Source: Evansella cellulosilytica DSM 2522
GTDB lineage: Bacteria; Bacillota; Bacilli; Bacillales; Salisediminibacteriaceae
DNA: 64,000 nucleotides
Assembly (NCBI RefSeq): GCF_000177235.2
Contig: NC_014829.1
Location: 3,844,001-3,908,000 of the forward strand
Reading direction: 5' to 3'
The notes beneath the pieces are model-generated. The model had not been told where the DNA came from, did not search any database, and saw only the letters and a list, made by a program, of their open reading frames with translations. Below, one piece after another: positions 1 to 64,000 of this stretch. How positions within the stretch are numbered: position 1 is the stretch's first letter; every line of letters starts with the position of its first letter. Made by a program: the position numbers and the translations under genes.

Positions 1-2044
1 GGTCTAGGCCATCTATATCTTTCAATTCAATTTCTTTGTCATTTAGAACTGTTGCGTTGACATAATCTACGATCCCTTGTAAGTTCCAATCTTCCGGCAC
101 TTCAGATTCAGGCGTATATAATGACACATTACGCTCGACCATAGATTCAATCATTTTTTCTACAACTTCACGCAAGTTCTCTGATTCTAAAACTTCCATA
201 CGTTGCTCATAAATAATGTCACGTTGTTCACGCATAACATCATCGTATTGAAGTAATTGCTTACGCGCATCAAAGTTATTACCCTCTACGCGTTTTTGAG
301 CTTGTTCAACAGCACGAGAAACCATTTTACTTTCAATTGGCTGATCCTCTGTCATACCAAGACGTTCCATCATTTTACTCATATTTTCTGAACCAAAGCG
401 ACGCATTAACGTATCCTCTAGTGATAAATAGAAGCGTGATTCCCCTGGATCCCCTTGACGACCTGAACGCCCACGAAGCTGATTATCGATACGTCTACTT
501 TCATGACGCTCCGTTCCTAATACGAATAACCCACCTAGCTCTTTCACGCCTTCGCCTAGCTTGATGTCTGTTCCACGTCCGGCCATATTCGTTGCAATTG
601 TGACCGCTTTTCTTTGCCCTGCATTTTCGATGATTTCCGCTTCACGTTCATGATTCTTCGCATTTAACACGTTATGCGGAATGCGCTTTTTCTTCAGCAA
701 TGAAGAAATTAGCTCAGACGTATCTACATTTACAGTACCAACGAGGACAGGCTGCCCTTTTTGATAAAGCTCATCAATTTGCTCAACAATCGCACGGAAC
801 TTAGCTTCCATCGTTTTATAGATTAAGTCAGGCTGATCGAGACGAGCAATAGGCTCATTTGTTGGGACAAAGTAAACGTTCATTCCGTAAATATTACGGA
901 ATTCCTCTTCCTCTGTTTTCGCCGTACCTGTCATCCCCGCAAGCTTTTCATACATACGGAAATAGTTCTGGAACGTAATTGACGCCATCGTCATACTTTC
1001 GCGCTTAATTTCTAACCCTTCCTTCGCCTCAATCGCTTGGTGCAAGCCGTCGCTATAACGACGCCCCTTCATGAGACGACCAGTGAATTGGTCAACAATC
1101 GCTACTTCACCATCATCAACAACGTAGTCTTCATCGCGAATCATCACTTTATGTGCCTTTAGCGCTTGATTAATATGATGATTTAATTGCGAGTGCTCAG
1201 AATCAAATAAGTTTTCTATTCCAAACGTTCTTTCAGCTTTACTAACACCTTCGTCTGTAATTTGAACGTTCTTCGTTTTTTCGTCATACGTAAAATCTTC
1301 GTCTTCCTTCAGCATGCGAACAAAGGAATTTGCAGCTGTATATAGCTGTGTCGATTTTTCAGCAGAACCAGAAATGATAAGCGGCGTACGGGCTTCATCA
1401 ATTAAAATTGAGTCAACCTCATCGACGATCGCATAATGCAATGGGCGCTGAACCATTTGTTTTTTATAAATGACCATGTTATCTCTTAAGTAGTCAAACC
1501 CTAACTCATTGTTTGTAGCATAAGTGACGTCACAATTGTACGCAGCTCTTTTCTCATCCTTTGACATACCAGACAAGTTTAATCCTACGGTAAGGCCAAG
1601 GAATGTATATAGCTTGCCCATTTCTTCAGCGTCACGCTTCGCTAAATATTCGTTCACTGTAACAACGTGTACACCCTTTTCCGTAATAGCATTTAAATAA
1701 ACAGCTAAAGTTGCAACGAGCGTTTTACCTTCCCCTGTTTTCATTTCAGCGATATCACCGTGATGGAGAATAATCCCCCCGATAAGCTGAACTGAATAAT
1801 GACGTAATCCAAGCGCACGAGTAGCTCCCTCGCGAACAACAGCAAACGCCTCTGGGATCATCGACTCTAGTTTTTCACCATTACGGTAGCGTTCCTTAAA
1901 TTCTTCTGTTTTTTGGCGCAAACCATCATCACTTAGCTTTTTAATATCATCAGCAAGTGCTTCAATTTGATCGACCGTTTTTTGTAATTTCTTTATGTGC
2001 CTTGCATCCGAATCTCCAATGACCTTTTTTAACAAACCTAACAT
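1..2044 (-). CDS. secA: Preprotein translocase ATPase SecA (5' part, runs off the left edge)
   Basis: SecA is the cytoplasmic motor that pushes unfolded preproteins through the SecYEG channel. Translating the minus strand from ATG 2044-2042 gives [15 protein letters not shown] and an open frame to the window edge, about 681 of the roughly 840 residues expected. Diagnostic motifs are the [14 protein letters not shown] stretch at about 1385-1430, next to the helicase motor, and [17 protein letters not shown] at about 428-484, the conserved second nucleotide-binding-domain arginine motif. A GGGAGC ribosome site precedes the ATG. The C-terminal region, including any zinc-binding SecB-type tail, lies outside the window. 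In B. subtilis secA follows hpf directly; here glcT, ptsG and repeats separate them. Identification is firm. Confidence 0.97.
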
Positions 2045-2119
2045 CGGACATTGCTCCCTTTTTATTTATTTCAAGTTATTCTTGTAAAAACGATACTGTC
2101 TCTCTAAAACCTATCTTTC

Positions 2120-2148
2120 ATTTTAACAGTTTGCTAAGTCCCTTACAA
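2120..2148 (-). promoter_or_regulatory. Candidate sigma-A promoter of secA
   Basis: Read on the minus strand, TTGTAA (2148-2143) and TAAAAT (2125-2120) are separated by 17 nt, about 75 nt upstream of the secA start. This is a good vegetative promoter match; no experimental support can be seen. Confidence 0.5.
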
Positions 2149-2233
2149 CAATTCGTATATGTATGTGTATTGGATTCAAAAAGATAACTTCCGACAATTT
2201 TGTGAAAAGCTTCTTACTCTCAAGACTTGATGA

Positions 2234-2261
2234 TTGACAGCATGAATAGACACTATATACT
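2234..2261 (+). promoter_or_regulatory. Candidate sigma-A promoter of glcT
   Basis: A perfect -35 TTGACA (2234-2239) and a -10 TATACT (2256-2261) are spaced 16 nt apart, about 80 nt before glcT. No other promoter is obvious before ptsG, whose leader starts 15 nt after the glcT stop, so read-through from here into ptsG is possible. Confidence 0.6.
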
Positions 2262-2343
2262 CATGAAGGGAAAGTATCATAGTTGAAGTTTTGAAATCGC
2301 TTTAATATACTTTATTTTATCTATGGCACAAGGTGGTGAAAAA

Positions 2344-3177
2344 ATGATTACAGTTAAAAAAGTATTAAATAATAATGTCATTATCGCAGAGCATTCTCAA
2401 TATGATGAAATTGTCCTTATCGGTAAAGGGCTAGGGTTTGGGAAAAAAACTGGCGACGAAGTAGCTGGACAAAAGGCAGAAAAATTCTTCGTTCTAAAGG
2501 ATGCTCAAGAGCAGCAGCAATATATAAATCTTCTTGAATATGTTGACGAGTCTTTTATCGAAATGATGAATGACTTTATTGGGAAAATCGAGGAACGCTT
2601 TCAAACAAGCTTAAACGAGCATATTCATGTCGGCTTAACTGATCACCTTTATTTTGCCATTAAACGAATCAAGCAAGGGATGGATGTGAAGAACCCATTT
2701 GGTCGTGAAACCGAATTAGCTTATCCAAAGGAATATGCGATGGCAACGGAAATAGTCGAAGCGCTAAACGATAAGCTCAATATGAAAATACCTACAGGTG
2801 AAATCGGCTTTATTGCCCTCCACATTCACAGTGCCTTGTCCAATCGAGCATTAAATGAAATTAATAAACATACGATGCTCGTTACAGAATTAGTGAACAT
2901 GATTGAAGATAACCTTAAAATAACAATAGATAAGCAGGATATGAACTATTTACGATTAGTGAGACACCTTCATCATACGATAGACCGTGTTACATCAGGT
3001 AATTATATGGAGGAACAAGATGCGCTTAAAAAGGTATTGCAAGAAGAATATCCGATATGCTACACTTTGTCATGGAAGTTAATGAGAGTGATGCAACAAA
3101 AGTTGCAAAAGCCAGTACCAGACGCGGAATCTGTATATTTAACGTTACATATTCAACGTCTTTACAACAAAATATAA
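2344..3177 (+). CDS. glcT: PtsG operon antiterminator GlcT (BglG/SacY family)
   Basis: GlcT binds the ribonucleic antiterminator (RAT) in the ptsG leader and stops early transcription termination when glucose is present. The 277-residue protein has the expected order: an N-terminal RNA-binding domain (about 1-60, starting MITVKKVLNNNVI) and two PTS regulation domains (about 65-170 and 175-277) with histidines such as HIHVGLTDHL, ALHIHSA, RHLHHTID and TLHIQR. Unphosphorylated PtsG normally leaves GlcT active through these domains. An upstream ATG (2323) would add seven residues, but AAGGTGG at 2331-2337 places the start at 2344. It lies directly upstream of ptsG and of a matching RAT site, which supports the substrate assignment strongly. 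Confidence 0.95.
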   Translation: MITVKKVLNNNVIIAEHSQYDEIVLIGKGLGFGKKTGDEVAGQKAEKFFVLKDAQEQQQYINLLEYVDESFIEMMNDFIGKIEERFQTSLNEHIHVGLTDHLYFAIKRIKQGMDVKNPFGRETELAYPKEYAMATEIVEALNDKLNMKIPTGEIGFIALHIHSALSNRALNEINKHTMLVTELVNMIEDNLKITIDKQDMNYLRLVRHLHHTIDRVTSGNYMEEQDALKKVLQEEYPICYTLSWKLMRVMQQKLQKPVPDAESVYLTLHIQRLYNKI

Positions 3178-3191
3178 CACACACATTTTTT

Positions 3192-3220
3192 ACGTGTTAC
3201 TGGTGAAGCAGGCATGAGTG
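3192..3220 (+). promoter_or_regulatory. RAT antiterminator site of the ptsG leader
   Basis: The segment starting ACGTGTTACTGG and ending GGCATGAGTG has the length and arms of the GlcT-type RAT known upstream of B. subtilis ptsG (I recall the same ACGTGTTACTG...CAGGCATGAGTG ends there). Its last 11 nt (3210-3220) are also the first strand of the terminator stem at 3210-3299, so RAT folding and termination exclude each other. Confidence 0.88.
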
Positions 3221-3306
3221 AAAAAGGTTGTATAGCACTTTAGATTAAGGGAAATCTACCCTTAACGTTAAGTGTTGTATTTCTTTTTCTCTTATGCCTT
3301 TTTTTG
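3210..3306 (+). terminator. Conditional terminator of ptsG, competing with the RAT
   Basis: Positions 3210-3226 (AGGCATGAGTGAAAAAG) pair with 3283-3299 (CTTTTTCTCTTATGCCT), 16 of 17 positions counting one G-U, followed by seven or more T. A nested stem (3231-3240 with 3270-3279, then TTAAGGG/CCCTTAA) fills the loop. GlcT bound to the RAT would block this stem and allow ptsG transcription. Confidence 0.85.
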
Positions 3307-3356
3307 TTGTTCATTTTTATTAACATATTTTACAAAAATCAAGGAGGTCAATGCAC

Positions 3357-5462
3357 ATGTTTAAAAAGCTATTTGGTCAATTGCAGCGTATTGGTAAGTC
3401 ACTCATGCTACCAGTTGCTATTTTACCTGCTGCAGGTTTACTTCTTGCAATTGGTAATGCAATGAAAAATCCAAATATGACATCATTAATGCCCTTTTTA
3501 GAAAACGATTTCTTCGCTTCTTTAGCTACTATGATGGAATCGGCTGGGGGTATCATTTTTGACAACTTGGCGATTATTTTCGCTCTAGGTGTCGCCGTCG
3601 GTTTAGCGAACGGAGCTGGGGTAGCAGCATTAGCCGCTATCGTTGGTTTCCTCGTCATGAACGTGACAATGAGTGTGATGGGCGGATTAACTGTTGAAGG
3701 AGTTTTAACAGAAGGAAATCCTGCTCATGCGCTCGTCCTCGGTATCCCAACATTACAAACGGGTGTATTCGGGGGGATCATTATCGGTGCGCTCGCTGCA
3801 TGGGCGTATAACCGATATTACACGATTGAATTACCAGCGTTTTTAGGATTCTTTGCTGGAAAACGTTTCGTACCAATTGTAACAGCATTTACTGCATTTT
3901 TCGTCGGTGTGGCAATGTTTTTCGTGTGGCCACCAATTCAAACTGGTTTAAACACTGCATCTGAATTTTTAATGAATGAAGCGATGACGCTTGCCGTCTT
4001 TGCATTTGGTTTCATTAAGCGTTTATTAATTCCATTCGGACTTCATCATATTTTCCACGCTCCGTTTTGGTTTGAATTCGGTTCTTACACTACGGCTGCA
4101 GGAGATGTAGTCCGTGGAGATATGAACATCTTTTTCGCACAATTACGTGATGGTGCTGAATTAACAGCGGGTCACTTCATGGCTGGGGAATTCCCAATTA
4201 TGATGTTCGGTCTTCCAGCTGCGGCATTGGCAATGTACCATCAAGCACGTCCAGAAAATAAAAAAATTGTTGGTGGTTTATTAGGTTCAGCTGCCTTAAC
4301 TTCCTTTTTAACTGGAATTACTGAGCCAATTGAATTCTCATTCTTGTTCTTATCACCGTTACTATTCTTCATTCACGCGGTGTTAGACGGTTTATCATTC
4401 GTTATCCTGTATTGGCTAAACATTAACATGGGGTACACATTCTCAGGTGGTGCGATCGACTTCTTCCTATTCGGTGTCGTTCCTGGTCGTGAACCGTGGT
4501 GGCTTGTAATTCTCGTTGGTTTAGTGTTTGCTGTAATTTACTATGTGCTATTTACATTCATGATCAAAAAGTTTAATCTCATGACACCAGGCCGTGAGAA
4601 AAACGTTGGCATGGTTGATGAAGATCAAAATAACCGTAAAGGCGGCGGCAATACTGAGCTTCCTTACAACATCTTAAAAGCGTTAGGTGGTAAAGAAAAC
4701 TTAACTCACCTTGATGCTTGTATTACTCGCTTACGTGTATCTGTGTCTGATAACACAAAAGTAGATAAAAATCGTCTGAAGGAGCTTGGCGCATCTGGTG
4801 TCATGCAAGTGGACCAAAACTTCCAAGCAATATTTGGTCCTAGATCAGAAACAATTAAGAGTCAAATTGAAGACATTATTAGTGGAAAAACACCGACTCC
4901 TGAGGAGGAAATTGAAACACCTTCTAACGAGAACTGCGATGCTCCGATGGAAGGTGACGATAATGCCGAGGCTAATGCGGTAGGTGTTCCTGCAACGCAA
5001 GTTTCTATTGCAGTACCAATGGCTGGGGTTATCAAACCAATTTCTGAAGTACCTGATCAAATGTTCGCAGAAAAAATGATGGGTGACGGTTTCGCGGTTG
5101 ATCCAACAGATTCTAACGGTGCAGTCGTTTCTCCTGTAAGTGGAACAATCGTTAACTTATTCCACACAAAACACGCGATCGGTATCGAAACGGAAGGTGG
5201 AACAGAGGTGTTAGTCCATGTCGGAATCGACACTGTCAAGCTTGGCGGAAAAGGCTTTGAAGCTGCAGTAGCGCAAGGAGACAAAGTCGAACAAGGACAA
5301 AAGCTTCTTCAAGTAGACCTGGCATCAGTGAAAAACGAAGCGCCTTCTGTCATGACACCTATTGTGTTCACTAACTTAAAAGAAGATGAATATGTCGTCA
5401 TCGATAGACCTGGACCAACAAAAGCTGGTGAAACAGGCAGAATCCGAATTGCAAAGAAATAA
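3357..5462 (+). CDS. ptsG: Glucose-specific PTS permease EIICBA (PtsG)
   Basis: Membrane permease that imports glucose and phosphorylates it to glucose 6-phosphate. Domain order is IIC (about 1-405, roughly ten hydrophobic segments, GITEPIEF substrate motif at about 319-326), IIB (about 430-510, phospho-cysteine C455 in DACITRLRV) and IIA (about 550-700, active-site His at about 621 in [10 protein letters not shown], partner His at about 606). Of two ATGs, 3351 lies only 3 nt from AAGGAGGT; 3357 gives 8 nt spacing and a typical [10 protein letters not shown] start, so 701 residues are predicted. Expression should depend on the RAT/terminator switch just upstream and on GlcT from the preceding gene. 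Length and motifs match the B. subtilis enzyme. Confidence 0.97.
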
Positions 5463-5475
5463 GTGTTAGCTTTTT

Positions 5476-5510
5476 ACCAAGCGAGGAATTGCACCTCGCT
5501 TGGTTTTTTT
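5476..5510 (+). terminator. Intrinsic terminator after ptsG
   Basis: ACCAAGCGAGG (5476-5486) and CCTCGCTTGGT (5494-5504) form a perfect 11-bp stem with a 7-nt loop, followed by seven T, 14 nt after the ptsG stop. Confidence 0.93.
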
Positions 5511-5600
5511 GTGGGTTTTTGCGGTGATGAGGATGAGATTTTCTTTAGGAAGGCGCTAAATTAACTAATAGAAGATATATTTCACAAATGGGTTGTTAGT

Positions 5601-6090
5601 CTCTAGTCCTTTTTCTTACTTTAAATGGGCTGCTATTTTAGTTTGCTGCCCTTTCTTATGCTGTTCCTTACTTTGAATGGGACGCTATTTTAGTTTGCTG
5701 CCCTTTCTTATGCTGTTCCTTACTTTGAATGGGCTGCTATTTTAGTTTGCTGCCCTTTTTTATGCTGTTCCTTACTTTGAATGGGCTGCTATTTTAGTTT
5801 GCTGCCCTTTTTTATGCTGTTCCTTACTTTGAATGGGCTGCTATTTTAGTTTGCTCGCCTTTCTATTACTTTCTCCTACTTTGAATGGGACGCTTTTTTG
5901 GGTTGCTGGACCTTCTTTGGTTGTTTTCAGTTGTTAAAATAAGGTGCCAATTCTCTCAACTTTACTTTCATTGCCTCTTTCCTTACTCGAAAGGAATACC
6001 AGCCGCGCTGGCTTTCCTTTCTTCAACTCTTTCCTCATTAGAAAGGAATGCTAATCTATTTTGCATTTTTCCACTAAAACGAACTCCTAC
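5601..6090 (+). repeat. Tandem array with 52-bp period (array 1)
   Basis: The core AATGGG recurs at 5624, 5676, 5728, 5780, 5832 and 5884, exactly 52 bp apart, inside near-identical units (TTACTTTGAATGGG... TTTTAGTTTGCTGCCC). Each unit carries a small hairpin with 7-nt arms (GGGCTGC / GCTGCCC) and an 11-nt loop. A diverged continuation has AAAGGAAT at 5990 and 6042, again 52 bp apart. The period is not a multiple of three and no ribosome site is present, so a coding role is unlikely. The rest of the 5.5-6.1 kb gap holds nothing else recognisable. Confidence 0.9.
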
Positions 6091-6127
6091 AAAAAACACA
6101 CTTAATATTCCACAGCCTGTAATTCAA

Positions 6128-6260
6128 TAAGAAAAGACTAAAAACGATCTTGCTGAAGCTCGTTTTTAGTCTTTTCTTAGAAGAGTTGAAGAAATGATGC
6201 CACATGTCTTTAAAGTAGTAGTGCTCTTCTCGCTACCATGCGTGGCAGCAATTCCACCGT
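6128..6260. repeat. Structured dispersed repeat, type B, copy 1
   Basis: A perfect 20-bp stem (6128-6147 with 6160-6179, ends TAAGAAAAGACT / AGTCTTTTCTTA) is followed by a second, imperfect stem whose arms are GAAATGATGCCAC and GTGGCAGCAATTCCACC. The same two-part layout recurs at 9839-9977 and 9999-10135. It lies downstream of the 52-bp array and convergent to the hpf terminator. Confidence 0.8.
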
Positions 6261-6281
6261 CAAATTTATACTTTATCATTT

Positions 6282-6315
6282 AAAAAAACCTCCACTAAAG
6301 AAATTAGTGGAGGTT
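6282..6315 (-). terminator. Intrinsic terminator of hpf
   Basis: On the minus strand AACCTCCACTA (6315-6305) pairs with TAGTGGAGGTT (6297-6287), 11 bp, and runs into seven T (6288-6282). It begins 20 nt after the hpf stop. Confidence 0.92.
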
Positions 6316-6335
6316 CGCACTTAACTATTTATGTT

Positions 6336-6899
6336 TTAAGCTTCAGGCTCTATTAAGCCGTATCGGCCGTCTTTACGCTTGTATACTACATTTGTTGAGC
6401 CGCTTATTGCGTTTGAGAATACGAAGAAGTTATGACCAAGCATATCCATTTGTAGTACGGCTTCTTCAGCGTCCATCGGCTTTAAGTCGAAGCGCTTCGT
6501 ACGAACAATTTCGAATTCATCTTCGTCTTCAACGGCAACCTTTACTTCTTCCTGTAAAGGCTCTAACTCATTTTTAAACATATATTTTAGACTATCATCC
6601 TGTCGAAACTTTTTATTCACTTTCGTTTTGTGCTTTCTAATTTGACGCTCTAATTTTTCAATAACCAAATCAATCGCTGCATACATGTCAGAGTGCTTTT
6701 CCTCTGCCCGTAATAAAAGCTTCACCATCGGGATTGTAATCTCTACCTTTTGGTTGTTGTTTAAAACACTCATCTTTACATTAACATCAGACTTTAGCGG
6801 ACTCTCAAAGTACTTATCAAGCTTTCCAACCTTTTTCTCAACATAGTCTCTAAGTGCTGGTGTGATTTCAAGGTTTTCGCCACGAATATTGAAATTCAT
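6336..6899 (-). CDS. hpf: Long-form ribosome hibernation promoting factor
   Basis: HPF binds the 30S decoding region and joins 70S ribosomes into inactive 100S dimers in stationary phase or stress. The 187-residue protein has the N-terminal S30AE domain (about 1-105, starting MNFNIRGENLEIT) and the C-terminal dimerisation domain (about 125-185, with VRTKRFDLKPMDAEEAVLQM and GRYGLIEPE), which makes it the long form. The upstream ATG at 6941 is rejected because GGAGGAG lies 7-8 nt before ATG 6899. In B. subtilis (yvyD) the gene sits next to secA and is induced by sigma-B and sigma-H; I could not find a convincing match for either promoter here. Confidence 0.96.
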   Translation of the reverse strand: MNFNIRGENLEITPALRDYVEKKVGKLDKYFESPLKSDVNVKMSVLNNNQKVEITIPMVKLLLRAEEKHSDMYAAIDLVIEKLERQIRKHKTKVNKKFRQDDSLKYMFKNELEPLQEEVKVAVEDEDEFEIVRTKRFDLKPMDAEEAVLQMDMLGHNFFVFSNAISGSTNVVYKRKDGRYGLIEPEA

Positions 6900-7354
6900 A
6901 AGCAAACTCCTCCTTTCGGTTATGTATGTAATATTCTTCATACGTAGTTAATATTCCTGCTAAAACCTTTAAAAAAACATAAAATTTTTGTCGTTTTTTG
7001 TTTTAGCTAAAATATTGTCCAAAGCCTTAGAGCGACGCTTACTCTTACATTTATATTATTAACAACTTAGCTTGAGGATAACCGTGTTCACGAAATATAC
7101 ATTTGTTAAATTTTCTATAGGCAACAACAGAATCGAGTTTAAAAGTTCCCTCCATCCCAGTGAGAGCTTTCCACCGGATAACGCACTTAAGTGAAAAAGG
7201 AAAAACCGCCCACAGTGATATAAGCGGTTTCTTTCTCTTTTGTACTTATGCTAGTATTCAATTCCCTTTGGAAAGCTATACTCATAATAACAGTTAGTCC
7301 CTATTCGGTTTCACTGCATGATGATATGCATCTTCGATCAACCGGGAATGTGAA
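6900..7354. other. Intergenic region between cspC and hpf
   Basis: About 450 bp holding the hpf ribosome site and upstream region (6900-7060) and the cspC terminator (7202-7231). The plus-strand frame across cspC is a shadow. I see no further gene. Confidence 0.6.
7195..7231 (-). terminator. Probable terminator of cspC
   Basis: Minus-strand AAACCGC and GCGGTTTTT arms (7231-7224 with 7209-7202) form a 7-8 bp stem with a 14-nt loop, followed by a T-rich stretch. It lies 125 nt beyond the cspC stop. Confidence 0.65.
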
Positions 7355-7558
7355 TTACAGCTTAACTACGTTAGAGGCTTGTGGTCCACGAGCACCTTCA
7401 ACAATTTCAAACTCAACTTCTTGTCCTTCTTCAAGAGTTTTGAAACCTTCTTGCTCAATAGCAGAGAAATGTACGAATACGTCGTCTCCACCTTCGCGCT
7501 CGATAAAGCCAAATCCTTTTTCTGCGTTAAACCATTTCACTTTTCCTTGCATGTTCAT
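7355..7558 (-). CDS. cspC: Cold-shock protein (CspA/CspB family)
   Basis: Small single-domain RNA/ssDNA-binding chaperone of 67 residues, the family's usual length. It contains both nucleic-acid binding motifs, KGFGFI (RNP1) and VFVHF (RNP2), and the GFKTLEEGQ and GPQA segments typical of Bacillus Csp proteins. AAGGGA lies 7 nt before ATG 7558, which is preferred to the inner ATG at 7552. The specific paralogue name (cspB, cspC or cspD) cannot be decided from sequence alone, so the symbol is tentative. Upstream it faces asnB divergently; a long untranslated leader, common for cold-shock genes, may lie in 7559-7700. Confidence 0.93.
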
Positions 7559-7907
7559 AACACATTCCCTTCATTCTAAAATCTAGCAGCACAGTGTACC
7601 ACTACAATTCCACTATAACAAGGGCAAAAAACTTAGTCAAACCATTTTAATCTGATTATTTTGACACCATTTGACACGCTTTGCGAACGCTTTCTAGATG
7701 CGTCATCTATTAAACAGAAATTGACAAAAATATTTTAATTTTTTTCAAAAAATATTTGAAACTTCCATTCAATATTGAGCGTCTTATGTCGTCTGAAACA
7801 ACAGATTTACTGTCCTATTACTATTTTTTCATGAAAAAAGAAGCAGTTGGTTATACTATTAAATGTTTTAAAGAAGAACTAGTTTGTAACGAAAGGAGTC
7901 TTTCAAT
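7559..7907. other. Divergent promoter region cspC / asnB
   Basis: About 350 bp, very AT-rich, with TTGACA-like hexamers near 7719 and TATACT near 7853. No T-box stem or specifier loop was found ahead of asnB, so its control is not visible. The AAGGAG ribosome site of asnB is at about 7892-7898. Confidence 0.5.
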
Positions 7908-9836
7908 ATGTGCGGGTTTGTGGGAATGGTAAGTAATAATTCTGAGTCATTGAATCAGCTTCCTTTAGAGGAAATGATGAATGTCATCGCGCACCGCGGG
8001 CCTGATGATGCTGGTACATTTGGTGATCAACATGTTCGACTGGGGTTTCGTAGACTCAGTATTGTAGACATTGAAAAAGGGCATCAACCAATGTGCTACG
8101 CCGAGGACCGATACACGATTATTTTTAACGGAGAGATCTATAATGCGCCTGAGCTTCGCGAGCAATTAATAGACGCAGGATTAAGCTTTCAAACGAACTC
8201 TGATACGGAAGTTATTCTTGCAGCCTATCATTATTATGGAGATGATTGTGTAAGCAAGCTGCGCGGGATGTTCTCATTTATCATCTGGGATAAAAAAGAG
8301 TCGAGGTTGTTTGGGGCGCGTGATCCATTTGGTATTAAACCTTTATTTTATCGTGAGTTGAGAGATGGGACAATCATCTTTGCTTCTGAGAAAAAATCAT
8401 TATTTTTCCTTAACGAACCGACTTATATTGAAGGAGAAGCTGCCTTTCATTATTTAACATTCCAGTATGCACCTGAACCACACACTGTGACTGCAAACAT
8501 CATGAAGGTCGAACCTGGACATTCTTTTTCATGGAAGCCATATGAATCCTTAAGAATGTACACCTATTTCACTCCTACGTTTATTGAAAAAGAAAAAAAT
8601 AGGAAGTGGTTAGCTCCTTTCAAAAGAAATGCACTAAAAATAGAAAAAGATGAGATGACATCATCGATCAAAAATACATTAATAGACTCTGTAAAATGCC
8701 ATATGCGCTCTGATGTACCTGTTGGTGCGTTCTTATCTGGCGGTATCGATTCATCTGCCATTGTTGCAATTGCTAAACAGTTCCATCCTAATTTGAATAC
8801 ATTTACGGCAGAGTTTGATAGAGATGGCTTTAGTGAAGGAGATGTAGCGGAAGAAACTGCGAAGGCATTGGATGTGAACCATACACGGGTGAAAATTTCA
8901 GTTGAAGATGTCATGAAGGAGCTTCCAAAAATTTTGTGGCAAATGGATGAGCCAGTAGCAGACCCTGCTGCGATTCCACTGTATTTTGTCGCTCAGGAAG
9001 CGAGTCGTCATGTAACCGTCGTGCTTTCAGGAGAAGGTGCAGATGAACTATTTGGCGGCTACAACATTTACCGTGAACCACAATCATTAAAGATGTTTAA
9101 GGCTATTCCAAATCGCCTTAAACCATCACTCAAAAAAATAGCGGAACAACTGCCAGTCGGAATGCGCGGTAGAAGCTTCATCATTCGTGGATGTACACCG
9201 CTTGAGGATCGCTTCGTCGGTAATGCTAAAATTTTTACCGATGTAGAAAAAGAAGACATTCTTATCCCTGGCTCTCCCGATTGGAAAACGAGCAATATTG
9301 TAAAACAGCTTTATGCAGAAGCAAGAAACGCGAATTACGATGATGTAACAACGATGCAATACGTCGACATTCATACGTGGCTTCGCGGTGATATTTTAGT
9401 AAAAGCAGACAAAATGACAATGGCGCATTCGTTAGAGCTCCGTGTACCGTTTTTAGATCCACAAGTTTTTGACGTAGCTTCAAAAATTCCGCTTCGCGGT
9501 AAAATACAAGGTACACAAACAAAGCTCTGGCTTCGTGAAGCATTAGCAGACATCGTTCCTAACCATGTCCTTCATCGAAAAAAACTCGGGTTCCCCGTAC
9601 CAATTCGACACTGGCTGAAGGATGAAATGTACGATTGGGCAAGAAGCTGGATACAAGCAAGCAATACAGACCACTTATTTCACAAGAAAAACTGCTTGCA
9701 GCTGTTAGAGGATCATCGACTAGGAAAAATAGATGCCAGTCGTAAAATATGGACGATACTCACTTACATGATCTGGCACCATCAATACATCGAGAAAAAA
9801 GGCGAAGATGATTCATCTGTTTATAATATTAGTTGA
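7908..9836 (+). CDS. asnB: Glutamine-hydrolysing asparagine synthetase
   Basis: Cytoplasmic enzyme making asparagine from aspartate, ATP and glutamine. The 642-residue protein begins MCGFVG, giving the N-terminal nucleophile Cys2 of the class II glutaminase domain (about 1-190; RGPDD and FNGEIYN motifs). The synthetase domain (about 225-610) carries the ATP pyrophosphatase signature LSGGIDSS and SGEGADELFGGY. It aligns along its whole length with B. subtilis AsnB, including the KKLGFPVPIRHWLK segment. AAGGAG precedes the start by 9-10 nt. It stands alone on the plus strand between cspC and a repeat cluster whose first hairpin probably ends its transcript. A role in cell-wall amidation is possible for paralogues, but AsnB is the best call. 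Confidence 0.94.
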   Translation: MCGFVGMVSNNSESLNQLPLEEMMNVIAHRGPDDAGTFGDQHVRLGFRRLSIVDIEKGHQPMCYAEDRYTIIFNGEIYNAPELREQLIDAGLSFQTNSDTEVILAAYHYYGDDCVSKLRGMFSFIIWDKKESRLFGARDPFGIKPLFYRELRDGTIIFASEKKSLFFLNEPTYIEGEAAFHYLTFQYAPEPHTVTANIMKVEPGHSFSWKPYESLRMYTYFTPTFIEKEKNRKWLAPFKRNALKIEKDEMTSSIKNTLIDSVKCHMRSDVPVGAFLSGGIDSSAIVAIAKQFHPNLNTFTAEFDRDGFSEGDVAEETAKALDVNHTRVKISVEDVMKELPKILWQMDEPVADPAAIPLYFVAQEASRHVTVVLSGEGADELFGGYNIYREPQSLKMFKAIPNRLKPSLKKIAEQLPVGMRGRSFIIRGCTPLEDRFVGNAKIFTDVEKEDILIPGSPDWKTSNIVKQLYAEARNANYDDVTTMQYVDIHTWLRGDILVKADKMTMAHSLELRVPFLDPQVFDVASKIPLRGKIQGTQTKLWLREALADIVPNHVLHRKKLGFPVPIRHWLKDEMYDWARSWIQASNTDHLFHKKNCLQLLEDHRLGKIDASRKIWTILTYMIWHHQYIEKKGEDDSSVYNIS

Positions 9837-9838
9837 AG

Positions 9839-9977
9839 AAGAAAGACGTTAATAACAGCTTCAAGAAGCTGCTATTAACGTCCTTTCTTTAAAGCAGTGG
9901 AATTTTCGCCGTATCTCTTAAAGTACTAGTGAGTGTTCTTCTCACTAGTACGCACGGCGAAAAAAAATTCCACTGCC
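9839..9977. repeat. Structured dispersed repeat, type B, copy 2 (also asnB terminator)
   Basis: First stem: 9839-9861 pairs with 9866-9889, about 21 pairs, loop CAAG, then CTTTCTTT, so it can terminate asnB. Second stem: GCAGTGGAATTTT (9894) pairs with AAATTCCACTGC (to 9976) around a perfect 11-bp inner hairpin (9923-9933 with 9941-9951). Same layout as copies 1 and 3, with different bases in the stems. Confidence 0.82.
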
Positions 9978-9998
9978 AATTTTATATCTCTGGTCTTT

Positions 9999-10135
9999 TA
10001 AGAAAAACTAACAACGAGCTTCGGCAAGCTCGTTGTTAGTCTTTTCTTAGATGCGGTGAAGAAATGATGCCACATCTCTTAAAAGTAGTAGTGAGTGTTT
10101 TTCTCACTTCTACGCGTGGCAACATTTCCACCGCC
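9999..10135. repeat. Structured dispersed repeat, type B, copy 3
   Basis: First stem 9999-10021 with 10026-10049 (one bulge; CTAACAACGAGCTT / AAGCTCGTTGTTAG) and second stem GCGGTG (10053) with CACCGC (10129-10134), enclosing GATGCCAC / GTGGCAAC and an inner GTAG..GTGAG / CTCAC..CTAC hairpin. Closest to copy 1 in its second half. Confidence 0.82.
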
Positions 10136-10182
10136 CATAGTTTTACTTCTTTTTCTATGAAGAGGTTGTATCATAAATGGTA

Positions 10183-10352
10183 GAAAGTACTGGCAATGGC
10201 TTCGTTCGTTGCGCGACTACTATGAGAAAACCACTCATAGTAGTCTTTTAAAAGATTGCAACGACTACGCACATTGCTTTGAGGCACTGAAAAAGGTAAA
10301 TTTCGACCTTTTTCAGTGCTCACTACTACGCGTGGCAACATTTCCGCCGCCA
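10183..10352. repeat. Compound stem-loop repeat, type A, copy 1
   Basis: Starts AGAAAGTACTGGCAATGGC; the TGGCAATG box at 10191 can pair with CATTGCT (10272) to close the element. Inside is a perfect 12-bp hairpin (10215-10226 with 10234-10245). A second perfect 14-bp hairpin follows (10284-10297 with 10306-10319). The tail (CTACGCGTGGCAACATTTCC) matches the right half of type B, so the two types are mosaics. Confidence 0.85.
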
Positions 10353-10382
10353 ATAGTTTTAAGAGACTGTTCTATTAATGTA

Positions 10383-10562
10383 GAAAGTATTGGCAATGGC
10401 TACGCTCGTCGCTCGCCTGATAGGAGAAATCCACTCCTATCAGGCTTTTTAACGATTGCGACGGCTACGCACATTGCTTAGGGACACTGAAAAAGTGAAA
10501 GAACACCACTTTTTCAGTCCCCTCTTCTCACTAGTACGCACGGCGGGAAAATTCCACTGCCA
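10383..10562. repeat. Compound stem-loop repeat, type A, copy 2
   Basis: Exactly 200 bp after copy 1, feature for feature: TGGCAATGGC at 10391, 12-bp hairpin 10415-10426 / 10434-10445, ACATTGCT at 10471, second hairpin 10486-10497 / 10507-10518. The hairpin stem bases differ from copy 1 on both arms, yet pairing is complete. Tail resembles type B copy 2 (CACTAGTACGCACGGCG). Confidence 0.87.
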
Positions 10563-11031
10563 AGGTTAAGAAGTTACAGCAACCACTTAAAGAGATATTC
10601 CTCGCTTTCCCCCGTCATATGTGAACAATATGTGAATTATTGAACAAAACATCAGTTTCCCACTCTGGAAAAGCTTGTATTTTTTTCAACACTGCCTTAC
10701 TATTTAATTAGCTTATGTAAGCGCCTTCATTTTTTTCTTCTTATACACATACCCTTCTTATTTCATACACTACCTTTTTTCCCAACGAATCATTACATTA
10801 CTTAAAACCTACCAAAATGAATGGACTTGAGCAATATGCACCTTTGTGCCTCAAATATGTCCCCATTCCTATTTAGTTATAAGAATTTAATACTACACTC
10901 TTGTATACTAAATAGCTCACTTATTACACCTCTACTGCCTAGAGGCTATTACATAGTACCCCTGTAATAAGTGATGTTTTTATGCGAACACCTTATAGTA
11001 GATGAAAAAAATATTTTAGAGGAGTGAAGTA
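10563..11031. other. Leader region of ssb with a branched stem-loop
   Basis: AT-rich, no gene. TCACTTATTAC (10917-10927) pairs with GTAATAAGTGA (10964-10974), 11 bp, enclosing a CCTCTA / TAGAGG hairpin (about 10929-10945) and followed by TGTTTTTA. It could be a terminator or an attenuator 57 nt before ssb. No clear ComK box was found. Confidence 0.55.
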
Positions 11032-11643
11032 ATGTTAAACCAAGTCATGCTTATAGGACGTATTTCTAAAGATCCAGTAATGAACACAACAAAGGAAGGA
11101 ACTGCTGTTACACGATTGCATTTAGCTGTGCGACGTAATTACAAAAATGCTGAAGGAAACTATGATACAGACTTCATATCATGTACAGCATGGAAAAAGC
11201 TAGCTGAAACGACGAGTGATTACTGCTCTAAAGGGTCACTTGTTTGCGTCACAGGGCGCATTCAAATGCGCAGCTATGATATTGGCGATAATAGACGAAT
11301 GACCGTATCTGAAATCGTTGCTGAAAACGTGACATTTTTACAGCTCAAGCGTAATCAAACAACGACAAGTCAAGTTAACGCTACAAATGGTGCTAGTTCA
11401 CAATATGGATCAAATCACATTCAGCAAGTACCTATCCCTACTGGTAACGGCACGAGCAACAACCGTGAAATTCCATTTGACATGGATACACCGCCACAAA
11501 GTAATGCCACAGCTCCCCCTTCAACTCATGAGGAGAGTGCTAACAACCATACAATAGAAAGTATAGCTTCCCCTTCTGTGCCACCACCGGATTCACAACA
11601 GCTTAATGGACAAGCAACAACTACAAATGATCTACCTTTTTAA
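11032..11643 (+). CDS. ssb: Single-stranded DNA-binding protein (SSB paralogue)
   Basis: Binds single-stranded DNA during replication, repair or transformation. The 203-residue protein has an N-terminal OB fold (about 1-105; MLNQVMLIGRISKDP, DFISCTAWKKLAE, GSLVCVTGRIQ) and a long low-complexity tail rich in N, Q, S, T and P, ending NDLPF, the family's partner-binding tip. GAGGAGTGAAGTA precedes the ATG. B. subtilis has a replicative SsbA in the rpsF-rpsR operon and a competence-induced SsbB (113 residues); this gene is not in the ribosomal context, so it is probably a paralogue closer to SsbB in role, but the long tail resembles SsbA. Co-oriented with the small gene just downstream. Confidence 0.88.
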   Translation: MLNQVMLIGRISKDPVMNTTKEGTAVTRLHLAVRRNYKNAEGNYDTDFISCTAWKKLAETTSDYCSKGSLVCVTGRIQMRSYDIGDNRRMTVSEIVAENVTFLQLKRNQTTTSQVNATNGASSQYGSNHIQQVPIPTGNGTSNNREIPFDMDTPPQSNATAPPSTHEESANNHTIESIASPSVPPPDSQQLNGQATTTNDLPF

Positions 11644-11708
11644 ACGATTGTTTGTCGGAAGAACAATTCTTTTCGAAAAGGCAACCTATGAAAAATGAGG
11701 TGATAGTG

Positions 11709-11969
11709 TTGACCGAACTAGATTTATTAAAAATTATTTTGCATCGACTAGCGAAAATAGATAGTGAAATGTTAAAAAAGAATCAGCTAGATGGTGTGAT
11801 AGAGCTATTAATCAATCAAGAGGAAAAAGTGGAATCATTACAAAAATCAATTGAGGATGTAAAATTCAGCGTTGAAATGAAGCATCTCGATAATATAAAC
11901 GCTGACGAGCTCCTGCTTCGCTCCATTCAGCAAAGAGACGCATCATTGTCCATCGCTCGCGCTCGTTAA
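11709..11969 (+). CDS. Small helical protein of unknown function downstream of ssb
   Basis: An 86-residue predicted protein, largely alpha-helical and coiled-coil-like (LLKIILHRLAKIDSEMLKK, INQEEKVESLQKSIEDV), with no signal or membrane segment. I do not recognise the family. Three starts are possible: TTG 11652, ATG 11688 (AAAAGG 6 nt upstream) and TTG 11709, which has the best ribosome site (GAGGTGAT, 6 nt spacing); I chose the last. It begins 66 nt after ssb on the same strand and ends before a bidirectional terminator, so the two probably form one transcript. A DNA-transaction role is only guilt by association. Confidence 0.65.
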   Translation: MTELDLLKIILHRLAKIDSEMLKKNQLDGVIELLINQEEKVESLQKSIEDVKFSVEMKHLDNINADELLLRSIQQRDASLSIARAR

Positions 11970-12035
11970 GAAGACTGGGCGTTTCATTACCAACTGATAA
12001 AAGTGTTCTACTCACAATGATCGACTCCTAAATCG

Positions 12036-12076
12036 TAAAAAAGGAATGCAATCGTTCGTGGTTGCATTCCTTTTGT
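12036..12076. terminator. Bidirectional terminator between the ssb unit and manA
   Basis: AAAAGGAATGCAA (about 12039-12051) and TTGCATTCCTTTT (12062-12074) form a 13-bp stem with A and T tracts on both sides, serving converging transcripts. Confidence 0.9.
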
Positions 12077-13024
12077 TTATTTCGTTGTCTCAGAGACAAT
12101 CACTTTCATTTCACCAATAATTTCGTAGTTTGCTACAGTGGAAGGAATAATAAAGTGGTCTCCCTTTTTCAACGTATGTGTTCCGCCTTCTGTTACGACA
12201 GAACCCGTTCCTTCAATGACACTCATCAGTAAATACGATCTGTTTTCACGCACAACATTCCCGTTAATGTCCCACTTATGGACAGTAAAATAATGCTCTT
12301 GAATGAGCCGCTCGATGGCAACACCATCTTCTTTCCAAGACGAACGGTCTAATACTGGATCAACATGAGGAACCATGGAACAAGCAACCGAATCTTTAAT
12401 GTGAAGATCACGTTCATTCCCATTTGTATCTTTTCGGCCGTAATCGTAGAAACGATAGGTGATATCTGAGCTTTGCTGAATCTCAAGAATCATAATACCT
12501 TTTCCGATCGCATGGACAGTTCCACTTGGCACATAAACAAAGTCTCCTTTTTCAACAGGAACAGAACGGAACAATGCCTTCCACTCCTGATCATCGACCA
12601 TTTGCTGTAGCTCTTCTCGTGTTGAAGCGTTATGTCCGAGTACTAGCTCCGAGCTAGGCTCTTTATCTAAAATGTACCAGCATTCTGTTTTTCCAAAAGC
12701 GTAGTTTTCATGCTCCTTCGCGTATGTATCATCTGGGTGCACCTGTACTGACAAATCGTCTTGCGCATCAATAATTTTAACGAGTAGTGGGAATTCATCC
12801 CCTTCCTCATTTGCAAACAATTCACGGTGGTCCTCCCACAGTTGACGTAGCGTTAACCCTTTGTATGGCCCGTTTGCAACGACATTCGTTCCATGTGCGT
12901 GCCCCGAAATTCCCCAGCACTCTCCTGTTTTATCTGACGGAGTGTCATATCCAAACTGCTTGAGTCGGCTTCCACCCCATATTTTTTCCATTAGAACTGG
13001 CTCTAACACGATAATATCGTTCAT
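12077..13024 (-). CDS. manA: Mannose-6-phosphate isomerase, class I
   Basis: Zinc enzyme interconverting mannose 6-phosphate and fructose 6-phosphate, feeding mannose use or GDP-mannose synthesis. The 315-residue length fits the short Bacillus class. Visible motifs: EPVLMEKIWGGSRL near the N-terminus, the zinc and active-site segment VQVHPDD, GKTECWYIL, and FVYVPSGTVHAIG. A C-terminal cupin-like half follows. The upstream TTG at 13033 is rejected; AAAGG sits 9 nt before ATG 13024. In B. subtilis the homologue yvyI is also in this part of the chromosome, but here it stands alone between a terminator and a type A repeat. Confidence 0.95.
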   Translation of the reverse strand: MNDIIVLEPVLMEKIWGGSRLKQFGYDTPSDKTGECWGISGHAHGTNVVANGPYKGLTLRQLWEDHRELFANEEGDEFPLLVKIIDAQDDLSVQVHPDDTYAKEHENYAFGKTECWYILDKEPSSELVLGHNASTREELQQMVDDQEWKALFRSVPVEKGDFVYVPSGTVHAIGKGIMILEIQQSSDITYRFYDYGRKDTNGNERDLHIKDSVACSMVPHVDPVLDRSSWKEDGVAIERLIQEHYFTVHKWDINGNVVRENRSYLLMSVIEGTGSVVTEGGTHTLKKGDHFIIPSTVANYEIIGEMKVIVSETTK

Positions 13025-13191
13025 TTGTATCAACCTTTCTTCACGATTATTTGTACGATAATATAAGTTATTACCCGAAAATATACTTGCTTATCATTAT
13101 AACACTCTAAATTATAATTAGCATAATAGTTTTTGTTATCATAACAAATATAACATATTTATAATAAAAAAAAGGGTATCCCAAAAGCTAT

Positions 13192-13335
13192 TAAAAGTCT
13201 TGGCAATGGCTCCACTCACCGCACGACCACTATAAAAAAACCACTTATAGTGGTCTTTAAGGGATTGCGGCGGCTACGCACATTGCTTAGAGGTTGACTC
13301 AAAAGGTAAAAAAACGACCTTTTGATCAACCTCTT
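13192..13335. repeat. Compound stem-loop repeat, type A, copy 3
   Basis: TGGCAATGGC at 13201; 11-bp hairpin 13225-13235 / 13245-13255, at the same offsets (+24 and to +54) as copies 1 and 2 but with other bases; CATTGCTT at 13281; second hairpin 13290-13307 / 13317-13333, 17 pairs with one bulge. It may also terminate manA-side or yjfB-side transcripts. Confidence 0.85.
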
Positions 13336-13344
13336 TCAACATCA

Positions 13345-13545
13345 TTATAGTTTCACATCGATTTTACCGCCTAAATAAGGGTGAGGTGCATCGGCCGTAG
13401 CCGGCGCTTGCGTACCTTCTAGCATTTTCGATACAAAGTCTCCATTTTGCTCCGCTGACCCCATCGCCTTTTTCATCATGGCCATAGATGCTTCCTGCTT
13501 CACATACGCTTGACTCATCCCCATCGATAGCATTGGAATATTAAT
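13345..13545 (-). CDS. YjfB-like putative motility protein
   Basis: A 66-residue protein resembling the YjfB family (putative motility proteins): hydrophobic-polar start (INIPMLSMGMSQ), a helix with repeated methionines (EASMAMMKKAMGSAEQ) and a conserved-looking end HPYLGGKIDVKL. The start is odd. The strong AAGGAGG is followed 8 nt later by ATT (13545-13543), which lines up with the MDIP start I recall for YjfB; the only ATG near the site (13550) runs straight into TAA, GTG 13554 overlaps the ribosome site, and ATG 13533 is about 20 nt away. I therefore propose an ATT start. It follows the next gene closely and lies beside fliT. Confidence 0.7.
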   Translation of the reverse strand: MNIPMLSMGMSQAYVKQEASMAMMKKAMGSAEQNGDFVSKMLEGTQAPATADAPHPYLGGKIDVKL

Positions 13546-13560
13546 ACATAACACCTCCTT

Positions 13561-13944
13561 TTATAATAATTCTGTTAACTTTTCATGGACCGTGTTTCTC
13601 CATTGTTGTATACGAGGCTGCATCACCTCATGTACGAAACGGGACTTTTCCTCTGCTGTAGCCATTTCTTCATCTATTTTTATAGCAATATGTACTTCTT
13701 TGTGAAAAACGCGAAGTGCCTCCATGCTCGCATCATCGTGTCCAAAAATAGATGCAACCGTCATATTTTCCGTATTATAAGGAAGTAATCCCATCATCAT
13801 TTGCTGAAGAAGTCGATCGCCGATGTCTTCATTACCTTGCTTATAGCAATCTAGTACAAATGAAAACGATCCCTCTACCTCTTGCAGTAGCTTCAAGTAG
13901 TTTTCTAAAAATGTCCGCTGAGCTACCTTGACATGCTGACTCAT
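13561..13944 (-). CDS. Unknown 127-residue protein in the flagellar cluster
   Basis: Mostly helical, acidic, soluble protein (LENYLKLLQEVEGSFSFV; DRLLQQMMMGLLPYN; MQPRIQQWRNTVHEKL). I do not recognise the family. Two tandem ATGs occur at 13947 and 13944; GGGTGA is 6 nt from the second, so that one is chosen. It ends 15 nt before the YjfB-like start and begins 100 nt after fliT, behind a probable terminator. Position among fliD, fliS and fliT, size and helical character suggest a chaperone-like or accessory flagellar protein, but that is inference only. Confidence 0.72.
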   Translation of the reverse strand: MSQHVKVAQRTFLENYLKLLQEVEGSFSFVLDCYKQGNEDIGDRLLQQMMMGLLPYNTENMTVASIFGHDDASMEALRVFHKEVHIAIKIDEEMATAEEKSRFVHEVMQPRIQQWRNTVHEKLTELL

Positions 13945-13974
13945 CATCTCTCACCCGCTAAACTTGGATAATAG

Positions 13975-14003
13975 TAAAGGGACGTGAATAGTCACATCCC
14001 TTT
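13975..14003 (-). terminator. Probable terminator of the fliD-fliS-fliT unit
   Basis: Minus strand AAAGGGATGTGA pairs with TCACGTCCCTTT (14002-13977, one G-U) with a 4-nt loop. The following T tract is short, so read-through into the next two genes is possible. Confidence 0.6.
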
Positions 14004-14046
14004 GTTATTATCGTATAAGAAAATCAGTCAAAAATCCAATGATTCA

Positions 14047-14397
14047 TTAATTCTTTTTATCTATAAATGCACCGTCAATCGGCGCATAATTGTATGGATT
14101 TTCATAGCGCTGGCCCGTATCCTTCTTCTTTTTCAAACTTTGCATATCACGCTTTATTGCATGTAGCACTTCTTGAAGCTTCTGTGTCATTTGTTCATTT
14201 AGGTTTGCTGCCTGCTTTAATAATAACTTTTCCTTATCTGTTGCTTCTCTAGTAATAGACGTTATAATCGAAGCTCGCTTTTCAATTAATGCATTCAACT
14301 TTTCGATATAGTCTTCTCTTGCCTCTTTATCTGGAGAGGTATTAACATGATCGAAAAGCTCCTTTGTCACTTCATAGAGTTTGACGAACTCATTCAC
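14047..14397 (-). CDS. fliT: Flagellar export chaperone FliT
   Basis: Chaperone of the filament cap protein FliD in the cytoplasm. The 116-residue helical protein has a four-helix-like pattern (LYEVTKELFDHV, EDYIEKLNALIEKRASII, KEKLLLKQAANLNEQM) and a C-terminal tail with YENPYNY and GAFIDKK, as in Bacillus FliT. The GTG start (14397-14395) overlaps the fliS stop as GTGA, indicating translational coupling. Sequence divergence in this family is high, so the call rests on position after fliS, size and tail. Confidence 0.85.
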   Translation of the reverse strand: MNEFVKLYEVTKELFDHVNTSPDKEAREDYIEKLNALIEKRASIITSITREATDKEKLLLKQAANLNEQMTQKLQEVLHAIKRDMQSLKKKKDTGQRYENPYNYAPIDGAFIDKKN

Positions 14398-14810
14398 TTG
14401 CTAGATCCCCCACCGACACCAACACCGTGGCGTTGTTTACGGTCAATTTGAATGACTTGCTTCCAAGTATCACGGAATTCAACAACAAATTCTTCTGCTT
14501 CCTTTAGTGCATCTACATCATTATTAATATTTGCATCTGTGAGACGACTTAAAATGAAGTCGTACATTTGCAGCATACCTATCGCAACTTCAGTGTCTGT
14601 CTTTAATGTGACCATTAACTCTTTAACAATATTCTGTGCTTTTATAAGATTGGTATTTTTATCTTGGTAGTTTTCCTCATCCATCGCTTTTCCCGCTTGT
14701 TTTATAAACTTCAAGCATCCTTCATAAAGCATTAACGTTAGTTCTCCAGGTGTTTTCGTTTCCGCTGCTTTCTGTTTATAATTGGCGTACGGATTATTTA
14801 CTGCCATCAT
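14394..14810 (-). CDS. fliS: Flagellin export chaperone FliS
   Basis: Binds flagellin and prevents early polymerisation before export; it also ties into CsrA-FliW control in bacilli. The 138-residue protein has the family start NPYANYKQKAAETKTPGELTLMLYEGCLKFI and the helix LQMYDFILSRLTDANINND. It is slightly longer than usual owing to a Gly-rich tail (GVGVGGGSSK). AAGGAG lies 6 nt before the first of two ATGs (14810, 14807). It follows fliD by 24 nt and overlaps fliT. Confidence 0.96.
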   Translation of the reverse strand: MMAVNNPYANYKQKAAETKTPGELTLMLYEGCLKFIKQAGKAMDEENYQDKNTNLIKAQNIVKELMVTLKTDTEVAIGMLQMYDFILSRLTDANINNDVDALKEAEEFVVEFRDTWKQVIQIDRKQRHGVGVGGGSSK

Positions 14811-14834
14811 TGTTCACTCCTTATTCTTTAAAGC

Positions 14835-16478
14835 TTAATTACCCATCATACCACTTACCATCGCCCACATTTGTTCTGCTTGTGAGTTCATTTGCGCCAT
14901 AGCTGTTTCCATCGCCGTGAATTGGTTCCAGTACCTTTGTTCTGTTTGCTGTAAACGACGTTCGAAATTTGTAATTCTATCTTCAACATTGATTAACTCT
15001 CTACCTAATGTAAATTGATGATTTGTTCTTCCCTCGCGTCCTGCACGAGATGTAATTCGGTCCATTGCACCTTCCAATGCTGGCCGTAGCTTTCTTAAAA
15101 TTCCTTTATCACTTGCTTCTGGTCCATCTCCCATAAAAAATCCATAAAGTTCTTCCCCATGGTTTTCTATATAATAACGAAGACGGTCCTCTCCTGTCAT
15201 CCTTTCTCCATTCGGCATTTCCCTTGCAGTATGATCTAATACAATCTTACCACCATCCATGTAATTTGGAGATGATACTAAACCTATTTGAGATAAGTCT
15301 CTTATTAGATCTCCTTGAACCCCAACTACCGAAAACATTGCTGACCTCATTTGAGACAACGCAGAATTTAAAGCCGAATCTCCACGTAATAAGCCACTTT
15401 TGGCTTTTTCTTCCCACATTTCAACCTCATATTCAGTCATTTCTCTTCTTTGTTCGTCTGTTAATGGAGGAAAGTCACGATGACGTGGTTCATTTACAGA
15501 ACCATTAATCTTGTCTACAAGCTCATTATATTGCTCAACGAATTTCATAATATCTTCAAAGATTTTATCGGTATTCGTCTGTGTTGTTATCATTGTAATT
15601 TCATCTGGACTGCTTGAAACACCTGTAAGGGAATAATTCACACCATTAATTGTAAACTGGTTTGTCGTTCTTTCCGTCGTATGCCCATTTAATGTAAACC
15701 TAGCGTTTGTTCCTGGACGTCCACCTTCAAGAGATAGTGTAGTAGAGGTTTCTCCTTCTTCAGTTGGTGACACAGTTGTGAAGCCTAGACTTTGGAACAA
15801 TGCTAAACCATTATTTAATTTTGTTGAATCGCCTTCTTCTCCGACTTGATCAAAGTTAATATCACTATTTGCACCTGTATTTCTCATATTTAAAACGATT
15901 TGAGGACTATCGGCGGCAGCATTTTGATCCATATAGGCATTAAAACCTAGTGACGAACTATTAAGTGTTGTTAATACATTGGATAGTTTGTCAGTTTCCT
16001 TTAATTGAAATGAAGCTACTCTAGATTCACCAGTACTAGGATCTTTTACTGTCATTTCGAAGTTTGCAACGCCATTTTCAAATGTTAATCCAGGTACATT
16101 CCAATCTTTTAACTCCAAATCTTGAACTTCGGCTGACAATGTATTTTGAGAAACATAGGTACTTGCCGTTGCCAATCTTTGAACATTCATTTGTACACTC
16201 GTGTTAGGAGCGTTAGCAGTGGCAGTAGCCCTTACCACACTTTGGTTAGAGCTATTAACCGATTTTTGTAAAAAGGTGGCCTGTAATCCTAAGCCAGTTG
16301 CTCGAAAAGAATCTCTTAAATTAGTAATCTGTAAATTAATGTCACGATAGGCATCCCTTTGCCATTCAAGAGTAGTTCTTCTTTGAATTAATTTATCTAA
16401 TGGCATACGTTCTGCTTTCATCAAATCTGTTATCATCTGTTGTGTATCCATTCCAGAAGCTAATCCACCAATACGCAT
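14835..16478 (-). CDS. fliD: Flagellar filament cap protein FliD (HAP2)
   Basis: Caps the filament tip and folds incoming flagellin. The 547-residue protein has the FliD N-terminal domain (IGGLASGMDTQQMITDLM at 3-20, MPLDKLIQRR) and C-terminal domain (FVEQYNELVDKING near 315-328, RGDSALNS, SQIGLVSSP, coiled-coil end with FERRLQQTEQRYWNQFTAME). GAGGTG is 7 nt before the ATG. A clean sigma-D promoter (16529-16555) and an upstream terminator show that it heads its own unit with fliS and fliT. Confidence 0.96.
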   Translation of the reverse strand: MRIGGLASGMDTQQMITDLMKAERMPLDKLIQRRTTLEWQRDAYRDINLQITNLRDSFRATGLGLQATFLQKSVNSSNQSVVRATATANAPNTSVQMNVQRLATASTYVSQNTLSAEVQDLELKDWNVPGLTFENGVANFEMTVKDPSTGESRVASFQLKETDKLSNVLTTLNSSSLGFNAYMDQNAAADSPQIVLNMRNTGANSDINFDQVGEEGDSTKLNNGLALFQSLGFTTVSPTEEGETSTTLSLEGGRPGTNARFTLNGHTTERTTNQFTINGVNYSLTGVSSSPDEITMITTQTNTDKIFEDIMKFVEQYNELVDKINGSVNEPRHRDFPPLTDEQRREMTEYEVEMWEEKAKSGLLRGDSALNSALSQMRSAMFSVVGVQGDLIRDLSQIGLVSSPNYMDGGKIVLDHTAREMPNGERMTGEDRLRYYIENHGEELYGFFMGDGPEASDKGILRKLRPALEGAMDRITSRAGREGRTNHQFTLGRELINVEDRITNFERRLQQTEQRYWNQFTAMETAMAQMNSQAEQMWAMVSGMMGN

Positions 16479-16528
16479 CTATAAACACCTCTTATTCTTT
16501 TTATCCGATTATTAAGTATCTGCTATAT

Positions 16529-16555
16529 ATATCGGCTAATTCCCTCAATGTATTA
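16529..16555 (-). promoter_or_regulatory. Sigma-D promoter of fliD-fliS-fliT
   Basis: Minus strand TAAT (16555-16552), 15 nt, then GCCGATAT (16536-16529), the exact sigma-D -10 consensus; about 45 nt before the fliD ribosome site. Confidence 0.85.
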
Positions 16556-16592
16556 ACGAAAAAAGAAAAGAACTCGAAAAATCGAGTTCTTA
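16553..16592 (-). terminator. Terminator of flaG
   Basis: AAGAACTCGA (16591-16582) pairs with TCGAGTTCTT (16577-16568), 10 bp, loop of four T, then TTTCTTTTTTC. The stem starts inside the flaG stop codon. Confidence 0.88.
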
Positions 16593-16973
16593 AATCTTTT
16601 CATCAATAATAATACCGGCAAACTCAAGCATAGAGGATATCATATCTAAAAATTCTTGTGGTGGAATTTCTTTAATTACCTCTTCTGTGTCACGGTCTAT
16701 AACAGTTACGATCGTTCTGTCTAACTTCTCATGACGTTCAAACTTTAAAGAGGTAAATTGAGCCTCTGTTAAATGATTGAGTGCCCCAATTTTTTCATCT
16801 AACACTTCCACACTCCATGTACGTGATTCTTCGTATGATGTAGCCTCTGCTTTTCTAGATGATGTATCTACACTTCCTTGTGTATTTGTCTGCTGTTGCT
16901 CTACTCTATCCGCTTTTATTTGAGAGTATAGTTCGTTTACAGACATTGAGCCTAAACTTGACTTCACTTCCAT
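16590..16973 (-). CDS. flaG: FlaG flagellar protein (YvyC)
   Basis: Small protein linked to filament length control. The 127 residues comprise a low-complexity, Gln/Ser-rich N-terminus and the conserved FlaG C-terminal domain: FERHEKLDRTIVTVIDRDTEEVIKEIPPQEFLDM. Start at ATG 16973, since AGGAG lies 8 nt upstream and ATG 16991 lacks a site. Own sigma-D promoter upstream and terminator downstream make it monocistronic. In B. subtilis flaG lies between hag and fliD; here the 18-kb modification island has been placed between hag and flaG. Confidence 0.92.
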   Translation of the reverse strand: MEVKSSLGSMSVNELYSQIKADRVEQQQTNTQGSVDTSSRKAEATSYEESRTWSVEVLDEKIGALNHLTEAQFTSLKFERHEKLDRTIVTVIDRDTEEVIKEIPPQEFLDMISSMLEFAGIIIDEKI

Positions 16974-17013
16974 GTGCTTTTCTCCTCTCATTTATACTAT
17001 ATACCTACTTATT

Positions 17014-17041
17014 TTATCGGTAGAATTGTCACTACTTTTTA
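17014..17041 (-). promoter_or_regulatory. Sigma-D promoter of flaG
   Basis: Minus strand TAAA (17041-17038), 16 nt, ACCGATAA (17021-17014), 40 nt before the flaG start. It lies within 40 nt of the pseC stop, so the island may also read into flaG. Confidence 0.75.
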
Positions 17042-17076
17042 TAGGTAAAAATGAGAGAAGTTACTAAATATCAGAA

Positions 17077-18258
17077 TTATTTTATTTTGTATTCTGAAAT
17101 CACTTTTAAAACACTTGTTATAACATCTTCAACATCCTTTTTAGTCATCGTTGGAAAGATTGGTAGCGTGATTATACCCTCATATATTTCCTCAGTTATT
17201 GGTGTTTTCATACTAGTATACCCTAACTTCCTATAATATGGATGTTTATAGACAGGTATGTAATGGACATGTACACCAATATTTTCTGCTCGCAATGCCT
17301 CAAATATTTCTTTTCTCCCAACAGAAAAACAAGATAAATCTAGTTGTAATATATATAGATGCCAACCGGATTCAGTATGATTAAGTTGTTTAGGTGTGAT
17401 GAGTCCCGGTATTTTCTGAAATCTTGTCGTATACTGCTCAGATATCTTTTTTCGTTTTAGTATAAATTCGTCTATTTTTCTGAGTTGGGACGTGCCTAAA
17501 GCGGCCTGTATATCATTCATGCGATAATTCATCCCGAGTTCTACCATTTCATAAAACCACGGTCCTTCTTTCTCGCTTACTTCTGTTTTCGTTATACCAT
17601 GTGATCTAAATAACCTGAGTTGATTAGCATAAACACTATTATCAGTAACGACTATACCACCTTCACCTGTAGTTACTGGTTTTACAGGGTGGAAACTAAA
17701 CATGGTCATATCAGCTTGTTTCCCAACCTTTCTCCCCTCAAAAGTTGCACCTAGTGAATGTGCCCCATCGCTAATAAAAACTAAATGATGTTTCTTTGCC
17801 AATTTTTGAAATGAATGATAATCTACGGGCTGCCCTGTATAATCAACTGAAACAATCGCTTTTGTGCGTTCTGTAATTTTATCCTCTATTTTCTTTGGAT
17901 CTAAATTATATGTATCTTTATCTATATCGGAAAATACTGGCCTTGCTCCCTGATAAAGCGCAGCATTTACCGTTGCTGCAAAGGTCATTGCAGGCGTAAT
18001 TATTTCATCTCCTTTTGTAACTCCAGCGGCATAATAGGCACCATGTAGTGCAGCTGTACCATTAGCAAAGGCAACTGCATGTTTAGCTCCAACATACTTC
18101 GCAACTGCGTCTTCAAACCTCTCAACAGCAGGCCCTTGTGTTAGAAAAGGACTTTTTAATACTTCAATCACTGCATTAATATCCTCATCATCTATATATT
18201 GTTTTCCATACGACAAAAAGGAGTCTCTTACTGGTTTCCCACCATGTATGGCTAACAT
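17077..18258 (-). CDS. pseC: PseC: UDP-4-amino-4,6-dideoxy-N-acetyl-L-altrosamine transaminase
   Basis: PLP-dependent aminotransferase of the DegT/DnrJ/EryC1 family, second step of pseudaminic acid synthesis (adds the C4 amine to the PseB product). The 393 residues include GKPVRDSFLSYGKQYID at the start, FANGTAALHGAYYAAGV, the SDGAHSLGATFEGRKVG aspartate region and the PLP lysine in FSFHPVKPVTTGEGG. The ORF could start at 18300, but AAGGGTGAT sits just before ATG 18258. It is the last gene of the island and is noticeably less AT-rich than the central genes. Confidence 0.93.
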   Translation of the reverse strand: MLAIHGGKPVRDSFLSYGKQYIDDEDINAVIEVLKSPFLTQGPAVERFEDAVAKYVGAKHAVAFANGTAALHGAYYAAGVTKGDEIITPAMTFAATVNAALYQGARPVFSDIDKDTYNLDPKKIEDKITERTKAIVSVDYTGQPVDYHSFQKLAKKHHLVFISDGAHSLGATFEGRKVGKQADMTMFSFHPVKPVTTGEGGIVVTDNSVYANQLRLFRSHGITKTEVSEKEGPWFYEMVELGMNYRMNDIQAALGTSQLRKIDEFILKRKKISEQYTTRFQKIPGLITPKQLNHTESGWHLYILQLDLSCFSVGRKEIFEALRAENIGVHVHYIPVYKHPYYRKLGYTSMKTPITEEIYEGIITLPIFPTMTKKDVEDVITSVLKVISEYKIK

Positions 18259-18281
18259 AAATATCACCCTTCCATTTAAAG

Positions 18282-18315
18282 ATAACCTCCAATGTTTCAT
18301 TCCATTGGAGGTTAT
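18282..18315. repeat. Intercistronic inverted repeat before pseC
   Basis: ATAACCTCCAATG (18282-18294) and CATTGGAGGTTAT (18303-18315), perfect 13 bp with an 8-nt loop and no T tract. It may protect or separate the pseC message. Confidence 0.7.
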
Positions 18316-18322
18316 GTCATAA

Positions 18323-19273
18323 TTATTGATCTAAATGCCCTTCACTTATCCAATCTTCTGTGCGTTTTATACCTTCCTCAAGCGATACTTTGGGTTTCCA
18401 ACCTAATAGAAGATGTGCTTTCTCATAATTAGAGAGAAGCTTTTGGATTTCACTCTGTGGATGTATATGTTCGACGTGTTTAATGCGATTCTCATCTTCT
18501 ACTATAAGCTTAGCAAGATCGTTTATTGAGATATCCCTACCTAAACCAGCATTTATAACTTCTCCGTTTACTTTCTCAGAGTAACCTGCTTGTACAACAA
18601 AATTTGCACAATCCTCCACGAATAATAAATCACGTGTTTGCGTTCCATCACCATAAATATGAAGCGACTCTCCTTCAAGTTTTTTCTTAATGAAAATAGC
18701 AACGACACCACCTTCACCACCGGTCTTTTGAAAAGGACCATAGGTGTTGAATGGTCGTACGACAACAACAGGAAGGTCATAAGCGAAAAAATAGGACAAC
18801 ACCATATTTTCTGCTGCAATTTTTGCGCCCGCATATGGAGAGGCAGGTTTAGTAGGATGCTGTTCAGTTATTCCTGTTTCATCTAAACAGCGATCGTATA
18901 CCATGCAAGTACTCATAAATACTACTTTCACAAGATGCTTACGGCATTGTTCCATAACATAAAACGTACCCACTGTATCGTTGTTAAACGTTGTTCTTGG
19001 ATCATCAATTGAATCTTGAACATTAATGGAAGCACCTAGATGATAGCAGATGTCAAATGAATATTTGCTAAATAAAGAATCTAGGAGTTGTTCGTCCTTA
19101 ATATCGCCTATTACTACTTCTAACAAATTGCTTTTGTCTTTAAAATCTGCTAGATTTTTCTTTTGTCCGTTGGAAAGGTCATCTAGCACAACAACATTGT
19201 GCCCATCGTGAAGCAGGTGTTTAACAACCCATCTACCGATAAATCCAGCACCACCAGTAACTAAAACGTTCAT
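18323..19273 (-). CDS. NAD-dependent nucleotide-sugar epimerase/dehydratase (extended SDR)
   Basis: A 316-residue extended short-chain dehydrogenase: Rossmann start NVLVTGGAGFIGRWV, DDLSNG adenosine-ribose binding, catalytic Ser/Thr region FMSTCMVYD and YAGAK (YxxxK) motif, RPFNTYGPFQ and GDGTQTRDLLFVED, typical of UDP-glucose 4-epimerase or GDP-mannose dehydratase relatives. The exact substrate cannot be read. It sits between pseI and pseC, and canonical pseudaminic acid synthesis does not need a second SDR, so it may alter a nucleotide sugar used for an additional or modified residue. Confidence 0.85.
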   Translation of the reverse strand: MNVLVTGGAGFIGRWVVKHLLHDGHNVVVLDDLSNGQKKNLADFKDKSNLLEVVIGDIKDEQLLDSLFSKYSFDICYHLGASINVQDSIDDPRTTFNNDTVGTFYVMEQCRKHLVKVVFMSTCMVYDRCLDETGITEQHPTKPASPYAGAKIAAENMVLSYFFAYDLPVVVVRPFNTYGPFQKTGGEGGVVAIFIKKKLEGESLHIYGDGTQTRDLLFVEDCANFVVQAGYSEKVNGEVINAGLGRDISINDLAKLIVEDENRIKHVEHIHPQSEIQKLLSNYEKAHLLLGWKPKVSLEEGIKRTEDWISEGHLDQ

Positions 19274-19293
19274 TACTACACTTCCCTTTATGA

Positions 19294-20358
19294 TTAATTC
19301 CCCTCTTCCATCACAACATCAAACGTAAGAGGATCTCCTTTTTTCACTTCTTTCACTACTTTTTTGCCAATTATTAAATTGATGTACTTTGTTGGCATTC
19401 CTAGTCCTGGTCGAATTGCTCGTACATTCTCCTTCGTAAGTACATCTCCTACTTTGAGATCGCTTGAAACATATAAAGAACGTCTGTGTTTTAACGAAGG
19501 CTCTTCTGATTTTGTAGGACCATATTTAACCGTACCTAAACTAAGCCATGCCTTCTTTGTCTCTTCCACCAATGCCTTCATTTCCTTAGGCTCCATAGAA
19601 AAGGCAGCATCTACTCCACCATCGTCACGGGATAATGTAAAATGCTTCTCGATTACCGTTGCTCCTAAAACAACACTAGCTACCCCAACACCGACGCCCA
19701 TCGTATGATCGGATAGCCCAACTTGAGTCCCAAACAATTCTTTTAAATGTGGCAATGTTCTTAAGTTTGAATTCTCTGGTGAAGCAGGATAAGTGCTTGT
19801 ACATTTTAAGAGAATGAGGTTTTCACAGCCTTCTTCGCGTGCGACTCTAACGGCTTCATCTAATTCTGCAGCAGATGCCATTCCAGTTGACATGATAACT
19901 GGCTTACCAGTACGTGCTACCTTCCGAATCAACGGAATATCCACGTTTTCAAAGGAAGCAATTTTATAGCAAGGTACATCAAGGCTTTCTAAGAAGTCTA
20001 CTGCTGTTTCATCAAACGGAGAACTAAACGCAATAAGTCCTAGTTCTTTACAACGTTGAAATATTCGCTCATGCCACTCCCATGGTGTATACGCTTCTTT
20101 GTATAAGTCATAGAGAGAATTCCCTTTCCATAAACTATTTTCATCATCAATAAAAAACTCGCCTTCTCTAACATCTAGTGTCATCGTTTCTGCTGTGTAT
20201 GTTTGAAGCTTTAACGCATCTACACCCGCGGCTGCAGCTGCCTCCACAATTTCTAACGCTTTGTCTAGTGATTGATTATGGTTCCCAGACATTTCAGCAA
20301 TGATGAATGGGGGCTGGTTGGGACCGATTTTGCGTTCTGCAATGGTGAATTCTTTCAT
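19294..20358 (-). CDS. pseI: PseI: pseudaminic acid synthase
   Basis: Condenses the 2,4-diacylamino-trideoxy altrose with phosphoenolpyruvate to give pseudaminic acid. The 354-residue protein has a NeuB TIM barrel (about 1-270; PPFIIAEMSGNHNQSLDKAL, LKLQTYTAETMT, KCTSTYPASPEN, GLSDHTMGVGV, VIEKHFTL) and a C-terminal antifreeze-like SAF domain (about 290-350; RRSLYVSSDLKVGDVLTKEN). MTLD after TAET and the overall wording favour PseI over the sialic acid or legionaminic acid synthases. Base composition is close to the flanking chromosome rather than to the AT-rich core. Confidence 0.94.
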   Translation of the reverse strand: MKEFTIAERKIGPNQPPFIIAEMSGNHNQSLDKALEIVEAAAAAGVDALKLQTYTAETMTLDVREGEFFIDDENSLWKGNSLYDLYKEAYTPWEWHERIFQRCKELGLIAFSSPFDETAVDFLESLDVPCYKIASFENVDIPLIRKVARTGKPVIMSTGMASAAELDEAVRVAREEGCENLILLKCTSTYPASPENSNLRTLPHLKELFGTQVGLSDHTMGVGVGVASVVLGATVIEKHFTLSRDDGGVDAAFSMEPKEMKALVEETKKAWLSLGTVKYGPTKSEEPSLKHRRSLYVSSDLKVGDVLTKENVRAIRPGLGMPTKYINLIIGKKVVKEVKKGDPLTFDVVMEEGN

Positions 20359-20478
20359 TGAAACACCTCCTCATTAATTATATGTAATGTGTTTGATTTT
20401 GATAAAATGCAGATTCTTACTTATTATCTTTCTCATAGTTAATATTCTTTAAAAAGCTTATACATATTTTCACTTAAA

Positions 20479-21510
20479 TTAATTTCCGATTATTTCTTTT
20501 ACAATAGGATGTTGTAAACAACCGTTATTTCTCACTAATGCCCTAGACCTCTCACTTAATTGCACTAAAGATATCTTGCCTTCCCTTAGATCCTTTAATA
20601 CTTTAATATATGATTTTTCAGTTATATTTTCGTGCCATCCAATATTTATTATTGCACCATGTTCGTGAGTATCTTCTACAGACTTCCTTTGATTTTCTGC
20701 TACTATTGTAACAATCGATGGGAGACCTAGATAACAACGTTCCCACATTGTAATTCCTCCAGCTCCAAATGATACGTCCGCTTCTACCATTAACTTAGTT
20801 ATATAATTAATTTGATAATGAAAAGTAGCGCCAATATCTGTACACATTTTTTTTATAGTACTGATATTTAGATTAGAACTCCCTACAACTACATCGACAG
20901 CTAAGGAAGTAAAATTATGCTGCTTAATAGCTGTTAAAACCTTTTCGGTTTCGTTTGTCTGGTCGCTTCCACCATAAAATATTAGGATCTTACTAACTTG
21001 AGTAGGTTGGTACGTCAATCCTTTTACATTATTAAACTCCTGACGTAATAAGAGATAATTAGGACCTAAGTATTTTTTACAAGTAGATGATACCAAATGA
21101 TTATATCTATTTCTCATGTTCGAATAAAAATTTTGGTCAAGAAGGAGATCACAGTCATGCTTACGATTCGCTAAGTCATCTATTACCATTATTTTATTAA
21201 CAAAAGGTCTTACAATACTCTCATATTTCTCTCCAAGACTATAATGATCAATAACAATCCAAGTGATATCCATTTCTTTTAAATATTGAACAGTTTTATC
21301 TGCGTCCTCTAGTTCATTTAAAATGTTTGGTAATTCTAATACTTTAAAACCATTATCCTTAATTATACCAATGAGATTACCTCTAATGTTTTTACAAATA
21401 AAACATACTTCTACTCTTTCTTCTTTTAACATCTCTGCCAATACTAAGCATCGCATTACATGACCCGAACCTATGTTAATTGAAGCATCCACACGAATTA
21501 TAACATTCAA
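20479..21510 (-). CDS. pseG: PseG: UDP-2,4-diacetamido-trideoxy-altropyranose hydrolase
   Basis: Removes UDP before the PseI step. The protein (343 residues from the chosen start) has a GT-B-like fold with the PseG start IIRVDASINIGSGHVMRCLVLA, WIVIDHYSLGEKYE (the DHY segment with the catalytic His), ILIFYGGSDQTNET and SFGAGGITMWERCYLGLP. In-frame ATGs at 21519 and 21516 lie 0 and 3 nt from GAAGGA; TTG 21510 gives 9 nt spacing and the family-like start MNVIIRVDAS, so I prefer TTG. No acetyltransferase (PseH) domain is fused to it, although such fusions exist elsewhere. Confidence 0.9.
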   Translation of the reverse strand: MNVIIRVDASINIGSGHVMRCLVLAEMLKEERVEVCFICKNIRGNLIGIIKDNGFKVLELPNILNELEDADKTVQYLKEMDITWIVIDHYSLGEKYESIVRPFVNKIMVIDDLANRKHDCDLLLDQNFYSNMRNRYNHLVSSTCKKYLGPNYLLLRQEFNNVKGLTYQPTQVSKILIFYGGSDQTNETEKVLTAIKQHNFTSLAVDVVVGSSNLNISTIKKMCTDIGATFHYQINYITKLMVEADVSFGAGGITMWERCYLGLPSIVTIVAENQRKSVEDTHEHGAIINIGWHENITEKSYIKVLKDLREGKISLVQLSERSRALVRNNGCLQHPIVKEIIGN

Positions 21511-21562
21511 AACCATCATTCCTTCAAATCTCAAAATAAGTAAATATTGAAAAAATAGTAAA

Positions 21563-22288
21563 TCACTTCACAGGTTTCTGTACAATATGAGAATTAATAT
21601 TTGCTACTTCAGGATTATTTACTAGAAAATTTACAACTTGGTTAGATGATACAAGCTTATCATTATTAAAGTGTTGTGCTATCATTTTACATAGTTCATA
21701 ATCTTCTACTGTATCAAGGGTGATACGGAGTTCCGGATTACACAATGAGTCTGGCGCAAAATACTTTTTAACAGAGAATTTATCTTCATTTTCATATCCG
21801 TAGTATGTAACATGTTCACGATGTCTTTCTTCTTTGCCATTTTTATAGATATACTCCAATGCATTAAACGCAAACATTTCAACTACTAACCCTCTGGGCA
21901 AATCCCCCTCTACCTTCACAAAGTCACATGGATTATTTATCATTTTTTTTATTATATTTTCTGCCATTTCAATGTCTACAAATGGACAATCAGATGTCAC
22001 CCTTATTATATAATCTGATTGATATAATTTGGCGCATTTATAGTAACGATCTAAAACATCTAATTCAGACCCTCTAAAACAATTAACTCTATTCCTTTGA
22101 CACCATTTCTCAATATCCGCGTCTTGTTTTGAAATGGTAGTAGCTACAATGACTTCATCTACCCCTTTAATACGTTTACACCTAGATACTACATAGTCAA
22201 GGACAATAGAGTTTCCAAGAGGCTTTAACACCTTACCTGGTAATCTACTTGACCCCATTCTAGCTTGGATGATAATATTTACTTTCAC
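21563..22288 (-). CDS. Pseudaminic acid cytidylyltransferase (PseF/SpsF type)
   Basis: Activates the nonulosonic acid as CMP-sugar for transfer. The 241 residues start with the nucleotidyltransferase signature NIIIQARMGSSRLPGKVLKPLG and contain IIRVTSDCPFVDIEM for metal binding, characteristic of the SpsF/CMP-NeuA-like family. Three nt separate it from the upstream ATP-grasp gene and it is followed by pseG. Substrate is inferred from the pathway neighbours; pseF and spsF are both used as names for such genes, so I leave the symbol blank. Confidence 0.88.
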   Translation of the reverse strand: MKVNIIIQARMGSSRLPGKVLKPLGNSIVLDYVVSRCKRIKGVDEVIVATTISKQDADIEKWCQRNRVNCFRGSELDVLDRYYKCAKLYQSDYIIRVTSDCPFVDIEMAENIIKKMINNPCDFVKVEGDLPRGLVVEMFAFNALEYIYKNGKEERHREHVTYYGYENEDKFSVKKYFAPDSLCNPELRITLDTVEDYELCKMIAQHFNNDKLVSSNQVVNFLVNNPEVANINSHIVQKPVK

Positions 22289-22291
22289 TAT

Positions 22292-23251
22292 TTAATCCTC
22301 CTTCATATCAATAACTAAATCATTGGGATAACGAATCAGTTTCAATTCTTTACTAGTTCGAACAAAAGGAGAATCACATATGCCTATCCCTTTGGCCTCC
22401 AATAAAAACCAATATAAGCTATCTAACCCAGCAGCAATACTTAATGGAGAAGCCCCGCCAAAACGACAATTGATTTCCAAAATATTTAGGTTATTATTGT
22501 CATCTAAAATGACTTGAAATACTACATGCCCATATAATCCTAATTCTTCAGCAAAGTTGCAACAAACTTTTTCTATCATATCGTTCTTTACAGTTGTCGT
22601 AATTTGTGATTCACCATTTATAACAGTGTCTCTACTTCTTACAATTGCTCCTTTAGCTTTAATTTCATTATTAATATAAATATCTATACTATACTCTTTA
22701 CCAACTATATAAGGCTGAAATATTGGCCCCCTTAACTTGTTTGCATGAATTCTTGCCTCATCCATATTTAAGTTAGTACCTATATTTTCAGAACCTGCCC
22801 CAAATTTCTCTTTCACTACAAAGTAACTAAAAGCTTTTATATCGACGATGTTTTCTGTAGTAGGAATAACGGGGTAATTTTTGTTTGTACTGTATTTGTA
22901 AAATTCAAGTTTATCTATGCATTTTTTAATTGGTTCCTTATCTGAAACCATGACAAAAATATCATGCTCTTTTAGCGAATCTTTCCACTCAGAGAAAATT
23001 AAAAGTTCTGCATCTCTTGTAGGAATAATAGCAAATATATTATTAGAGCGACAATAGCTTATTAATGTTTCAAGTTTTAATTGACTTAAGGGTGGCATTA
23101 GCCAAAATTGATCAACAAAATATTTGCCAATTACATTTAATTGACTATCAGCTCCAAAAATTTGGCACTTAGCATTGATTTTTTTTCCAGCCTTTTTAAT
23201 AGCTTTAAGAAGGGGTACTTTTTTGGAAATACTCGTTACTAATATGTTCAT
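22292..23251 (-). CDS. ATP-grasp family ligase
   Basis: A 319-residue ATP-grasp protein of the carbamoyl-phosphate-synthase-like type. The N-terminal part (NILVTSISKKVPLLKAIKKAG) is a pre-ATP-grasp Rossmann domain; the grasp core has FVVKEKFGAGSENIG, FQPYIVGKEYSIDI and the metal-binding LNILEINCRFGGASPLS. Such enzymes ligate a carboxylate to an amine or thiol through an acyl phosphate. It overlaps the HAD gene by 4 nt (ATGA) and is followed by the cytidylyltransferase. The substrate is unknown; an amino-acyl or other acyl modification of the amino sugar is one possibility. Confidence 0.85.
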   Translation of the reverse strand: MNILVTSISKKVPLLKAIKKAGKKINAKCQIFGADSQLNVIGKYFVDQFWLMPPLSQLKLETLISYCRSNNIFAIIPTRDAELLIFSEWKDSLKEHDIFVMVSDKEPIKKCIDKLEFYKYSTNKNYPVIPTTENIVDIKAFSYFVVKEKFGAGSENIGTNLNMDEARIHANKLRGPIFQPYIVGKEYSIDIYINNEIKAKGAIVRSRDTVINGESQITTTVKNDMIEKVCCNFAEELGLYGHVVFQVILDDNNNLNILEINCRFGGASPLSIAAGLDSLYWFLLEAKGIGICDSPFVRTSKELKLIRYPNDLVIDMKED

Positions 23252-23931
23252 TCTCCCCCACCAAAATCTTTCCTTAATTCTAATAAAGAATATATTTTTT
23301 TATCTGCTTCATAGTGTTTGTCCAATGAGATTTTCATATGATCCCCTACTGGTCTGATTATTCGTATCGTCTTCATGCCTAATCTTTTTGCAGTAACAAA
23401 ATCTTTATGGGGATTATCACCAATATAAATACATTCGTTTAATGACGTGTTTAATACTTTTGATACTTCCTTATAGGGGATATCACTAGGTTTCCAACAA
23501 CTACTTCCTAAGTCATCTGAAACAATAATAGAACTAACTAATTCATTTAAGCCCAATGCTTCAATTTTTCGCCATTGCATTATTGAGTTACCATCTGTAA
23601 TTATTCCTATAGGTATATTTTGCCTCTTCAAAAAAGATATCAAACTTTTTGCATCATTATATAAATCAATCAAAGGTCTGTGGTTTCTATAGACATTGAT
23701 AAGTTTATCAATACTCACATCAATATTATATCTTTGACAAACGGCATTAAAAACTCTTCCCCTTCCACTTATCATCCATTCTTTAATAAAACTGTTATAA
23801 AGAGTCTCTTGATTTAGGTTAGGAAATTTGCCAACAACATATTTTGCAACGGCATTAAACCCTGAACGAACATATTCGTGTTCACAAAATAATGTATCAT
23901 CTAAGTCAAAGATTGGAATGTTTTTTTCCAT
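23248..23931 (-). CDS. HAD-family hydrolase (probable sugar or polyol phosphatase)
   Basis: A 227-residue haloacid-dehalogenase-type phosphatase: motif I FDLDDTLF (nucleophile and acid Asp), motif II IITDG, motif III lysine in SSCWKPSD, motif IV YIGDNPHKDF. A helical cap lies between motifs I and II. It is the first gene after an internal terminator and a sigma-D-like -10, so it may head the second half of the island. Physiological substrate not readable; a phosphorylated sugar or alcohol intermediate of the island is likely. Confidence 0.85.
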   Translation of the reverse strand: MEKNIPIFDLDDTLFCEHEYVRSGFNAVAKYVVGKFPNLNQETLYNSFIKEWMISGRGRVFNAVCQRYNIDVSIDKLINVYRNHRPLIDLYNDAKSLISFLKRQNIPIGIITDGNSIMQWRKIEALGLNELVSSIIVSDDLGSSCWKPSDIPYKEVSKVLNTSLNECIYIGDNPHKDFVTAKRLGMKTIRIIRPVGDHMKISLDKHYEADKKIYSLLELRKDFGGGE

Positions 23932-23958
23932 TTATAATATTCCTTCCTATTTAATTTA

Positions 23959-23966
23959 ATATCGGA
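23959..23966 (-). promoter_or_regulatory. Sigma-D-like -10 before the HAD gene
   Basis: Minus strand TCCGATAT (23966-23959), the same -10 form as hag, 28 nt before the HAD start and just after a terminator. There is no TAAA at the right distance (CTTT instead), so activity is uncertain. Confidence 0.4.
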
Positions 23967-23972
23967 CTAAAC

Positions 23973-24008
23973 AATAAAAATAAAGAGCCTGTTTGAACTT
24001 ACAAGCTC
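23973..24008 (-). terminator. Internal terminator of the modification island
   Basis: GAGCTTGT (24008-24001) pairs with ACAGGCTC (23992-23985), 8 bp with one G-U, then TTTATTTTTATTG. It begins 12 nt after the CDP-alcohol transferase stop and splits the island into two probable units. Confidence 0.7.
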
Positions 24009-24020
24009 CTTCTAATTATA

Positions 24021-24719
24021 TCAAGTCTCTGTATGCTTAACTTGATACAAGTACTTAGACTTTAAACACTCCCAAACGCGGTATAACCAATCGAGATTCT
24101 TCCCTACAATCACTATAAAAACTAACATCTCTAAATTATTTATGATTGCAAATAGTGATATTAAGAAATATATTAAGAAGATATCAAAAGCAGGTATAAT
24201 ACCCCTAGAAAAAAACCACTGTTTCCATTTTGAACGTACTATCGTATATTTCCTCATAAATGGTAAAACGAATTTATGTACAACAATAACATCGATATAT
24301 ATTGTTGCTACAAATAATACTTTAGCCCACATTGGTACATCAACAACAAAAGTAATAGATACAAATAATACAAGTCGTACTATTTGATCTACCCACTGAT
24401 CTAATTTCGCCCCAAAATCCGAACAACGATTCGTTAGTCTAGCTAGGTTACCATCAGCGCCATCCATTAAGTGATGTAGCTGAAGTAAAATTGCTCCAAG
24501 AATCCATTGTTCGAATATAAAGGAAAGTCCTGCACCAATACCAAACAGCCCAGCAATAACAGTTACCATGTTTGGTGTTAATCTCATATCATAGACCAGT
24601 TTTGTAAAAAAGGGGTCTATAAGATGTGCGTAATATTTATTAAAAAGATACTCTTGAGGGCGTCTTTGTTGGACAACATATTTCTGACGAAAAGAACGAA
24701 ATTTACATATAAGGCTCAT
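24021..24719 (-). CDS. CDP-alcohol phosphatidyltransferase family membrane enzyme
   Basis: Integral membrane enzyme of 232 residues that transfers a phospho-alcohol from a CDP-linked donor to a second alcohol. The full family signature DG-x2-AR-x8-G-x3-D-x3-D is present at residues 89-111 (DGNLAR ... G ... D ... D), followed by four to five hydrophobic segments. GAGGTG 7 nt upstream sets ATG 24719, which shares one base with the previous stop (TAATG). Its place among CDP-glycerol-type enzymes suggests a lipid- or carrier-linked phosphodiester intermediate. Phospholipid housekeeping roles (pgsA, pssA) are less likely in this context. Confidence 0.88.
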   Translation of the reverse strand: MSLICKFRSFRQKYVVQQRRPQEYLFNKYYAHLIDPFFTKLVYDMRLTPNMVTVIAGLFGIGAGLSFIFEQWILGAILLQLHHLMDGADGNLARLTNRCSDFGAKLDQWVDQIVRLVLFVSITFVVDVPMWAKVLFVATIYIDVIVVHKFVLPFMRKYTIVRSKWKQWFFSRGIIPAFDIFLIYFLISLFAIINNLEMLVFIVIVGKNLDWLYRVWECLKSKYLYQVKHTET

Positions 24720-26131
24720 TAACACTCACCTCGATTAAAAACAGAAATGAAATCAATGCCTTCTCTCTTACCTTCTTTTATCAAGTAATCTTTTATTTCA
24801 ATTTCATATTTTGCCACAGTGATTAAAATTTTCTTACTTAAATCAATTTTCTTAACTGATATACCATTTATTTTTTTTCCCTGTTTTGTTACATCCATAT
24901 CAAAGAAGCAATCTATTTTCCACTGTTTTTTTAACCAGGCATATAATATTTGCCCCATTTCTCCTGCTCCCCATATTGCAATCTGTTGGTCGTTATTTGC
25001 ATTAAGAAAACAGTTAATCTTAATAGTATTTAGTAAATAAAAAGAATCATCCCCGTATTTTCTATAATTTTTTTTATTCTCAATTAGTTCATCAATTGCA
25101 TTAGCTGCTCGAATAGGTGCATTATTATCTTGATAACTATATAGTTCTTTGACTAAACCCTCGTATGGTAAATCTTTTCCTGAACTATAATTTTTAATTA
25201 ATTCAATAACATCTGAAATTTTTCTCGCATGCGGTAATACACCTCTAACTTTAATATCTAAACTTGTGTTATTTTCATCTCTGTGACTTTGACTATAAAC
25301 CGCTACATTTTTCATTTCACTTATATTCAAATACCCACTATCTTTTATATCCTTATCATAACTATCTAGTAAAACTATGGGCTTTCTTAATAGCATAGCG
25401 TCAAATATTGATCCACTATAATCACTCAATATAACATCACAGAGGTATAGCAAATCAAAGAGATCTGTTGTTTCATTAAAATAGTATATATTTTGCGCTT
25501 TAGATAAATTAAATAAATCTGAACTACTATTACCATGATGAAGCTTAATAAGAAGGGTAAAATCTTCCAAAAATATTTCCTTCTTTTCCATAAACTTTTC
25601 TAGGGAAGATAAATCCGACCAGGTTGGACAATATAACAGAATTGGTTTATCACCCTCTCTTGTGAATATTTTTCCAGATATGTCTACTACATTTTCTTTA
25701 TATTTATCCTTAAATCGCGGATGACCTATATTTTTCACTTCTGTAAACTGATTTAATTTTTTGCTTGCGTAAGGTCCATATGCCAATACTAAGTCAAACC
25801 CTTTATTCCATTCTGCATAATTCCAACTGTCTTTTGCATACCCATACATTAGTCGTACTTTTAATATATTTTTATCAAGTAACTGGAATCCTGCTAAATA
25901 ATATGGAGCTAGTATAACATCAAATTGTTCCGCTAAAAAAATGTCTTCAAAATCACTAAATTTAATAGAATGTTCCTTAAAGTAGCAAAAAATTCGATTA
26001 TAACGATCACTTAATTTTGGCGTAAATATTATATATTCAACAACATATCCCCTAGACTCTAATTCATTAGCAATATGTTTATAATGAATATAATGAAAAA
26101 TGGTTGTACAAGCAAAACCAACTTTTCTCAT
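24719..26131 (-). CDS. CDP-glycerol glycerophosphotransferase-like enzyme with C-terminal Rossmann-like module
   Basis: Residues about 1-365 resemble the TagB/TagF teichoic acid polymerase family: PILLYCPTWSD, LLIKLHHGN and the hallmark DVILSDYSGSIFDAMLLRKPIVLLDSY. These enzymes move glycerol phosphate from CDP-glycerol to an acceptor. Residues about 390-470 add a separate module with IAIWGAGEMGQILYAW and CFFDMDVTKQGKKINGI, a dinucleotide-binding-like fold of the kind appended to sugar-modifying enzymes. Donor and acceptor are unknown. The gene lies 33 nt after the TagD fusion gene and shares one base with the membrane transferase gene, so the three are probably co-translated. Confidence 0.82.
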   Translation of the reverse strand: MRKVGFACTTIFHYIHYKHIANELESRGYVVEYIIFTPKLSDRYNRIFCYFKEHSIKFSDFEDIFLAEQFDVILAPYYLAGFQLLDKNILKVRLMYGYAKDSWNYAEWNKGFDLVLAYGPYASKKLNQFTEVKNIGHPRFKDKYKENVVDISGKIFTREGDKPILLYCPTWSDLSSLEKFMEKKEIFLEDFTLLIKLHHGNSSSDLFNLSKAQNIYYFNETTDLFDLLYLCDVILSDYSGSIFDAMLLRKPIVLLDSYDKDIKDSGYLNISEMKNVAVYSQSHRDENNTSLDIKVRGVLPHARKISDVIELIKNYSSGKDLPYEGLVKELYSYQDNNAPIRAANAIDELIENKKNYRKYGDDSFYLLNTIKINCFLNANNDQQIAIWGAGEMGQILYAWLKKQWKIDCFFDMDVTKQGKKINGISVKKIDLSKKILITVAKYEIEIKDYLIKEGKREGIDFISVFNRGEC

Positions 26132-26164
26132 AATATATTTCCCTTCCTAAAGAGGAGTTTTCTA

Positions 26165-27514
26165 TTATATTCTTTGAACATTTTTACCAAGACTAAATTG
26201 TTCAATTATTCTAATAATAGAAATTGATTCTGATGATAGAAGCTTATATGTTTCCTTATGATTCGAATTAATTAATTTAACAAATTCTGAAAGTTCGTAC
26301 CTTAACCCCTCTCCATCAAATTTATAATATATTTTTTTATTTTCCGAACTTTTTTCATATCTTATTTCAAAATATTCCGTTTTCCACCAAGGTGCCGGAA
26401 CATATATATATCCTTTTGTTCCTGAAATAACTAGATCACCTTCCGATTTTACACCTAATCCAACTTTTGCTGTTGCAATCGCATTTTTATATTTGATATT
26501 TATTTGAGTAAATAAATCTACTTCTTTTTGTTGATCATAATGCGTATAATAATTTACACTTTCTATTTTTTCACCAAGTAGTTTTATAATAGCTAAAAGT
26601 GGATATGATGCTAATTCGTTGACACTACCTCCAGCAGATTCTTTATTTAATTCACGTAATTGTCCTGAGACTAGTTTCGTAAAAGTAGCATCTACACTTT
26701 TGATCTTTCCTATCAATCCACTTTTAGCTGTACTAATAAGTCTGTTAAAACCTGGTGAATATCCTGTCTTAATTGCTTCAATAAGGACACAATTATTTTT
26801 TTGTGCAAGTTCATATAGTTCTCGAGCTTGCTCTTCAAATAGTACCATTGGTTTTTCACATAATACATGTTTTTTTCTTTGAATTGCATGCTTAATATAT
26901 TCATAATGGGTTTGATGCGGTGACGCAATGTAAACTGCGTCAACTCTATTTAAAAATTCCTCATAGTCTAATGTCCAAAACATCAATTGATGATTTTCAT
27001 AAAAATTTATTAAAGACTCTTTATTTGGTCCGAAAACCCCTTCTACATTAACACCACTTACAAACTTTGCTTCTGGAATAAACCTGTTAGCTATCCTTCC
27101 ATAACCTACTACTCCAAGTTTTAAAATACCATTATTTTTTTCCCTTAGATATGTGCTAGAAACTCCTTTTGTACGTTCTAAATAAACAACTTCACAATAT
27201 TCTTTTAAGTAATCAAACTTCCCAAACCAATCTGAACCAATTGCAAATATATTTATATTATATTTCAGAATATCGTTTATTTTTTGTCCTTCATATTCTT
27301 CTATTATTACTTCATCAACAAGTCCAGTCGCTAATACATTATCTATTCGTTTCATTAAATTATCTTGAACGTTTAATTTGCCCCGGCTATTATCGTAACT
27401 TTCTGAAGTAACACCAACTAATAAGTAATCTCCTAGGTCTTTAGCTCTTTTCAGTAAATTTAAATGACCTTCATGGAATAAATCAAAGGTACCATAAGTG
27501 ATAATTCTCTTCAT
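26165..27514 (-). CDS. TagD-like cytidylyltransferase fused to a Gfo/Idh/MocA oxidoreductase
   Basis: A two-domain protein of 449 residues. Residues 1-128 are a glycerol-3-phosphate-cytidylyltransferase-type domain: YGTFDLFHEGH with HxGH at 14-17 and RTKGVSST at 114-121. Residues about 131-449 are a Gfo/Idh/MocA NAD(P)-dependent oxidoreductase: LGVVGYGRIA at 133-142 and CEKPM at 218-222. The fusion suggests one polypeptide that reduces or oxidises a sugar or polyol phosphate and activates it as a CDP-alcohol, comparable in logic to CDP-ribitol synthesis by TarI/TarJ pairs but built from different folds. ATG 27514 is chosen over TTG 27538; AAAGG is 10 nt upstream. Confidence 0.87.
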   Translation of the reverse strand: MKRIITYGTFDLFHEGHLNLLKRAKDLGDYLLVGVTSESYDNSRGKLNVQDNLMKRIDNVLATGLVDEVIIEEYEGQKINDILKYNINIFAIGSDWFGKFDYLKEYCEVVYLERTKGVSSTYLREKNNGILKLGVVGYGRIANRFIPEAKFVSGVNVEGVFGPNKESLINFYENHQLMFWTLDYEEFLNRVDAVYIASPHQTHYEYIKHAIQRKKHVLCEKPMVLFEEQARELYELAQKNNCVLIEAIKTGYSPGFNRLISTAKSGLIGKIKSVDATFTKLVSGQLRELNKESAGGSVNELASYPLLAIIKLLGEKIESVNYYTHYDQQKEVDLFTQINIKYKNAIATAKVGLGVKSEGDLVISGTKGYIYVPAPWWKTEYFEIRYEKSSENKKIYYKFDGEGLRYELSEFVKLINSNHKETYKLLSSESISIIRIIEQFSLGKNVQRI

Positions 27515-27606
27515 TCCTTCACAACCTTTATATAACAAATGTTTTTCTAATGTGTATTGTTTGTACCGCTCAATAGGATGAAAATTTGATACCGATTTGT
27601 GTAAGT

Positions 27607-28857
27607 CTACAATTTATAGGTAATGTTAATATCTACCAGATACCTCCATAGCCTTTCTGATGAGTAACCATCTTGATATTCAAAAAGATTATCTAATAAA
27701 ACCTTTCTCTCATCAATGTAATTATCACCCTTATAAAATAAATTATGAAGTTCCTCCTCTAATTCAATCTGCGTACTACATTTTTTACCTGGCGTTATTT
27801 CACCATAATTAAAATGAATTCTATCCTCTTTTTGATTATAATATTCATAGTCATAGTTATAAAAAATAACAGGTTTATTCATTAAAATAAAATCTGTGTA
27901 TATAGAAGAGTAATCAGTTATTAAAACATCTATTAATGAGAATAATGGATAAAGATCTAAATTTTTTTGGTATTCAATAATATTTTCGTATCTACAATTT
28001 ATTATCGATTTACTCTTTGGATGTTGTTTTAAAATAAAAATAAATTCATTTTTCATGCAGAAATTAGATAGTCTATTATAGTCAACTGCTTCAGTTTCCA
28101 ATTTAATAGTATCAGCATTATTCCTCCATGTAGGTGTATAGAGTATTATTTTTTTCCCAAGCTTCTTAAAATACTCGACTTTATTTAATACAGACGCATC
28201 TACACCTAACATGACATTACTTGAAACTTTTTTATTAAAGAATATATCATTTCTAGGTTGACCATTTATAAAAATGTTCTTATATCTAAACATATTTGCT
28301 TTTTCTTTAATTTGAAGTTCAGAGCTAAGGACAAGCAAGTCATAAAAAGGGGACTTAATTATGATTTTACTATAAATATTAGTGAGCATTCTTTTCTTGT
28401 ATTCCTGCATAATGGGGTTTGAATTTCCTACTTTCTTCATTCCAACCCCATGCCATAACTGTATTTTGTAACTTCTATATAATAAGTGTGGCTTGAAATT
28501 TCCTAACCATTCATTACTATCTACAATTACAACGCCTGCTCTTAATAACTTCCAAATTGATGATATTTTTGGATAAAATATAACTGGTAAATTATTATCA
28601 TTTAATGTATTAAATGTTGCAGCGTCTTCACATAAATAATATATATTCATCCTTTGATCTTTATCTATATTATTGTACAAATATAGATATAAGTATTTAA
28701 CATTATCAGCAAACCTATTGTTCATTCTAGGGATAAAAACTATTTGTTTTTTGTTTTTTGGTATAATTATTGATAAAGGGATGCAAATACACCACCCAAC
28801 TATAAATCTATATAAGATTCCCTTAAATATAAACTTTATTGGGTGCTTGATTTTCAT
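27607..28857 (-). CDS. CDP-glycerol glycerophosphotransferase family enzyme (TagF-like)
   Basis: A 416-residue enzyme with a short N-terminal hydrophobic segment (about 10-35) that may hold it at the membrane, then the TagF-type catalytic region: IQLWHGVGMKKVG (His-Gly near the active site), FINGQPRND, ILYTPTWRNN, FILKQHPKSK and DVLITDYSSIYTDFILMNKPVIFY. It transfers a polyol phosphate from a CDP donor. ATG 28857 overlaps the preceding stop as ATGA; the TTG start at 28866 is not needed. With the 24719-26131 enzyme it makes a pair, as in primer-plus-polymerase arrangements of wall teichoic acid. Confidence 0.88.
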   Translation of the reverse strand: MKIKHPIKFIFKGILYRFIVGWCICIPLSIIIPKNKKQIVFIPRMNNRFADNVKYLYLYLYNNIDKDQRMNIYYLCEDAATFNTLNDNNLPVIFYPKISSIWKLLRAGVVIVDSNEWLGNFKPHLLYRSYKIQLWHGVGMKKVGNSNPIMQEYKKRMLTNIYSKIIIKSPFYDLLVLSSELQIKEKANMFRYKNIFINGQPRNDIFFNKKVSSNVMLGVDASVLNKVEYFKKLGKKIILYTPTWRNNADTIKLETEAVDYNRLSNFCMKNEFIFILKQHPKSKSIINCRYENIIEYQKNLDLYPLFSLIDVLITDYSSIYTDFILMNKPVIFYNYDYEYYNQKEDRIHFNYGEITPGKKCSTQIELEEELHNLFYKGDNYIDERKVLLDNLFEYQDGYSSERLWRYLVDINITYKL

Positions 28858-29585
28858 ATATTCCAACCTACTTTCAGATTTTCATAATCTTCAACTGTAT
28901 CAATTTCATACCACGAATCTATATCAACATTAATTGAATAAACTTTTTTCCCACTCTCATTTAGTCGGTTTATCAATTCATGCCATATTTTTCCAAACTT
29001 ATGTTCTTCTTTTATTATTTGACCTAGTTCATCAACAAAATCTCTTCTATTATTTTTCCCTTTTATAATTAGTACTCCCGCAGAGGCTGCATCACAAAGA
29101 GATTCATCTAATGTTTTGGATACTTGAATAACTAATCCATTTTCTATATTAACTTTTACATCATCTGAAGCGTAGCTTCTTTTTGTACTACTGAGTAAAT
29201 ATATCCCTTCTTTTTCGCACTTTGATTTTATTTCTGAAAATATATTCTTGTTATAAACCGTATCACCATTAATAATGATACTATCATCACAACTGATCAA
29301 AGAATTGGCTGTCCAAATGGATAATAATGGTCCTACATCAGAAAATTTGGGATTATAGAGCGTTTTTACTCCATTGTACTTTTCTATCCTAGAATCTATT
29401 GAATCAGCATGATAACCTGTTATAACTGAAATAGTCTGAATAAAGTCAAAATTTCTTGCACCTTTAATATTATTCTCTAATATTGTAGTAGTATTATTGT
29501 TTATTTTTAAGAGAGGTTTAGGTATATCTCTAGTAATATTTCCTAGTCTTTTACCTCTACCAGCTGCAAGTATTATCAGATTCAA
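28854..29585 (-). CDS. Nucleotidyltransferase (LicC-like or sugar-phosphate type)
   Basis: A 243-residue nucleotidyltransferase: LIILAAGRGKRLGNITRDIPKPLL signature split across the N-terminus, YNPKFSDVGPLLSIWTA and the metal-binding IIINGDTVYN. The order and wording recall LicC-type CTP:phosphocholine cytidylyltransferases as well as hexose-phosphate NTases. ATG 29600 has no ribosome site; TTG 29585 is preceded by GGTGAGG at good spacing and gives the usual start MNLIILAAG, so I chose it. Overlaps the TagF-like gene by 4 nt. It probably supplies a second CDP- or NDP-activated donor for the island. Confidence 0.85.
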   Translation of the reverse strand: MNLIILAAGRGKRLGNITRDIPKPLLKINNNTTTILENNIKGARNFDFIQTISVITGYHADSIDSRIEKYNGVKTLYNPKFSDVGPLLSIWTANSLISCDDSIIINGDTVYNKNIFSEIKSKCEKEGIYLLSSTKRSYASDDVKVNIENGLVIQVSKTLDESLCDAASAGVLIIKGKNNRRDFVDELGQIIKEEHKFGKIWHELINRLNESGKKVYSINVDIDSWYEIDTVEDYENLKVGWNI

Positions 29586-29645
29586 AAATCCCTCACCCAT
29601 TTCAAAGATTTAATAAATATTTAAATTGTATTAAAATATACTGAT

Positions 29646-30833
29646 TTATCGAGAGAAAACAAAGCTATCTATCCCTTTTTTAGTGGCAAATAAATTACAT
29701 TTAGTGTCTAATGTTTCACATTCCTGTAAAGGTATTAGGTCTCCTTCTTTTGAGAAAGTATATACAGAATAATCGTAACTATTTATTAACGAAACGAGGT
29801 TATTTGAATCTAACCCCATTTGGTTTAAGTTGTGATGATTAACTTCAAATAAAATATCTGGAGCTTTTGCTTTAGATAACAAGTTACTAGCACCCTTGAA
29901 TGCGTTATATTCCCCACCATCAATATCACACTTTATTAAATCTACACTACTTAAACCTAATGACCTGATAATATTATCTAATGAGTCTACTTGTACAATT
30001 TCAAACTTATTTAATTCATTTAAAGATTTTATTAATGATTTTTGGCCCCAATTTTCTTCTGAATTATTATATAATTTTAGTGTTCCCTTTTCAGTTCCAA
30101 CTGCATTATTCATTACTATTACATTTTTAACATCATTTAAAACTAGGTTTTTTTGTAATAATTTTATATTATCAGTAGACGCCTCGATTGAATAAACTGT
30201 CCCCTTTTCTCTTAGAGTTTTTGATAATAATAAAGTGTAATACCCTACGTTTGAACCAATATCAAAAACAATTTTACTATTTTTATAATTATTTATTATA
30301 AAATTACTCTCCATAATTTCATAATAACCATTATTAAATATTTTTCTTTGTAGATCATCCCGAAGGTACAAATTTATTTGAAATGAACAATCCTTAATTG
30401 CTATTTCCCTTGAAATTGGAGTCTTGGGAATATCATTAATATTAAGTATGACTTCTTTATTAACAACCCAATAAAAACATTTATTTTCTGTTTTATCGTA
30501 TAATTTTACTGCCTTGTTTAATAAATTCAACTCGTTTAATTTATTTATAATTTCTTCTTGATAATGAAACGAAGATACTATAATTTTATCAACATTTTGA
30601 GTTATTTCGCTCAATTTTTCAGGAGGGTAGCACTTAATATTTTTTATTTTCGTTATTTCAGTATTCTTATCAATAATTCCTATAATATTGTCTATACACA
30701 CATGATTTTTTTCTAATAATCTCAGTAATGTAATTGTATGTTCACCTCCCCCATATAGCATTATTTTAGAATGAACCAAATCTTTAAAGATATCAATTAT
30801 TACTTTCTGTGTATAGTTTCTACTTTTTTTCAT
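29646..30833 (-). CDS. FkbM-family methyltransferase with N-terminal Rossmann-like module
   Basis: A 395-residue protein. Residues about 175-390 form an FkbM-type SAM-dependent O-methyltransferase: KIVFDIGSNVGYYTLLLSK (SAM-binding), VYSIEAS, VDLIKCDIDGGEYNAFKGA and ILFEVNHHNL. Residues about 15-130 carry a GGGEHTITLLRLL module followed by IIGIIDKN, much like the C-terminal module of the TagB-like enzyme in the same operon. GAGG sits 6 nt before ATG 30833. This is the most AT-rich gene of the window by eye. It likely methylates the glycan. Confidence 0.85.
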   Translation of the reverse strand: MKKSRNYTQKVIIDIFKDLVHSKIMLYGGGEHTITLLRLLEKNHVCIDNIIGIIDKNTEITKIKNIKCYPPEKLSEITQNVDKIIVSSFHYQEEIINKLNELNLLNKAVKLYDKTENKCFYWVVNKEVILNINDIPKTPISREIAIKDCSFQINLYLRDDLQRKIFNNGYYEIMESNFIINNYKNSKIVFDIGSNVGYYTLLLSKTLREKGTVYSIEASTDNIKLLQKNLVLNDVKNVIVMNNAVGTEKGTLKLYNNSEENWGQKSLIKSLNELNKFEIVQVDSLDNIIRSLGLSSVDLIKCDIDGGEYNAFKGASNLLSKAKAPDILFEVNHHNLNQMGLDSNNLVSLINSYDYSVYTFSKEGDLIPLQECETLDTKCNLFATKKGIDSFVFSR

Positions 30834-30851
30834 ATAGCACCTCATAATAAA

Positions 30852-33674
30852 TTACATTATAATTAACATTTTTATCCTTGCTCCCGCACTATCTCTAGCT
30901 TCATAGTTTGGTGTAACACCTTTAAACGCTATATTATTACATTGTTCATAGTTCATCCCTCTATAGACAACACCCTTATTTTGAAGTGTTTCAGTCCAGA
31001 AATAACTCCCAGGTAATAAGTTCCAATCAGATTTCGGTATTTTATTTAATTCCAGCATCTCCGAATTAACGATATAATAATCCCATTCAGAACTTTCCAA
31101 CAAATTTATTTGTATAGTCTCTTTTATTTGATCAGATTTTTTATATCTGTTTAGTTGGTTTGTCAAGTCGATACTCCAACTAATATTTTTTTGCACATTT
31201 CTATCTGATATTAATTTCAATTTTTCACCGTCTTTATCAACCATGATTAAATAGAAATCACCGTTTGGATAATCATTAGATTGAGAAGATATAAATAATT
31301 TAGTCTCCTTTCCTAGACCACTAAATACACCTGGTTTATTAAAATTAGCTTTATAATGGCACCTAATTCTTTTCCCTATTTCTAAATCTCTGATTTCCGT
31401 AACTTCTTCAATATGAAAAACTCTAGCGTTGGCTTCAATTTCAATACCGTTAAACACAAAATGGTTATCATCTAGTAATTCTATAGTAATAAAATGCATC
31501 TTCTCTTCTAGGTTTCTTACTTCTAGAATTGGAAAATCAGGTTCAAAAATAAATTCAGTACTTTCATTACTTTTTGATGATACGATATATTCCTCATTAT
31601 CTATCGTTACTTTTACTTTAGATGTGAAGTCATTACGAGTACCTGCGAATATCTTTATAGATGATCCACTAAATTTAAAGGAAATCGCTTCCGCATTTTT
31701 TCTCGTATTGTAGTAGATTTTAGAATCTACTCTATTGATATCATTGGAATATCTATGTGTGCTCCATCCTCTTGTATATTTAAATACCCCACAGTCTGAA
31801 GAGTAATATTTCCCTTTTAATGTTCTAAGTTTAGAATGGGTATTTAATTTCATTTCAGGAAGCAACTCGTTGTATATTTTTTTACAGATTATCAAATAAC
31901 CACCGAATTCCTTAGTAATAATTCTAGACCGCGTTGTTATGTCATCAATAGTTTGAAGTTTCTTAACTTCAAATTGTAGCTTTTCATAATCAATTCTAGA
32001 TATCGGTAAAATTATAAATTGGAAAAAATTATTATTCATTAATTTTTTCATACTTTTATCAAGTTTACTTAATAAATTTTCGAGCTTATTTATAGAATAA
32101 TTTTCAGTTGCATTTGATATTTCTTCTATTATCCTACGGACTTTTTCATAAAGACCCTTAAAACTAGTTTCTTCTCTTTCCATCTTACTTATTTTATGAA
32201 GCGTTTTTTCTATAGGATGAGAATCTTTTAATGTATACCAATTCCTTTTTACAACTTTAATATCCAAGTATTTCTCTATAACTTCATTTAAATATAGAAA
32301 ATTTGCACCTTCAATATTAGCCCCATTCTTAGTTGTGTTAATAACTTGAACATTATCATATATTCTTATTTTTTCTTCTAAATTTAATCGCATCTGATTT
32401 AATGACATATTTGTCTTTATATCTTTTCCATTAACGTCTTTTACTGTTAACACCTTTGTTAGGTCTTTTTCTTTTATTTCTGCATTTCCACTTTTCCCTC
32501 TACGAATTTCCTTTGAATAATAAAGGTTATCTTTAAAGGCTAAATTTTGGCCAACTAGAATAATAGGGTCTGCCTTCAGCTTAGCAAAAATTTCAAATGT
32601 GACAGTCGCAATTGAAAATGCATCATCAACTAGTTCTATTGGTCTATCACCATAATCAATATAATAAGGAGAGACAGTATCTTGTGTAGTAACAAAATGA
32701 AGTTTTGGCCCCTTATACTTTTCAACTGTTTCATAACCAACGCTAGTTCCATAGATCATTGGAACAGTATCAATATTCTTTTCTAGCATTGGCATAAATA
32801 CTCGGTAGTTATGTTTTTGTGGATCATAAGTACTAACCGCATCAGGTAAGATATCACTGGCTATCAATGCTTTATTTGCTGAACCTACTGCAATAATATA
32901 TGCTGTTCCATTTTTCTTAATTTCCCTAAGGTTTTCTAGCTCCTCATGTAAAGAAGGACCTGCCGAGACGATAATTACCGGTTTACCATAAAAAACTTCT
33001 TTCTTATCCATAAGGATGTTTGGAGATTTTATCGTTTCAGGTAAATTGATTAAGCTATTTAATGTCCATCTTTTTGAAAAATGAAGATCGGCAGTTAGTG
33101 ACATGCCTCTTTGTTGAATTTTTTCCTTATATAGTTTCGTGAACTCTTCAATTTGTTCAGAAAAAGCTCTAGTATAGGATGGTAATATAACAAGTAAAAC
33201 TTTACTATCATAATCATGTACTAATTCATTAATAAGTTGTTCCCAATAAATTGGGTCAAAATCCAGACATATATTATTGACCTTACTTAAAATAGTTGTA
33301 TCAACTTTTCTTGTACATAGTAACTGATAAAATATTGCTGGAGATGGTTCATATATGGTGTACTTTTTATCAGGGTATTGATTTATGAACTCCTCAATGT
33401 GATAACCCAGTCCACAACCTAAGAAGACAATATGATTGTACTGATCTATTCCATTCCTATATTGATCCACTACCTTTTGAGCTTCTTTCAAAGGATTGTA
33501 TTTACTATGAATTGAAAGTGGACGCCCATTAATATCTACTTCTAATGTTTTATCACCTGTCTTTGAATCCCCAATCTTCAATGGTTCTTCTGACAAAAAA
33601 TTTTCATTTTTTACAATTAAATCTAATAGTAATTTATGATTATTTTTCAACTCTTTTTGATTACTTTTTATCAT
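30852..33674 (-). CDS. maf: Maf flagellin nonulosonic acid transferase (motility accessory factor) with long C-terminal extension
   Basis: Maf proteins attach pseudaminic or legionaminic acid to Ser/Thr of flagellin in the cytoplasm. The MAF_flag10/DUF115 core is at about 190-440: VIIVSAGPSLHEELENLRE, YIIAVGSANKALI, PDAVSTYDPQ, PIILVGQNLAF. An N-terminal domain (about 50-190; VFLGCGLGYHIEEF) precedes it and a helical domain follows (about 470-620). At 940 residues it is about 300 longer than the usual 600-650; the extra part (about 650-940) is beta-rich and carbohydrate-binding-like (FSGSSIKIFAG) and then resembles a domain I recall from Bacillus/Paenibacillus phage tail proteins (DFYLIMVDKDG, ISDRNVQKNISW). 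Located beside pseB and downstream of hag. Confidence 0.9.
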   Translation of the reverse strand: MIKSNQKELKNNHKLLLDLIVKNENFLSEEPLKIGDSKTGDKTLEVDINGRPLSIHSKYNPLKEAQKVVDQYRNGIDQYNHIVFLGCGLGYHIEEFINQYPDKKYTIYEPSPAIFYQLLCTRKVDTTILSKVNNICLDFDPIYWEQLINELVHDYDSKVLLVILPSYTRAFSEQIEEFTKLYKEKIQQRGMSLTADLHFSKRWTLNSLINLPETIKSPNILMDKKEVFYGKPVIIVSAGPSLHEELENLREIKKNGTAYIIAVGSANKALIASDILPDAVSTYDPQKHNYRVFMPMLEKNIDTVPMIYGTSVGYETVEKYKGPKLHFVTTQDTVSPYYIDYGDRPIELVDDAFSIATVTFEIFAKLKADPIILVGQNLAFKDNLYYSKEIRRGKSGNAEIKEKDLTKVLTVKDVNGKDIKTNMSLNQMRLNLEEKIRIYDNVQVINTTKNGANIEGANFLYLNEVIEKYLDIKVVKRNWYTLKDSHPIEKTLHKISKMEREETSFKGLYEKVRRIIEEISNATENYSINKLENLLSKLDKSMKKLMNNNFFQFIILPISRIDYEKLQFEVKKLQTIDDITTRSRIITKEFGGYLIICKKIYNELLPEMKLNTHSKLRTLKGKYYSSDCGVFKYTRGWSTHRYSNDINRVDSKIYYNTRKNAEAISFKFSGSSIKIFAGTRNDFTSKVKVTIDNEEYIVSSKSNESTEFIFEPDFPILEVRNLEEKMHFITIELLDDNHFVFNGIEIEANARVFHIEEVTEIRDLEIGKRIRCHYKANFNKPGVFSGLGKETKLFISSQSNDYPNGDFYLIMVDKDGEKLKLISDRNVQKNISWSIDLTNQLNRYKKSDQIKETIQINLLESSEWDYYIVNSEMLELNKIPKSDWNLLPGSYFWTETLQNKGVVYRGMNYEQCNNIAFKGVTPNYEARDSAGARIKMLIIM

Positions 33675-33700
33675 GGGATTCCTCCTGAATCACATTCCCT

Positions 33701-34717
33701 TTAATACAATAAATTCTCATTACATATCCAATCTCTAAGTTGTCTCTTAGTAATGACATCTTCTATTCTTGGTTTGTCCATTACAGAACAATGATCTATT
33801 TCAAGTTGACCTTTGTATTTTCGACCTTTGCCTCCGAATGGTGGTGGTAGGATATACATTTCTTTTGTTTCTATGGAAATTCTATATTCATCTTCTGTCA
33901 TTAATTCTTCATATCGTTTTTCACCTGGACGTAGGCCAATAGTATCGATTAATATTTCCTCATTAATAAAACATTTATCTTTCATTTCCTCTATGATTAC
34001 TTCCACTAAGTCCTGCATTTTTATAATTGGCATTTTTAATACAAATACCTCTCCTCCAAGTGCAATAGAATTTGCTTTTAAAATTAGTTGTATTGCTTGA
34101 TTAGGAGTCATCATATAACGAAGCATATTGGCATTAGTTAAAGTAATTCTCTTATCGTTCAATATTTGTTTTTTAAATAGTGGAATAACAGAGCCCCTAG
34201 ATCCCATAACATTTCCAAAACGAACAGATGAGAAGATTGTCTTGTTTGGTCCTTTTTGATATTCAGCGGCAGATATTAAACGTTCTGCAGTTAATTTAGT
34301 AGCTCCATACGTATTTGTTGGTGAAATTGCTTTATCAGTACTTGTAAATAATACTCGTTTCACCTTATTTTGAACAGCTGCTTGAATAACATTTTGTGTT
34401 CCTAATACATTAGTTTGAACTGCTTCGAATGGATTGTATTCACAAGCTGGAACATGCTTCATTGCTGCTAAGTGAAATACATAATCAATATCTTCCATAG
34501 CACGTGATAATCGTCTTTCATCACGTACATCACCTATTAAATAGCGAATATTATCATGAGCTAAATAATCTTGGTGCAGTTCAAATTGCTTATGTTCATC
34601 ACGACTAAAAATTCGAATTACTTTTGGACTATGTTGCAATAATTCTTTAAGTAAATGTTGGCCAATTGTACCAGTGCCACCAATAATTAAAATACTTTTA
34701 TTTCTATATAATGACAT
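33701..34717 (-). CDS. pseB: PseB: UDP-N-acetylglucosamine 4,6-dehydratase (inverting)
   Basis: First enzyme of pseudaminic acid synthesis, an NADP-dependent SDR that dehydrates and C5-epimerises UDP-GlcNAc. The 338-residue protein has SILIIGGTGTIGQHL at the N-terminus, HLAAMKHVPACEYNP (the PseB/FlaA1-type catalytic segment), STDKAISPTNTYGATK with the YxxxK pair, and the C-terminal LRPGEKRYEELMTEDE. It follows the 202-residue unknown gene and precedes maf, separated from PseC by 15 kb, so the pathway genes bracket the CDP-alcohol block. Confidence 0.95.
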   Translation of the reverse strand: MSLYRNKSILIIGGTGTIGQHLLKELLQHSPKVIRIFSRDEHKQFELHQDYLAHDNIRYLIGDVRDERRLSRAMEDIDYVFHLAAMKHVPACEYNPFEAVQTNVLGTQNVIQAAVQNKVKRVLFTSTDKAISPTNTYGATKLTAERLISAAEYQKGPNKTIFSSVRFGNVMGSRGSVIPLFKKQILNDKRITLTNANMLRYMMTPNQAIQLILKANSIALGGEVFVLKMPIIKMQDLVEVIIEEMKDKCFINEEILIDTIGLRPGEKRYEELMTEDEYRISIETKEMYILPPPFGGKGRKYKGQLEIDHCSVMDKPRIEDVITKRQLRDWICNENLLY

Positions 34718-34735
34718 ACAAACGTTCCCTACCTT

Positions 34736-35344
34736 TTATAGTAAGTTTTCCCTTATACCTACACTATCTATTGTCATACTTATACGAACTTTAAGTTTTT
34801 CTAGCATATCCATGATTTCATATTGGATAATATCAGCTATTAATACGTAGTCTTTATGTTCTAATGCATCTGATATATGATTAAGTTCTTCATCAACACT
34901 TGAGACTATTTGTAAATATTCATTCCAATTTCTTATATTATGCTTTAGACGGTCTACCGATACGATCATATGAGTAATCCATTGAAGTCCTTCAAGTAAT
35001 TGATCATATTTTTTCCACGTTAAATCCGTTGGTGTGTTATAAAATTCTTCAGCTAATAATTTAATTTCTGGCACTGCTGAGTTTATATATTTTTCTGTCG
35101 ACAGTAGAATATCATTTGTTAATTCACTGACAGATTTACAAATAACCCGAATTTCAGAAATCCCATTAATATTTTCTAAAAGATAACTATCATGATTCTC
35201 ATAAACCTCTTTACCATCTACTATCAAGTGGCTAAAATAGTTATCTCCTTCTTCGACTTTTTTATTAATTTTTAAGATTATATTATTAATTTCATTAATA
35301 TTATTTTTATACTCAAAGATTTCTTCTTCGATAATTAAAAACAT
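34736..35344 (-). CDS. Unknown 202-residue protein, first gene of the modification island
   Basis: Acidic, mainly helical soluble protein (EIFEYKNNINEINNIILKINKKVEEGD; DEELNHISDALEHKDYVLIADIIQYEIMDMLEKLKV). No catalytic motif is recognisable and I do not know the family. It is the promoter-proximal gene behind a sigma-D promoter that closely resembles the hag promoter, and lies between hag and pseB, so it may be an adaptor between flagellin and the Maf machinery. That role is inference. A GGAGGG ribosome site precedes ATG 35344. Confidence 0.8.
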   Translation of the reverse strand: MFLIIEEEIFEYKNNINEINNIILKINKKVEEGDNYFSHLIVDGKEVYENHDSYLLENINGISEIRVICKSVSELTNDILLSTEKYINSAVPEIKLLAEEFYNTPTDLTWKKYDQLLEGLQWITHMIVSVDRLKHNIRNWNEYLQIVSSVDEELNHISDALEHKDYVLIADIIQYEIMDMLEKLKVRISMTIDSVGIRENLL

Positions 35345-35383
35345 TCATATCCCTCCAAAATAAGTGATACCCTACAATATATT

Positions 35384-35410
35384 TTATCGGATTTTGTTGA
35401 AAAATGTTTA
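35384..35410 (-). promoter_or_regulatory. Sigma-D promoter of the flagellin-modification island
   Basis: Minus strand TAAA (35410-35407), 15 nt, TCCGATAA (35391-35384), 40 nt before the first island gene. The 15 nt AAACTACTAAACATT spanning the -35 are identical to the hag promoter. Confidence 0.85.
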
Positions 35411-35424
35411 GTAGTTTACTGGAA

Positions 35425-35460
35425 ATAAAAAAGTGCTTCCCTTATAAACGGGAAACACTC
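35425..35460 (-). terminator. Terminator of hag
   Basis: AGTGTTTCCC (35459-35450) pairs with GGGAAGCACT (35441-35432) with one G-U, then six T. It lies 17 nt after the flagellin stop, so most hag messages stop before the island promoter. Confidence 0.9.
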
Positions 35461-35476
35461 TGTTTTTAATTAGTAA

Positions 35477-36445
35477 TTATCCTAATAACTGTAGAACAGA
35501 TTGTGGTTGTTGGTTAGCTTGAGCAAGCATAGACTGAGAAGCTTGAGAAAGAATGTTATTCTTAGTCATTTGCATTACTTCACGAGCCATATCCACATCA
35601 CGAATACGAGACTCGGCAGCTTGTAAGTTCTCAGAAGAGTTATCTAAGTTAGAAATTGTATGCTCTAAACGATTTTGGAATGAACCAAGGTTTGAACGTT
35701 GAGCTGAAACTGCTTCAATTGCGTTATTAATTACTTGGATAGACGCTGAAGCTTCTGTATGGTTTGCTACACTTAAACCTGCTGCTGTTTTATTATTACT
35801 TGTACCGTTAGATACACCAGACGCAGCTGCAAATTTTGCACCAGTTACATCCTCAGCACCTTTTCCTGTGTTCAATGCAGAGATAGAAGCACCTGCTGTA
35901 GCATTTGCACCGCTACCACCTTGTAAACCTAATGACTCGGCAGTCATACTCTTAATTTCGATAGTCATACTTTGACCTTGATTAGCACCGATTTGGAATG
36001 TAGAACTAAATCCAGCTCCACCAGCTCCACTAACATTTAACATTGGCTGAGTGTTAAACTCAGTTGTGTTAGCAATACGGTTGATCTCAGAAGTTAATTC
36101 GTTGATCTCTTTTTGGATCTCGTTACGGTCTACACCTACATTAGTATCGTTTGCTGCTTGTGTAGCTAGTTCACGCATACGTTGTAGAATGTTTTGAGTT
36201 TCTTGTAAAGCACCTTCAGCTGTTTGGATCATAGAGATACCATCTTGTGCATTACGAGAAGCTTGGTCAAGACCACGGATTTGCGCTCTCATTTTTTCAG
36301 AGATAGCTAGACCAGCAGCATCGTCACCAGCACGGTTAATACGAAGACCAGAAGAAAGCTTCTCCATAGAGTTTTGCATTGCATTTTGGTTCGCGCCCAT
36401 TTGACGGAACGTATTTAACGCAGGGATATTATTGTTGATAATCAT
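35477..36445 (-). CDS. hag: Flagellin
   Basis: Filament subunit of 322 residues. The N-terminal D0/D1 region (MIINNNIPALNTFRQMG, KLSSGLRINRAGDDAAGLAISEKM, ELATQAANDT) and C-terminal region (LENTISNLDN-like segment, ESRIRDVDMAREVM, QSMLAQANQQPQSVLQLLG) are standard. The central variable region (about 150-235) is rich in Ser, Thr, Ala, Gly and Asn, offering acceptor Ser/Thr for the neighbouring Maf. Strong AAGGAGG 9 nt upstream lies in the loop of a CsrA-type hairpin. It has its own sigma-D promoter and terminator. Confidence 0.98.
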   Translation of the reverse strand: MIINNNIPALNTFRQMGANQNAMQNSMEKLSSGLRINRAGDDAAGLAISEKMRAQIRGLDQASRNAQDGISMIQTAEGALQETQNILQRMRELATQAANDTNVGVDRNEIQKEINELTSEINRIANTTEFNTQPMLNVSGAGGAGFSSTFQIGANQGQSMTIEIKSMTAESLGLQGGSGANATAGASISALNTGKGAEDVTGAKFAAASGVSNGTSNNKTAAGLSVANHTEASASIQVINNAIEAVSAQRSNLGSFQNRLEHTISNLDNSSENLQAAESRIRDVDMAREVMQMTKNNILSQASQSMLAQANQQPQSVLQLLG

Positions 36446-36449
36446 AATG

Positions 36450-36467
36450 AATTTCCTCCTTGAAATT
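36450..36467 (-). promoter_or_regulatory. CsrA-binding hairpin covering the hag ribosome site (BS2)
   Basis: AATTTC / GAAATT form a perfect 6-bp stem with loop AAGGAG, so the Shine-Dalgarno sequence is presented in the loop, as in the B. subtilis hag leader. Confidence 0.75.
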
Positions 36468-36488
36468 ATATTGTTTTTTTACTCCAGC

Positions 36489-36500
36489 CACATCCTTGTG
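36489..36500 (-). promoter_or_regulatory. Upstream CsrA-binding hairpin in the hag leader (BS1)
   Basis: CACAAGGATGTG folds as CACA / TGTG around AGGA and contains ACAAGGATGT, matching the CsrA consensus RUACARGGAUGU. Paired with BS2 about 33 nt downstream. Confidence 0.8.
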
Positions 36501-36566
36501 ATTGGAAAGGTTGGTCTATTGGGAAAAAGTCGGCCGCCTTTTTCTCTAATGACCTTTACATATATA

Positions 36567-36593
36567 TTATCGGATCGATTGATTGAATGTTTA
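36567..36593 (-). promoter_or_regulatory. Sigma-D promoter of hag
   Basis: Minus strand TAAA (36593-36590), 15 nt, TCCGATAA (36574-36567). It leaves a leader of about 110 nt that includes both CsrA hairpins. Confidence 0.9.
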
Positions 36594-36653
36594 GTAGTTT
36601 TATAAATTTTTTTGATGTTTTTTGGCGATTTTTCACCTGAAAATTTTTCCAAT

Positions 36654-36686
36654 AAAAAAAGCATCACTCATTATTGTGAATGATAC
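36654..36686 (-). terminator. Terminator of the orphan LuxR-type gene / csrA unit
   Basis: GTATCATTCA (36686-36677) pairs with TGAGTGATGC (36670-36661) with two wobble pairs, then seven T. It starts 10 nt after the regulator stop and insulates hag. Confidence 0.85.
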
Positions 36687-36695
36687 TTACATTGA

Positions 36696-37391
36696 TTACC
36701 TAACTGGATCGACCCAACCGCTTCGAATCGCTTTTATCATTGCGTCTGTGCGGTCGTTTGCACCTATTTTTTTTAGTAGGTTACTAATGATCGTGTTTAT
36801 CGTTGTTGGTGCTAAATACATTTTCTGTGATATTGTCCGGTTGTTATAGCCATCCAGAATGAGCTGTAGTGCATCTTTTTCATTTTCAGATAGCTTAATA
36901 TGTATACGGTCATGACATAATAACAGCTTTTTGATTGGCTTATTTGAAGATTGGCTCTCATCAATTTGCTTCGCTAACTCTCTTTGGAAAGAAGGTTCTA
37001 GAAAAACTCCTTCCTTTAACAAGTCCTTCACAACTATCGGACAGTATCGTATAAAGTAATGTAAAGTAACAATTCCGCTAATCGGAAATGATAAATATTG
37101 GAGTACACGCTGTACGGAATGGCCAGTTACTAAAAGGATTGGAACCTCCAGATTATTTGACTTTGCCATTACCTCATGAATTACTTTCTTATTTTCATTA
37201 TAATCGCCATCTATATAACAAATAATGAGATCATATACGTCAAGGTGTTCAGGAATAGTATGCTGTATCGATACGGAAGTATGTAAAACACTTTCCACAT
37301 TCCTTATGCTATTTCTTGAGATCGTTTCAGTTATGTCATAAAAGAGGATTTGCTTCGTTTTATTAGACTTATTTGAGTAAGTTGTCTGCAA
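36696..37391 (-). CDS. Orphan DegU-like regulator with degenerate receiver
   Basis: A 231-residue protein. C-terminal LuxR-type helix-turn-helix (about 165-228: LSENEKDALQLILDG, TTINTIISNLLKKIGANDRTDAM) is close to that of DegU, including the ending AIRSGWV. The N-terminal part is receiver-sized, but the acidic pocket reads LFYDIT instead of DD, and the phospho-acceptor position in DLIICYIDGD appears to hold Tyr or Cys rather than Asp, so phosphorylation is unlikely. ATG-like upstream start 37445 is rejected: GGGAGGG lies 6 nt before TTG 37391. Its place between csrA and hag suggests a flagellar regulator; target unknown. Confidence 0.82.
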   Translation of the reverse strand: MQTTYSNKSNKTKQILFYDITETISRNSIRNVESVLHTSVSIQHTIPEHLDVYDLIICYIDGDYNENKKVIHEVMAKSNNLEVPILLVTGHSVQRVLQYLSFPISGIVTLHYFIRYCPIVVKDLLKEGVFLEPSFQRELAKQIDESQSSNKPIKKLLLCHDRIHIKLSENEKDALQLILDGYNNRTISQKMYLAPTTINTIISNLLKKIGANDRTDAMIKAIRSGWVDPVR

Positions 37392-37617
37392 GGTTAACCC
37401 TCCCAAGTGAAAGAAAGTAAAGTGAACATGCTTTAAAATTATCAAAAAAATACAATTTTTGACATAGTTCGATAGTCACAACTTCCTCTAACGATGAAGC
37501 AGTTAATTAACAGACAGACTATCGTGAGCGAGGATTTAGGTATGAGAATTTTTTTCCATTAAAACTAAACTAACCGATCCTAAAATACCAATTTACTCTT
37601 CACGATTTTGTCAAACC

Positions 37618-37845
37618 TTATTTATCTAAAGCTTTTGTTAATTGCTTTAGTATGTCTACCGATGCATGTGCAGCTTCACTATTTTCTTTTTGTATCGCTA
37701 AATATATTTCTTTACGGTGAATATCAACATTACGAGGGGCATTGATTCCAAGTTTTACTTGGTCTCCTTCAATGCCGATCACTTTCACTTCTATATTGTC
37801 ACCTATTTGAATCGATTCATTCAGTTTGCGAGTAAGAACAAGCAT
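37618..37845 (-). CDS. csrA: Carbon storage regulator CsrA (translational repressor of hag)
   Basis: RNA-binding dimer that blocks hag translation by covering its Shine-Dalgarno sequence. The 75 residues start [23 protein letters not shown] and include the RNA-contact segment [19 protein letters not shown]. It lies 3 nt after fliW, whose product binds and inhibits CsrA, and its likely target hairpins are visible at 36450-36500. Confidence 0.98.
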
Positions 37846-37848
37846 TGT

Positions 37849-38304
37849 TTACCCCTCCTTTTCACCAGTAGCTGTAAGTACATCACCTAACGGATGCTTT
37901 GTTTTGTATTCAGAATCATTCAATGCAATTTGCTTCCCTTTTTGTTTTTTACCGTTAATCACAATTGGACCTTGCAAGTTCGCTGTTGATTCTGCCCAAG
38001 TTTCACGTACAGTAAGGATGACGAACAACGCCACGTCCTCTTGATCATTTATTTCTAGCTGTTCAATGACACTATCTGAAAGCTTTGCTTCATAGTTAGG
38101 GAAAAATTGAAATGGTGTCATGACAACAAAGGCAAGTCCAGGCGTATTGACGGATTGCAAAATATAAAATGGGCTCGGTTCATTACTAAAAGGTAGTAGA
38201 ACAAATTTTTTCTCATCCTCAAAGCTTGGTACACCATGTTCAAACGTAATAATATTTTCCTCATTGATTTCTATTTCACCTGAATATTTTGTTTCTAATT
38301 TCAT
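37849..38304 (-). CDS. fliW: Flagellar assembly factor FliW
   Basis: Protein antagonist of CsrA that is released when flagellin is exported. The 151-residue protein has the family pattern: ETKYSGEIEINEENIITFEHGVPSFED, FVLLPFSNEPSPFYILQSVNTPGLAFVV, and VILTVRETWAESTANLQGPIVIN. Directly coupled to csrA (3-nt gap) and 24 nt after yviE. Confidence 0.97.
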   Translation of the reverse strand: MKLETKYSGEIEINEENIITFEHGVPSFEDEKKFVLLPFSNEPSPFYILQSVNTPGLAFVVMTPFQFFPNYEAKLSDSVIEQLEINDQEDVALFVILTVRETWAESTANLQGPIVINGKKQKGKQIALNDSEYKTKHPLGDVLTATGEKEG

Positions 38305-38328
38305 TTTTTATCACTCCATATTACGTCA

Positions 38329-38907
38329 TTATAAGCCACGATCGACTTGATTACCTGTAACAGAAAAATGTATTGCGTTTTTTTGTTGTATATATACATT
38401 ACTTTGCCACTTTGGAATCGTTATATCCGGTTCGTTTTTATGAAAACGTATGCTTGGCTCTGGCCAATCCGCTTGCACGCGAACTTCCGAAGGGACATGG
38501 TCAATTTTCACTCGAAACGGTTGTGGAACAGTAGATACATTATACGATTTTGGTGCTCTTTCGCCGTTCTGTCTCGCTACGTTAGCGATTGCATTTCCTC
38601 CATTTTCTATACTTTTATATTGTTCACCCTCACGCATCGTTTTAGCAATATATTGGTACACTTTTTGCTTAGTAGAAGAATGCCATTCGTTCGATCGGCG
38701 TAATGGCCCTTTTAAGTCAGCATCAGCAAACGCTTCCGTTTGATTTATGAATAGCTTCGCTGCTGTTGAGCTAATACGCAAGTTTCCGTTAAGCTCCTGC
38801 TTTATTTCCATATCAGCTGGACGTTGACGGATTGTCATTTCTGGCCGTTGCGATGCAATACCAGTTATCGCTCGCTCTGATTGAATATGATAGCGTGCTA
38901 GTTCCAT
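38329..38907 (-). CDS. YviE-like protein (DUF6470)
   Basis: A 192-residue protein matching YviE in position (between flgL and fliW) and character: IRQRPADMEIKQE, LRISSTAAKLFINQTEAFAD, and an extended C-terminal beta-rich part with PQPFRVKIDHVPSEV. No enzymatic motif or signal peptide. It probably takes part in late flagellar assembly, but its role is not known to me. Confidence 0.88.
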   Translation of the reverse strand: MELARYHIQSERAITGIASQRPEMTIRQRPADMEIKQELNGNLRISSTAAKLFINQTEAFADADLKGPLRRSNEWHSSTKQKVYQYIAKTMREGEQYKSIENGGNAIANVARQNGERAPKSYNVSTVPQPFRVKIDHVPSEVRVQADWPEPSIRFHKNEPDITIPKWQSNVYIQQKNAIHFSVTGNQVDRGL

Positions 38908-38941
38908 TGTTCCCCCTCCTTTTTCTATTTAACAATTTCAA

Positions 38942-38975
38942 CAAAACTCCTGCAATTGTGTCATGCAGGAGTTTT
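38942..38975 (-). terminator. Stem-loop between flgL and yviE
   Basis: AAAACTCCTGCA (38975-38964) pairs with TGCAGGAGTTTT (38954-38943), 12 bp with a 9-nt loop. The T tract is short (TTTTGTTG), so it may be a partial terminator or a processing barrier. Confidence 0.6.
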
Positions 38976-39030
38976 GGATTTGTTCTATTATTCTAACAGT
39001 AGCGCTCATCGTGCGACGACTGCAACTATT

Positions 39031-40215
39031 CTACCTTAAAAAGTCCATTAATGTCGGTTGCATAATACGTCCCATTGAAGACAAGGCCGCTCTATGAACA
39101 TTTTCTGAAGAGAGTAGATTTGTAATGACTTTTTCTATATCTGCATCTTCGTTGTTAGAGAGAATTCGTCTTGCGATAACCTCTTGTTCCTTCATGCGGT
39201 CATCAATCATTTCAACACGATTATAGCGAGCACCGAGTTCAGCTCGTTCGTTTACGACTTTATCAATTTGACGATCAAAGTTTGCGATTAGTTCTTCTAG
39301 CTCCTTACCTGTTGCTGCAGGATCATTGAGCGCTTTTTCAAGCTGATAAATATCGCCGAAGAAATCTGTAGAAAACACGTTGCTAGGGTTAATGTTCGTT
39401 GCCACATTTACCCCTTTTAATAGTTCGATTTCTACTTTTTGCGTATTCGTTGACACAGAGTCTAGTCGCGATACGACAAACTGGCGTTCTTTAAGATCCT
39501 TCGTATCTGTCACTGTTTCTCCAGCATTATTCACATACGTATGTGCGTGTGTAAAGCTTTCTGGATTCCCTTCGCCATCGACAGCTACTGTAATCGATTT
39601 ATTAGGATTATTAACGTCTTGAAAAATATAGCCGTCATCATTTTTTTCAACAAGCTCGTATCTTCCACTATTATGTGTCAATACGTGAGTAAATGGGACA
39701 GCCTCATCTGCATTAAAGTTCGGTAGATCAGCTAAAGCTTCCTCAATTGCATTAAAACCAACATTCATTTGATCAGCGTCGAGCGGTGCATTTGTCGTAT
39801 TCGTTCCGTTAAAAATATATTTATTATTTGCCTTCGTGTTTGCTAATGATTGAAGATGCTCACGAAGCTGCTCAATTTCTTTTGAAATGTTGGCACGCTG
39901 CGTAGATTCGTACGTATCATTAGATGCTTGTACTGCTAATTCGCGAATACGGTGCATCGTGCTCGTCACTTGATCTAACGTCGCATCGGCATTTTCCATC
40001 CAGTTGTATACTTCTGTCAAGTTACGATTAAACTGTTCCGTTTCCACCACTTGCGTACGGTAACGCATCCCATTCATCGCAATAACCGGGTCCTGGGAAG
40101 CACGCGAGATTTTTTTCCCTGTCGCTAATTGGTTTTGTATATCATGAAGCGTTTGATAGCTTTGACTTAAATGTCTTAAGGAACTATTTGTTAACATCGA
40201 TTGCGTTACACGCAT
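39031..40215 (-). CDS. flgL: Hook-filament junction protein FlgL (HAP3)
   Basis: Joins the hook to the filament. The 394-residue protein has the flagellin-like N-terminus (MRVTQSMLTNSSLRHLSQ, IQNQLATGKKISRASQDPV) and C-terminus (ERAELGARYNRVEMIDDR, SSMGRIMQPTLMDFLR) with a long central domain. It is longer than the B. subtilis protein (about 300), the extra length lying in the middle. GTG 40218 is not used; AGGTG fits ATG 40215. Follows flgK by 43 nt. Confidence 0.95.
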   Translation of the reverse strand: MRVTQSMLTNSSLRHLSQSYQTLHDIQNQLATGKKISRASQDPVIAMNGMRYRTQVVETEQFNRNLTEVYNWMENADATLDQVTSTMHRIRELAVQASNDTYESTQRANISKEIEQLREHLQSLANTKANNKYIFNGTNTTNAPLDADQMNVGFNAIEEALADLPNFNADEAVPFTHVLTHNSGRYELVEKNDDGYIFQDVNNPNKSITVAVDGEGNPESFTHAHTYVNNAGETVTDTKDLKERQFVVSRLDSVSTNTQKVEIELLKGVNVATNINPSNVFSTDFFGDIYQLEKALNDPAATGKELEELIANFDRQIDKVVNERAELGARYNRVEMIDDRMKEQEVIARRILSNNEDADIEKVITNLLSSENVHRAALSSMGRIMQPTLMDFLR

Positions 40216-40258
40216 CACGGTTCACCTACTTTATCAATATGTTACTCTATGAAAAATC

Positions 40259-41911
40259 TTAACGTCCAACGACGCCCATTCTATTAATAATAATATCTAG
40301 CATTTCATCGATCATTGTAATGTTTCTTGCAGCTGCATTATACGCATGCTGAAACTGAATCATATTCGTCATTTCTTCATCTAACGAAACACCCATCACT
40401 GATTGACGACGGTCTTCTACAGAGTCCCGTAGTGTCTCTGTATTTTTCATCATTCGGTTTGCTTCATTTAAATCTACTGCCATATTACCGATGACACTTT
40501 GATAAAAGCTTTGTACGTTCGTTGTTGATCCACCAAAGCTCAAGTTTTTATCTTTCACGTTTGCTAATGCAAGCGCGTTAGATCCATCCCCGGCAAAGCC
40601 CTCTGATAACGGTTCATTAGGGTTACTCGTAAATCCAGATGCAGCGATATTATCTAGCTCCTCTATAATCGCGCGATTTACTTGAAGGAATTGTGCCGCT
40701 CCCTTCATATTATCACTACTAATGTTCGCATTTTCTGCAAATGTGAAGAATGGAATCCCCTCTCCATCATTGGCTTTAACTCCTGCTTCAATTTCAGATA
40801 AGCTCCATCCTGAACTATGGACAGCATTCAACTCTTCAACAAAAGTGAATACCATTAAGTCCAAGTTTGCCATCATTTCAGGATAATCGCCTCTTACTTG
40901 TCCATTTCTATCAATATATCCATGCGTTTCAATCGTTGCACGGAGCGCGCCAGGAGAACGAAAAGCATCGAGATTATTCATGTGTACAACACCAGATGTT
41001 AAATCTTTTATTTCACTCGCATTCTCTACTTGGTTTAGCGCTCTTTCATTAGCTACGTGTAGCCCCTGTACTAATCCATCATCCGAATAAGAAATGTGCA
41101 GCTCCGTTCTCTCTAGTCGAGCGCCATCTACTAACGTAACACCCATATCACGACCGTGTTCATCCGCTAGCTTAATCGTATATCTTCCAGTTGCTTGTGG
41201 ACTTGCATTTCCACCACTACTTACCGTTTCCACCGTCACGTTCATAAACCCGGATAATTCATCAACGAGAAGGTCACGTTGGTCATACAAATCATTCGGT
41301 AAAAGTCCGTGTGGCTCCACTTGAGATATTTGCTTATTAATGTTATTAATTTGGCGAATTAACGAGTTAATACGGTCTTGCTGCACACCAATTTCACTAC
41401 GATAATCCTCTTGAATCGCTTGTAATGATTGATACGTATATTGGAATGTTTCTGCAACAGCAATTCCTCGTTGTCTTACGACAGAGCGGGCACCAGCATC
41501 TTCTGGATGCACAGATAAATCTTGTAAAGACTGCCAAAAGCGATCCATCGTGCTAGCTAGTCCACTTTCAGTAGGCTCGTTCATAATGTCTTCCATTTTT
41601 TCAAGAGCGTTATGACGCGCTGTCCAGTACCCGTTCTTATTGTTTTCAGAACGGAACTGTGTATCTAAAAAGGCTTCACGAATACGCTGTACTTCTCCAG
41701 CCTTTACCCCTGTTCCAATTTGCCCTGGCATATTCGGCATGTTAAACGCTGGCGTAGGAAACGCCTCAGTTGTAGAAAAATTAACGCGCTGACGCGAATA
41801 CCCCGGCGTATTTGCATTTGCAATATTATGTCCTGTTGTATGCAACGCAGATTGATGCGTTGTCATTGCTCTTCTCGCTGTTTCTAATCCATGAAATGTT
41901 GATGTTGCCAT
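40259..41911 (-). CDS. flgK: Hook-filament junction protein FlgK (HAP1)
   Basis: First junction protein on the hook. The 550-residue protein has the N-terminal signature STFHGLETARRAMTTHQSALHTTGHNIANANTPGYSRQRV (given here in two parts of the rod/hook family motif: HTTGHNIANANTPGYSRQ) and the C-terminal SVMGVSLDEEMTNMIQFQ heptad region. It is secreted by the flagellar type III system with FlgN as chaperone, the gene for which lies just upstream. Confidence 0.96.
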   Translation of the reverse strand: MATSTFHGLETARRAMTTHQSALHTTGHNIANANTPGYSRQRVNFSTTEAFPTPAFNMPNMPGQIGTGVKAGEVQRIREAFLDTQFRSENNKNGYWTARHNALEKMEDIMNEPTESGLASTMDRFWQSLQDLSVHPEDAGARSVVRQRGIAVAETFQYTYQSLQAIQEDYRSEIGVQQDRINSLIRQINNINKQISQVEPHGLLPNDLYDQRDLLVDELSGFMNVTVETVSSGGNASPQATGRYTIKLADEHGRDMGVTLVDGARLERTELHISYSDDGLVQGLHVANERALNQVENASEIKDLTSGVVHMNNLDAFRSPGALRATIETHGYIDRNGQVRGDYPEMMANLDLMVFTFVEELNAVHSSGWSLSEIEAGVKANDGEGIPFFTFAENANISSDNMKGAAQFLQVNRAIIEELDNIAASGFTSNPNEPLSEGFAGDGSNALALANVKDKNLSFGGSTTNVQSFYQSVIGNMAVDLNEANRMMKNTETLRDSVEDRRQSVMGVSLDEEMTNMIQFQHAYNAAARNITMIDEMLDIIINRMGVVGR

Positions 41912-41979
41912 AATGTAATCTCCCCTATATGAATGCTCACTCTTCCGATTTGGAACGTAAGTCTACTTTTCACGTCATA

Positions 41980-42489
41980 TTACGCTTTTGAATCAAATAT
42001 CGATGGGCCACCTGCTTCAAAGTCATCATCGTGCTCACTTCTTTGATCGGGTCGACGATAGTTACCAAACTCTTTTTGTGGATACATTGCACCGAGAGAC
42101 ATGTTGACAAATCGTAAAGACTCTTCAATGAGCTGTTGATTTAATTCATTTTGCTGCTTTAACTTCTCAATTTCTGCCACGAGTTTTTCTTCTAATTCAT
42201 GCAGTTCTTTTTTGTGTTCTGCTGGAAAAAGATCGATAAGCTCGTGCATCGTTACGTTTTCTTTCACAAGTCCCTTTTCCTGTAGCCACTGTTCGACAAC
42301 GTTTCGTCTCGTAATCTCAAGCTTTTGAAGCTGCTTCACTAATACCGTTTCTTCCTTCATGAGCTTCTCTAAAGCAGGGATTTCTCCTTTTGTCACTACT
42401 GTTTGCTTTGCGAGGGCTTGTTCGTTTAACTTTTCATGGATTAACACGAGTCCTTGAAAAATTCGAATGATGCTCTGTACTTGGTCCAT
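41980..42489 (-). CDS. flgN: FlgN-type export chaperone (YvyG)
   Basis: Chaperone of FlgK and FlgL. The 169-residue protein is helical (IFQGLVLIHEKLNEQALAKQ, LEKLMKEETVLVKQLQKLE) with a typical end PSIFDSKA and RFVNMSLGAMYP before it. Position between flgM and flgK is as in B. subtilis. The loop with RSEHDDDFE near the end is unusually acidic. Confidence 0.92.
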   Translation of the reverse strand: MDQVQSIIRIFQGLVLIHEKLNEQALAKQTVVTKGEIPALEKLMKEETVLVKQLQKLEITRRNVVEQWLQEKGLVKENVTMHELIDLFPAEHKKELHELEEKLVAEIEKLKQQNELNQQLIEESLRFVNMSLGAMYPQKEFGNYRRPDQRSEHDDDFEAGGPSIFDSKA

Positions 42490-42522
42490 TTTCTCTCGCC
42501 CTCCTACTGCTTAATTAAACTG

Positions 42523-42783
42523 TTATTTTTCATTCCAAAAATCATAAAACTTTCTTGCTACTTCATTTGGGTTAACTTTATATTCCCCTTGTTCAATTTG
42601 TGCTTTTAGCTTCTCAATTTTTTCTTGGCGATCCACTGAGACTTGTGTTGACTGCTGCATTTGCTTTGCAGCTGACGAAATTTGTACGTCGTCACGTTTT
42701 TTAGCAACATCTTGGTTTTGTTTGACGTTTACTTCTTGCACTTTTTTATACGCATTAACAGAATGAATTGGATTTATTTTCAT
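42523..42783 (-). CDS. flgM: Anti-sigma-D factor FlgM
   Basis: Holds sigma-D inactive until the hook is finished and FlgM activity is removed. The 86-residue protein starts MKINPIHSVNAYKKVQE and contains DDVQISSAAKQMQQ and the C-terminal sigma-binding helices VDRQEKIEKLKAQIEQGEYKV. AAAGGAGGT is 7 nt before ATG 42783; longer upstream frames are spurious. A near-perfect sigma-D promoter 90 nt upstream gives the expected negative feedback. Confidence 0.96.
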   Translation of the reverse strand: MKINPIHSVNAYKKVQEVNVKQNQDVAKKRDDVQISSAAKQMQQSTQVSVDRQEKIEKLKAQIEQGEYKVNPNEVARKFYDFWNEK

Positions 42784-42873
42784 GCTCCGAACCTCCTTTA
42801 ATAAGGTTATACAGTATATAATACCCATCTTTTTACGGTCAACTCTACATCGTTTCACGTTTATCTACTGTAT

Positions 42874-42900
42874 ATATCGGCCATAGAGCTTATAAGTTTA
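42874..42900 (-). promoter_or_regulatory. Sigma-D promoter of flgM-flgN-flgK-flgL
   Basis: Minus strand TAAA (42900-42897), 15 nt, GCCGATAT (42881-42874): a perfect match to the consensus and spacing. Confidence 0.93.
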
Positions 42901-43014
42901 GTAAAAGCAATAAGAAATTTATATATTTTTATTTCAATCAGTTTCATAAATAGACTCAGAATAATATCCCTTATTATAAAATTTCTTGTTAACTTAACTT
43001 CGGTGTTTATTTTC

Positions 43015-43135
43015 ACTTCAGGATACTCGCTTGTCTCGGGCAAGGCTTCAGCTAATCGGGGAACCCCACCCCGATGGATCTTCAGCTCTTGCTTTTCCCG
43101 TAGGCGTCTCGTACCATTTCGTTTCAATCAACACT
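43015..43135. repeat. Structured interspersed repeat, type C
   Basis: GC-richer island in AT-rich DNA (GGATACTCGCTTGTCTCGGG to CCCGTAGGCGTCTCGTACC) ending TTCGTTTCAATCAAC. Arms CGGGCAAG / CTTTTCCCG and ATCGGGG / CCCCGAT can pair. It resembles a widespread Bacillus intergenic repeat I recall (CGCTTTCCGCGGG...CCGCAGGAGTC...TTTCAATCAAC); that likeness is from memory. It sits between the yvyF terminator and the flgM promoter. Confidence 0.55.
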
Positions 43136-43226
43136 AACTGTACAAAACTGTTTATTTATTGCTACTGAATGAATTCAATGAAGAGTGTTTTTGAGCGAAT
43201 CTAATGCTAGCTATTTCCAGTCCCTC

Positions 43227-43300
43227 CATGCATTGTAGTCGTTGCAATGCTTTTGAAACTTTACTATGAGTGGTTTTTCTCATAGTAGCTAACCAAAAAT
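43227..43300 (-). repeat. Type A repeat, truncated copy on the minus strand
   Basis: Read on the minus strand it gives CTACTATGAGAAAAACCACT and GCATTGCAACGACTAC, matching the first hairpin and following segment of type A copy 1. The TGGCAATG box and second hairpin are missing. Confidence 0.7.
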
Positions 43301-43330
43301 TAGCCTATAACAAATACTTAAAGGCTATCT

Positions 43331-43360
43331 AAAAAAAGTGCTCCTCAGCTGGAGCACTTC
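43331..43360 (-). terminator. Terminator after yvyF (end of the comF unit)
   Basis: AAGTGCTCC (43359-43351 arm) pairs with GGAGCACTT (43344-43336), 9 bp with a 6-nt loop, then seven T; 10 nt after the yvyF stop. Confidence 0.92.
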
Positions 43361-43368
43361 ACGTTATC

Positions 43369-43800
43369 TCATTTCTTTCTTTCATCACGAAACGTATGGT
43401 ATGTGAGTGTTTCCTCGTTCTTCGTTCTTCTTAGTTTACGACCCTCAAAGTCTTTTTCTCTTTCTAACTGATTAAGTCCAGATTGTAAACCTTTCGCACA
43501 ATCTTTACAGAGTCTTCCTTCCCGAATCGATACACCACATTTTTCACACGGATATCCTAAATTCGGAAACTGCGACAAATGGAGTCTTCCTTCGCGTATA
43601 AAACGCACGATTAAATCTTTACTAACCCCAGTTCCTTCATGCACTTCATCCATCGAAGCTCTTCTATTTTCACGCTTTCGTATGAATTTGTACACCTTCT
43701 CAAATTTATTTTCGACATCACGATAACATTCATCACATATTGGTCTTAACGCTTTTATAAACACTTTGCCACAGTTAGGACAATTCATTAAATCTGGCAT
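43369..43800 (-). CDS. yvyF: YvyF-like zinc-ribbon flagellar operon protein
   Basis: A 143-residue protein with an N-terminal zinc ribbon (NCPNCGKVF ... CDECYRDVE), a helix-turn-helix-like middle (SMDEVHEGTGVSKDLIVRFIREGRL) and a second ribbon (CEKCGVSIREGRLCKDC). The family (TIGR03826-type) is conserved between comF and flgM; its role is unclear, possibly regulatory. The frame extends upstream to 43878, but GGGGAGGAG 8 nt before ATG 43800 sets the start. Confidence 0.92.
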   Translation of the reverse strand: MPDLMNCPNCGKVFIKALRPICDECYRDVENKFEKVYKFIRKRENRRASMDEVHEGTGVSKDLIVRFIREGRLHLSQFPNLGYPCEKCGVSIREGRLCKDCAKGLQSGLNQLEREKDFEGRKLRRTKNEETLTYHTFRDERKK

Positions 43801-43887
43801 TAAAAAGTCTCCTCCCCAATCCTTTTTAATTATATCGACAAATTTCCACAACATTTGAATAGGTCTTTCGACTCTCACCTGACCAAA

Positions 43888-44649
43888 TTATTCCACTAAG
43901 CCTGCAACAGATCGTGCGACAGTTACAGCACCCACACTTTTAGCACCGGCACGATATAAAACTGTTGCCGCACTTCTTAAAGTCGCACCAGTCGTATAAA
44001 TATCGTCGACTAGTAATATCTTTTTGTTAGCAATAGTTAATCCTTGTCCATCTTTTGAAAGAGTAAATGCTCCGTCAAGCGAGCGAAGCCGCTCAGCACG
44101 TGATCTTTTACTCTGTTTTTCTCCCACGTCACGCTTACTCACTTTTTCTAATAAAGATAGCTTGTTTGAAAAAGCCGCTCCAAGCACTTCAGCTTGATTA
44201 AACCCACGTTCCCATTTTCTTTTTTCACTTAAAGGTATATATGTCGCTATATCAAAATCACCTATTCTACCTGCTAACTTTTTTAGATGATGAGAAAAAA
44301 TTTGATGCAACGCTACATCACCACGATATTTGTATCTCGCTAACAACTCCTGTAAAAACGGATTATATACATAAAGTGAACGATGAACAAAAGGTAATTC
44401 GTCCCACGGTTTTGTTTCCTTCCACCTTTCACAATCACCACACAAACTTGCTTTACCCTTTGATTTTTCAGCTGGCCAGCCGCAAACATGGCAATCAACA
44501 TCATGTATTTGTCCAAGCTGCTCGTTACACTCCCCACATAGCTTCCTATATGTTTCAAAGCCAACAAACCAATTCCAACTTAACTTACTACTATATTTTT
44601 CATGACACCAAAGGCATCTTTCATCCCCATTTATGTCTATCGACCGCAT
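43888..44649 (-). CDS. comFC: Competence protein ComFC (phosphoribosyltransferase-like)
   Basis: Needed for DNA uptake and processing in competence, partner of ComFA. The 253-residue protein has N-terminal zinc-binding cysteines (CLWCHEKY, LCGECNEQLG, CHVCGWPAE, LCGDCERW) and a C-terminal type I PRTase fold: TYIPLSEKRKWERGFNQAEVL and the PRPP loop ILLVDDIYTTGATL. AAGGAG lies 6 nt before ATG 44649. Expected to be ComK-controlled with comFA; no comFB lies between them. Confidence 0.94.
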   Translation of the reverse strand: MRSIDINGDERCLWCHEKYSSKLSWNWFVGFETYRKLCGECNEQLGQIHDVDCHVCGWPAEKSKGKASLCGDCERWKETKPWDELPFVHRSLYVYNPFLQELLARYKYRGDVALHQIFSHHLKKLAGRIGDFDIATYIPLSEKRKWERGFNQAEVLGAAFSNKLSLLEKVSKRDVGEKQSKRSRAERLRSLDGAFTLSKDGQGLTIANKKILLVDDIYTTGATLRSAATVLYRAGAKSVGAVTVARSVAGLVE

Positions 44650-44675
44650 GAGACGCTCCTTCCTTTCTGAGAGAC

Positions 44676-44710
44676 CACTGAAAAAGTGAAAGAACACTAC
44701 TTTTTCAGTG
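44676..44710. repeat. Isolated second hairpin of the type A repeat, inside the comF operon
   Basis: CACTGAAAAAGT (44676-44687) pairs with ACTTTTTCAGTG (44699-44710), 12 bp. The segment is nearly identical to 10484-10520 of type A copy 2. It occupies the short gap between comFA and the comFC start region. Confidence 0.8.
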
Positions 44711-44716
44711 CCCTTC

Positions 44717-46405
44717 CTATTGCAGCTCAGCCTCTCCAAGCTTATTCATTCGAACGATATGTTTTCTCGCTTCGACCATTGCATTCGTTTTCCCATGATG
44801 GAAAAATACTACGTCTCCGCCTGGTTCGTCAGGACTTCTCCCTACCCTACCAGAAATTTGCACGAGCGCTGACTCTGTAAAGATGCGATCATCTGCTCCT
44901 AACACCGCAACCTGAACGCCTTTTACTGTAACACCTCTTTCAAGAATCGTAGTAGTGACAAGTACTTTTATATCGCCTTTCCGGAATTTCAGTACTTTTT
45001 CACGCCTACATTCATCACTAGCATGAACACCTTCCACTTCCACTTGAATGTAACGTGAGAGGCAATCTACTACTTGTTTCATCACTTTCACTGTAGGGAC
45101 AAACAAAAACACTTGTTTTCCTAATGACATTTTTTCGTTTATCCAAAGCACTACTTGAAAAGGAAGCGCATTTTTTTTTAGTTTTTTCTCCCAATTTCCA
45201 ACCCATAAATAGTGTGGTACTGGTAATGGGTATCGGTGATAGCGGCGTGCTACCTTCATGCATGGAAGGATACCTAATTCTGCTCTCTCCTTCATCTTTT
45301 TCTCTGGAGTAGCTGTCACATAGACGGTAAGGCTATCATCTTTTTTTGCTTTTGCAACCGCGTAGCGCAGCTTTTCATCGTATGAGTATGGAAAGGCATC
45401 CACTTCGTCGATGATGACAATATTAAACGCCTTGTAGAAGCGTAATAATTGATGCGTCGTACTTATCACAAATTCCGCTTGTGCGTATTTATCGTCAGCA
45501 CCGCCATAAAAGGCATGAATGTGCGTTTCTGGGAATGCTTCTTTAAAGCGTGGTTCGAGCTCTAGTACAACATCTGTCCTAGGCGTTGCAACCGCTATTT
45601 TTAATCCACTATTTAAAGCTAATTGAATGCCTTCAAAGAGCATCTCTGTTTTTCCAGCACCACACACTGCCCATATTAAGCACTCAGCATGTAGGGTTTC
45701 GGTGTTTTCCTTCATGGCGGATATAATGTCGGTTAGCTTTGATGAAGCTTTCTTCTGAAAAAAAGACAAAGTTCCATGCCATTGTAGTGTGTGTATGGTT
45801 CTAGTTTCCTCTTCTATTTTTTCAGTCCATCTCAAAAGTGGTGTACACGTCGTTACACGCCCCATCATGATGCAGCTTCGACAATACGTACATTCGTCTT
45901 TACAGCGATAGCAGGAAAAAGTCGCAAACATGCTTTGCTTGTTATTTCCACATCTTTTACAACTGTACCGATAATCCTCGTATACAACGCCTTGCTCATA
46001 TGTGATCATGCCTTGACTGACATGTGCATGTATCTCATGTAAGGAAAACGGAAGTTCATCAAGTAAAAGTAATCTTCCTAAAAGAATTGTTCGTAATTTG
46101 GAATTAATTGTAAAGAGTTTATTTTCTGTGAGGGTGTAATGTTGTTTTTCAGTAAAGGAATGTTTGTGCAGGGATAATGGTGAGTGGATATCGTTTAATT
46201 TTTTTATTAGCTTCTTTTCTCTTAATGTCGGTTCATGTAATGGTTCATGTTCAGTATTTGTGGGGAATTCGGGTATCAACCATACGGTGTCCTTTTGTGC
46301 AGTGTCAATGGCATATGGTAGTATTTTTCGGTAATCCTCTATTGTCCCTCCTATCTCCTCCATGTAAGTCAAGAGTTCAGCCATCGTCGGAGCAAAAAAG
46401 CGCAT
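44717..46405 (-). CDS. comFA: Competence helicase/translocase ComFA
   Basis: DEAD-box-type ATPase that powers inward movement of transforming DNA. The 562-residue protein has a four-cysteine-cluster zinc finger at 149-178 (CKRCG ... CYRCKDECTYCRSC), Walker A GAGKT at 249-253, Walker B DEVD at 333-336, VYVTATPEKKM (motif III), and a C-terminal helicase domain with TTTILERGVTVKGVQVAVL and QISGRVGRSPDEPGGDVVFF. The length exceeds B. subtilis ComFA (463) by about 100, mainly at the N-terminus. Starts the comF unit. Confidence 0.94.
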   Translation of the reverse strand: MRFFAPTMAELLTYMEEIGGTIEDYRKILPYAIDTAQKDTVWLIPEFPTNTEHEPLHEPTLREKKLIKKLNDIHSPLSLHKHSFTEKQHYTLTENKLFTINSKLRTILLGRLLLLDELPFSLHEIHAHVSQGMITYEQGVVYEDYRYSCKRCGNNKQSMFATFSCYRCKDECTYCRSCIMMGRVTTCTPLLRWTEKIEEETRTIHTLQWHGTLSFFQKKASSKLTDIISAMKENTETLHAECLIWAVCGAGKTEMLFEGIQLALNSGLKIAVATPRTDVVLELEPRFKEAFPETHIHAFYGGADDKYAQAEFVISTTHQLLRFYKAFNIVIIDEVDAFPYSYDEKLRYAVAKAKKDDSLTVYVTATPEKKMKERAELGILPCMKVARRYHRYPLPVPHYLWVGNWEKKLKKNALPFQVVLWINEKMSLGKQVFLFVPTVKVMKQVVDCLSRYIQVEVEGVHASDECRREKVLKFRKGDIKVLVTTTILERGVTVKGVQVAVLGADDRIFTESALVQISGRVGRSPDEPGGDVVFFHHGKTNAMVEARKHIVRMNKLGEAELQ

Positions 46406-46576
46406 GTGGCAACAGCCCCTTTATAAAAAATTTGAATTTTACGTTTTAAATTCGTGTTCTCGTGGTATTAAGAAAAATAATACAATGCTTATGTAGAAAA
46501 AGACGAGTAGTAAACCATTCTTCCGTTAGTTCCCACTCATCTTTGTATAAAACAGTTGCTATCGTTTTTTCCGTTG

Positions 46577-47422
46577 TTATCGTCTAACCCAGCCTACACC
46601 AACGCTACCTGCACCAAGGTGCGTTCCAATAACTGGGCCAAAATGACTTACAATCACATTCACATTATCGTATTTTTCTGTTAGCTCGTTAGCAATTTCT
46701 TCAGCTTTATCAAGGCGATTCGCATGGATAACCGTAACATCGATTGGCGTACCATCCTTAGCGTCATCATCAAGCATTCCTAGAATCATACTTAATGCCT
46801 TCTTTTCAGTACGGACCTTCTCAAAAGGAACGATCACTTTGTTTTCAAAATGAAGGACAGGCTTAATCTTCAGTAAACTTCCGACAATGAGCTGCGCACC
46901 GTTTAAACGTCCGCCTCTATGAAGATGATTAAGGTCATCAACCATAAAGTAGGCACGTATCGTTTTCTTCATTTCGTTTAGCTTTTCTAATATTTCTTCA
47001 GCTGATTTATTTTGCTCAGCTAACTCCGCAGCTTTCAACACGTAAAAGCCTTGAACCATACAGCTAATTTCCGAATCAAAAACGTGTACTTTTACCCCTT
47101 CAACCATAGAGGACGCTGTTACTGCTGTTTGGTACGTCCCGCTAATGCCACTAGATAAAGTAACGACAATGATTTCCTCATGATCTTTTGCTAATTGCTG
47201 ATAAGTTTCCTCAAATAAGCCAATAGCAGGCTGCGACGTTTTAGGGAGTTTATCAACATTCTCCATTTCTTTATAAAATTGCTCAGTTGTAATTTCAACT
47301 TCCTCTTTATAAGCTTCTTCACCAAAAACAACATTCAATGGTACCATCGTTATGTTGTTTTTTTCTCGAGTTTCCTTTGATATGTAGGATGTGCTGTCAG
47401 TGATTATCGCTACTTTACTCAT
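46577..47422 (-). CDS. degV: DegV family fatty-acid-binding protein
   Basis: DegV (FakB-like) proteins bind a fatty acid and present it to a kinase. The 281-residue protein has the family features VAIITDSTSYISKETRE, TSQPAIGLFEETYQ, VVTLSSGISGTYQTA, DDLNHLHRGGRL and the C-terminal VIVSHFGPVIGTHLGAGSVG. GAGGT is 7 nt before ATG 47422, so the upstream ATG (47443) is not used. It lies next to degU, as in B. subtilis, but a 1-kb repeat region separates the two. Confidence 0.94.
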   Translation of the reverse strand: MSKVAIITDSTSYISKETREKNNITMVPLNVVFGEEAYKEEVEITTEQFYKEMENVDKLPKTSQPAIGLFEETYQQLAKDHEEIIVVTLSSGISGTYQTAVTASSMVEGVKVHVFDSEISCMVQGFYVLKAAELAEQNKSAEEILEKLNEMKKTIRAYFMVDDLNHLHRGGRLNGAQLIVGSLLKIKPVLHFENKVIVPFEKVRTEKKALSMILGMLDDDAKDGTPIDVTVIHANRLDKAEEIANELTEKYDNVNVIVSHFGPVIGTHLGAGSVGVGWVRR

Positions 47423-47654
47423 TAGATAACCTCTTTCCTTCAATGTAGTAGAACCTTCTCTTAGTAAGTTTTTTGCTATAACTATATTTAATAAATCCGT
47501 TGAACTTCTTTCTTATCATATTCTTTTCTTACAACATATCTTTATTTATAGTATCAAGATAGTATGAAGGTTGTCTATTAAATAGGTAATAAATTATAAA
47601 GGAAATTTCCGACAATTGGAAATATCGATTTAATAGTACTGCAGTAAGGGATAG

Positions 47655-48200
47655 TTGAGGGTGGTGTATCACTCGTTGCGGACAATCTTTATTTGCTCGA
47701 TGGACGTAGGGAATTTTATACGGTACCGTATTGGCTCTCTCTTATTCCACTCTACTCGTGGTGCGTTTCTAGTGCGGATTCGCAATAGGGTACGGGACGT
47801 TCTAACGCTGTTTTCATTTATGAATGGCCCGCTATCTTCATTTGCTGGCCTTTTCACTTTAAATTTCCTGTTTCAATGGGACACTATTTCTTTTTGCGTG
47901 CCTTTACAACGCTAATTTCCTACTACAATGGCTCGCTTTCTTCATTCGCTGGCCTTTTCACTTTAGATTTCCTGTTTCAATGGGACACTATTTCTTTTTG
48001 CATGCCTTTACAACGCTAATTTCCTACTACAATGGCTCGCTATCTTCATTTGCTGGTAAAGATTTATGCATAAACGAAACACTATGCAACTTCGCTTCCC
48101 TTTCAGCACACTATTTCATTCACGAACGGAATACTTTCCAGCTTTCCTTTCCGTTCAGCATACTATTCCATTCACGAACGGAATTCTCGCCTCACAAAAA
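47655..48200 (+). repeat. Tandem array with 52-bp period (array 2) between degV and degU
   Basis: The core AATGG recurs at 47823, 47875, 47927, 47979 and 48031, exactly 52 bp apart. Units alternate between two flavours (TTTCAATGGGACACTATTTC and TACTACAATGGCTCGCT), giving a 104-bp higher-order repeat. A third flavour follows with CATTCACGAACGG at 48117 and 48169, again 52 bp apart. Hairpin arms GGCCCGC / GCTGGCC parallel those of array 1. The 47655-47800 part looks like decayed units. No gene is supported here (47423-48381). Confidence 0.88.
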
Positions 48201-48381
48201 ACGCACTTAACAATTCAAGCTCTCCTGTGTATCGAGCACATTAACATAATGAAAATTGTCAACAAATAAGCGAATTTTAAACCTATCCCCAAACCGCTAA
48301 AAAGGGTTCCCACCAGTGGTAATGAGTACCCCTCTCGCCACTACACTTGCCAAAAATCGTCACAACCGCCTTGGTTTATAC

Positions 48382-48419
48382 AAAAAAAGACTATTAATCA
48401 TTACGAAGATTAATAGTCT
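48382..48419 (-). terminator. Terminator of degS-degU
   Basis: AGACTATTAATC (48419-48408) pairs with GATTAATAGTCT (48399-48388), 12 bp with an 8-nt loop, then seven T. Confidence 0.93.
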
Positions 48420-48426
48420 CCATTTA

Positions 48427-49125
48427 TTAATTTACCTTTACCCAGCCATTTTTAATCGCATCAACAACGGCTTGTGTCCGGTCGTTCATTCCCATTTTTT
48501 GCAGTATATTACTAACGTGGTTTTTTACTGTTTTTTCACTTATGTAGAGTGCTTCGCCTATAGCACGGTTACTTTTACCATCTGTCATAAGCTGCAACAC
48601 TTCACATTCTCTGCGTGTAAGCAAGTGCAGTGGACGACGGAATTCTACTTCACGGAATCCTACTTCAGGTTCTAGTCTATCTTCGTTTGCAAGTTTACGA
48701 TACTCATTAATAAGATTATGTGTTACTTTAGGGTGAATGTAAGCACCACCTTCACCGACTACCTTCACAGCCTCAATTAAAGCTTCCGTATCCATCTCTT
48801 TTAACAAATAACCAGATGCACCTGTTTTCAATACATGGGTTACATACGTTTCATCGTCATGGATGGAAAGAATGAGTACTTTTACACCAGGAAACATTTC
48901 AACAAGCTGCTTCGTTGCTTCTACACCATTAACGTTAGGCATATTAATATCCATTAATACAACATCTGGCTCATACATTTGAACGAGCTCCATACTCGCA
49001 TCCCCATCACTACCTTCAGCGACAATTTCAAAGGAAGGCTCCATTGCTAAAATTCTTTTAACACCTTCACGAAAAAGCTGATGGTCGTCTATTAACACAA
49101 TTCGTAACTTTTTCTCTATATTCAT
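48427..49125 (-). CDS. degU: Response regulator DegU
   Basis: Two-component regulator of competence, motility, exoenzymes and biofilm genes. The 232 residues comprise a receiver (about 6-125; LIDDH acidic pair, phospho-acceptor D59 in [18 protein letters not shown], Lys in YLLKEMD) and a LuxR-type HTH (about 165-228; [26 protein letters not shown] region with [17 protein letters not shown]). Nearly identical in layout to B. subtilis DegU. It follows degS by 71 nt; a separate promoter in that gap is possible. Confidence 0.98.
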
Positions 49126-49196
49126 TGTTTCTCCTCCCCAGAAATACGATTTCTGAAAACTTGTATTTTTTTCGAATTTTTGCTATAAACCAATTA

Positions 49197-50330
49197 TCAT
49201 TTTGTCTTATTTATAGGCACTTGAACCATAATCAGTGTGCCTGCACCTGCCTTCGAATCAATGCCTATCTCACCATCAAGCATATTTACTCTTTCTCTCA
49301 TCCCGAGTAATCCGAAAGAACCTTCCTTCTTTTCATTAGGGTTAAAACCGATGCCATCATCTTTAATGATGACAAGCGCTTTATTAGCAGTTAGTTCTAG
49401 CTTAACATCAATGCGAGTTGCTGATGCATGCTTGTTCGCATTTTGAACAGCTTCTTGTACGAAACGAAATAATGCTATTTCCAAATCTGTTGGCAGACGT
49501 CTTTCTTTTCCTAGGCTTTTAAACGTAATGATCGTTTTAGTACGTTCTTCCATATGCTTTAAATATCTTTTTAACGTTGGGACTAAGCCTAGATCATCTA
49601 ATGCCATTGGCCTTAAATCATAAATGATCCTTCTCACCTCAGCAAGTGAATCACCAACCATCTTACGAAGATCGTGAATTTCCTTTAATGCTTCATCGAT
49701 TCCTTTGTCCACGTATACTCTTTCTACTAGCTCTGAGCGAATCATAACGTTTGCCATCATCTGCGCTGGTCCATCATGTATTTCACGTGAAAGGCGTTTT
49801 CTTTCCTCTTCCTGAGCTAAAATTATCTTGAGGCCAAACTTCTGCATCTCAACAGCATCTTCAACCATTTCTGTTACTTGCTTGAGATCTCCAGTTAAAT
49901 AGTTTATAACGACATTAATTTGACTAACTAACGTCTCTGCGCGTTCAACTGTATCCTTTAGCTTAACCAGCCTTCGCTCTATTTGATCGCGACGCTCCCT
50001 TAACTGTTTTTCCTCTTGCCTTAGTATTGCAAGCTGTACTTGGTAATCATTTGCTTGTTCGTATGCTTTACGAACCTCTTCATCAGAGTAGTTTCCAAAT
50101 TGTTTACTTACTTCAGATAAGCGATTACGTGCAAATCGAGAATGTACTTCCATTCTTTCGTTTCTTTCAATAATATCTATAACATTTGATTGCACTCGTG
50201 CTAATTCTGTTTTCAATTGATTGTATTCCGTTCTGGACTCTTCCCCAATTTCAAATATTTTCTCACGACTATCGCCAACAGTTTCCATCATTTTCTCTAA
50301 TACTTTTTGTATAGAGTGCCCACGAGTCAT
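49197..50330 (-). CDS. degS: Sensor histidine kinase DegS
   Basis: Cytoplasmic kinase for DegU. The 377-residue protein has a long N-terminal coiled-coil sensor (about 1-170), a HisKA_3 dimerisation domain with phospho-acceptor H185 in LSREIHDGPAQ, and a HATPase_c domain with N-box FVQEAVQNANKHA, DDGIGF and GSFGLLGMRERV. No membrane segment, as expected for DegS. GAGGGG lies before ATG 50330; the ATG-like start at 50351 is not used. Confidence 0.97.
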   Translation of the reverse strand: MTRGHSIQKVLEKMMETVGDSREKIFEIGEESRTEYNQLKTELARVQSNVIDIIERNERMEVHSRFARNRLSEVSKQFGNYSDEEVRKAYEQANDYQVQLAILRQEEKQLRERRDQIERRLVKLKDTVERAETLVSQINVVINYLTGDLKQVTEMVEDAVEMQKFGLKIILAQEEERKRLSREIHDGPAQMMANVMIRSELVERVYVDKGIDEALKEIHDLRKMVGDSLAEVRRIIYDLRPMALDDLGLVPTLKRYLKHMEERTKTIITFKSLGKERRLPTDLEIALFRFVQEAVQNANKHASATRIDVKLELTANKALVIIKDDGIGFNPNEKKEGSFGLLGMRERVNMLDGEIGIDSKAGAGTLIMVQVPINKTK

Positions 50331-50758
50331 AACAATCCCCTCTTTCACCAAAACCTATTACATTTTTCAGATGACTAAATACCAAAGTGAAAGAAGAACA
50401 AAAGTGATAAAACACATATACTTGTCCACTTTACTCAATTGTATGGTCTAAATAGGCATTAATAAATACCTATACCATTTCTTTTTTTCAAATCATAATA
50501 AAACAATTTGTTATAAAAAAGAACAAATATTCTTTCAACTTTATAATAATCTATTTTCTAAAATTATACATTATTTTTCGCTAATTTTCATGATCTTTAA
50601 AGTCCTAAATAGTAGTTATTAAAACTAGTCTAAATGGTACAGAAATACTATGATTACAAACGATTACTTAGGTATTCTTATCCATTTGTTCTTTTCTTGA
50701 CAAACCTTTACAGAAATCATACCCTATTGACAACAATCTATATTAGAGGAGATTCACT
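50331..50758. other. Divergent promoter region degS / yvyE
   Basis: About 430 bp, strongly AT-rich. TTGACA (50708, before a TATTGACAACA stretch and TATATTAGAGGAG) suggests a vegetative promoter for yvyE. I see no gene, repeat or RNA structure. Confidence 0.5.
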
Positions 50759-51400
50759 ATGCTATCATATTATCTCACAGTTGCAGGTTTCGGGGAACAT
50801 GAAATAACGATACAACGTTCTAGATTTATTGCTTACGTTGATAGAGTACATACTGAAGAGGAAGCACAAGCTTTTATAGAAAAAATTAAGAAGCAGCATT
50901 GGAACGCAACACATAATTGCTCTGCGTATATGATTGGGGAGCACGATCAAATCCAAAAAGCGAATGATGACGGTGAACCATCTGGAACTGCTGGAGTACC
51001 AATACTAGAAGTGTTAAAACAAATGAAGCTCAAGGATACGGTTGTTGTTATCACCCGTTATTATGGCGGTGTAAAATTAGGTGCTGGGGGACTTATCCGC
51101 GCGTATAGCACTTCTACTTCTGAAGGGATTAAAGCTACAGGAGTCGTTGAAAGAAAACTTACGCAAAAATATAAGATCACGATAGATTATCATCACCTTG
51201 GAAAAGTCGAGAATGAAATAAGAAGCTCTAGCTTTATTCTTGATCAAATACAATATTTAGAAAAAGTGCAAGTAGAAGCTTTCGTGATGACTGGAGAAGA
51301 GTCTATGTTTGAGGAATGGATAACGAACTTAACAAATGGCCAAGCCATAATCGAGCAAACAGATGTACAATATTTAGAGCAAAGGAAAGAACTCAATTAA
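50759..51400 (+). CDS. yvyE: YigZ/IMPACT family protein YvyE
   Basis: The 213-residue protein has the IMPACT N-terminal domain (about 1-125) with SRFIAYVDRV, WNATHNCSAYMIGE, the signature NDDGEPSGTAGVPILEVL and VITRYYGGVKLGAGGLIRAYS, and a ferredoxin-like C-terminal domain of the YigZ type (about 140-205). The family is widespread; molecular role is uncertain, with links to translation control in eukaryotic relatives. GAGGAG precedes the ATG. Position beside degS is conserved in Bacillus. Confidence 0.95.
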   Translation: MLSYYLTVAGFGEHEITIQRSRFIAYVDRVHTEEEAQAFIEKIKKQHWNATHNCSAYMIGEHDQIQKANDDGEPSGTAGVPILEVLKQMKLKDTVVVITRYYGGVKLGAGGLIRAYSTSTSEGIKATGVVERKLTQKYKITIDYHHLGKVENEIRSSSFILDQIQYLEKVQVEAFVMTGEESMFEEWITNLTNGQAIIEQTDVQYLEQRKELN

Positions 51401-51523
51401 AAACTAATTCGTTTATAAGAAGCTTTTGTCTAGAAGGAAAATCTAAGCTTAGTAATACTCATCATTCTATGTTACTTTGCGATGCGTGTTTTCAACCACA
51501 AAAACTTTATCCTTTAAAGAAGA

Positions 51524-51555
51524 AAAAGTATCCCCTGTTCTAGGTGGATACTTTT
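51524..51555. terminator. Bidirectional terminator between yvyE and the kinase-like gene
   Basis: AAAAGTATCC (51524-51533) and GGATACTTTT (51546-51555), perfect 10 bp with a 12-nt loop and A/T tracts on both sides. Confidence 0.88.
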
Positions 51556-52318
51556 ATGTTTGTGTTACTAGCTGTTCTTTTGCACCATCACATTGATACG
51601 CATACTCTAATCTTACACCATGACCGATTTTCATTTTCCCACCATGTTTTTTCATATTCCTTGCAATTAAATGTAAATAAAATAAAAATTCATGGTCACT
51701 CTCAAATAAAAAATCGTCATCTCCAACCATATTTAAGTGGATCAGAAACAAGTTCGGTTCAGTAGCATCAAATGTAATTTTCAGTTGTGCTACACCATCT
51801 ACAAAATCGATCCACTTCTTGACGATCAACTGAAGTACTAGTCGAATTTGTTTTTGGTCAACATACACACATTCATCCTCATTTTCCTCGTAGTGAAAAA
51901 TCACATGTGGTGAAAACTCGGGCGATTGGCGGTCCAACTCATTCTGTATGTATGATGTTAACTCAGAGACCTTTAAAAGCTGCCGATGTGGATTCGGATT
52001 AATATTAATGTTCATGAAATCATTCACATAATTTTTCCCTTTTAAAACCTCTTGCTCAGCAATTTCTAATAATTGCTTATGCTTATCACTCGTATTTATA
52101 TTAGCATCCTTCTTAAGCATTTGTAGTACACCGTAAACAGGTGTTAGCGCATTGAGGATTTCGTGTGCGTACCTTACACTAATTTGTTGAACAAGCTGTT
52201 CTGTCCGGTGATCCCACACCTCTTTATTTTCGGGATTTACTGTTATTTTATGGTTAGTTTTTATATCAGCAAACTTATATTTTTTCAATTTACTTAACTC
52301 CTTTACTTTCTCAAACAC
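51554..52318 (-). CDS. Degenerate histidine-kinase-like (Spo0B-type) protein
   Basis: A 254-residue soluble protein. Residues about 45-105 resemble a HisKA helix pair with RYAHEILNALTPVYGVLQML, close to the HE-x-x-N-x-L-T phospho-acceptor motif. The C-terminal half has the size of a HATPase domain but lacks readable N, G1 and G2 boxes (no NxxxNA, DxGxG or GxGLG), so ATP binding is doubtful. The plan, histidine helical hairpin plus decayed ATPase domain, is like phosphotransferases such as Spo0B. No transmembrane or sensor domain is present. It is a single gene between a shared terminator and a long AT-rich gap. Confidence 0.72.
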   Translation of the reverse strand: MFEKVKELSKLKKYKFADIKTNHKITVNPENKEVWDHRTEQLVQQISVRYAHEILNALTPVYGVLQMLKKDANINTSDKHKQLLEIAEQEVLKGKNYVNDFMNININPNPHRQLLKVSELTSYIQNELDRQSPEFSPHVIFHYEENEDECVYVDQKQIRLVLQLIVKKWIDFVDGVAQLKITFDATEPNLFLIHLNMVGDDDFLFESDHEFLFYLHLIARNMKKHGGKMKIGHGVRLEYAYQCDGAKEQLVTQT

Positions 52319-52886
52319 ATTTTGAGTTTAATATGTCTAGGGGAGCATCATGCTGAAACTAACAATTTTTAGCGCTCTTTATTTTAGACTAAATCGTTTT
52401 CGTTCTAAATAGTGAACATTCCCTGATCGATATAACTAGTGGTTTTACACAAGTTACTACAAATTTCCAAATGATATAACATTTATGTAACTAATTAGTT
52501 ATTATTCTACTACTTTTTTACACTTTTGTAACGTTATTTAAGGAATATTATTGTAATCTTTGACAGAATTTTGTCACATAAGCTACTATATGCCAATTAT
52601 ATTCTCCAAAAATAATCAATGTTTACTTCTCTATAGGAGAATGTACCTACACAAGAATATATACTGAAACAATTCATCATTTCGTGCATATTCATAAAAT
52701 AGTAAACTCGGAAATGCTTACTAATGTTGGTAATTAAAATAGAAATAATTATATTTACTATCGATTAGTTATGATGTAAAATACTTTAGTAATGTTAAAT
52801 TATTTGTCTATTAATTGAAACTTTCCATGTCAATCATCGTCAAATTTAAAAGATGTGTAAAGTCAAAAAAAGAGGAGTGTCGATAA
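52319..52886. other. AT-rich divergent upstream region of the kinase-like and LCP genes
   Basis: About 570 bp without a supported frame. TTGACAGAATTTTGTCA (52560 region) is an imperfect inverted repeat TGACA..TGTCA that could be an operator; TTGACA also fits a -35. Otherwise nothing recognised. Confidence 0.4.
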
Positions 52887-53915
52887 ATGGCACAATTAAG
52901 AACAGAATATAAAAGAAAAAACAAAAAAAGGCCAAATAAATTTCTCAGAGTTTCATTGTTTACTTTATTGGGAGTTTTACTTCTAACTGGTAGTGTGGCA
53001 GCTTATATGATTATCCAAGCAGCTAACGCTGTTTCAAGTGCTCAAACCGATTTAGAACGTGGTGATCGCTCTGATTTTAGAGAAAATATCGTTCAGCCTG
53101 GTAGTGATCCAATCTCTGTTTTATTCCTAGGATTAGATAGTAGAGATGGAGATTTAAGAGGAAGAACAGACGCCATGGTGCTTGCTACGTTTAACCCTGA
53201 AGATAAATCGATTAAAATCTTAAATATCCCACGTGATTCACGCGTAGAAATTGTCGGAAGACCTGGCCTAGACAAGATAAACCACGCACATGCTTTTGGT
53301 GGTCTTGATATGACAATTGATACAGTAGAAAACTTACTGGATATTCCTGTAGACTACTTCGTTTCCTTAAACTTCGATGCTTTTATGAAAGTCATCGATG
53401 AGCTTGGTGGTGTTGAAGTAGATGTTCCATTTACGTTTACTGAGAAGGATAACCAAACATATGGCACAATTACGCTTCATGAAGGTGTTCAAACATTAAA
53501 TGGTGAAGAAGCATTAGCTTATGTAAGAATGAGAAAATCTGATCCTCGTGGTGATTTAGGAAGAGGAGATAGACAGAAAGAAGTAATTGAAGCAATTATT
53601 AAAAAAACTGCAAGCTTTAGCTCTATTACGCGCTTCAATCCAATAATGGATAGTTTGGAAGGTAACTTAAAAACTAATATTACCTTTAACAATATTTTAT
53701 CTATGCACACTTTTGCTACTGACTTAGGTGACATTGAATCACTTTCATTTGAAGGTGATAACTTGACGGAAGGTGGCGTTTACTTTTACGAGCTTCGACC
53801 AGAATCTGTTCGAGAAATTTCCCAAAGATTACAGGTTCATTTAAATATTATTGAAGCAGTAGACGCAGAATTTGAAGTTGAAACTGACGAAGTAGAAGCT
53901 GAAACAGAACAATAA
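52887..53915 (+). CDS. LytR-CpsA-Psr (LCP) family glycopolymer ligase, plus-strand copy
   Basis: Membrane-anchored enzyme transferring wall teichoic acid or similar polymers from undecaprenyl carrier to peptidoglycan. The 342-residue protein has a basic start and one membrane helix (about 20-46), then the extracellular LCP domain: VLFLGLDSRDG, GRTDAMVLATF, LNIPRDSRVEI (catalytic Arg region), GLDKINHAHAFGG, YVRMRKSDPRGDLGRGDRQ. The C-terminal tail is very acidic. GAGGAG precedes the ATG. One of two LCP genes within 3 kb; which corresponds to tagU cannot be decided. Confidence 0.93.
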   Translation: MAQLRTEYKRKNKKRPNKFLRVSLFTLLGVLLLTGSVAAYMIIQAANAVSSAQTDLERGDRSDFRENIVQPGSDPISVLFLGLDSRDGDLRGRTDAMVLATFNPEDKSIKILNIPRDSRVEIVGRPGLDKINHAHAFGGLDMTIDTVENLLDIPVDYFVSLNFDAFMKVIDELGGVEVDVPFTFTEKDNQTYGTITLHEGVQTLNGEEALAYVRMRKSDPRGDLGRGDRQKEVIEAIIKKTASFSSITRFNPIMDSLEGNLKTNITFNNILSMHTFATDLGDIESLSFEGDNLTEGGVYFYELRPESVREISQRLQVHLNIIEAVDAEFEVETDEVEAETEQ

Positions 53916-53931
53916 ATTAATATTCAAAATG

Positions 53932-53977
53932 AAAAAAGGTGTTCAAATTGGCAAATGCCATTTTGAACACCTTTTTT
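53932..53977 (+). terminator. Terminator of the plus-strand LCP gene
   Basis: AAAAAGGTGTTCAAA and TTTGAACACCTTTTTT arms (53933-53947 with about 53962-53976) form a stem of 14-15 bp enclosing a small TGGC/GCCA stem, ending in six T. Confidence 0.92.
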
Positions 53978-54034
53978 GATATTAGAAGGTGAGCATGAGA
54001 TAATATCTGTAATATTCTTTGACGGAGGTATTTC

Positions 54035-54334
54035 ATGGATGCTGACCAATTAAATGAACTCACAATGTGGAAAGAAGAATTAGAAGCGAGGAAAGCAGAG
54101 ATTGAAAACAGACAGCTAACAATCGAGGCAAAATTAAGTAAATACAAGACACGTTTACAAATCGCTTCAACGATTAACGAAGATGAAAAGTCATCTATTT
54201 TAGAAGAATTAAGAAAGATTGTTGGTCAATATAAAAATGAGCTCGAGGAATTTTTATATACAAATAAAGCAGAACTTGTTGAAATTAAAGCTATTCTCAA
54301 AAGAATAGAAGAGCGGTTAGAGGATGAGGAATAA
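54035..54334 (+). CDS. Small coiled-coil protein of unknown function
   Basis: A 99-residue, highly charged helical protein (LEARKAEIENRQLTIEAKLSKY; LEEFLYTNKAELVEIKAILKRIEERL) with heptad-like spacing and no membrane segment. GGAGG lies 7-8 nt before the ATG, so translation is likely. I do not recognise a family. It stands alone between a terminator and a decayed type A repeat. Confidence 0.75.
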   Translation: MDADQLNELTMWKEELEARKAEIENRQLTIEAKLSKYKTRLQIASTINEDEKSSILEELRKIVGQYKNELEEFLYTNKAELVEIKAILKRIEERLEDEE

Positions 54335-54344
54335 ACTATCAACA

Positions 54345-54482
54345 GTATTGGCAATGGATAAAGACTTCGTTCGTGCTACCACTGTAGGAACCCTCTTTTA
54401 GTCGGCTTTTTGTGACTTAGGGGCTTCGATCATTGAAAAAGGATGACTCAATCGGTAAAAATCAACCTTTAGAGTCATCCTT
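54345..54482. repeat. Type A repeat, decayed copy 4
   Basis: Starts GTATTGGCAATGGA (54345) like copies 1 and 2. The first hairpin is lost, but the second remains as GGATGACTC (54441-54449) with GAGTCATCC (54472-54480) and an inner GGT / ACC pair. The rest of 54335-54636 holds nothing else recognised. Confidence 0.72.
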
Positions 54483-54636
54483 ATGATAAGAAGTAAAACC
54501 TGCTTAAATCTAGCAGGAACTGCGCTCTCACTACTATTATTAATGAAAAAAATTTTACTGCTTCATTTAAACTCTATCGCCTATTAATAAGACGGGCTAT
54601 TGCACCATTTCCCCCTCGTCCTCTAAAGACGTACCT

Positions 54637-55638
54637 TTATCTCTCTAAAGTTACATACTCTATATCCATTCGCTTATGAAGTCTTTCAACAACTTCCTCA
54701 TGCTCATCTTCGTCTACCATTACATAGTAAATGCCACCAATCATCTCTCCGTCACCAGTTAAGCGTAACGTTTCTACTTTCTCTCCTGTGAGCGATGATA
54801 AATTTCTAACTAATGAAAGCATTGTATTTGTGTCCATACTCGTCCTAATATTATTCCCAACAATGTCTAAAATCCCTGGAATTTGTGTAACAGTTCTTAT
54901 ATTCAATGTTTGATCTAGTACTGCTTTTGTTACTTGCTGCTGTCGTCGATTACGACCAAAATCTCCTTCACCATCCGCTCTAAACCGAACATATTCTAAT
55001 GCGTTAGAGCCATTCACTTTTTGTACACCAGGGTATAAGTAAACACGATCAGGGTGAAGATTATGATAAATCGTTCTTTCCACGTCTAGTTCAATTCCGC
55101 CAATATGATCAATAAAAGTTTCAAAGCCTGTAAAATTAATAGCTACATAATGATCAATTGGGATATCTAAAAAATTCTCTACTGTTTTCATTGAGTTTTC
55201 TACACTTTCAGCATAGGCATGATTAATCTTATCATATTCACCAGTACTAGCCATTTCTACATACGTATCTCTCGGGATTGAGAGTAATGTCGATTCTTGA
55301 CTATCTAGGTCAATGACAGCGACCATTAATACATCTGACCTCCCAACAAACCTCCCGTGCTCACTATCCACACCTGCAATAAGAATGGATACTGTGTTCC
55401 CATGTCTCACTCTCTCAGTTACTTCTTCTATACTATTATTTATCTGTTTATTCGTTTCTTGTTTTTCATCCTCTGATTCACTTATATCGTCTTCATTATT
55501 AAAGTCTGTATCCTGTATGTCATTTAAAGTTTGGTGAACTTTATAACCTACAAAACTAGCATATGACACGCCTGAAAGCACTAATAAACTAACAGTTACT
55601 ATCATTATTTTTAATATTCTCTTCTTTTTAATAGACAT
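54637..55638 (-). CDS. LytR-CpsA-Psr (LCP) family glycopolymer ligase, minus-strand copy
   Basis: A 333-residue LCP enzyme with a basic start, one membrane helix (about 10-32), a long acidic linker (about 38-70, DFNNEDDISESEDEKQE) and the LCP domain: VSILIAGVDSEHGRFVGRSDVLMVA, LSIPRDTYVEM, YDKINHAYAES, YVRFRADGEGDFGRNRRQQQV. It attaches wall polymers to peptidoglycan outside the membrane. The acidic linker, also seen as a tail in the other copy, fits a surface protein of an alkaliphile, but that is inference. Confidence 0.93.
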   Translation of the reverse strand: MSIKKKRILKIMIVTVSLLVLSGVSYASFVGYKVHQTLNDIQDTDFNNEDDISESEDEKQETNKQINNSIEEVTERVRHGNTVSILIAGVDSEHGRFVGRSDVLMVAVIDLDSQESTLLSIPRDTYVEMASTGEYDKINHAYAESVENSMKTVENFLDIPIDHYVAINFTGFETFIDHIGGIELDVERTIYHNLHPDRVYLYPGVQKVNGSNALEYVRFRADGEGDFGRNRRQQQVTKAVLDQTLNIRTVTQIPGILDIVGNNIRTSMDTNTMLSLVRNLSSLTGEKVETLRLTGDGEMIGGIYYVMVDEDEHEEVVERLHKRMDIEYVTLER

Positions 55639-55731
55639 GAAGTGTCCTCCGATTTACAAAAAATACAATTCAAGGTTATAAAAAATATGTGTATCTGTCA
55701 AATGATGATGTTCCGAATCGAATGGAAAAAT

Positions 55732-55767
55732 GAAAAAAGAAAAGCCCCAGTAATATTTACCTGAGGC
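55732..55767 (-). terminator. Probable terminator of the sugar transferase gene
   Basis: GCCTCAGGTAA (55767-55757) pairs with TTAC-TGGGGC (55753-55744) with one bulge and one G-U, then TTTTCTTTTTTC. Confidence 0.7.
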
Positions 55768-55794
55768 TACATGAAGTTTTAGAACATGTTGTTT

Positions 55795-57183
55795 TTATGG
55801 CTTATTCGCCAACGTATATTTCACACTTTTTTCTTTAGATTTTTGCGAAGATGGGTCTTCTGTTCCTTCTGCTTTAGTCTTGTCAAACAATACAATAAAC
55901 GTTTTAAGCAAAATAACTATATCTAACCAAAATGTGTAATTTCTAATGTAGTAAAGGTCAAATCGGAGCTTATCCTCTACCTTAGTCGAATATTTACCCA
56001 TGATTTGTGCATAGCCCGTAATGCCTGGCTGTACTGTATTTCGATACATGTAATGATAATGCTCTTTCGAAAGCTGTTTAATGAAAAAACCTCTTTCTGG
56101 TCTTGGTCCAACTAAAGACATATCTCCTTTAATAACATTAAATAGCTGTGGCAGTTCATCAAGACGAGTTGCACGCATAAATTTACCAACTTTCGTAATC
56201 CGTGCATCGTTTTCTGTTGCTAATACTGGTCCTGATTCTTTTTCTGCACCTTCAATCATAGAGCGAAACTTATATATCATAAACGGTTTATTATTTTTCC
56301 CAAGACGTTCTTGACTATAAATGATCTTTCCTTTTGGATCTTCAAACTTAATAATTATTGCCACAATCAACAGGATTGGTGAAACTAAAATGGTTATCAT
56401 ACTAGCTGCTAAAAAGTCAAAAACTCTTTTAACGGCGGTTTGATCTAAAGTCAGTCCAAACGGCTTTACCGTCATGACCATTGTGTCATCCAATGGAGAT
56501 ACAGTTGATCTTTGTAGCAATAGCTCATAAAGCGTTGGGATAACATAAACAATCTTATTGAATTCCATTGCATGATAAATAATTTTTGACTTTTGCTCTT
56601 TACTTATACTTGGGCAAAGAATGACATAGTCTGTTTCCTTCAAGTAGCGGTCTATTTTATTTATCGACATATTTGGTGAAATGTGCTTCACTCTTGTTCC
56701 CTTTAGCATAGGATGCTTAATTTTAGCCATCAGTCGATCTGAGTCTTCATCATTGCCAATTAACAAAACATTTCCGACGACATTTCCTCGCGTGAGCTTT
56801 AAATAAATCCCTTTAAAGCTTAATAGAAGAAAGATCATTAAAAAGTAAGCAATTAAAATAACGGAACGTGGCATTGCAAACTCCCTAAAGAGATAGGAAG
56901 CAGACATCGTTAAAAATACCATAAACGTAACCGCAATAAACACTTTAACTCCGATATCCCAGAGTGTATTTTTACGATCTAATGCATATAACTCATATAC
57001 CGATATAAAAAATAAACCGATTAGCAATATCCATGGTAATAATGATATAAAAGATTCCCAATTTCTCTCTGGAAAATCAAAGTATCTTAAATAAAAGGCT
57101 CCTACATATGCAATTAATATACATAATAGGTCTCCCAGGATAATTAAAATTTTATGATTTCTTAATTCGCTTATCGTTGACAT
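55795..57183 (-). CDS. Polyisoprenyl-phosphate hexose-1-phosphate transferase (priming sugar transferase)
   Basis: Starts assembly of an exopolysaccharide or teichuronic-type polymer by moving a sugar phosphate to undecaprenyl phosphate. The 462-residue protein has four N-terminal membrane helices (about 12-135), a cytosolic Rossmann-like domain (about 140-240) and the bacterial sugar transferase domain (about 265-440): re-entrant helix AVKRVFDFLAASM, MIYKFRSMIEGAE, LDELPQLFNVIKGDMSLVGPRPE and QPGITGYAQIMGKYS. GAGGG lies 6 nt before ATG 57183. It resembles the TuaA/WbaP class. galU upstream could provide its UDP-glucose. Confidence 0.93.
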   Translation of the reverse strand: MSTISELRNHKILIILGDLLCILIAYVGAFYLRYFDFPERNWESFISLLPWILLIGLFFISVYELYALDRKNTLWDIGVKVFIAVTFMVFLTMSASYLFREFAMPRSVILIAYFLMIFLLLSFKGIYLKLTRGNVVGNVLLIGNDEDSDRLMAKIKHPMLKGTRVKHISPNMSINKIDRYLKETDYVILCPSISKEQKSKIIYHAMEFNKIVYVIPTLYELLLQRSTVSPLDDTMVMTVKPFGLTLDQTAVKRVFDFLAASMITILVSPILLIVAIIIKFEDPKGKIIYSQERLGKNNKPFMIYKFRSMIEGAEKESGPVLATENDARITKVGKFMRATRLDELPQLFNVIKGDMSLVGPRPERGFFIKQLSKEHYHYMYRNTVQPGITGYAQIMGKYSTKVEDKLRFDLYYIRNYTFWLDIVILLKTFIVLFDKTKAEGTEDPSSQKSKEKSVKYTLANKP

Positions 57184-57333
57184 GCTCAACCCTCTTTCCT
57201 ACATCCTAGCTGATCAACGTGTTGTTTACATTGCGTATTTTTTTCTTTTAAAAAACAATCATCATTAACTATACTAAAAATTTTTCACCATGACTATACA
57301 TTTTTATTAATAACAAAAAATTACATAATTAAA

Positions 57334-57364
57334 CCTCTCTTATTAGTTATTCACGTAAGAGAGG
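57334..57364 (-). terminator. Possible terminator of galU
   Basis: CCTCTCTTA / TAAGAGAGG, perfect 9-bp stem with a 13-nt loop, 85 nt after galU; the T tract is weak (TTTAATTATG). Confidence 0.5.
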
Positions 57365-57448
57365 CTTGTATGCTGTTAGTTTTTAGTAAATAATGTTGTT
57401 TATCGCCTCAAAGAGTTAGACGATATTAACGCAAAATAGTTTCACTTT

Positions 57449-58345
57449 TTATCTATTTCCAGGTGAGGCAAACTTGGACTCATACACTTCTTTTATATAT
57501 TCTGAAACATCATCAGATAAATCATCTCGTTGAAGCGCGAAGTCAATTGTCGCTTTAATAAAGCCTAGCTTATCACCTACATCATATCTAATCCCATTAA
57601 AGTTATAGGCTAATACTGCTTGACTTTGATTAAGCTCCTTAATTGCATCTGTGAGCTGTATTTCATTACCAGCTCCTGGTGGTATGTTTCCTAAAATATC
57701 AAAGATTTCAGGGCGTAATACGTACCTACCCATTATCGCATAATTGGACGGTGCATCTTCTAAGGCTGGTTTTTCTACAAATGTATCCGTATGAATAACG
57801 TTTTCTTCAATTCTAGCCCCTTTTGGAGATACGATACCGTATTTTGATACATCTTCATCAGGAACTTCCTGTACACCAACGACAGAAGAATGGTATCGGT
57901 CATACACTTCAATTAATTGCTTTAAACACGGGGTATCTGATTGTACGATATCATCACCGAGTAATACAGCAAAAGGCTCATTACCTATAAATTGACGTGC
58001 ACACCAAATCGCATGTCCTAATCCATTCGCTTCCTTTTGACGGATATAATGAATATTAGCCATGCTTGAAATAGCTTGTACTTCCTTCAGTAGCTTATGC
58101 TTTTGTTTTTTCTCTAATGTCTCTTCAAGCTCAAATGATTTATCAAAGTGGTCCTCAATTGCACGTTTCCCTCGTCCGGTAACGACGATAATTTCTTCAA
58201 TTCCTGAGGCAATTGCCTCTTCAATAATATATTGTATAGTCGGCTTATCAACGATTGGTAGCATTTCCTTCGGTTGCGCTTTCGTTGCTGGAAGAAATCT
58301 TGTTCCAAGACCTGCAGCTGGAATAATGGCTTTTTTTACGTGCAT
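57449..58345 (-). CDS. galU: UTP-glucose-1-phosphate uridylyltransferase
   Basis: Makes UDP-glucose for glycolipids, teichoic acid glucosylation and polysaccharides (gtaB in B. subtilis). The 298-residue protein starts [37 protein letters not shown] (signature residues [11 protein letters not shown]), with [11 protein letters not shown] for metal binding and the active-site FVEKP. The length is the family norm. It is followed by the sugar transferase gene, 260 nt downstream. Confidence 0.97.
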
Positions 58346-58471
58346 TATTTCTCTTCCTCTCTTAGCATAGATTTACTAATTATACTTTCAGCATTAAAAA
58401 AGAAATATTCCTATAACAATTGTATTATAATACGAATGGTTTTCAATTTCTACTTTATTATGATATATAAG

Positions 58472-58507
58472 AAAATCTAAGTTCACTATAGTGAACTTAG
58501 ATTTTTT
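58472..58507. terminator. Perfect 34-bp palindrome, likely terminator of the glucosaminidase gene
   Basis: Arms of 17 nt (58472-58488 and 58489-58505) meet with no spacer: AAAATCTAAGTTCACTA and its exact complement. On the minus strand it starts a few nt after the stop and ends in TTTTC. As RNA it makes a long hairpin with a tight loop. Confidence 0.8.
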
Positions 58508-58510
58508 AGA

Positions 58511-61500
58511 TTACCTATACACTGGGATATCAAAATGTAAAACTGGATTGTCTAGTTGGTTATAAAAATTCTTAATTGTGCTAACCTGCTTAACTGCCCA
58601 TCCCATATCTGTTGCATACTGTTTTACACCTGGCCTCGCTGGGTTCCATCTCATTTTGTATAGGGTGTTTTGTTTATCTCTATTGTGAATATAATCTTCT
58701 CCGATAAATTTCGCACCACCTATTATCGCTGCCTCTGGAGTAAACCACCCTTGATTGTAAGCATAGATTGCTCCACTTGTTACTGCAGTATTATCATAAG
58801 CTCCTATACCAAACATATTGTATACTGTTCTTATATTCGTCAAGTTACTTCTGTTACTTGAAGTGACACGAACAGCATTACCACTACTATTTCTTCCTAC
58901 TTCAACACCTGTTGCTAATGTGGAACGACCATGTTCTGTTTCAAGAAGAGCATGTGAAATTAAGTAAACTTCGTTTACAGAATGCTCTCTGCCAGCATCA
59001 ATGAAAGCTTGTCCTGTTCCATGTAATATCCCTTTCCCTGAAAGGAGTTTATTTAATTCAGTGGAAGGTACACCCACACTTGATGACAATACTAAATGTT
59101 GAAATATATCATGGTTATTTGGATCTAAATATGCTTTAAAGTCATCAATAGTTGCATTTCTCCAAGTACGATTAAAGTCAAGTTGGTACCATACATTATT
59201 TCCACCAACAGAAGTACCAGTTCTTTTACTTAGAACACGCATCTCAGTACCAGAGCTTACTGTTCCGAAGCTATGACTACTTGAGCTAGCAGATTGACGA
59301 ATATTTGCTGTGCTTTTGACTATAGCTACATCACTAACATTAATAACTGAGTTGTGTACATATAGTGTTTTATTATTGTGCTTAATTTTGTACCATTTAG
59401 TATCACCACTTACTGAACTTCCCTCTACTTCCTCTTCTATAGTTACAGTTATAGTAGAAGTAGTAGTAAAGTCAATATTATTCCCTCCAGTTGAAGGAGA
59501 TGTTCTTACATTTACTCCTGAAGATACAACTCCTTTCTCAATAATATCAAGAAGTGAACTGTGTATATACACAGGTGTATTTCGATACTTATCCGTTTGT
59601 GGTGGAGGGTTTAGACCCAATTGAGTATTTATTGCTTGTGATAAGGTAACATTATAAGTAGTATATTGTACTATTTCACTTCCTAAGATATCACCATCAA
59701 CAGCTAATCTTAAATAAACTCTTACGTTCTCTTTAATTGATTCATCGACTCCATATGAATCTAGTATCAAATTGTACCTATGAATTGCTGTACTAAAATT
59801 ACCCGCTCTATGCTGATTATTTGCATAGTTTAGTAGTGAATGAGCTCTATCATTTATACCACTTATAAATCTTTCATCACTTGGATATAAAATATAGCCA
59901 TCAATATATGCAGATAATTGTGCTGATGAGTTCGGTTGTTTTTCGGCATAAATAAGCTGTTCTTCTGCAGTTCGATATATTTTTCTATCATTAGCAAAAG
60001 CCTTTTTAGCCTCAGTCTCCAATCTCAACCTATCATCTAGAACAGGTGAAGATAAAATTAATTCATACCTTAAAAGTGCTGAGCCATAATTACCTAATAA
60101 ATGCTGATTGCTAGCAAAATTCAACAAGGAACGCGCTCTATCATTTATTCCCTCTTCGAAACGACTATCATCTGGATATAAGACATAACCTGTAATATAA
60201 GTTGTTAACTGAGCTGATGAATTCGGTCCAGCTACTGCAAGATTATATAGATCATTTGCTGTAGGAATTTTCTTTTGCTGAAGAGCATATTCAAGTTTAA
60301 TTTCAGCTTCATACTTTATCCCTGGATCTAGAACAGGTGCTGTTAAAATCAAATTGTATCTATTTACCGCTGTAGAGAAATTACCATCTTGTTGTTGTTC
60401 ACTTGCCCATCTCAATAGAGATTGAGCTCTGTCATTTATACCCTCTACGAATCTTTGATCCTCAGGGTAAATAACATGCCCTTGTATATAAGCTGTTAAT
60501 TGGGCTGAGCTAGTTTGTTCATTACGTGCAGTATTAAACATTTCATTTGCAGTTGGAATACTTTTATTTCTATCAGCAAATGATTTTTTCAGTTCTGCCT
60601 CTTGTTTTATGAATTTATCAAGTACTGGAGATGATAGAATTAATTCATATCTCATGTTAGCCGATGTAAGATTACCTAATTCATGTTGGTTAGTAGCATA
60701 ATTTAATAAAGAACGAGCTCTATCATTTATACCATCTTCAAATCTTTGATCATGTGGATACATTTCGTATCCTTCAATATATGCAACTAATTGTGCTGAT
60801 GAATTGGGTTCATTTTTTGCAAAATCGAATTGATCATCTGCAGATGGATATGTTCTATTTCTATTAGCAAAATCCAGTTTTGTTTCAACTTCTCTTCTAA
60901 TCTGTGAATCTAGTATAGGCGCAGATAAAATTAATTCATACCTTAAAATTGCAGAGCCAAAATTACCTGATTCATGCTGTCGACTTGCAAAGTTTAATAA
61001 TGATTGTGCTCTGTCGTTAATTCCATCTTCAAAACGCCCGTCTTCTGGATACATCTCATAACCTTTTATGTGAGCAGTTAACTGGGCCGATGAATTTGGT
61101 TCATTCTTTGCAAATAAATATTGTAAATCAGCAGTTCTTTTTCCTTCTAAAGCATACTGCAAGTTTTTTTCCACTTCATTCTTTATAGTTTTATTTAGTA
61201 CTGGAGCAGACAAAATTAAGTTATACCTGAGTATTGCAGAGCCATAATTACCAATTTGGTGCTGTCCACTGGCAAAATTAAACAATGATGAAGCGCGGTC
61301 ATTAATTCCATCCTCAAACCTTTTATCATGTGGAAACATTTCATAGCCTTTTATATATGCTGTCAATTGGGCCGAAGAGTTTGGTTCATTTCTAGCAAAA
61401 TTAAACTGTTGATCTGCTGTTTTGTATTGTTTACCTTGAACCGCAAATTCTCTTAGACTTACAACTTCATTTTTTATATTTTCATCAAGAACGGGGGCTG

Positions 61501-62113
61501 ATAATATTAGATCATATCTTATAAGAGCAGAAGCAAAGTTTCCAGCTTCATGCTGTCCTCTTGCAAAATTTATTAATGAGGTAGCACGGTCATTTATTCC
61601 ATCCTTAAAACGACTATCTCTTGGATAGTAGTAATACCCCTCAATATATGCTGTTAATTGTGCTGATGAATTCGATTGATTTCTTGCTGTTCTTACTAAA
61701 TCATCTGCATTTGGAAATTTCTTCTCCTGTTCAGCTAATTCCTTTTTTAAGGATGCCTCATATTTTATACTTTCATGAAGAGATGGTGCTGACAATATTA
61801 AATTATATCGTGAAATAGCCGATTGAAAGTGGCCTAATTGATGTTGATTACTAGCATAATTCAATAATGATTTAGCTCTATCATTTATTCCATCAGTGAA
61901 TCTTGTGTCTTCAGGGTATAAATTATAACCTTGAATATAAGCTGTTAACTGCGAAGATGAATTTGGCTCACGTCTAGCATAATCAAGCCATTCGTCTGCT
62001 GTATTAAGGTTTTCATCAGCAAATACATATGAAGGCTGGCTTACAAAGCCTACGAAAAGTAACAATGTGAAAGAGAATATTATAAGGTTTATTCTTTTAT
62101 TTAATAACAACAT
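58511..62113 (-). CDS. Large secreted repeat-bearing N-acetylglucosaminidase (LytD/GH73-like autolysin)
   Basis: A 1200-residue secreted wall hydrolase. It has a signal peptide (about 1-32, ending SYVFA|DE) and eight repeats of about 100 residues (about 37-835) each with NSSAQLTAYI-GY, YP-D-RF--GINDRA-SLLNFAS-QH and NY-SA--RY-LILSAPVLD; the pattern suggests helical, TPR-like packing. Two SH3-type wall-binding segments follow (about 885-945, GVNVRTSPS and WYKIKHN; about 950-1000, TANIRQSAS). The C-terminal glucosaminidase domain (about 1010-1195) has the likely catalytic Glu in SHALLETEHGRS and YNMFGIGAYD. It cleaves peptidoglycan glycan chains. Repeats at DNA level are about 300 bp and prone to recombination. 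Confidence 0.9.
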   Translation of the reverse strand: MLLLNKRINLIIFSFTLLLFVGFVSQPSYVFADENLNTADEWLDYARREPNSSSQLTAYIQGYNLYPEDTRFTDGINDRAKSLLNYASNQHQLGHFQSAISRYNLILSAPSLHESIKYEASLKKELAEQEKKFPNADDLVRTARNQSNSSAQLTAYIEGYYYYPRDSRFKDGINDRATSLINFARGQHEAGNFASALIRYDLILSAPVLDENIKNEVVSLREFAVQGKQYKTADQQFNFARNEPNSSAQLTAYIKGYEMFPHDKRFEDGINDRASSLFNFASGQHQIGNYGSAILRYNLILSAPVLNKTIKNEVEKNLQYALEGKRTADLQYLFAKNEPNSSAQLTAHIKGYEMYPEDGRFEDGINDRAQSLLNFASRQHESGNFGSAILRYELILSAPILDSQIRREVETKLDFANRNRTYPSADDQFDFAKNEPNSSAQLVAYIEGYEMYPHDQRFEDGINDRARSLLNYATNQHELGNLTSANMRYELILSSPVLDKFIKQEAELKKSFADRNKSIPTANEMFNTARNEQTSSAQLTAYIQGHVIYPEDQRFVEGINDRAQSLLRWASEQQQDGNFSTAVNRYNLILTAPVLDPGIKYEAEIKLEYALQQKKIPTANDLYNLAVAGPNSSAQLTTYITGYVLYPDDSRFEEGINDRARSLLNFASNQHLLGNYGSALLRYELILSSPVLDDRLRLETEAKKAFANDRKIYRTAEEQLIYAEKQPNSSAQLSAYIDGYILYPSDERFISGINDRAHSLLNYANNQHRAGNFSTAIHRYNLILDSYGVDESIKENVRVYLRLAVDGDILGSEIVQYTTYNVTLSQAINTQLGLNPPPQTDKYRNTPVYIHSSLLDIIEKGVVSSGVNVRTSPSTGGNNIDFTTTSTITVTIEEEVEGSSVSGDTKWYKIKHNNKTLYVHNSVINVSDVAIVKSTANIRQSASSSSHSFGTVSSGTEMRVLSKRTGTSVGGNNVWYQLDFNRTWRNATIDDFKAYLDPNNHDIFQHLVLSSSVGVPSTELNKLLSGKGILHGTGQAFIDAGREHSVNEVYLISHALLETEHGRSTLATGVEVGRNSSGNAVRVTSSNRSNLTNIRTVYNMFGIGAYDNTAVTSGAIYAYNQGWFTPEAAIIGGAKFIGEDYIHNRDKQNTLYKMRWNPARPGVKQYATDMGWAVKQVSTIKNFYNQLDNPVLHFDIPVYR

Positions 62114-62249
62114 CTCAATCCCCTCTACTATTTTTAATCTTCAAATCTCCTTTTCCCCTCCGTCTCTAATAGTGAACTTGAGATAAATAGAAAATCTCTA
62201 TTACTATTATCGACACATTTTTCAAGAAGTTTAAACAGAAGTGAAAAAA

Positions 62250-62288
62250 ATGTTTGGGAAGTCCTTAAAAATTTATATAAGGACTTCC
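62250..62288 (-). terminator. Probable terminator of rfbA
   Basis: GGAAGTCCTTA (62288-62278 arm) pairs with TAAGGACTTCC on the minus strand, 11 bp with a 9-10 nt loop, with a T-rich stretch (ATTTTTTTC) a few nt beyond. Confidence 0.7.
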
Positions 62289-62309
62289 TCCCATGACTTA
62301 TTTGCTTAT

Positions 62310-63182
62310 CTAATTTTTGCTATTAGCTATATTTAACAGATATTGCCCATAATTATTCTTTCTTAATGGCTTAGCTAATTCAATAAGTTTTTGATTATTA
62401 ATATAACCCATCCTGAAAGCAATCTCTTCAATGCATGCTACTTTAAGTGATTGTCTCTTCTCTATTGTACCAATAAATTGTGAAGCTTCTAGAAGAGATT
62501 CATGCGTTCCTGTGTCTAACCAGGCATAGCCTCTTCCTAACAGTTCTACTTGTAAGTCATTTAATTGAAGGTAGGCTTTATTAACATCAGTTATTTCTAA
62601 TTCACCACGATCTGATGGTCTAATACTCTTCGCAATTTCAATTACTCTGTTGTCATAAAAATAAAGACCAGTAACAGCATAATTTGATTTTGGTACAGTA
62701 GGCTTTTCTTCTATTGATAATACCTCACCAAACCTGTTAAATTCTACTACTCCAAATCTTTCTGGATCGTTAACGTAATAACCAAATATTGTTGCTCCTT
62801 TTGTTTTATTTGCAGCCTTTTGAAGTGTTTGTGATAAACCACTTCCATAAAATATATTATCTCCTAAAATTAAAGCCACGGAATCATTTCCTATAAATTC
62901 CTCACCAATGATAAAGGCTTGAGCTAAACCATCGGGAGAAGGCTGTTCTTCATAACTAAATGAAATTCCAAAGTCAGACCCGTCACCTAATAACTCCTGA
63001 AATCTCGGTAGATCAGTTGGAGTAGAAATAATTAATATTTCCTTAATTCCTGCTAACATTAAAATTGAGATTGGATAGTAAATCATAGGTTTATCATAAA
63101 TTGGTAAAAGTTGTTTTGAGACAGTACGTGTAAGTGGATATAATCGCGTACCACTACCTCCTGCTAAAATAATACCTTTCAA
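62310..63182 (-). CDS. rfbA: Glucose-1-phosphate thymidylyltransferase
   Basis: Makes dTDP-glucose, the first step to dTDP-rhamnose and related sugars. The 290-residue protein has [32 protein letters not shown] at the N-terminus (signature [11 protein letters not shown]), GDNIFYG metal site, [20 protein letters not shown] and [18 protein letters not shown] 63191 and TTG 63182 are possible; AGGG 8 nt before TTG and the family-typical MKGIILAGG start favour TTG. The other rfb genes are not in the window, and may lie to the right. Confidence 0.95.
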
Positions 63183-63292
63183 ATTAATCACCCTGTTTTT
63201 CTATACTTAGACTCATTTTTGTAGAAAAGAGGGAATATAATATATTTTAATAATTTTTCTATTCCCATTTATTTTGGAACATACCATTAAGA

Positions 63293-64000
63293 CTAATTTT
63301 TGTATTGTTTATAATAGTTACTCATAAAATCAACAAACTCGTTAGCTACATCCAATGTGTTCTCTTGTTTTTTAGCTACATCAAAAATTAAGTCTAAATT
63401 ACTTTTTACTGCCTTATAAGAGAACTGCCTAATATATAAACTACGAGCTTTATCTACAATTTCTTTTGTTTTCATTGGATTATCAAAAACATCTTTAATA
63501 GCATACATTAATTCATCAAAATCACCATGTTTTGCAAGTTTTAAGTATCCACTTCTTGCTAAATCACCCAAATCTGAAATATCATTTGCTATAACAGGAA
63601 CTTTCATTGCAATTGCATCTGTAAATTTATATGGCATTTGGTAGTGACTCGCTGGGATACTTGGATCAAGCCATAAAATAACAAGATCTGAAGCATAATT
63701 AATTTTTGCCATCTCATTTCTTCCTTGAGGTGGTAAAACTTTAATTCTATCCCCATACTTATCCATTAATTTTTTTTGATCTGGTGTTTCTCTTGAACCT
63801 ACAAACAATAATTTATATCTTTGGTCATTTAGTCTATCTATAAGGTCAACTAGTTCATATATACCTTTATGCTTTCTTATGAGTCCACCAAATAAAATAA
63901 CTCTGTCATCTTTTGTATATCCTAGTTCTTCCCTAACTTCATCTCTATTGTATTTATCTGGATCGTAATAGCTTTCATCTTTCAAATTTCTAATATAAAA
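63293..64000 (-). CDS. Family 4-like glycosyltransferase (3' part, runs off the right edge)
   Basis: The frame stays open to the window edge, so only the C-terminal 230 or so residues are seen. They form the GT-B C-terminal domain: DRVILFGGLIRKHKGIYELVDLI (donor-site start), LLFVGSRETPDQKKLMDKYG, VLPPQGRNEMAKINYASDLVILW and KFTDAIAMKVPVIANDISDLGDLA, where the family's acidic motif is replaced by YKFTDAIA. A TTG at 63985 is internal, not the start. Probably part of a surface polysaccharide cluster with rfbA. Confidence 0.85.
   Translation of the reverse strand, partial: FYIRNLKDESYYDPDKYNRDEVREELGYTKDDRVILFGGLIRKHKGIYELVDLIDRLNDQRYKLLFVGSRETPDQKKLMDKYGDRIKVLPPQGRNEMAKINYASDLVILWLDPSIPASHYQMPYKFTDAIAMKVPVIANDISDLGDLARSGYLKLAKHGDFDELMYAIKDVFDNPMKTKEIVDKARSLYIRQFSYKAVKSNLDLIFDVAKKQENTLDVANEFVDFMSNYYKQYKN

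Follow-up and report, generated by a model that had tools for sequence, protein, structure and literature searches.

Several flagellin modifications with a phosphodiester have been described. The Type A flagellin of C. difficile carries a phosphodiester-linked methylated threonine, for which a CDP-threonine donor and a TagF-like transferase have been proposed (PMC10714395), and a phosphodiester-linked methylated threonine, again with a proposed CDP-threonine donor, is found on the b-type flagellin of P. aeruginosa (PMC11833859). In the Enterobacterales, the TagD/TagB/LtaS genes of the Flag-2 system were interpreted in 2020 as encoding a teichoic-type flagellin glycan (PMC6993521). In G. thermoglucosidans, a tagD+pgs pair was reported in 2016 in an island with pseudaminic genes and was read as lipid modification (PMC5109656). 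A preliminary description of the locus studied here had put forward a phosphodiester-linked polyol or similar group on the flagellar glycan as a modification not known to be described for flagellin; in view of the C. difficile and P. aeruginosa flagellins and of the Flag-2 proposal, this claim of novelty is weakened and not supported.

The window analysed here is a stretch of 64,000 nucleotides from Evansella cellulosilytica DSM 2522 (NC_014829.1, positions 3,844,001 to 3,908,000 of the forward strand). It carries, between hag on one side and flaG/fliD on the other, the 16 minus-strand ORFs of the preliminary description at 17077-35344, with gaps of -13 to 120 bases between neighbours, and Pfam and NCBIfam found the domains that had been named for them. 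From hag onwards, the features are:

36567..36593, minus strand: sigma-D-like promoter of hag (pattern match)
35477..36445, minus strand: hag flagellin, 322 aa, presumed acceptor (Flagellin_N/C domains)
35384..35410, minus strand: sigma-D-like promoter before orf202, the island promoter (pattern match)
34736..35344, minus strand: orf202, 202 aa, unannotated (matches in other genomes)
33701..34717, minus strand: PseB-like UDP-GlcNAc 4,6-dehydratase (TIGR03589, 329.1 bits, cut-off 407.75)
30852..33674, minus strand: Maf/PseD-like flagellin nonulosonyltransferase (PF01973, 125.9 bits; PF20157, 27.4 bits)
29646..30845, minus strand: FkbM methyltransferase with an N-terminal extension (Pfam/NCBIfam)
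28854..29600, minus strand: LicC-like nucleotidyltransferase (closest relative of known structure: CTP:phosphocholine cytidylyltransferase 1jyk, E 4e-10)
27607..28866, minus strand: Glyphos1, full-length PF04464 transferase in which the WHG and QHP motifs are present (211.1 bits; aligned to TarL and TagF)
26165..27514, minus strand: TagD-MocA fusion of a cytidylyltransferase and a Gfo/Idh/MocA dehydrogenase, K221 and Y304 present (profile matches, alignment)
24719..26131, minus strand: Glyphos2, second, divergent PF04464 protein, placed in a flagellar clade; Rex/NeuD-like nucleotide-binding stretch at its C-terminus (profiles, tree)
24021..24725, minus strand: CDP-alcohol phosphotransferase (CDP-alcohol phosphatidyltransferase family), DG-DG-AR-G-D-D motif by eye (PF01066, 60.4 bits; 4o6m, E 6.5e-12)
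23248..23931, minus strand: HAD phosphatase-like (Pfam)
22292..23251, minus strand: ATP-grasp ligase-like (Pfam/NCBIfam)
21563..22288, minus strand: cytidylyltransferase, candidate CMP-nonulosonate synthetase (PF02348, 113.4 bits)
20479..21534, minus strand: PseG (TIGR03590, 298.2 bits, cut-off 153.55)
19294..20358, minus strand: PseI (TIGR03586, 505 bits, cut-off 340.25)
18323..19273, minus strand: GalE/RmlB-like SDR (Pfam/NCBIfam)
17077..18300, minus strand: PseC (TIGR03588, 488.9 bits, cut-off 423.5)
17014..17041, minus strand: sigma-D-like site before flaG, marking the island end (pattern match)

The first gene, orf202, matched no Pfam or NCBIfam family above cut-off; it has matches in 47 of 397 genomes, its own included, and maf lies at most two genes after it in 33 of the 36 islands examined. 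The GC content is 0.26-0.33 from orf202 through pseG and 0.36-0.41 for pseI, the SDR, pseC, flaG, fliD and hag, a difference consistent with most of the block having been acquired horizontally. The sigma-D-like pattern TAAA-N14..17-CCGATAW occurs four times in the whole window, against 0.51 sites expected (1 of 100 shuffles reached as many), the fourth site being at 42874. Hag and the sigma-D-like site of orf202 are separated by a hairpin followed by a T run (35461-35430), and the CDP-alcohol transferase gene is separated from the HAD gene by a weaker one (24011-23982); in total, the scan found 5 hairpins, not above the 6.3 expected. Thus, of the single sigma-D promoter proposed for the island, the site before orf202 was recovered, and its standing as the sole promoter is plausible only.

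PseC, PseG and PseI all score over their equivalog cut-offs, but the plain pseudaminic acid pathway previously placed at the island ends is not supported. The dehydratase falls below the PseB equivalog cut-off (329.1 against 407.75 bits), while that of L213, a PseH-type island, scores 542.3. The cytidylyltransferase, though of the CTP_transf_3 family, reaches 18.8 of the 205.7 bits set for the PseF equivalog, which L213 misses as well (36.8). The island has no PseH, and the 14 matches to it genome-wide are all under cut-off (best 54.5 against 93.1). Since no PseH is encoded, the 4-amino group would probably be acylated by the ATP-grasp ligase. The Maf-like protein passes both the MptE-like PF01973 (cut-off 34.6) and the Maf N-terminal PF20157 (cut-off 23.5) and does not reach NF050051 (PseD; 87.6 bits, cut-off 670). 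The SDR has counterparts of more than 500 bits in five other islands. Geobacillus Type II-IV islands, as described, also have pse genes but no PseH; some include FkbM, and that of G. thermoglucosidans DSM 2542 has tagD together with pgs. Unlike here, that pair was read as lipid modification, and the sections on these islands name no PF04464, ATP-grasp or HAD gene (PMC5109656).

By enzyme kind, the centre of the island resembles the C. difficile Type A locus (CD0240-CD0244), a block that also adjoins the flagellin gene and includes a nucleotidyltransferase, a TagF-like transferase, a phosphatase-like gene and a methyltransferase; the phosphodiester is on the glycan there and is predicted to be here. 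The island indeed has the LicC-like nucleotidyltransferase and TagF-like transferase beside flagellin that mark Type A. This raised the possibility that the group added by LicC, the Glyphos proteins and FkbM is a phospho-amino acid, such as methylated threonine or a similar residue, and not a polyol, as the enzyme kinds described for CD0241-CD0244 (PMC10714395) and an ATP-grasp enzyme that could handle an amino acid would allow. We consider this unlikely: neither the CDP-alcohol transferase nor the TagD-MocA fusion has a counterpart in the CD0241-CD0244 set as described, and Maf stands in place of the GlcNAc transferase. Type A further differs in its GlcNAc core and proposed CDP-threonine donor, and its five genes, as described, include no pse genes. 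The P. aeruginosa PAO1 b-type block (PA1088-PA1091) likewise yields a phosphodiester-linked group, as proposed for the island, but on a deoxyhexose core and as N,N-dimethylthreonine, from four genes described without nonulosonate genes (PMC11833859).

The TagD half of the fusion scores 109.9-112.8 bits against TIGR01518 (glycerol-3-phosphate cytidylyltransferase), under the cut-off of 165.4. The window's fusion has both the HxGH and RTxG(I/V)S motifs; among the fusion rows both histidines and the arginine, threonine and serine are invariant (79/79), and the glycine is kept in 73/79. Compared with TagD, R63 is replaced by G in 78 of 79 rows, D93 by S in all 79, and W74 by E in the window. The sub-threshold score and these three positions suggest that the alcohol activated by the fused TagD may be other than glycerol, and the +154 Da glycerol phosphate increment suggested for the flagellin is left unsupported. 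The TagD-MocA fusion is widespread and often next to LicD or PF04464 genes: in 45 of 77 loci one of these is no more than 1.5 kb away, against an average of 14.7 and at most 27 when other genes of these loci were drawn 300 times, and in 22 loci neither lies within 5 kb. The MocA lysine was present without an SDR neighbour in 26 cases and with one in 1, and was replaced in 44 cases with an SDR and 5 without, a split that largely tracks lineage, so that the rows are not independent; it is as if the MocA half performed the reduction unless an SDR had taken over.

Five of the 77 loci contain a flagellar gene, one of which (L019) lacks LicD and PF04464 in the stretch covered; the other 72 lie outside flagellar loci. 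This, together with the likeness of Glyphos1 to TarL/TagF and of TagD to wall enzymes, would fit central genes whose product is a teichoic-like polymer, either secreted or bound to the wall, and whose place in a flagellar operon reflects co-transcription only. However, the genome has just two PF04464 genes and one TIGR01518-type TagD domain, all in the island, and no TagB/TagF-type PF04464 gene in a wall locus, so that a role of the central enzymes in wall teichoic acid is unlikely. Moreover, none of the 16 island genes is annotated as a wall-polymer exporter or in wall attachment, a similar mix recurs at the hag-orf202-pseB-maf site elsewhere, and relatives from both families occur in the Flag-2 loci of E. 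coli, which is not known to make wall teichoic acid. We therefore regard the wall polymer as improbable; comparison with other genomes suggests that the phosphate-alcohol enzymes decorate the flagellum, not the cell wall.

The search for similar blocks near hag, as the preliminary description advised, identified two genomes. In G343, from another family, the order is hag-orf202-pseB-maf-..-Glyphos1-TagD-Glyphos2-ATPgrasp-HAD-cytT-pseG-pseI-pseC, with glycosyltransferases between, and in G271 it is hag-orf202-pseB-maf-..-TagD-Glyphos1-..-CDPOHPT-HAD-ATPgrasp-cytT-pseG-pseI-SDR-pseC. Their TagDs exceed the TIGR01518 cut-off (198.1 and 183.5). As they are the only two of 36 other islands with both a strong TagD and PF04464, the combination is rare.

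Relatives of Glyphos2 were found in 12 other genomes among 397 searched. The six strongest (E <= 4e-29) all sit in flagellin loci. The six weakest (2.5e-15 to 9.2e-11) come from TagD/PF04464 clusters around which no flagellin was seen for about 9 kb. In a PF04464 tree of 38 rows, a clade with 100/100 support unites the nine sampled Glyphos2 rows, each of them from a flagellar locus; the island shares this clade with Flag-2, two of the nine being from E. coli Flag-2. Among 5426 complete E. coli genomes, 1265 (23%) have the gene that bears the Glyphos2 domain, and 1262, counted separately, have the nearby TagD-like gene. Flag-2 variable region 1 (TagB, LtaS, TagD) also places TagD and PF04464-type genes in a flagellar locus (PMC6993521), but in a second flagellar system of Gram-negatives and with a single-domain TagD; the annotated features of the two Flag-2 loci viewed include no pse genes.

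By eye, the WHG motif that TagF-like enzymes have is missing from Glyphos2, which could be a sugar transferase. Glyphos1 and Glyphos2 might then both be GT-B glycosyltransferases that use nucleotide sugars, giving a glycan without phosphodiester. Consistent with this, the Glyphos2 relatives in L168 and L169 also match a UDP-GlcNAc 2-epimerase model, under its cut-off; around the relatives in L168-L172 there was no match to TagD, LicC, LicD or a CDP-alcohol transferase; and the G111 relative forms a fusion with GT2 and TPR repeats and the G041 relative one with a homologous stretch, neither having a matched CDP-alcohol gene nearby. By arrangement, these fusions and that of E. coli Flag-2 resemble the single PAO1 gene described as joining a glycosyltransferase to a CD0244 homolog. 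Yet sugar transfer would leave the TagD, LicC and CDP-alcohol transferase of the same operon unexplained, and Glyphos1 retains, in alignment, both histidine motifs of TagF/TarL, which are catalytic; we find this reading very improbable.

We therefore favour, with some confidence, an island that makes and attaches a flagellin glycan composed of a pseudaminic-type nonulosonic acid with one or more phosphodiester-linked alcohols. The phosphodiester-linked alcohol of the preliminary description is the best reading of the genes, because every PF04464 gene and the sole TIGR01518-type TagD of the genome lie in this island, TagD+PF04464 islands occupy the hag-orf202-pseB-maf site in two other genomes, and the Glyphos2 relatives cluster in flagellar loci; its identification as glycerol phosphate is not sustained. 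Gene content, motifs, recurrence and the lack of other PF04464/TagD genes are present in the sequence, and from these we infer every reaction, its order and its product. PseB-like, PseC, PseG, PseI and the cytidylyltransferase would produce a CMP-nonulosonate, the ATP-grasp ligase supplying the acyl group and HAD removing phosphate, and Maf would transfer the nonulosonate to Hag prior to export. Reduction of a phosphorylated keto or aldehyde precursor by the MocA half would give an alcohol phosphate, which the TagD half would activate with CTP; the LicC-like enzyme may yield a second CDP-alcohol, with FkbM as its methyltransferase. Transfer of the alcohol phosphate from CDP to the glycan would then fall to Glyphos1, Glyphos2 and/or the membrane CDP-alcohol transferase. 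A fuller version, which we offer as a tentative and rather doubtful proposal, has a second, PseH-free nonulosonate pathway in Bacillota flagellar islands, in which ATP-grasp and HAD install a non-acetyl acyl group, the fusion supplies a non-glycerol CDP-polyol, and a flagellum-specific PF04464 clade that includes E. coli Flag-2 members performs the transfer. On this version, many bacteria would bear on their flagella phosphodiesters of teichoic type, produced in the cytoplasm ahead of export.

Our literature search encountered neither a dehydrogenase-cytidylyltransferase fusion in a flagellin-glycan role, nor ATP-grasp and HAD in place of a missing PseH, nor a cross-phylum flagellar PF04464 clade. 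The island brings together a compact enzyme set: this fusion, a candidate substitute for the missing PseH and a PF04464 clade associated with flagella. If the favoured reading is true, teichoic-type phosphodiester chemistry would be a general flagellar decoration across phyla; by gene content, the 23% of complete E. coli genomes counted above have a relative of one such enzyme.

Between hag and flaG/fliD, 16 minus-strand ORFs (17077-35344) are tightly packed, with inter-ORF gaps of -13 to 120 bases, which bears out the 16-gene block claimed in the preliminary description. The island is real and functionally coherent. The domain assignments proposed earlier hold in general, except that PseB scores below its equivalog cut-off and the cytidylyltransferase is not a PseF equivalog. 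No PseH was found in the island, and genome-wide there was no match above the PseH cut-off. The genes discussed most here are:

34736-35344, minus strand: orf202, an unannotated 202-aa protein
27607-28866, minus strand: Glyphos1, a full-length PF04464 transferase
26165-27514, minus strand: the TagD-MocA fusion, a cytidylyltransferase joined to a Gfo/Idh/MocA dehydrogenase
24719-26131, minus strand: Glyphos2, a divergent PF04464 protein

Sigma-D-like sites are present at both island ends, before orf202 and before flaG (pattern scan: 4 sites in the window vs 0.51 expected). Such a site also precedes orf202 in 5 of 36 other islands vs 5 of 720 random stretches from the same loci, an enrichment that is suggestive, with most islands lacking the strict pattern. 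A second flagellin gene lies away from the island (genome 1944209-1944622), and in the 20 kb around it hag was the only one of 19 window proteins to find a match.

One reading of the central genes is that they make a capsule or wall polymer. PF04464 genes are present in 13 of 18 other genomes searched, so relatives differ in having them. The one-contig genome has two PF04464 genes, both inside the island, and a single TIGR01518-type TagD domain, that of the TagD-MocA fusion, which scores below the equivalog cut-off. Since neither gene type occurs elsewhere in the genome, we set this reading aside, a judgement made on PF04464 and TIGR01518 genes. Our working explanation remains that the island would add phosphodiester-linked alcohol(s) to a nonulosonate-type flagellin glycan.

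A search of 397 genomes from the order matched the unannotated orf202 family in 47, its own among them (members: window 34736-35344; loci L183-L211). We compared 36 islands, namely 35 matched by orf202, the ten weakest matches being left out, plus that of genome G343, in stretches of about 20 kb or less, beyond which genes would escape. In 33 of them maf is one of the next two genes after orf202, and in 29 hag is one of the two preceding it. The orf202 protein is possibly a Maf or flagellin partner; its single-sequence structure prediction was poor (mean pLDDT 61.9, pTM 0.48).

The preliminary description had suggested looking for the same block beside hag in other Bacillaceae, and two islands are comparable. 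In that of G271 the gene order is almost that of the window, with TagD, Glyphos1, a CDP-alcohol transferase, HAD, ATP-grasp, an SDR and pse genes, and that of G343, from another family, carries TagD, Glyphos1, Glyphos2, ATP-grasp, HAD and pse genes. Both TagDs score above the TIGR01518 cut-off, which makes CDP-glycerol the likely donor in these two islands. The G087 island has, from the set TagD, PF04464 and CDP-alcohol transferase, the last, and in G061 TagD and PF04464 are matched weakly; in the remaining 32 of the 36 stretches none of the three was matched, so the TagD/PF04464-bearing island is a minority variant. One of those 32, G081, has a LicC match (28 bits). A search of the order's 396 other genomes with the window's LicC-like enzyme (E <= 1e-12) gave two weak matches, with no flagellin match in the 20 kb around either (L173, L174). 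A 2016 report describes tagD together with pgs in a Geobacillus pseudaminic island that lacks PseH, interpreted by its authors as lipid modification (PMC5109656). Because PF04464 transferases accompany TagD in the window, G271 and G343, we did not retain the lipid reading for these islands.

Two further observations concern island content. At the hag-fliD site of a congener (G407; L144 1029-5423) there are ATPgrasp_ST, LicD, a LicC-like gene and a 2-aminoethylphosphonate-aminotransferase-like gene (below its cut-off), possibly another phosphoester cassette. On visual inspection, a wide range of island proteins share a terminal PglD_N/Rex-like nucleotide-binding stretch (F/Y-G-x-G..., ...VDN); in the window it is at the Glyphos2 C-terminus and the FkbM N-terminus, and it is also seen in L212, L219, L220, L223 and L228.

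Glyphos2 has relatives in 12 genomes besides its own (397 searched); the six strongest matches lead to hag-fliD loci, and the six weakest to TagD/PF04464 clusters with no flagellin match. Against solved structures, single-sequence phmmer found no relative at E <= 1, whereas a seven-row profile did reach one. In a PF04464 tree of 38 rows, nine rows, all from flagellar loci, form one clade with support 100/100; the rows came from chosen loci, partly picked by similarity to Glyphos2, and wider sampling could alter the clade. Outside it, although flagellar, fall the window's Glyphos1 and the PF04464 rows of G271, G343 and G061. Two clade members are E. coli proteins of the second flagellar system (Flag-2), in which the Glyphos2 domain is fused to a glycosyltransferase and a TagD-like gene adjoins fliJ:

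L247, 8591-14333: E. coli Flag-2 locus with the glycosyltransferase-Glyphos2 fusion
L248, 6585-12289: E. coli Flag-2 locus with the same fusion

Among 5426 E. coli genomes, 1265 have the fused gene and 1262 the TagD-like gene. A GT2-TPR-Glyphos2 fusion lies directly 3' of hag in G111, with a homolog at the same place in G041. P. aeruginosa PA1091 is reported to unite a glycosyltransferase with a CD0244 homolog (PMC11833859), an arrangement resembling that of these fusions.

The TagD-MocA fusion has relatives at at least 264 places in the genome collection. The best 80 come from Bacteroidota, Bacillota, Actinomycetota and one Methanobrevibacter bin, and the ORF caller found the fusion in 77 of these loci. 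LicD or PF04464, detected with profiles built and iterated within this analysis, lies within 1.5 kb in 45 of the 77 and within 5 kb in 55, whereas other genes of the same loci, drawn 300 times, gave on average 14.7 and at most 27 at 1.5 kb. LicD was Pfam-confirmed in five loci, four of which also have flagellar genes (L021, L022, L034, L086). The motifs of the TagD half are retained; R63 is G in 78 of 79 rows, D93 is S in all 79 and W74 also differs from TagD, positions that we take to bear on substrate. In the MocA half, 29 of the 79 rows (the window's among them) retain the EKP lysine, presumably catalytic, and 50 have T, I or V instead (L018-L097). An SDR lies within 1.5 kb in 1 of 27 rows with the lysine vs 44 of 49 without, a split that follows lineage. 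This fits the MocA half being an alcohol-forming reductase, whose place an SDR would take in most Bacteroidota rows.

Among 17 islands with strong PseI, ATP-grasp occurs in seven, a PseH-like GNAT in seven others, neither in three and both in none. Fisher's p was 0.0098 if two weak GNATs were treated as PseH and 0.044 without them, and since the islands share ancestry neither is an independent test. Five island GNATs went into the PseH profile, whose limit was set at 40 bits, and the window's row was filled in from its domain matches; L232, counted as neither, has an ORF at 38.4 bits, slightly below that limit. Of the island GNATs scanned against the PseH cut-off, four were above and two below, L227 being outside the scan. 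Between CDP-alcohol transferase and cytidylyltransferase, the position occupied by HAD and ATP-grasp in the window and G271, G087 has two genes, one for a GNAT and one that is GNAT/FemAB-like but short of the FemAB cut-off. We infer that ATP-grasp and HAD would supply a different N-acyl group in place of PseH. In C. difficile, an ATP-grasp gene is required for the peptidylamido sugar on Type B flagellin (PMC5207246).

The sps operon of B. subtilis, in which spsB presumably adjoins pse-like genes, is a parallel. Literature searches covered phosphodiesters on flagellin glycans of the pseudaminic type, flagellin in connection with CDP-glycerol enzymes, ATP-grasp together with pseudaminic flagellin, and the MocA-TagD fusion; in the open-licence texts, as far as accessible, we found none uniting pseudaminic synthesis with PF04464 enzymes in one flagellin island. 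The idea of an undescribed type of flagellin modification did not survive, because phosphodiester groups on flagellin glycans are already established in C. difficile (PMC10714395) and P. aeruginosa (PMC11833859), and a 2020 proposal has TagB, LtaS and TagD in Flag-2 loci making a teichoic-type flagellin glycan (PMC6993521), besides the Geobacillus precedent. That one or more phosphodiester-linked alcohols would decorate the flagellin of this organism is a reasonable proposal, now better supported by genome content, the G271 and G343 islands and the Glyphos2 clade.
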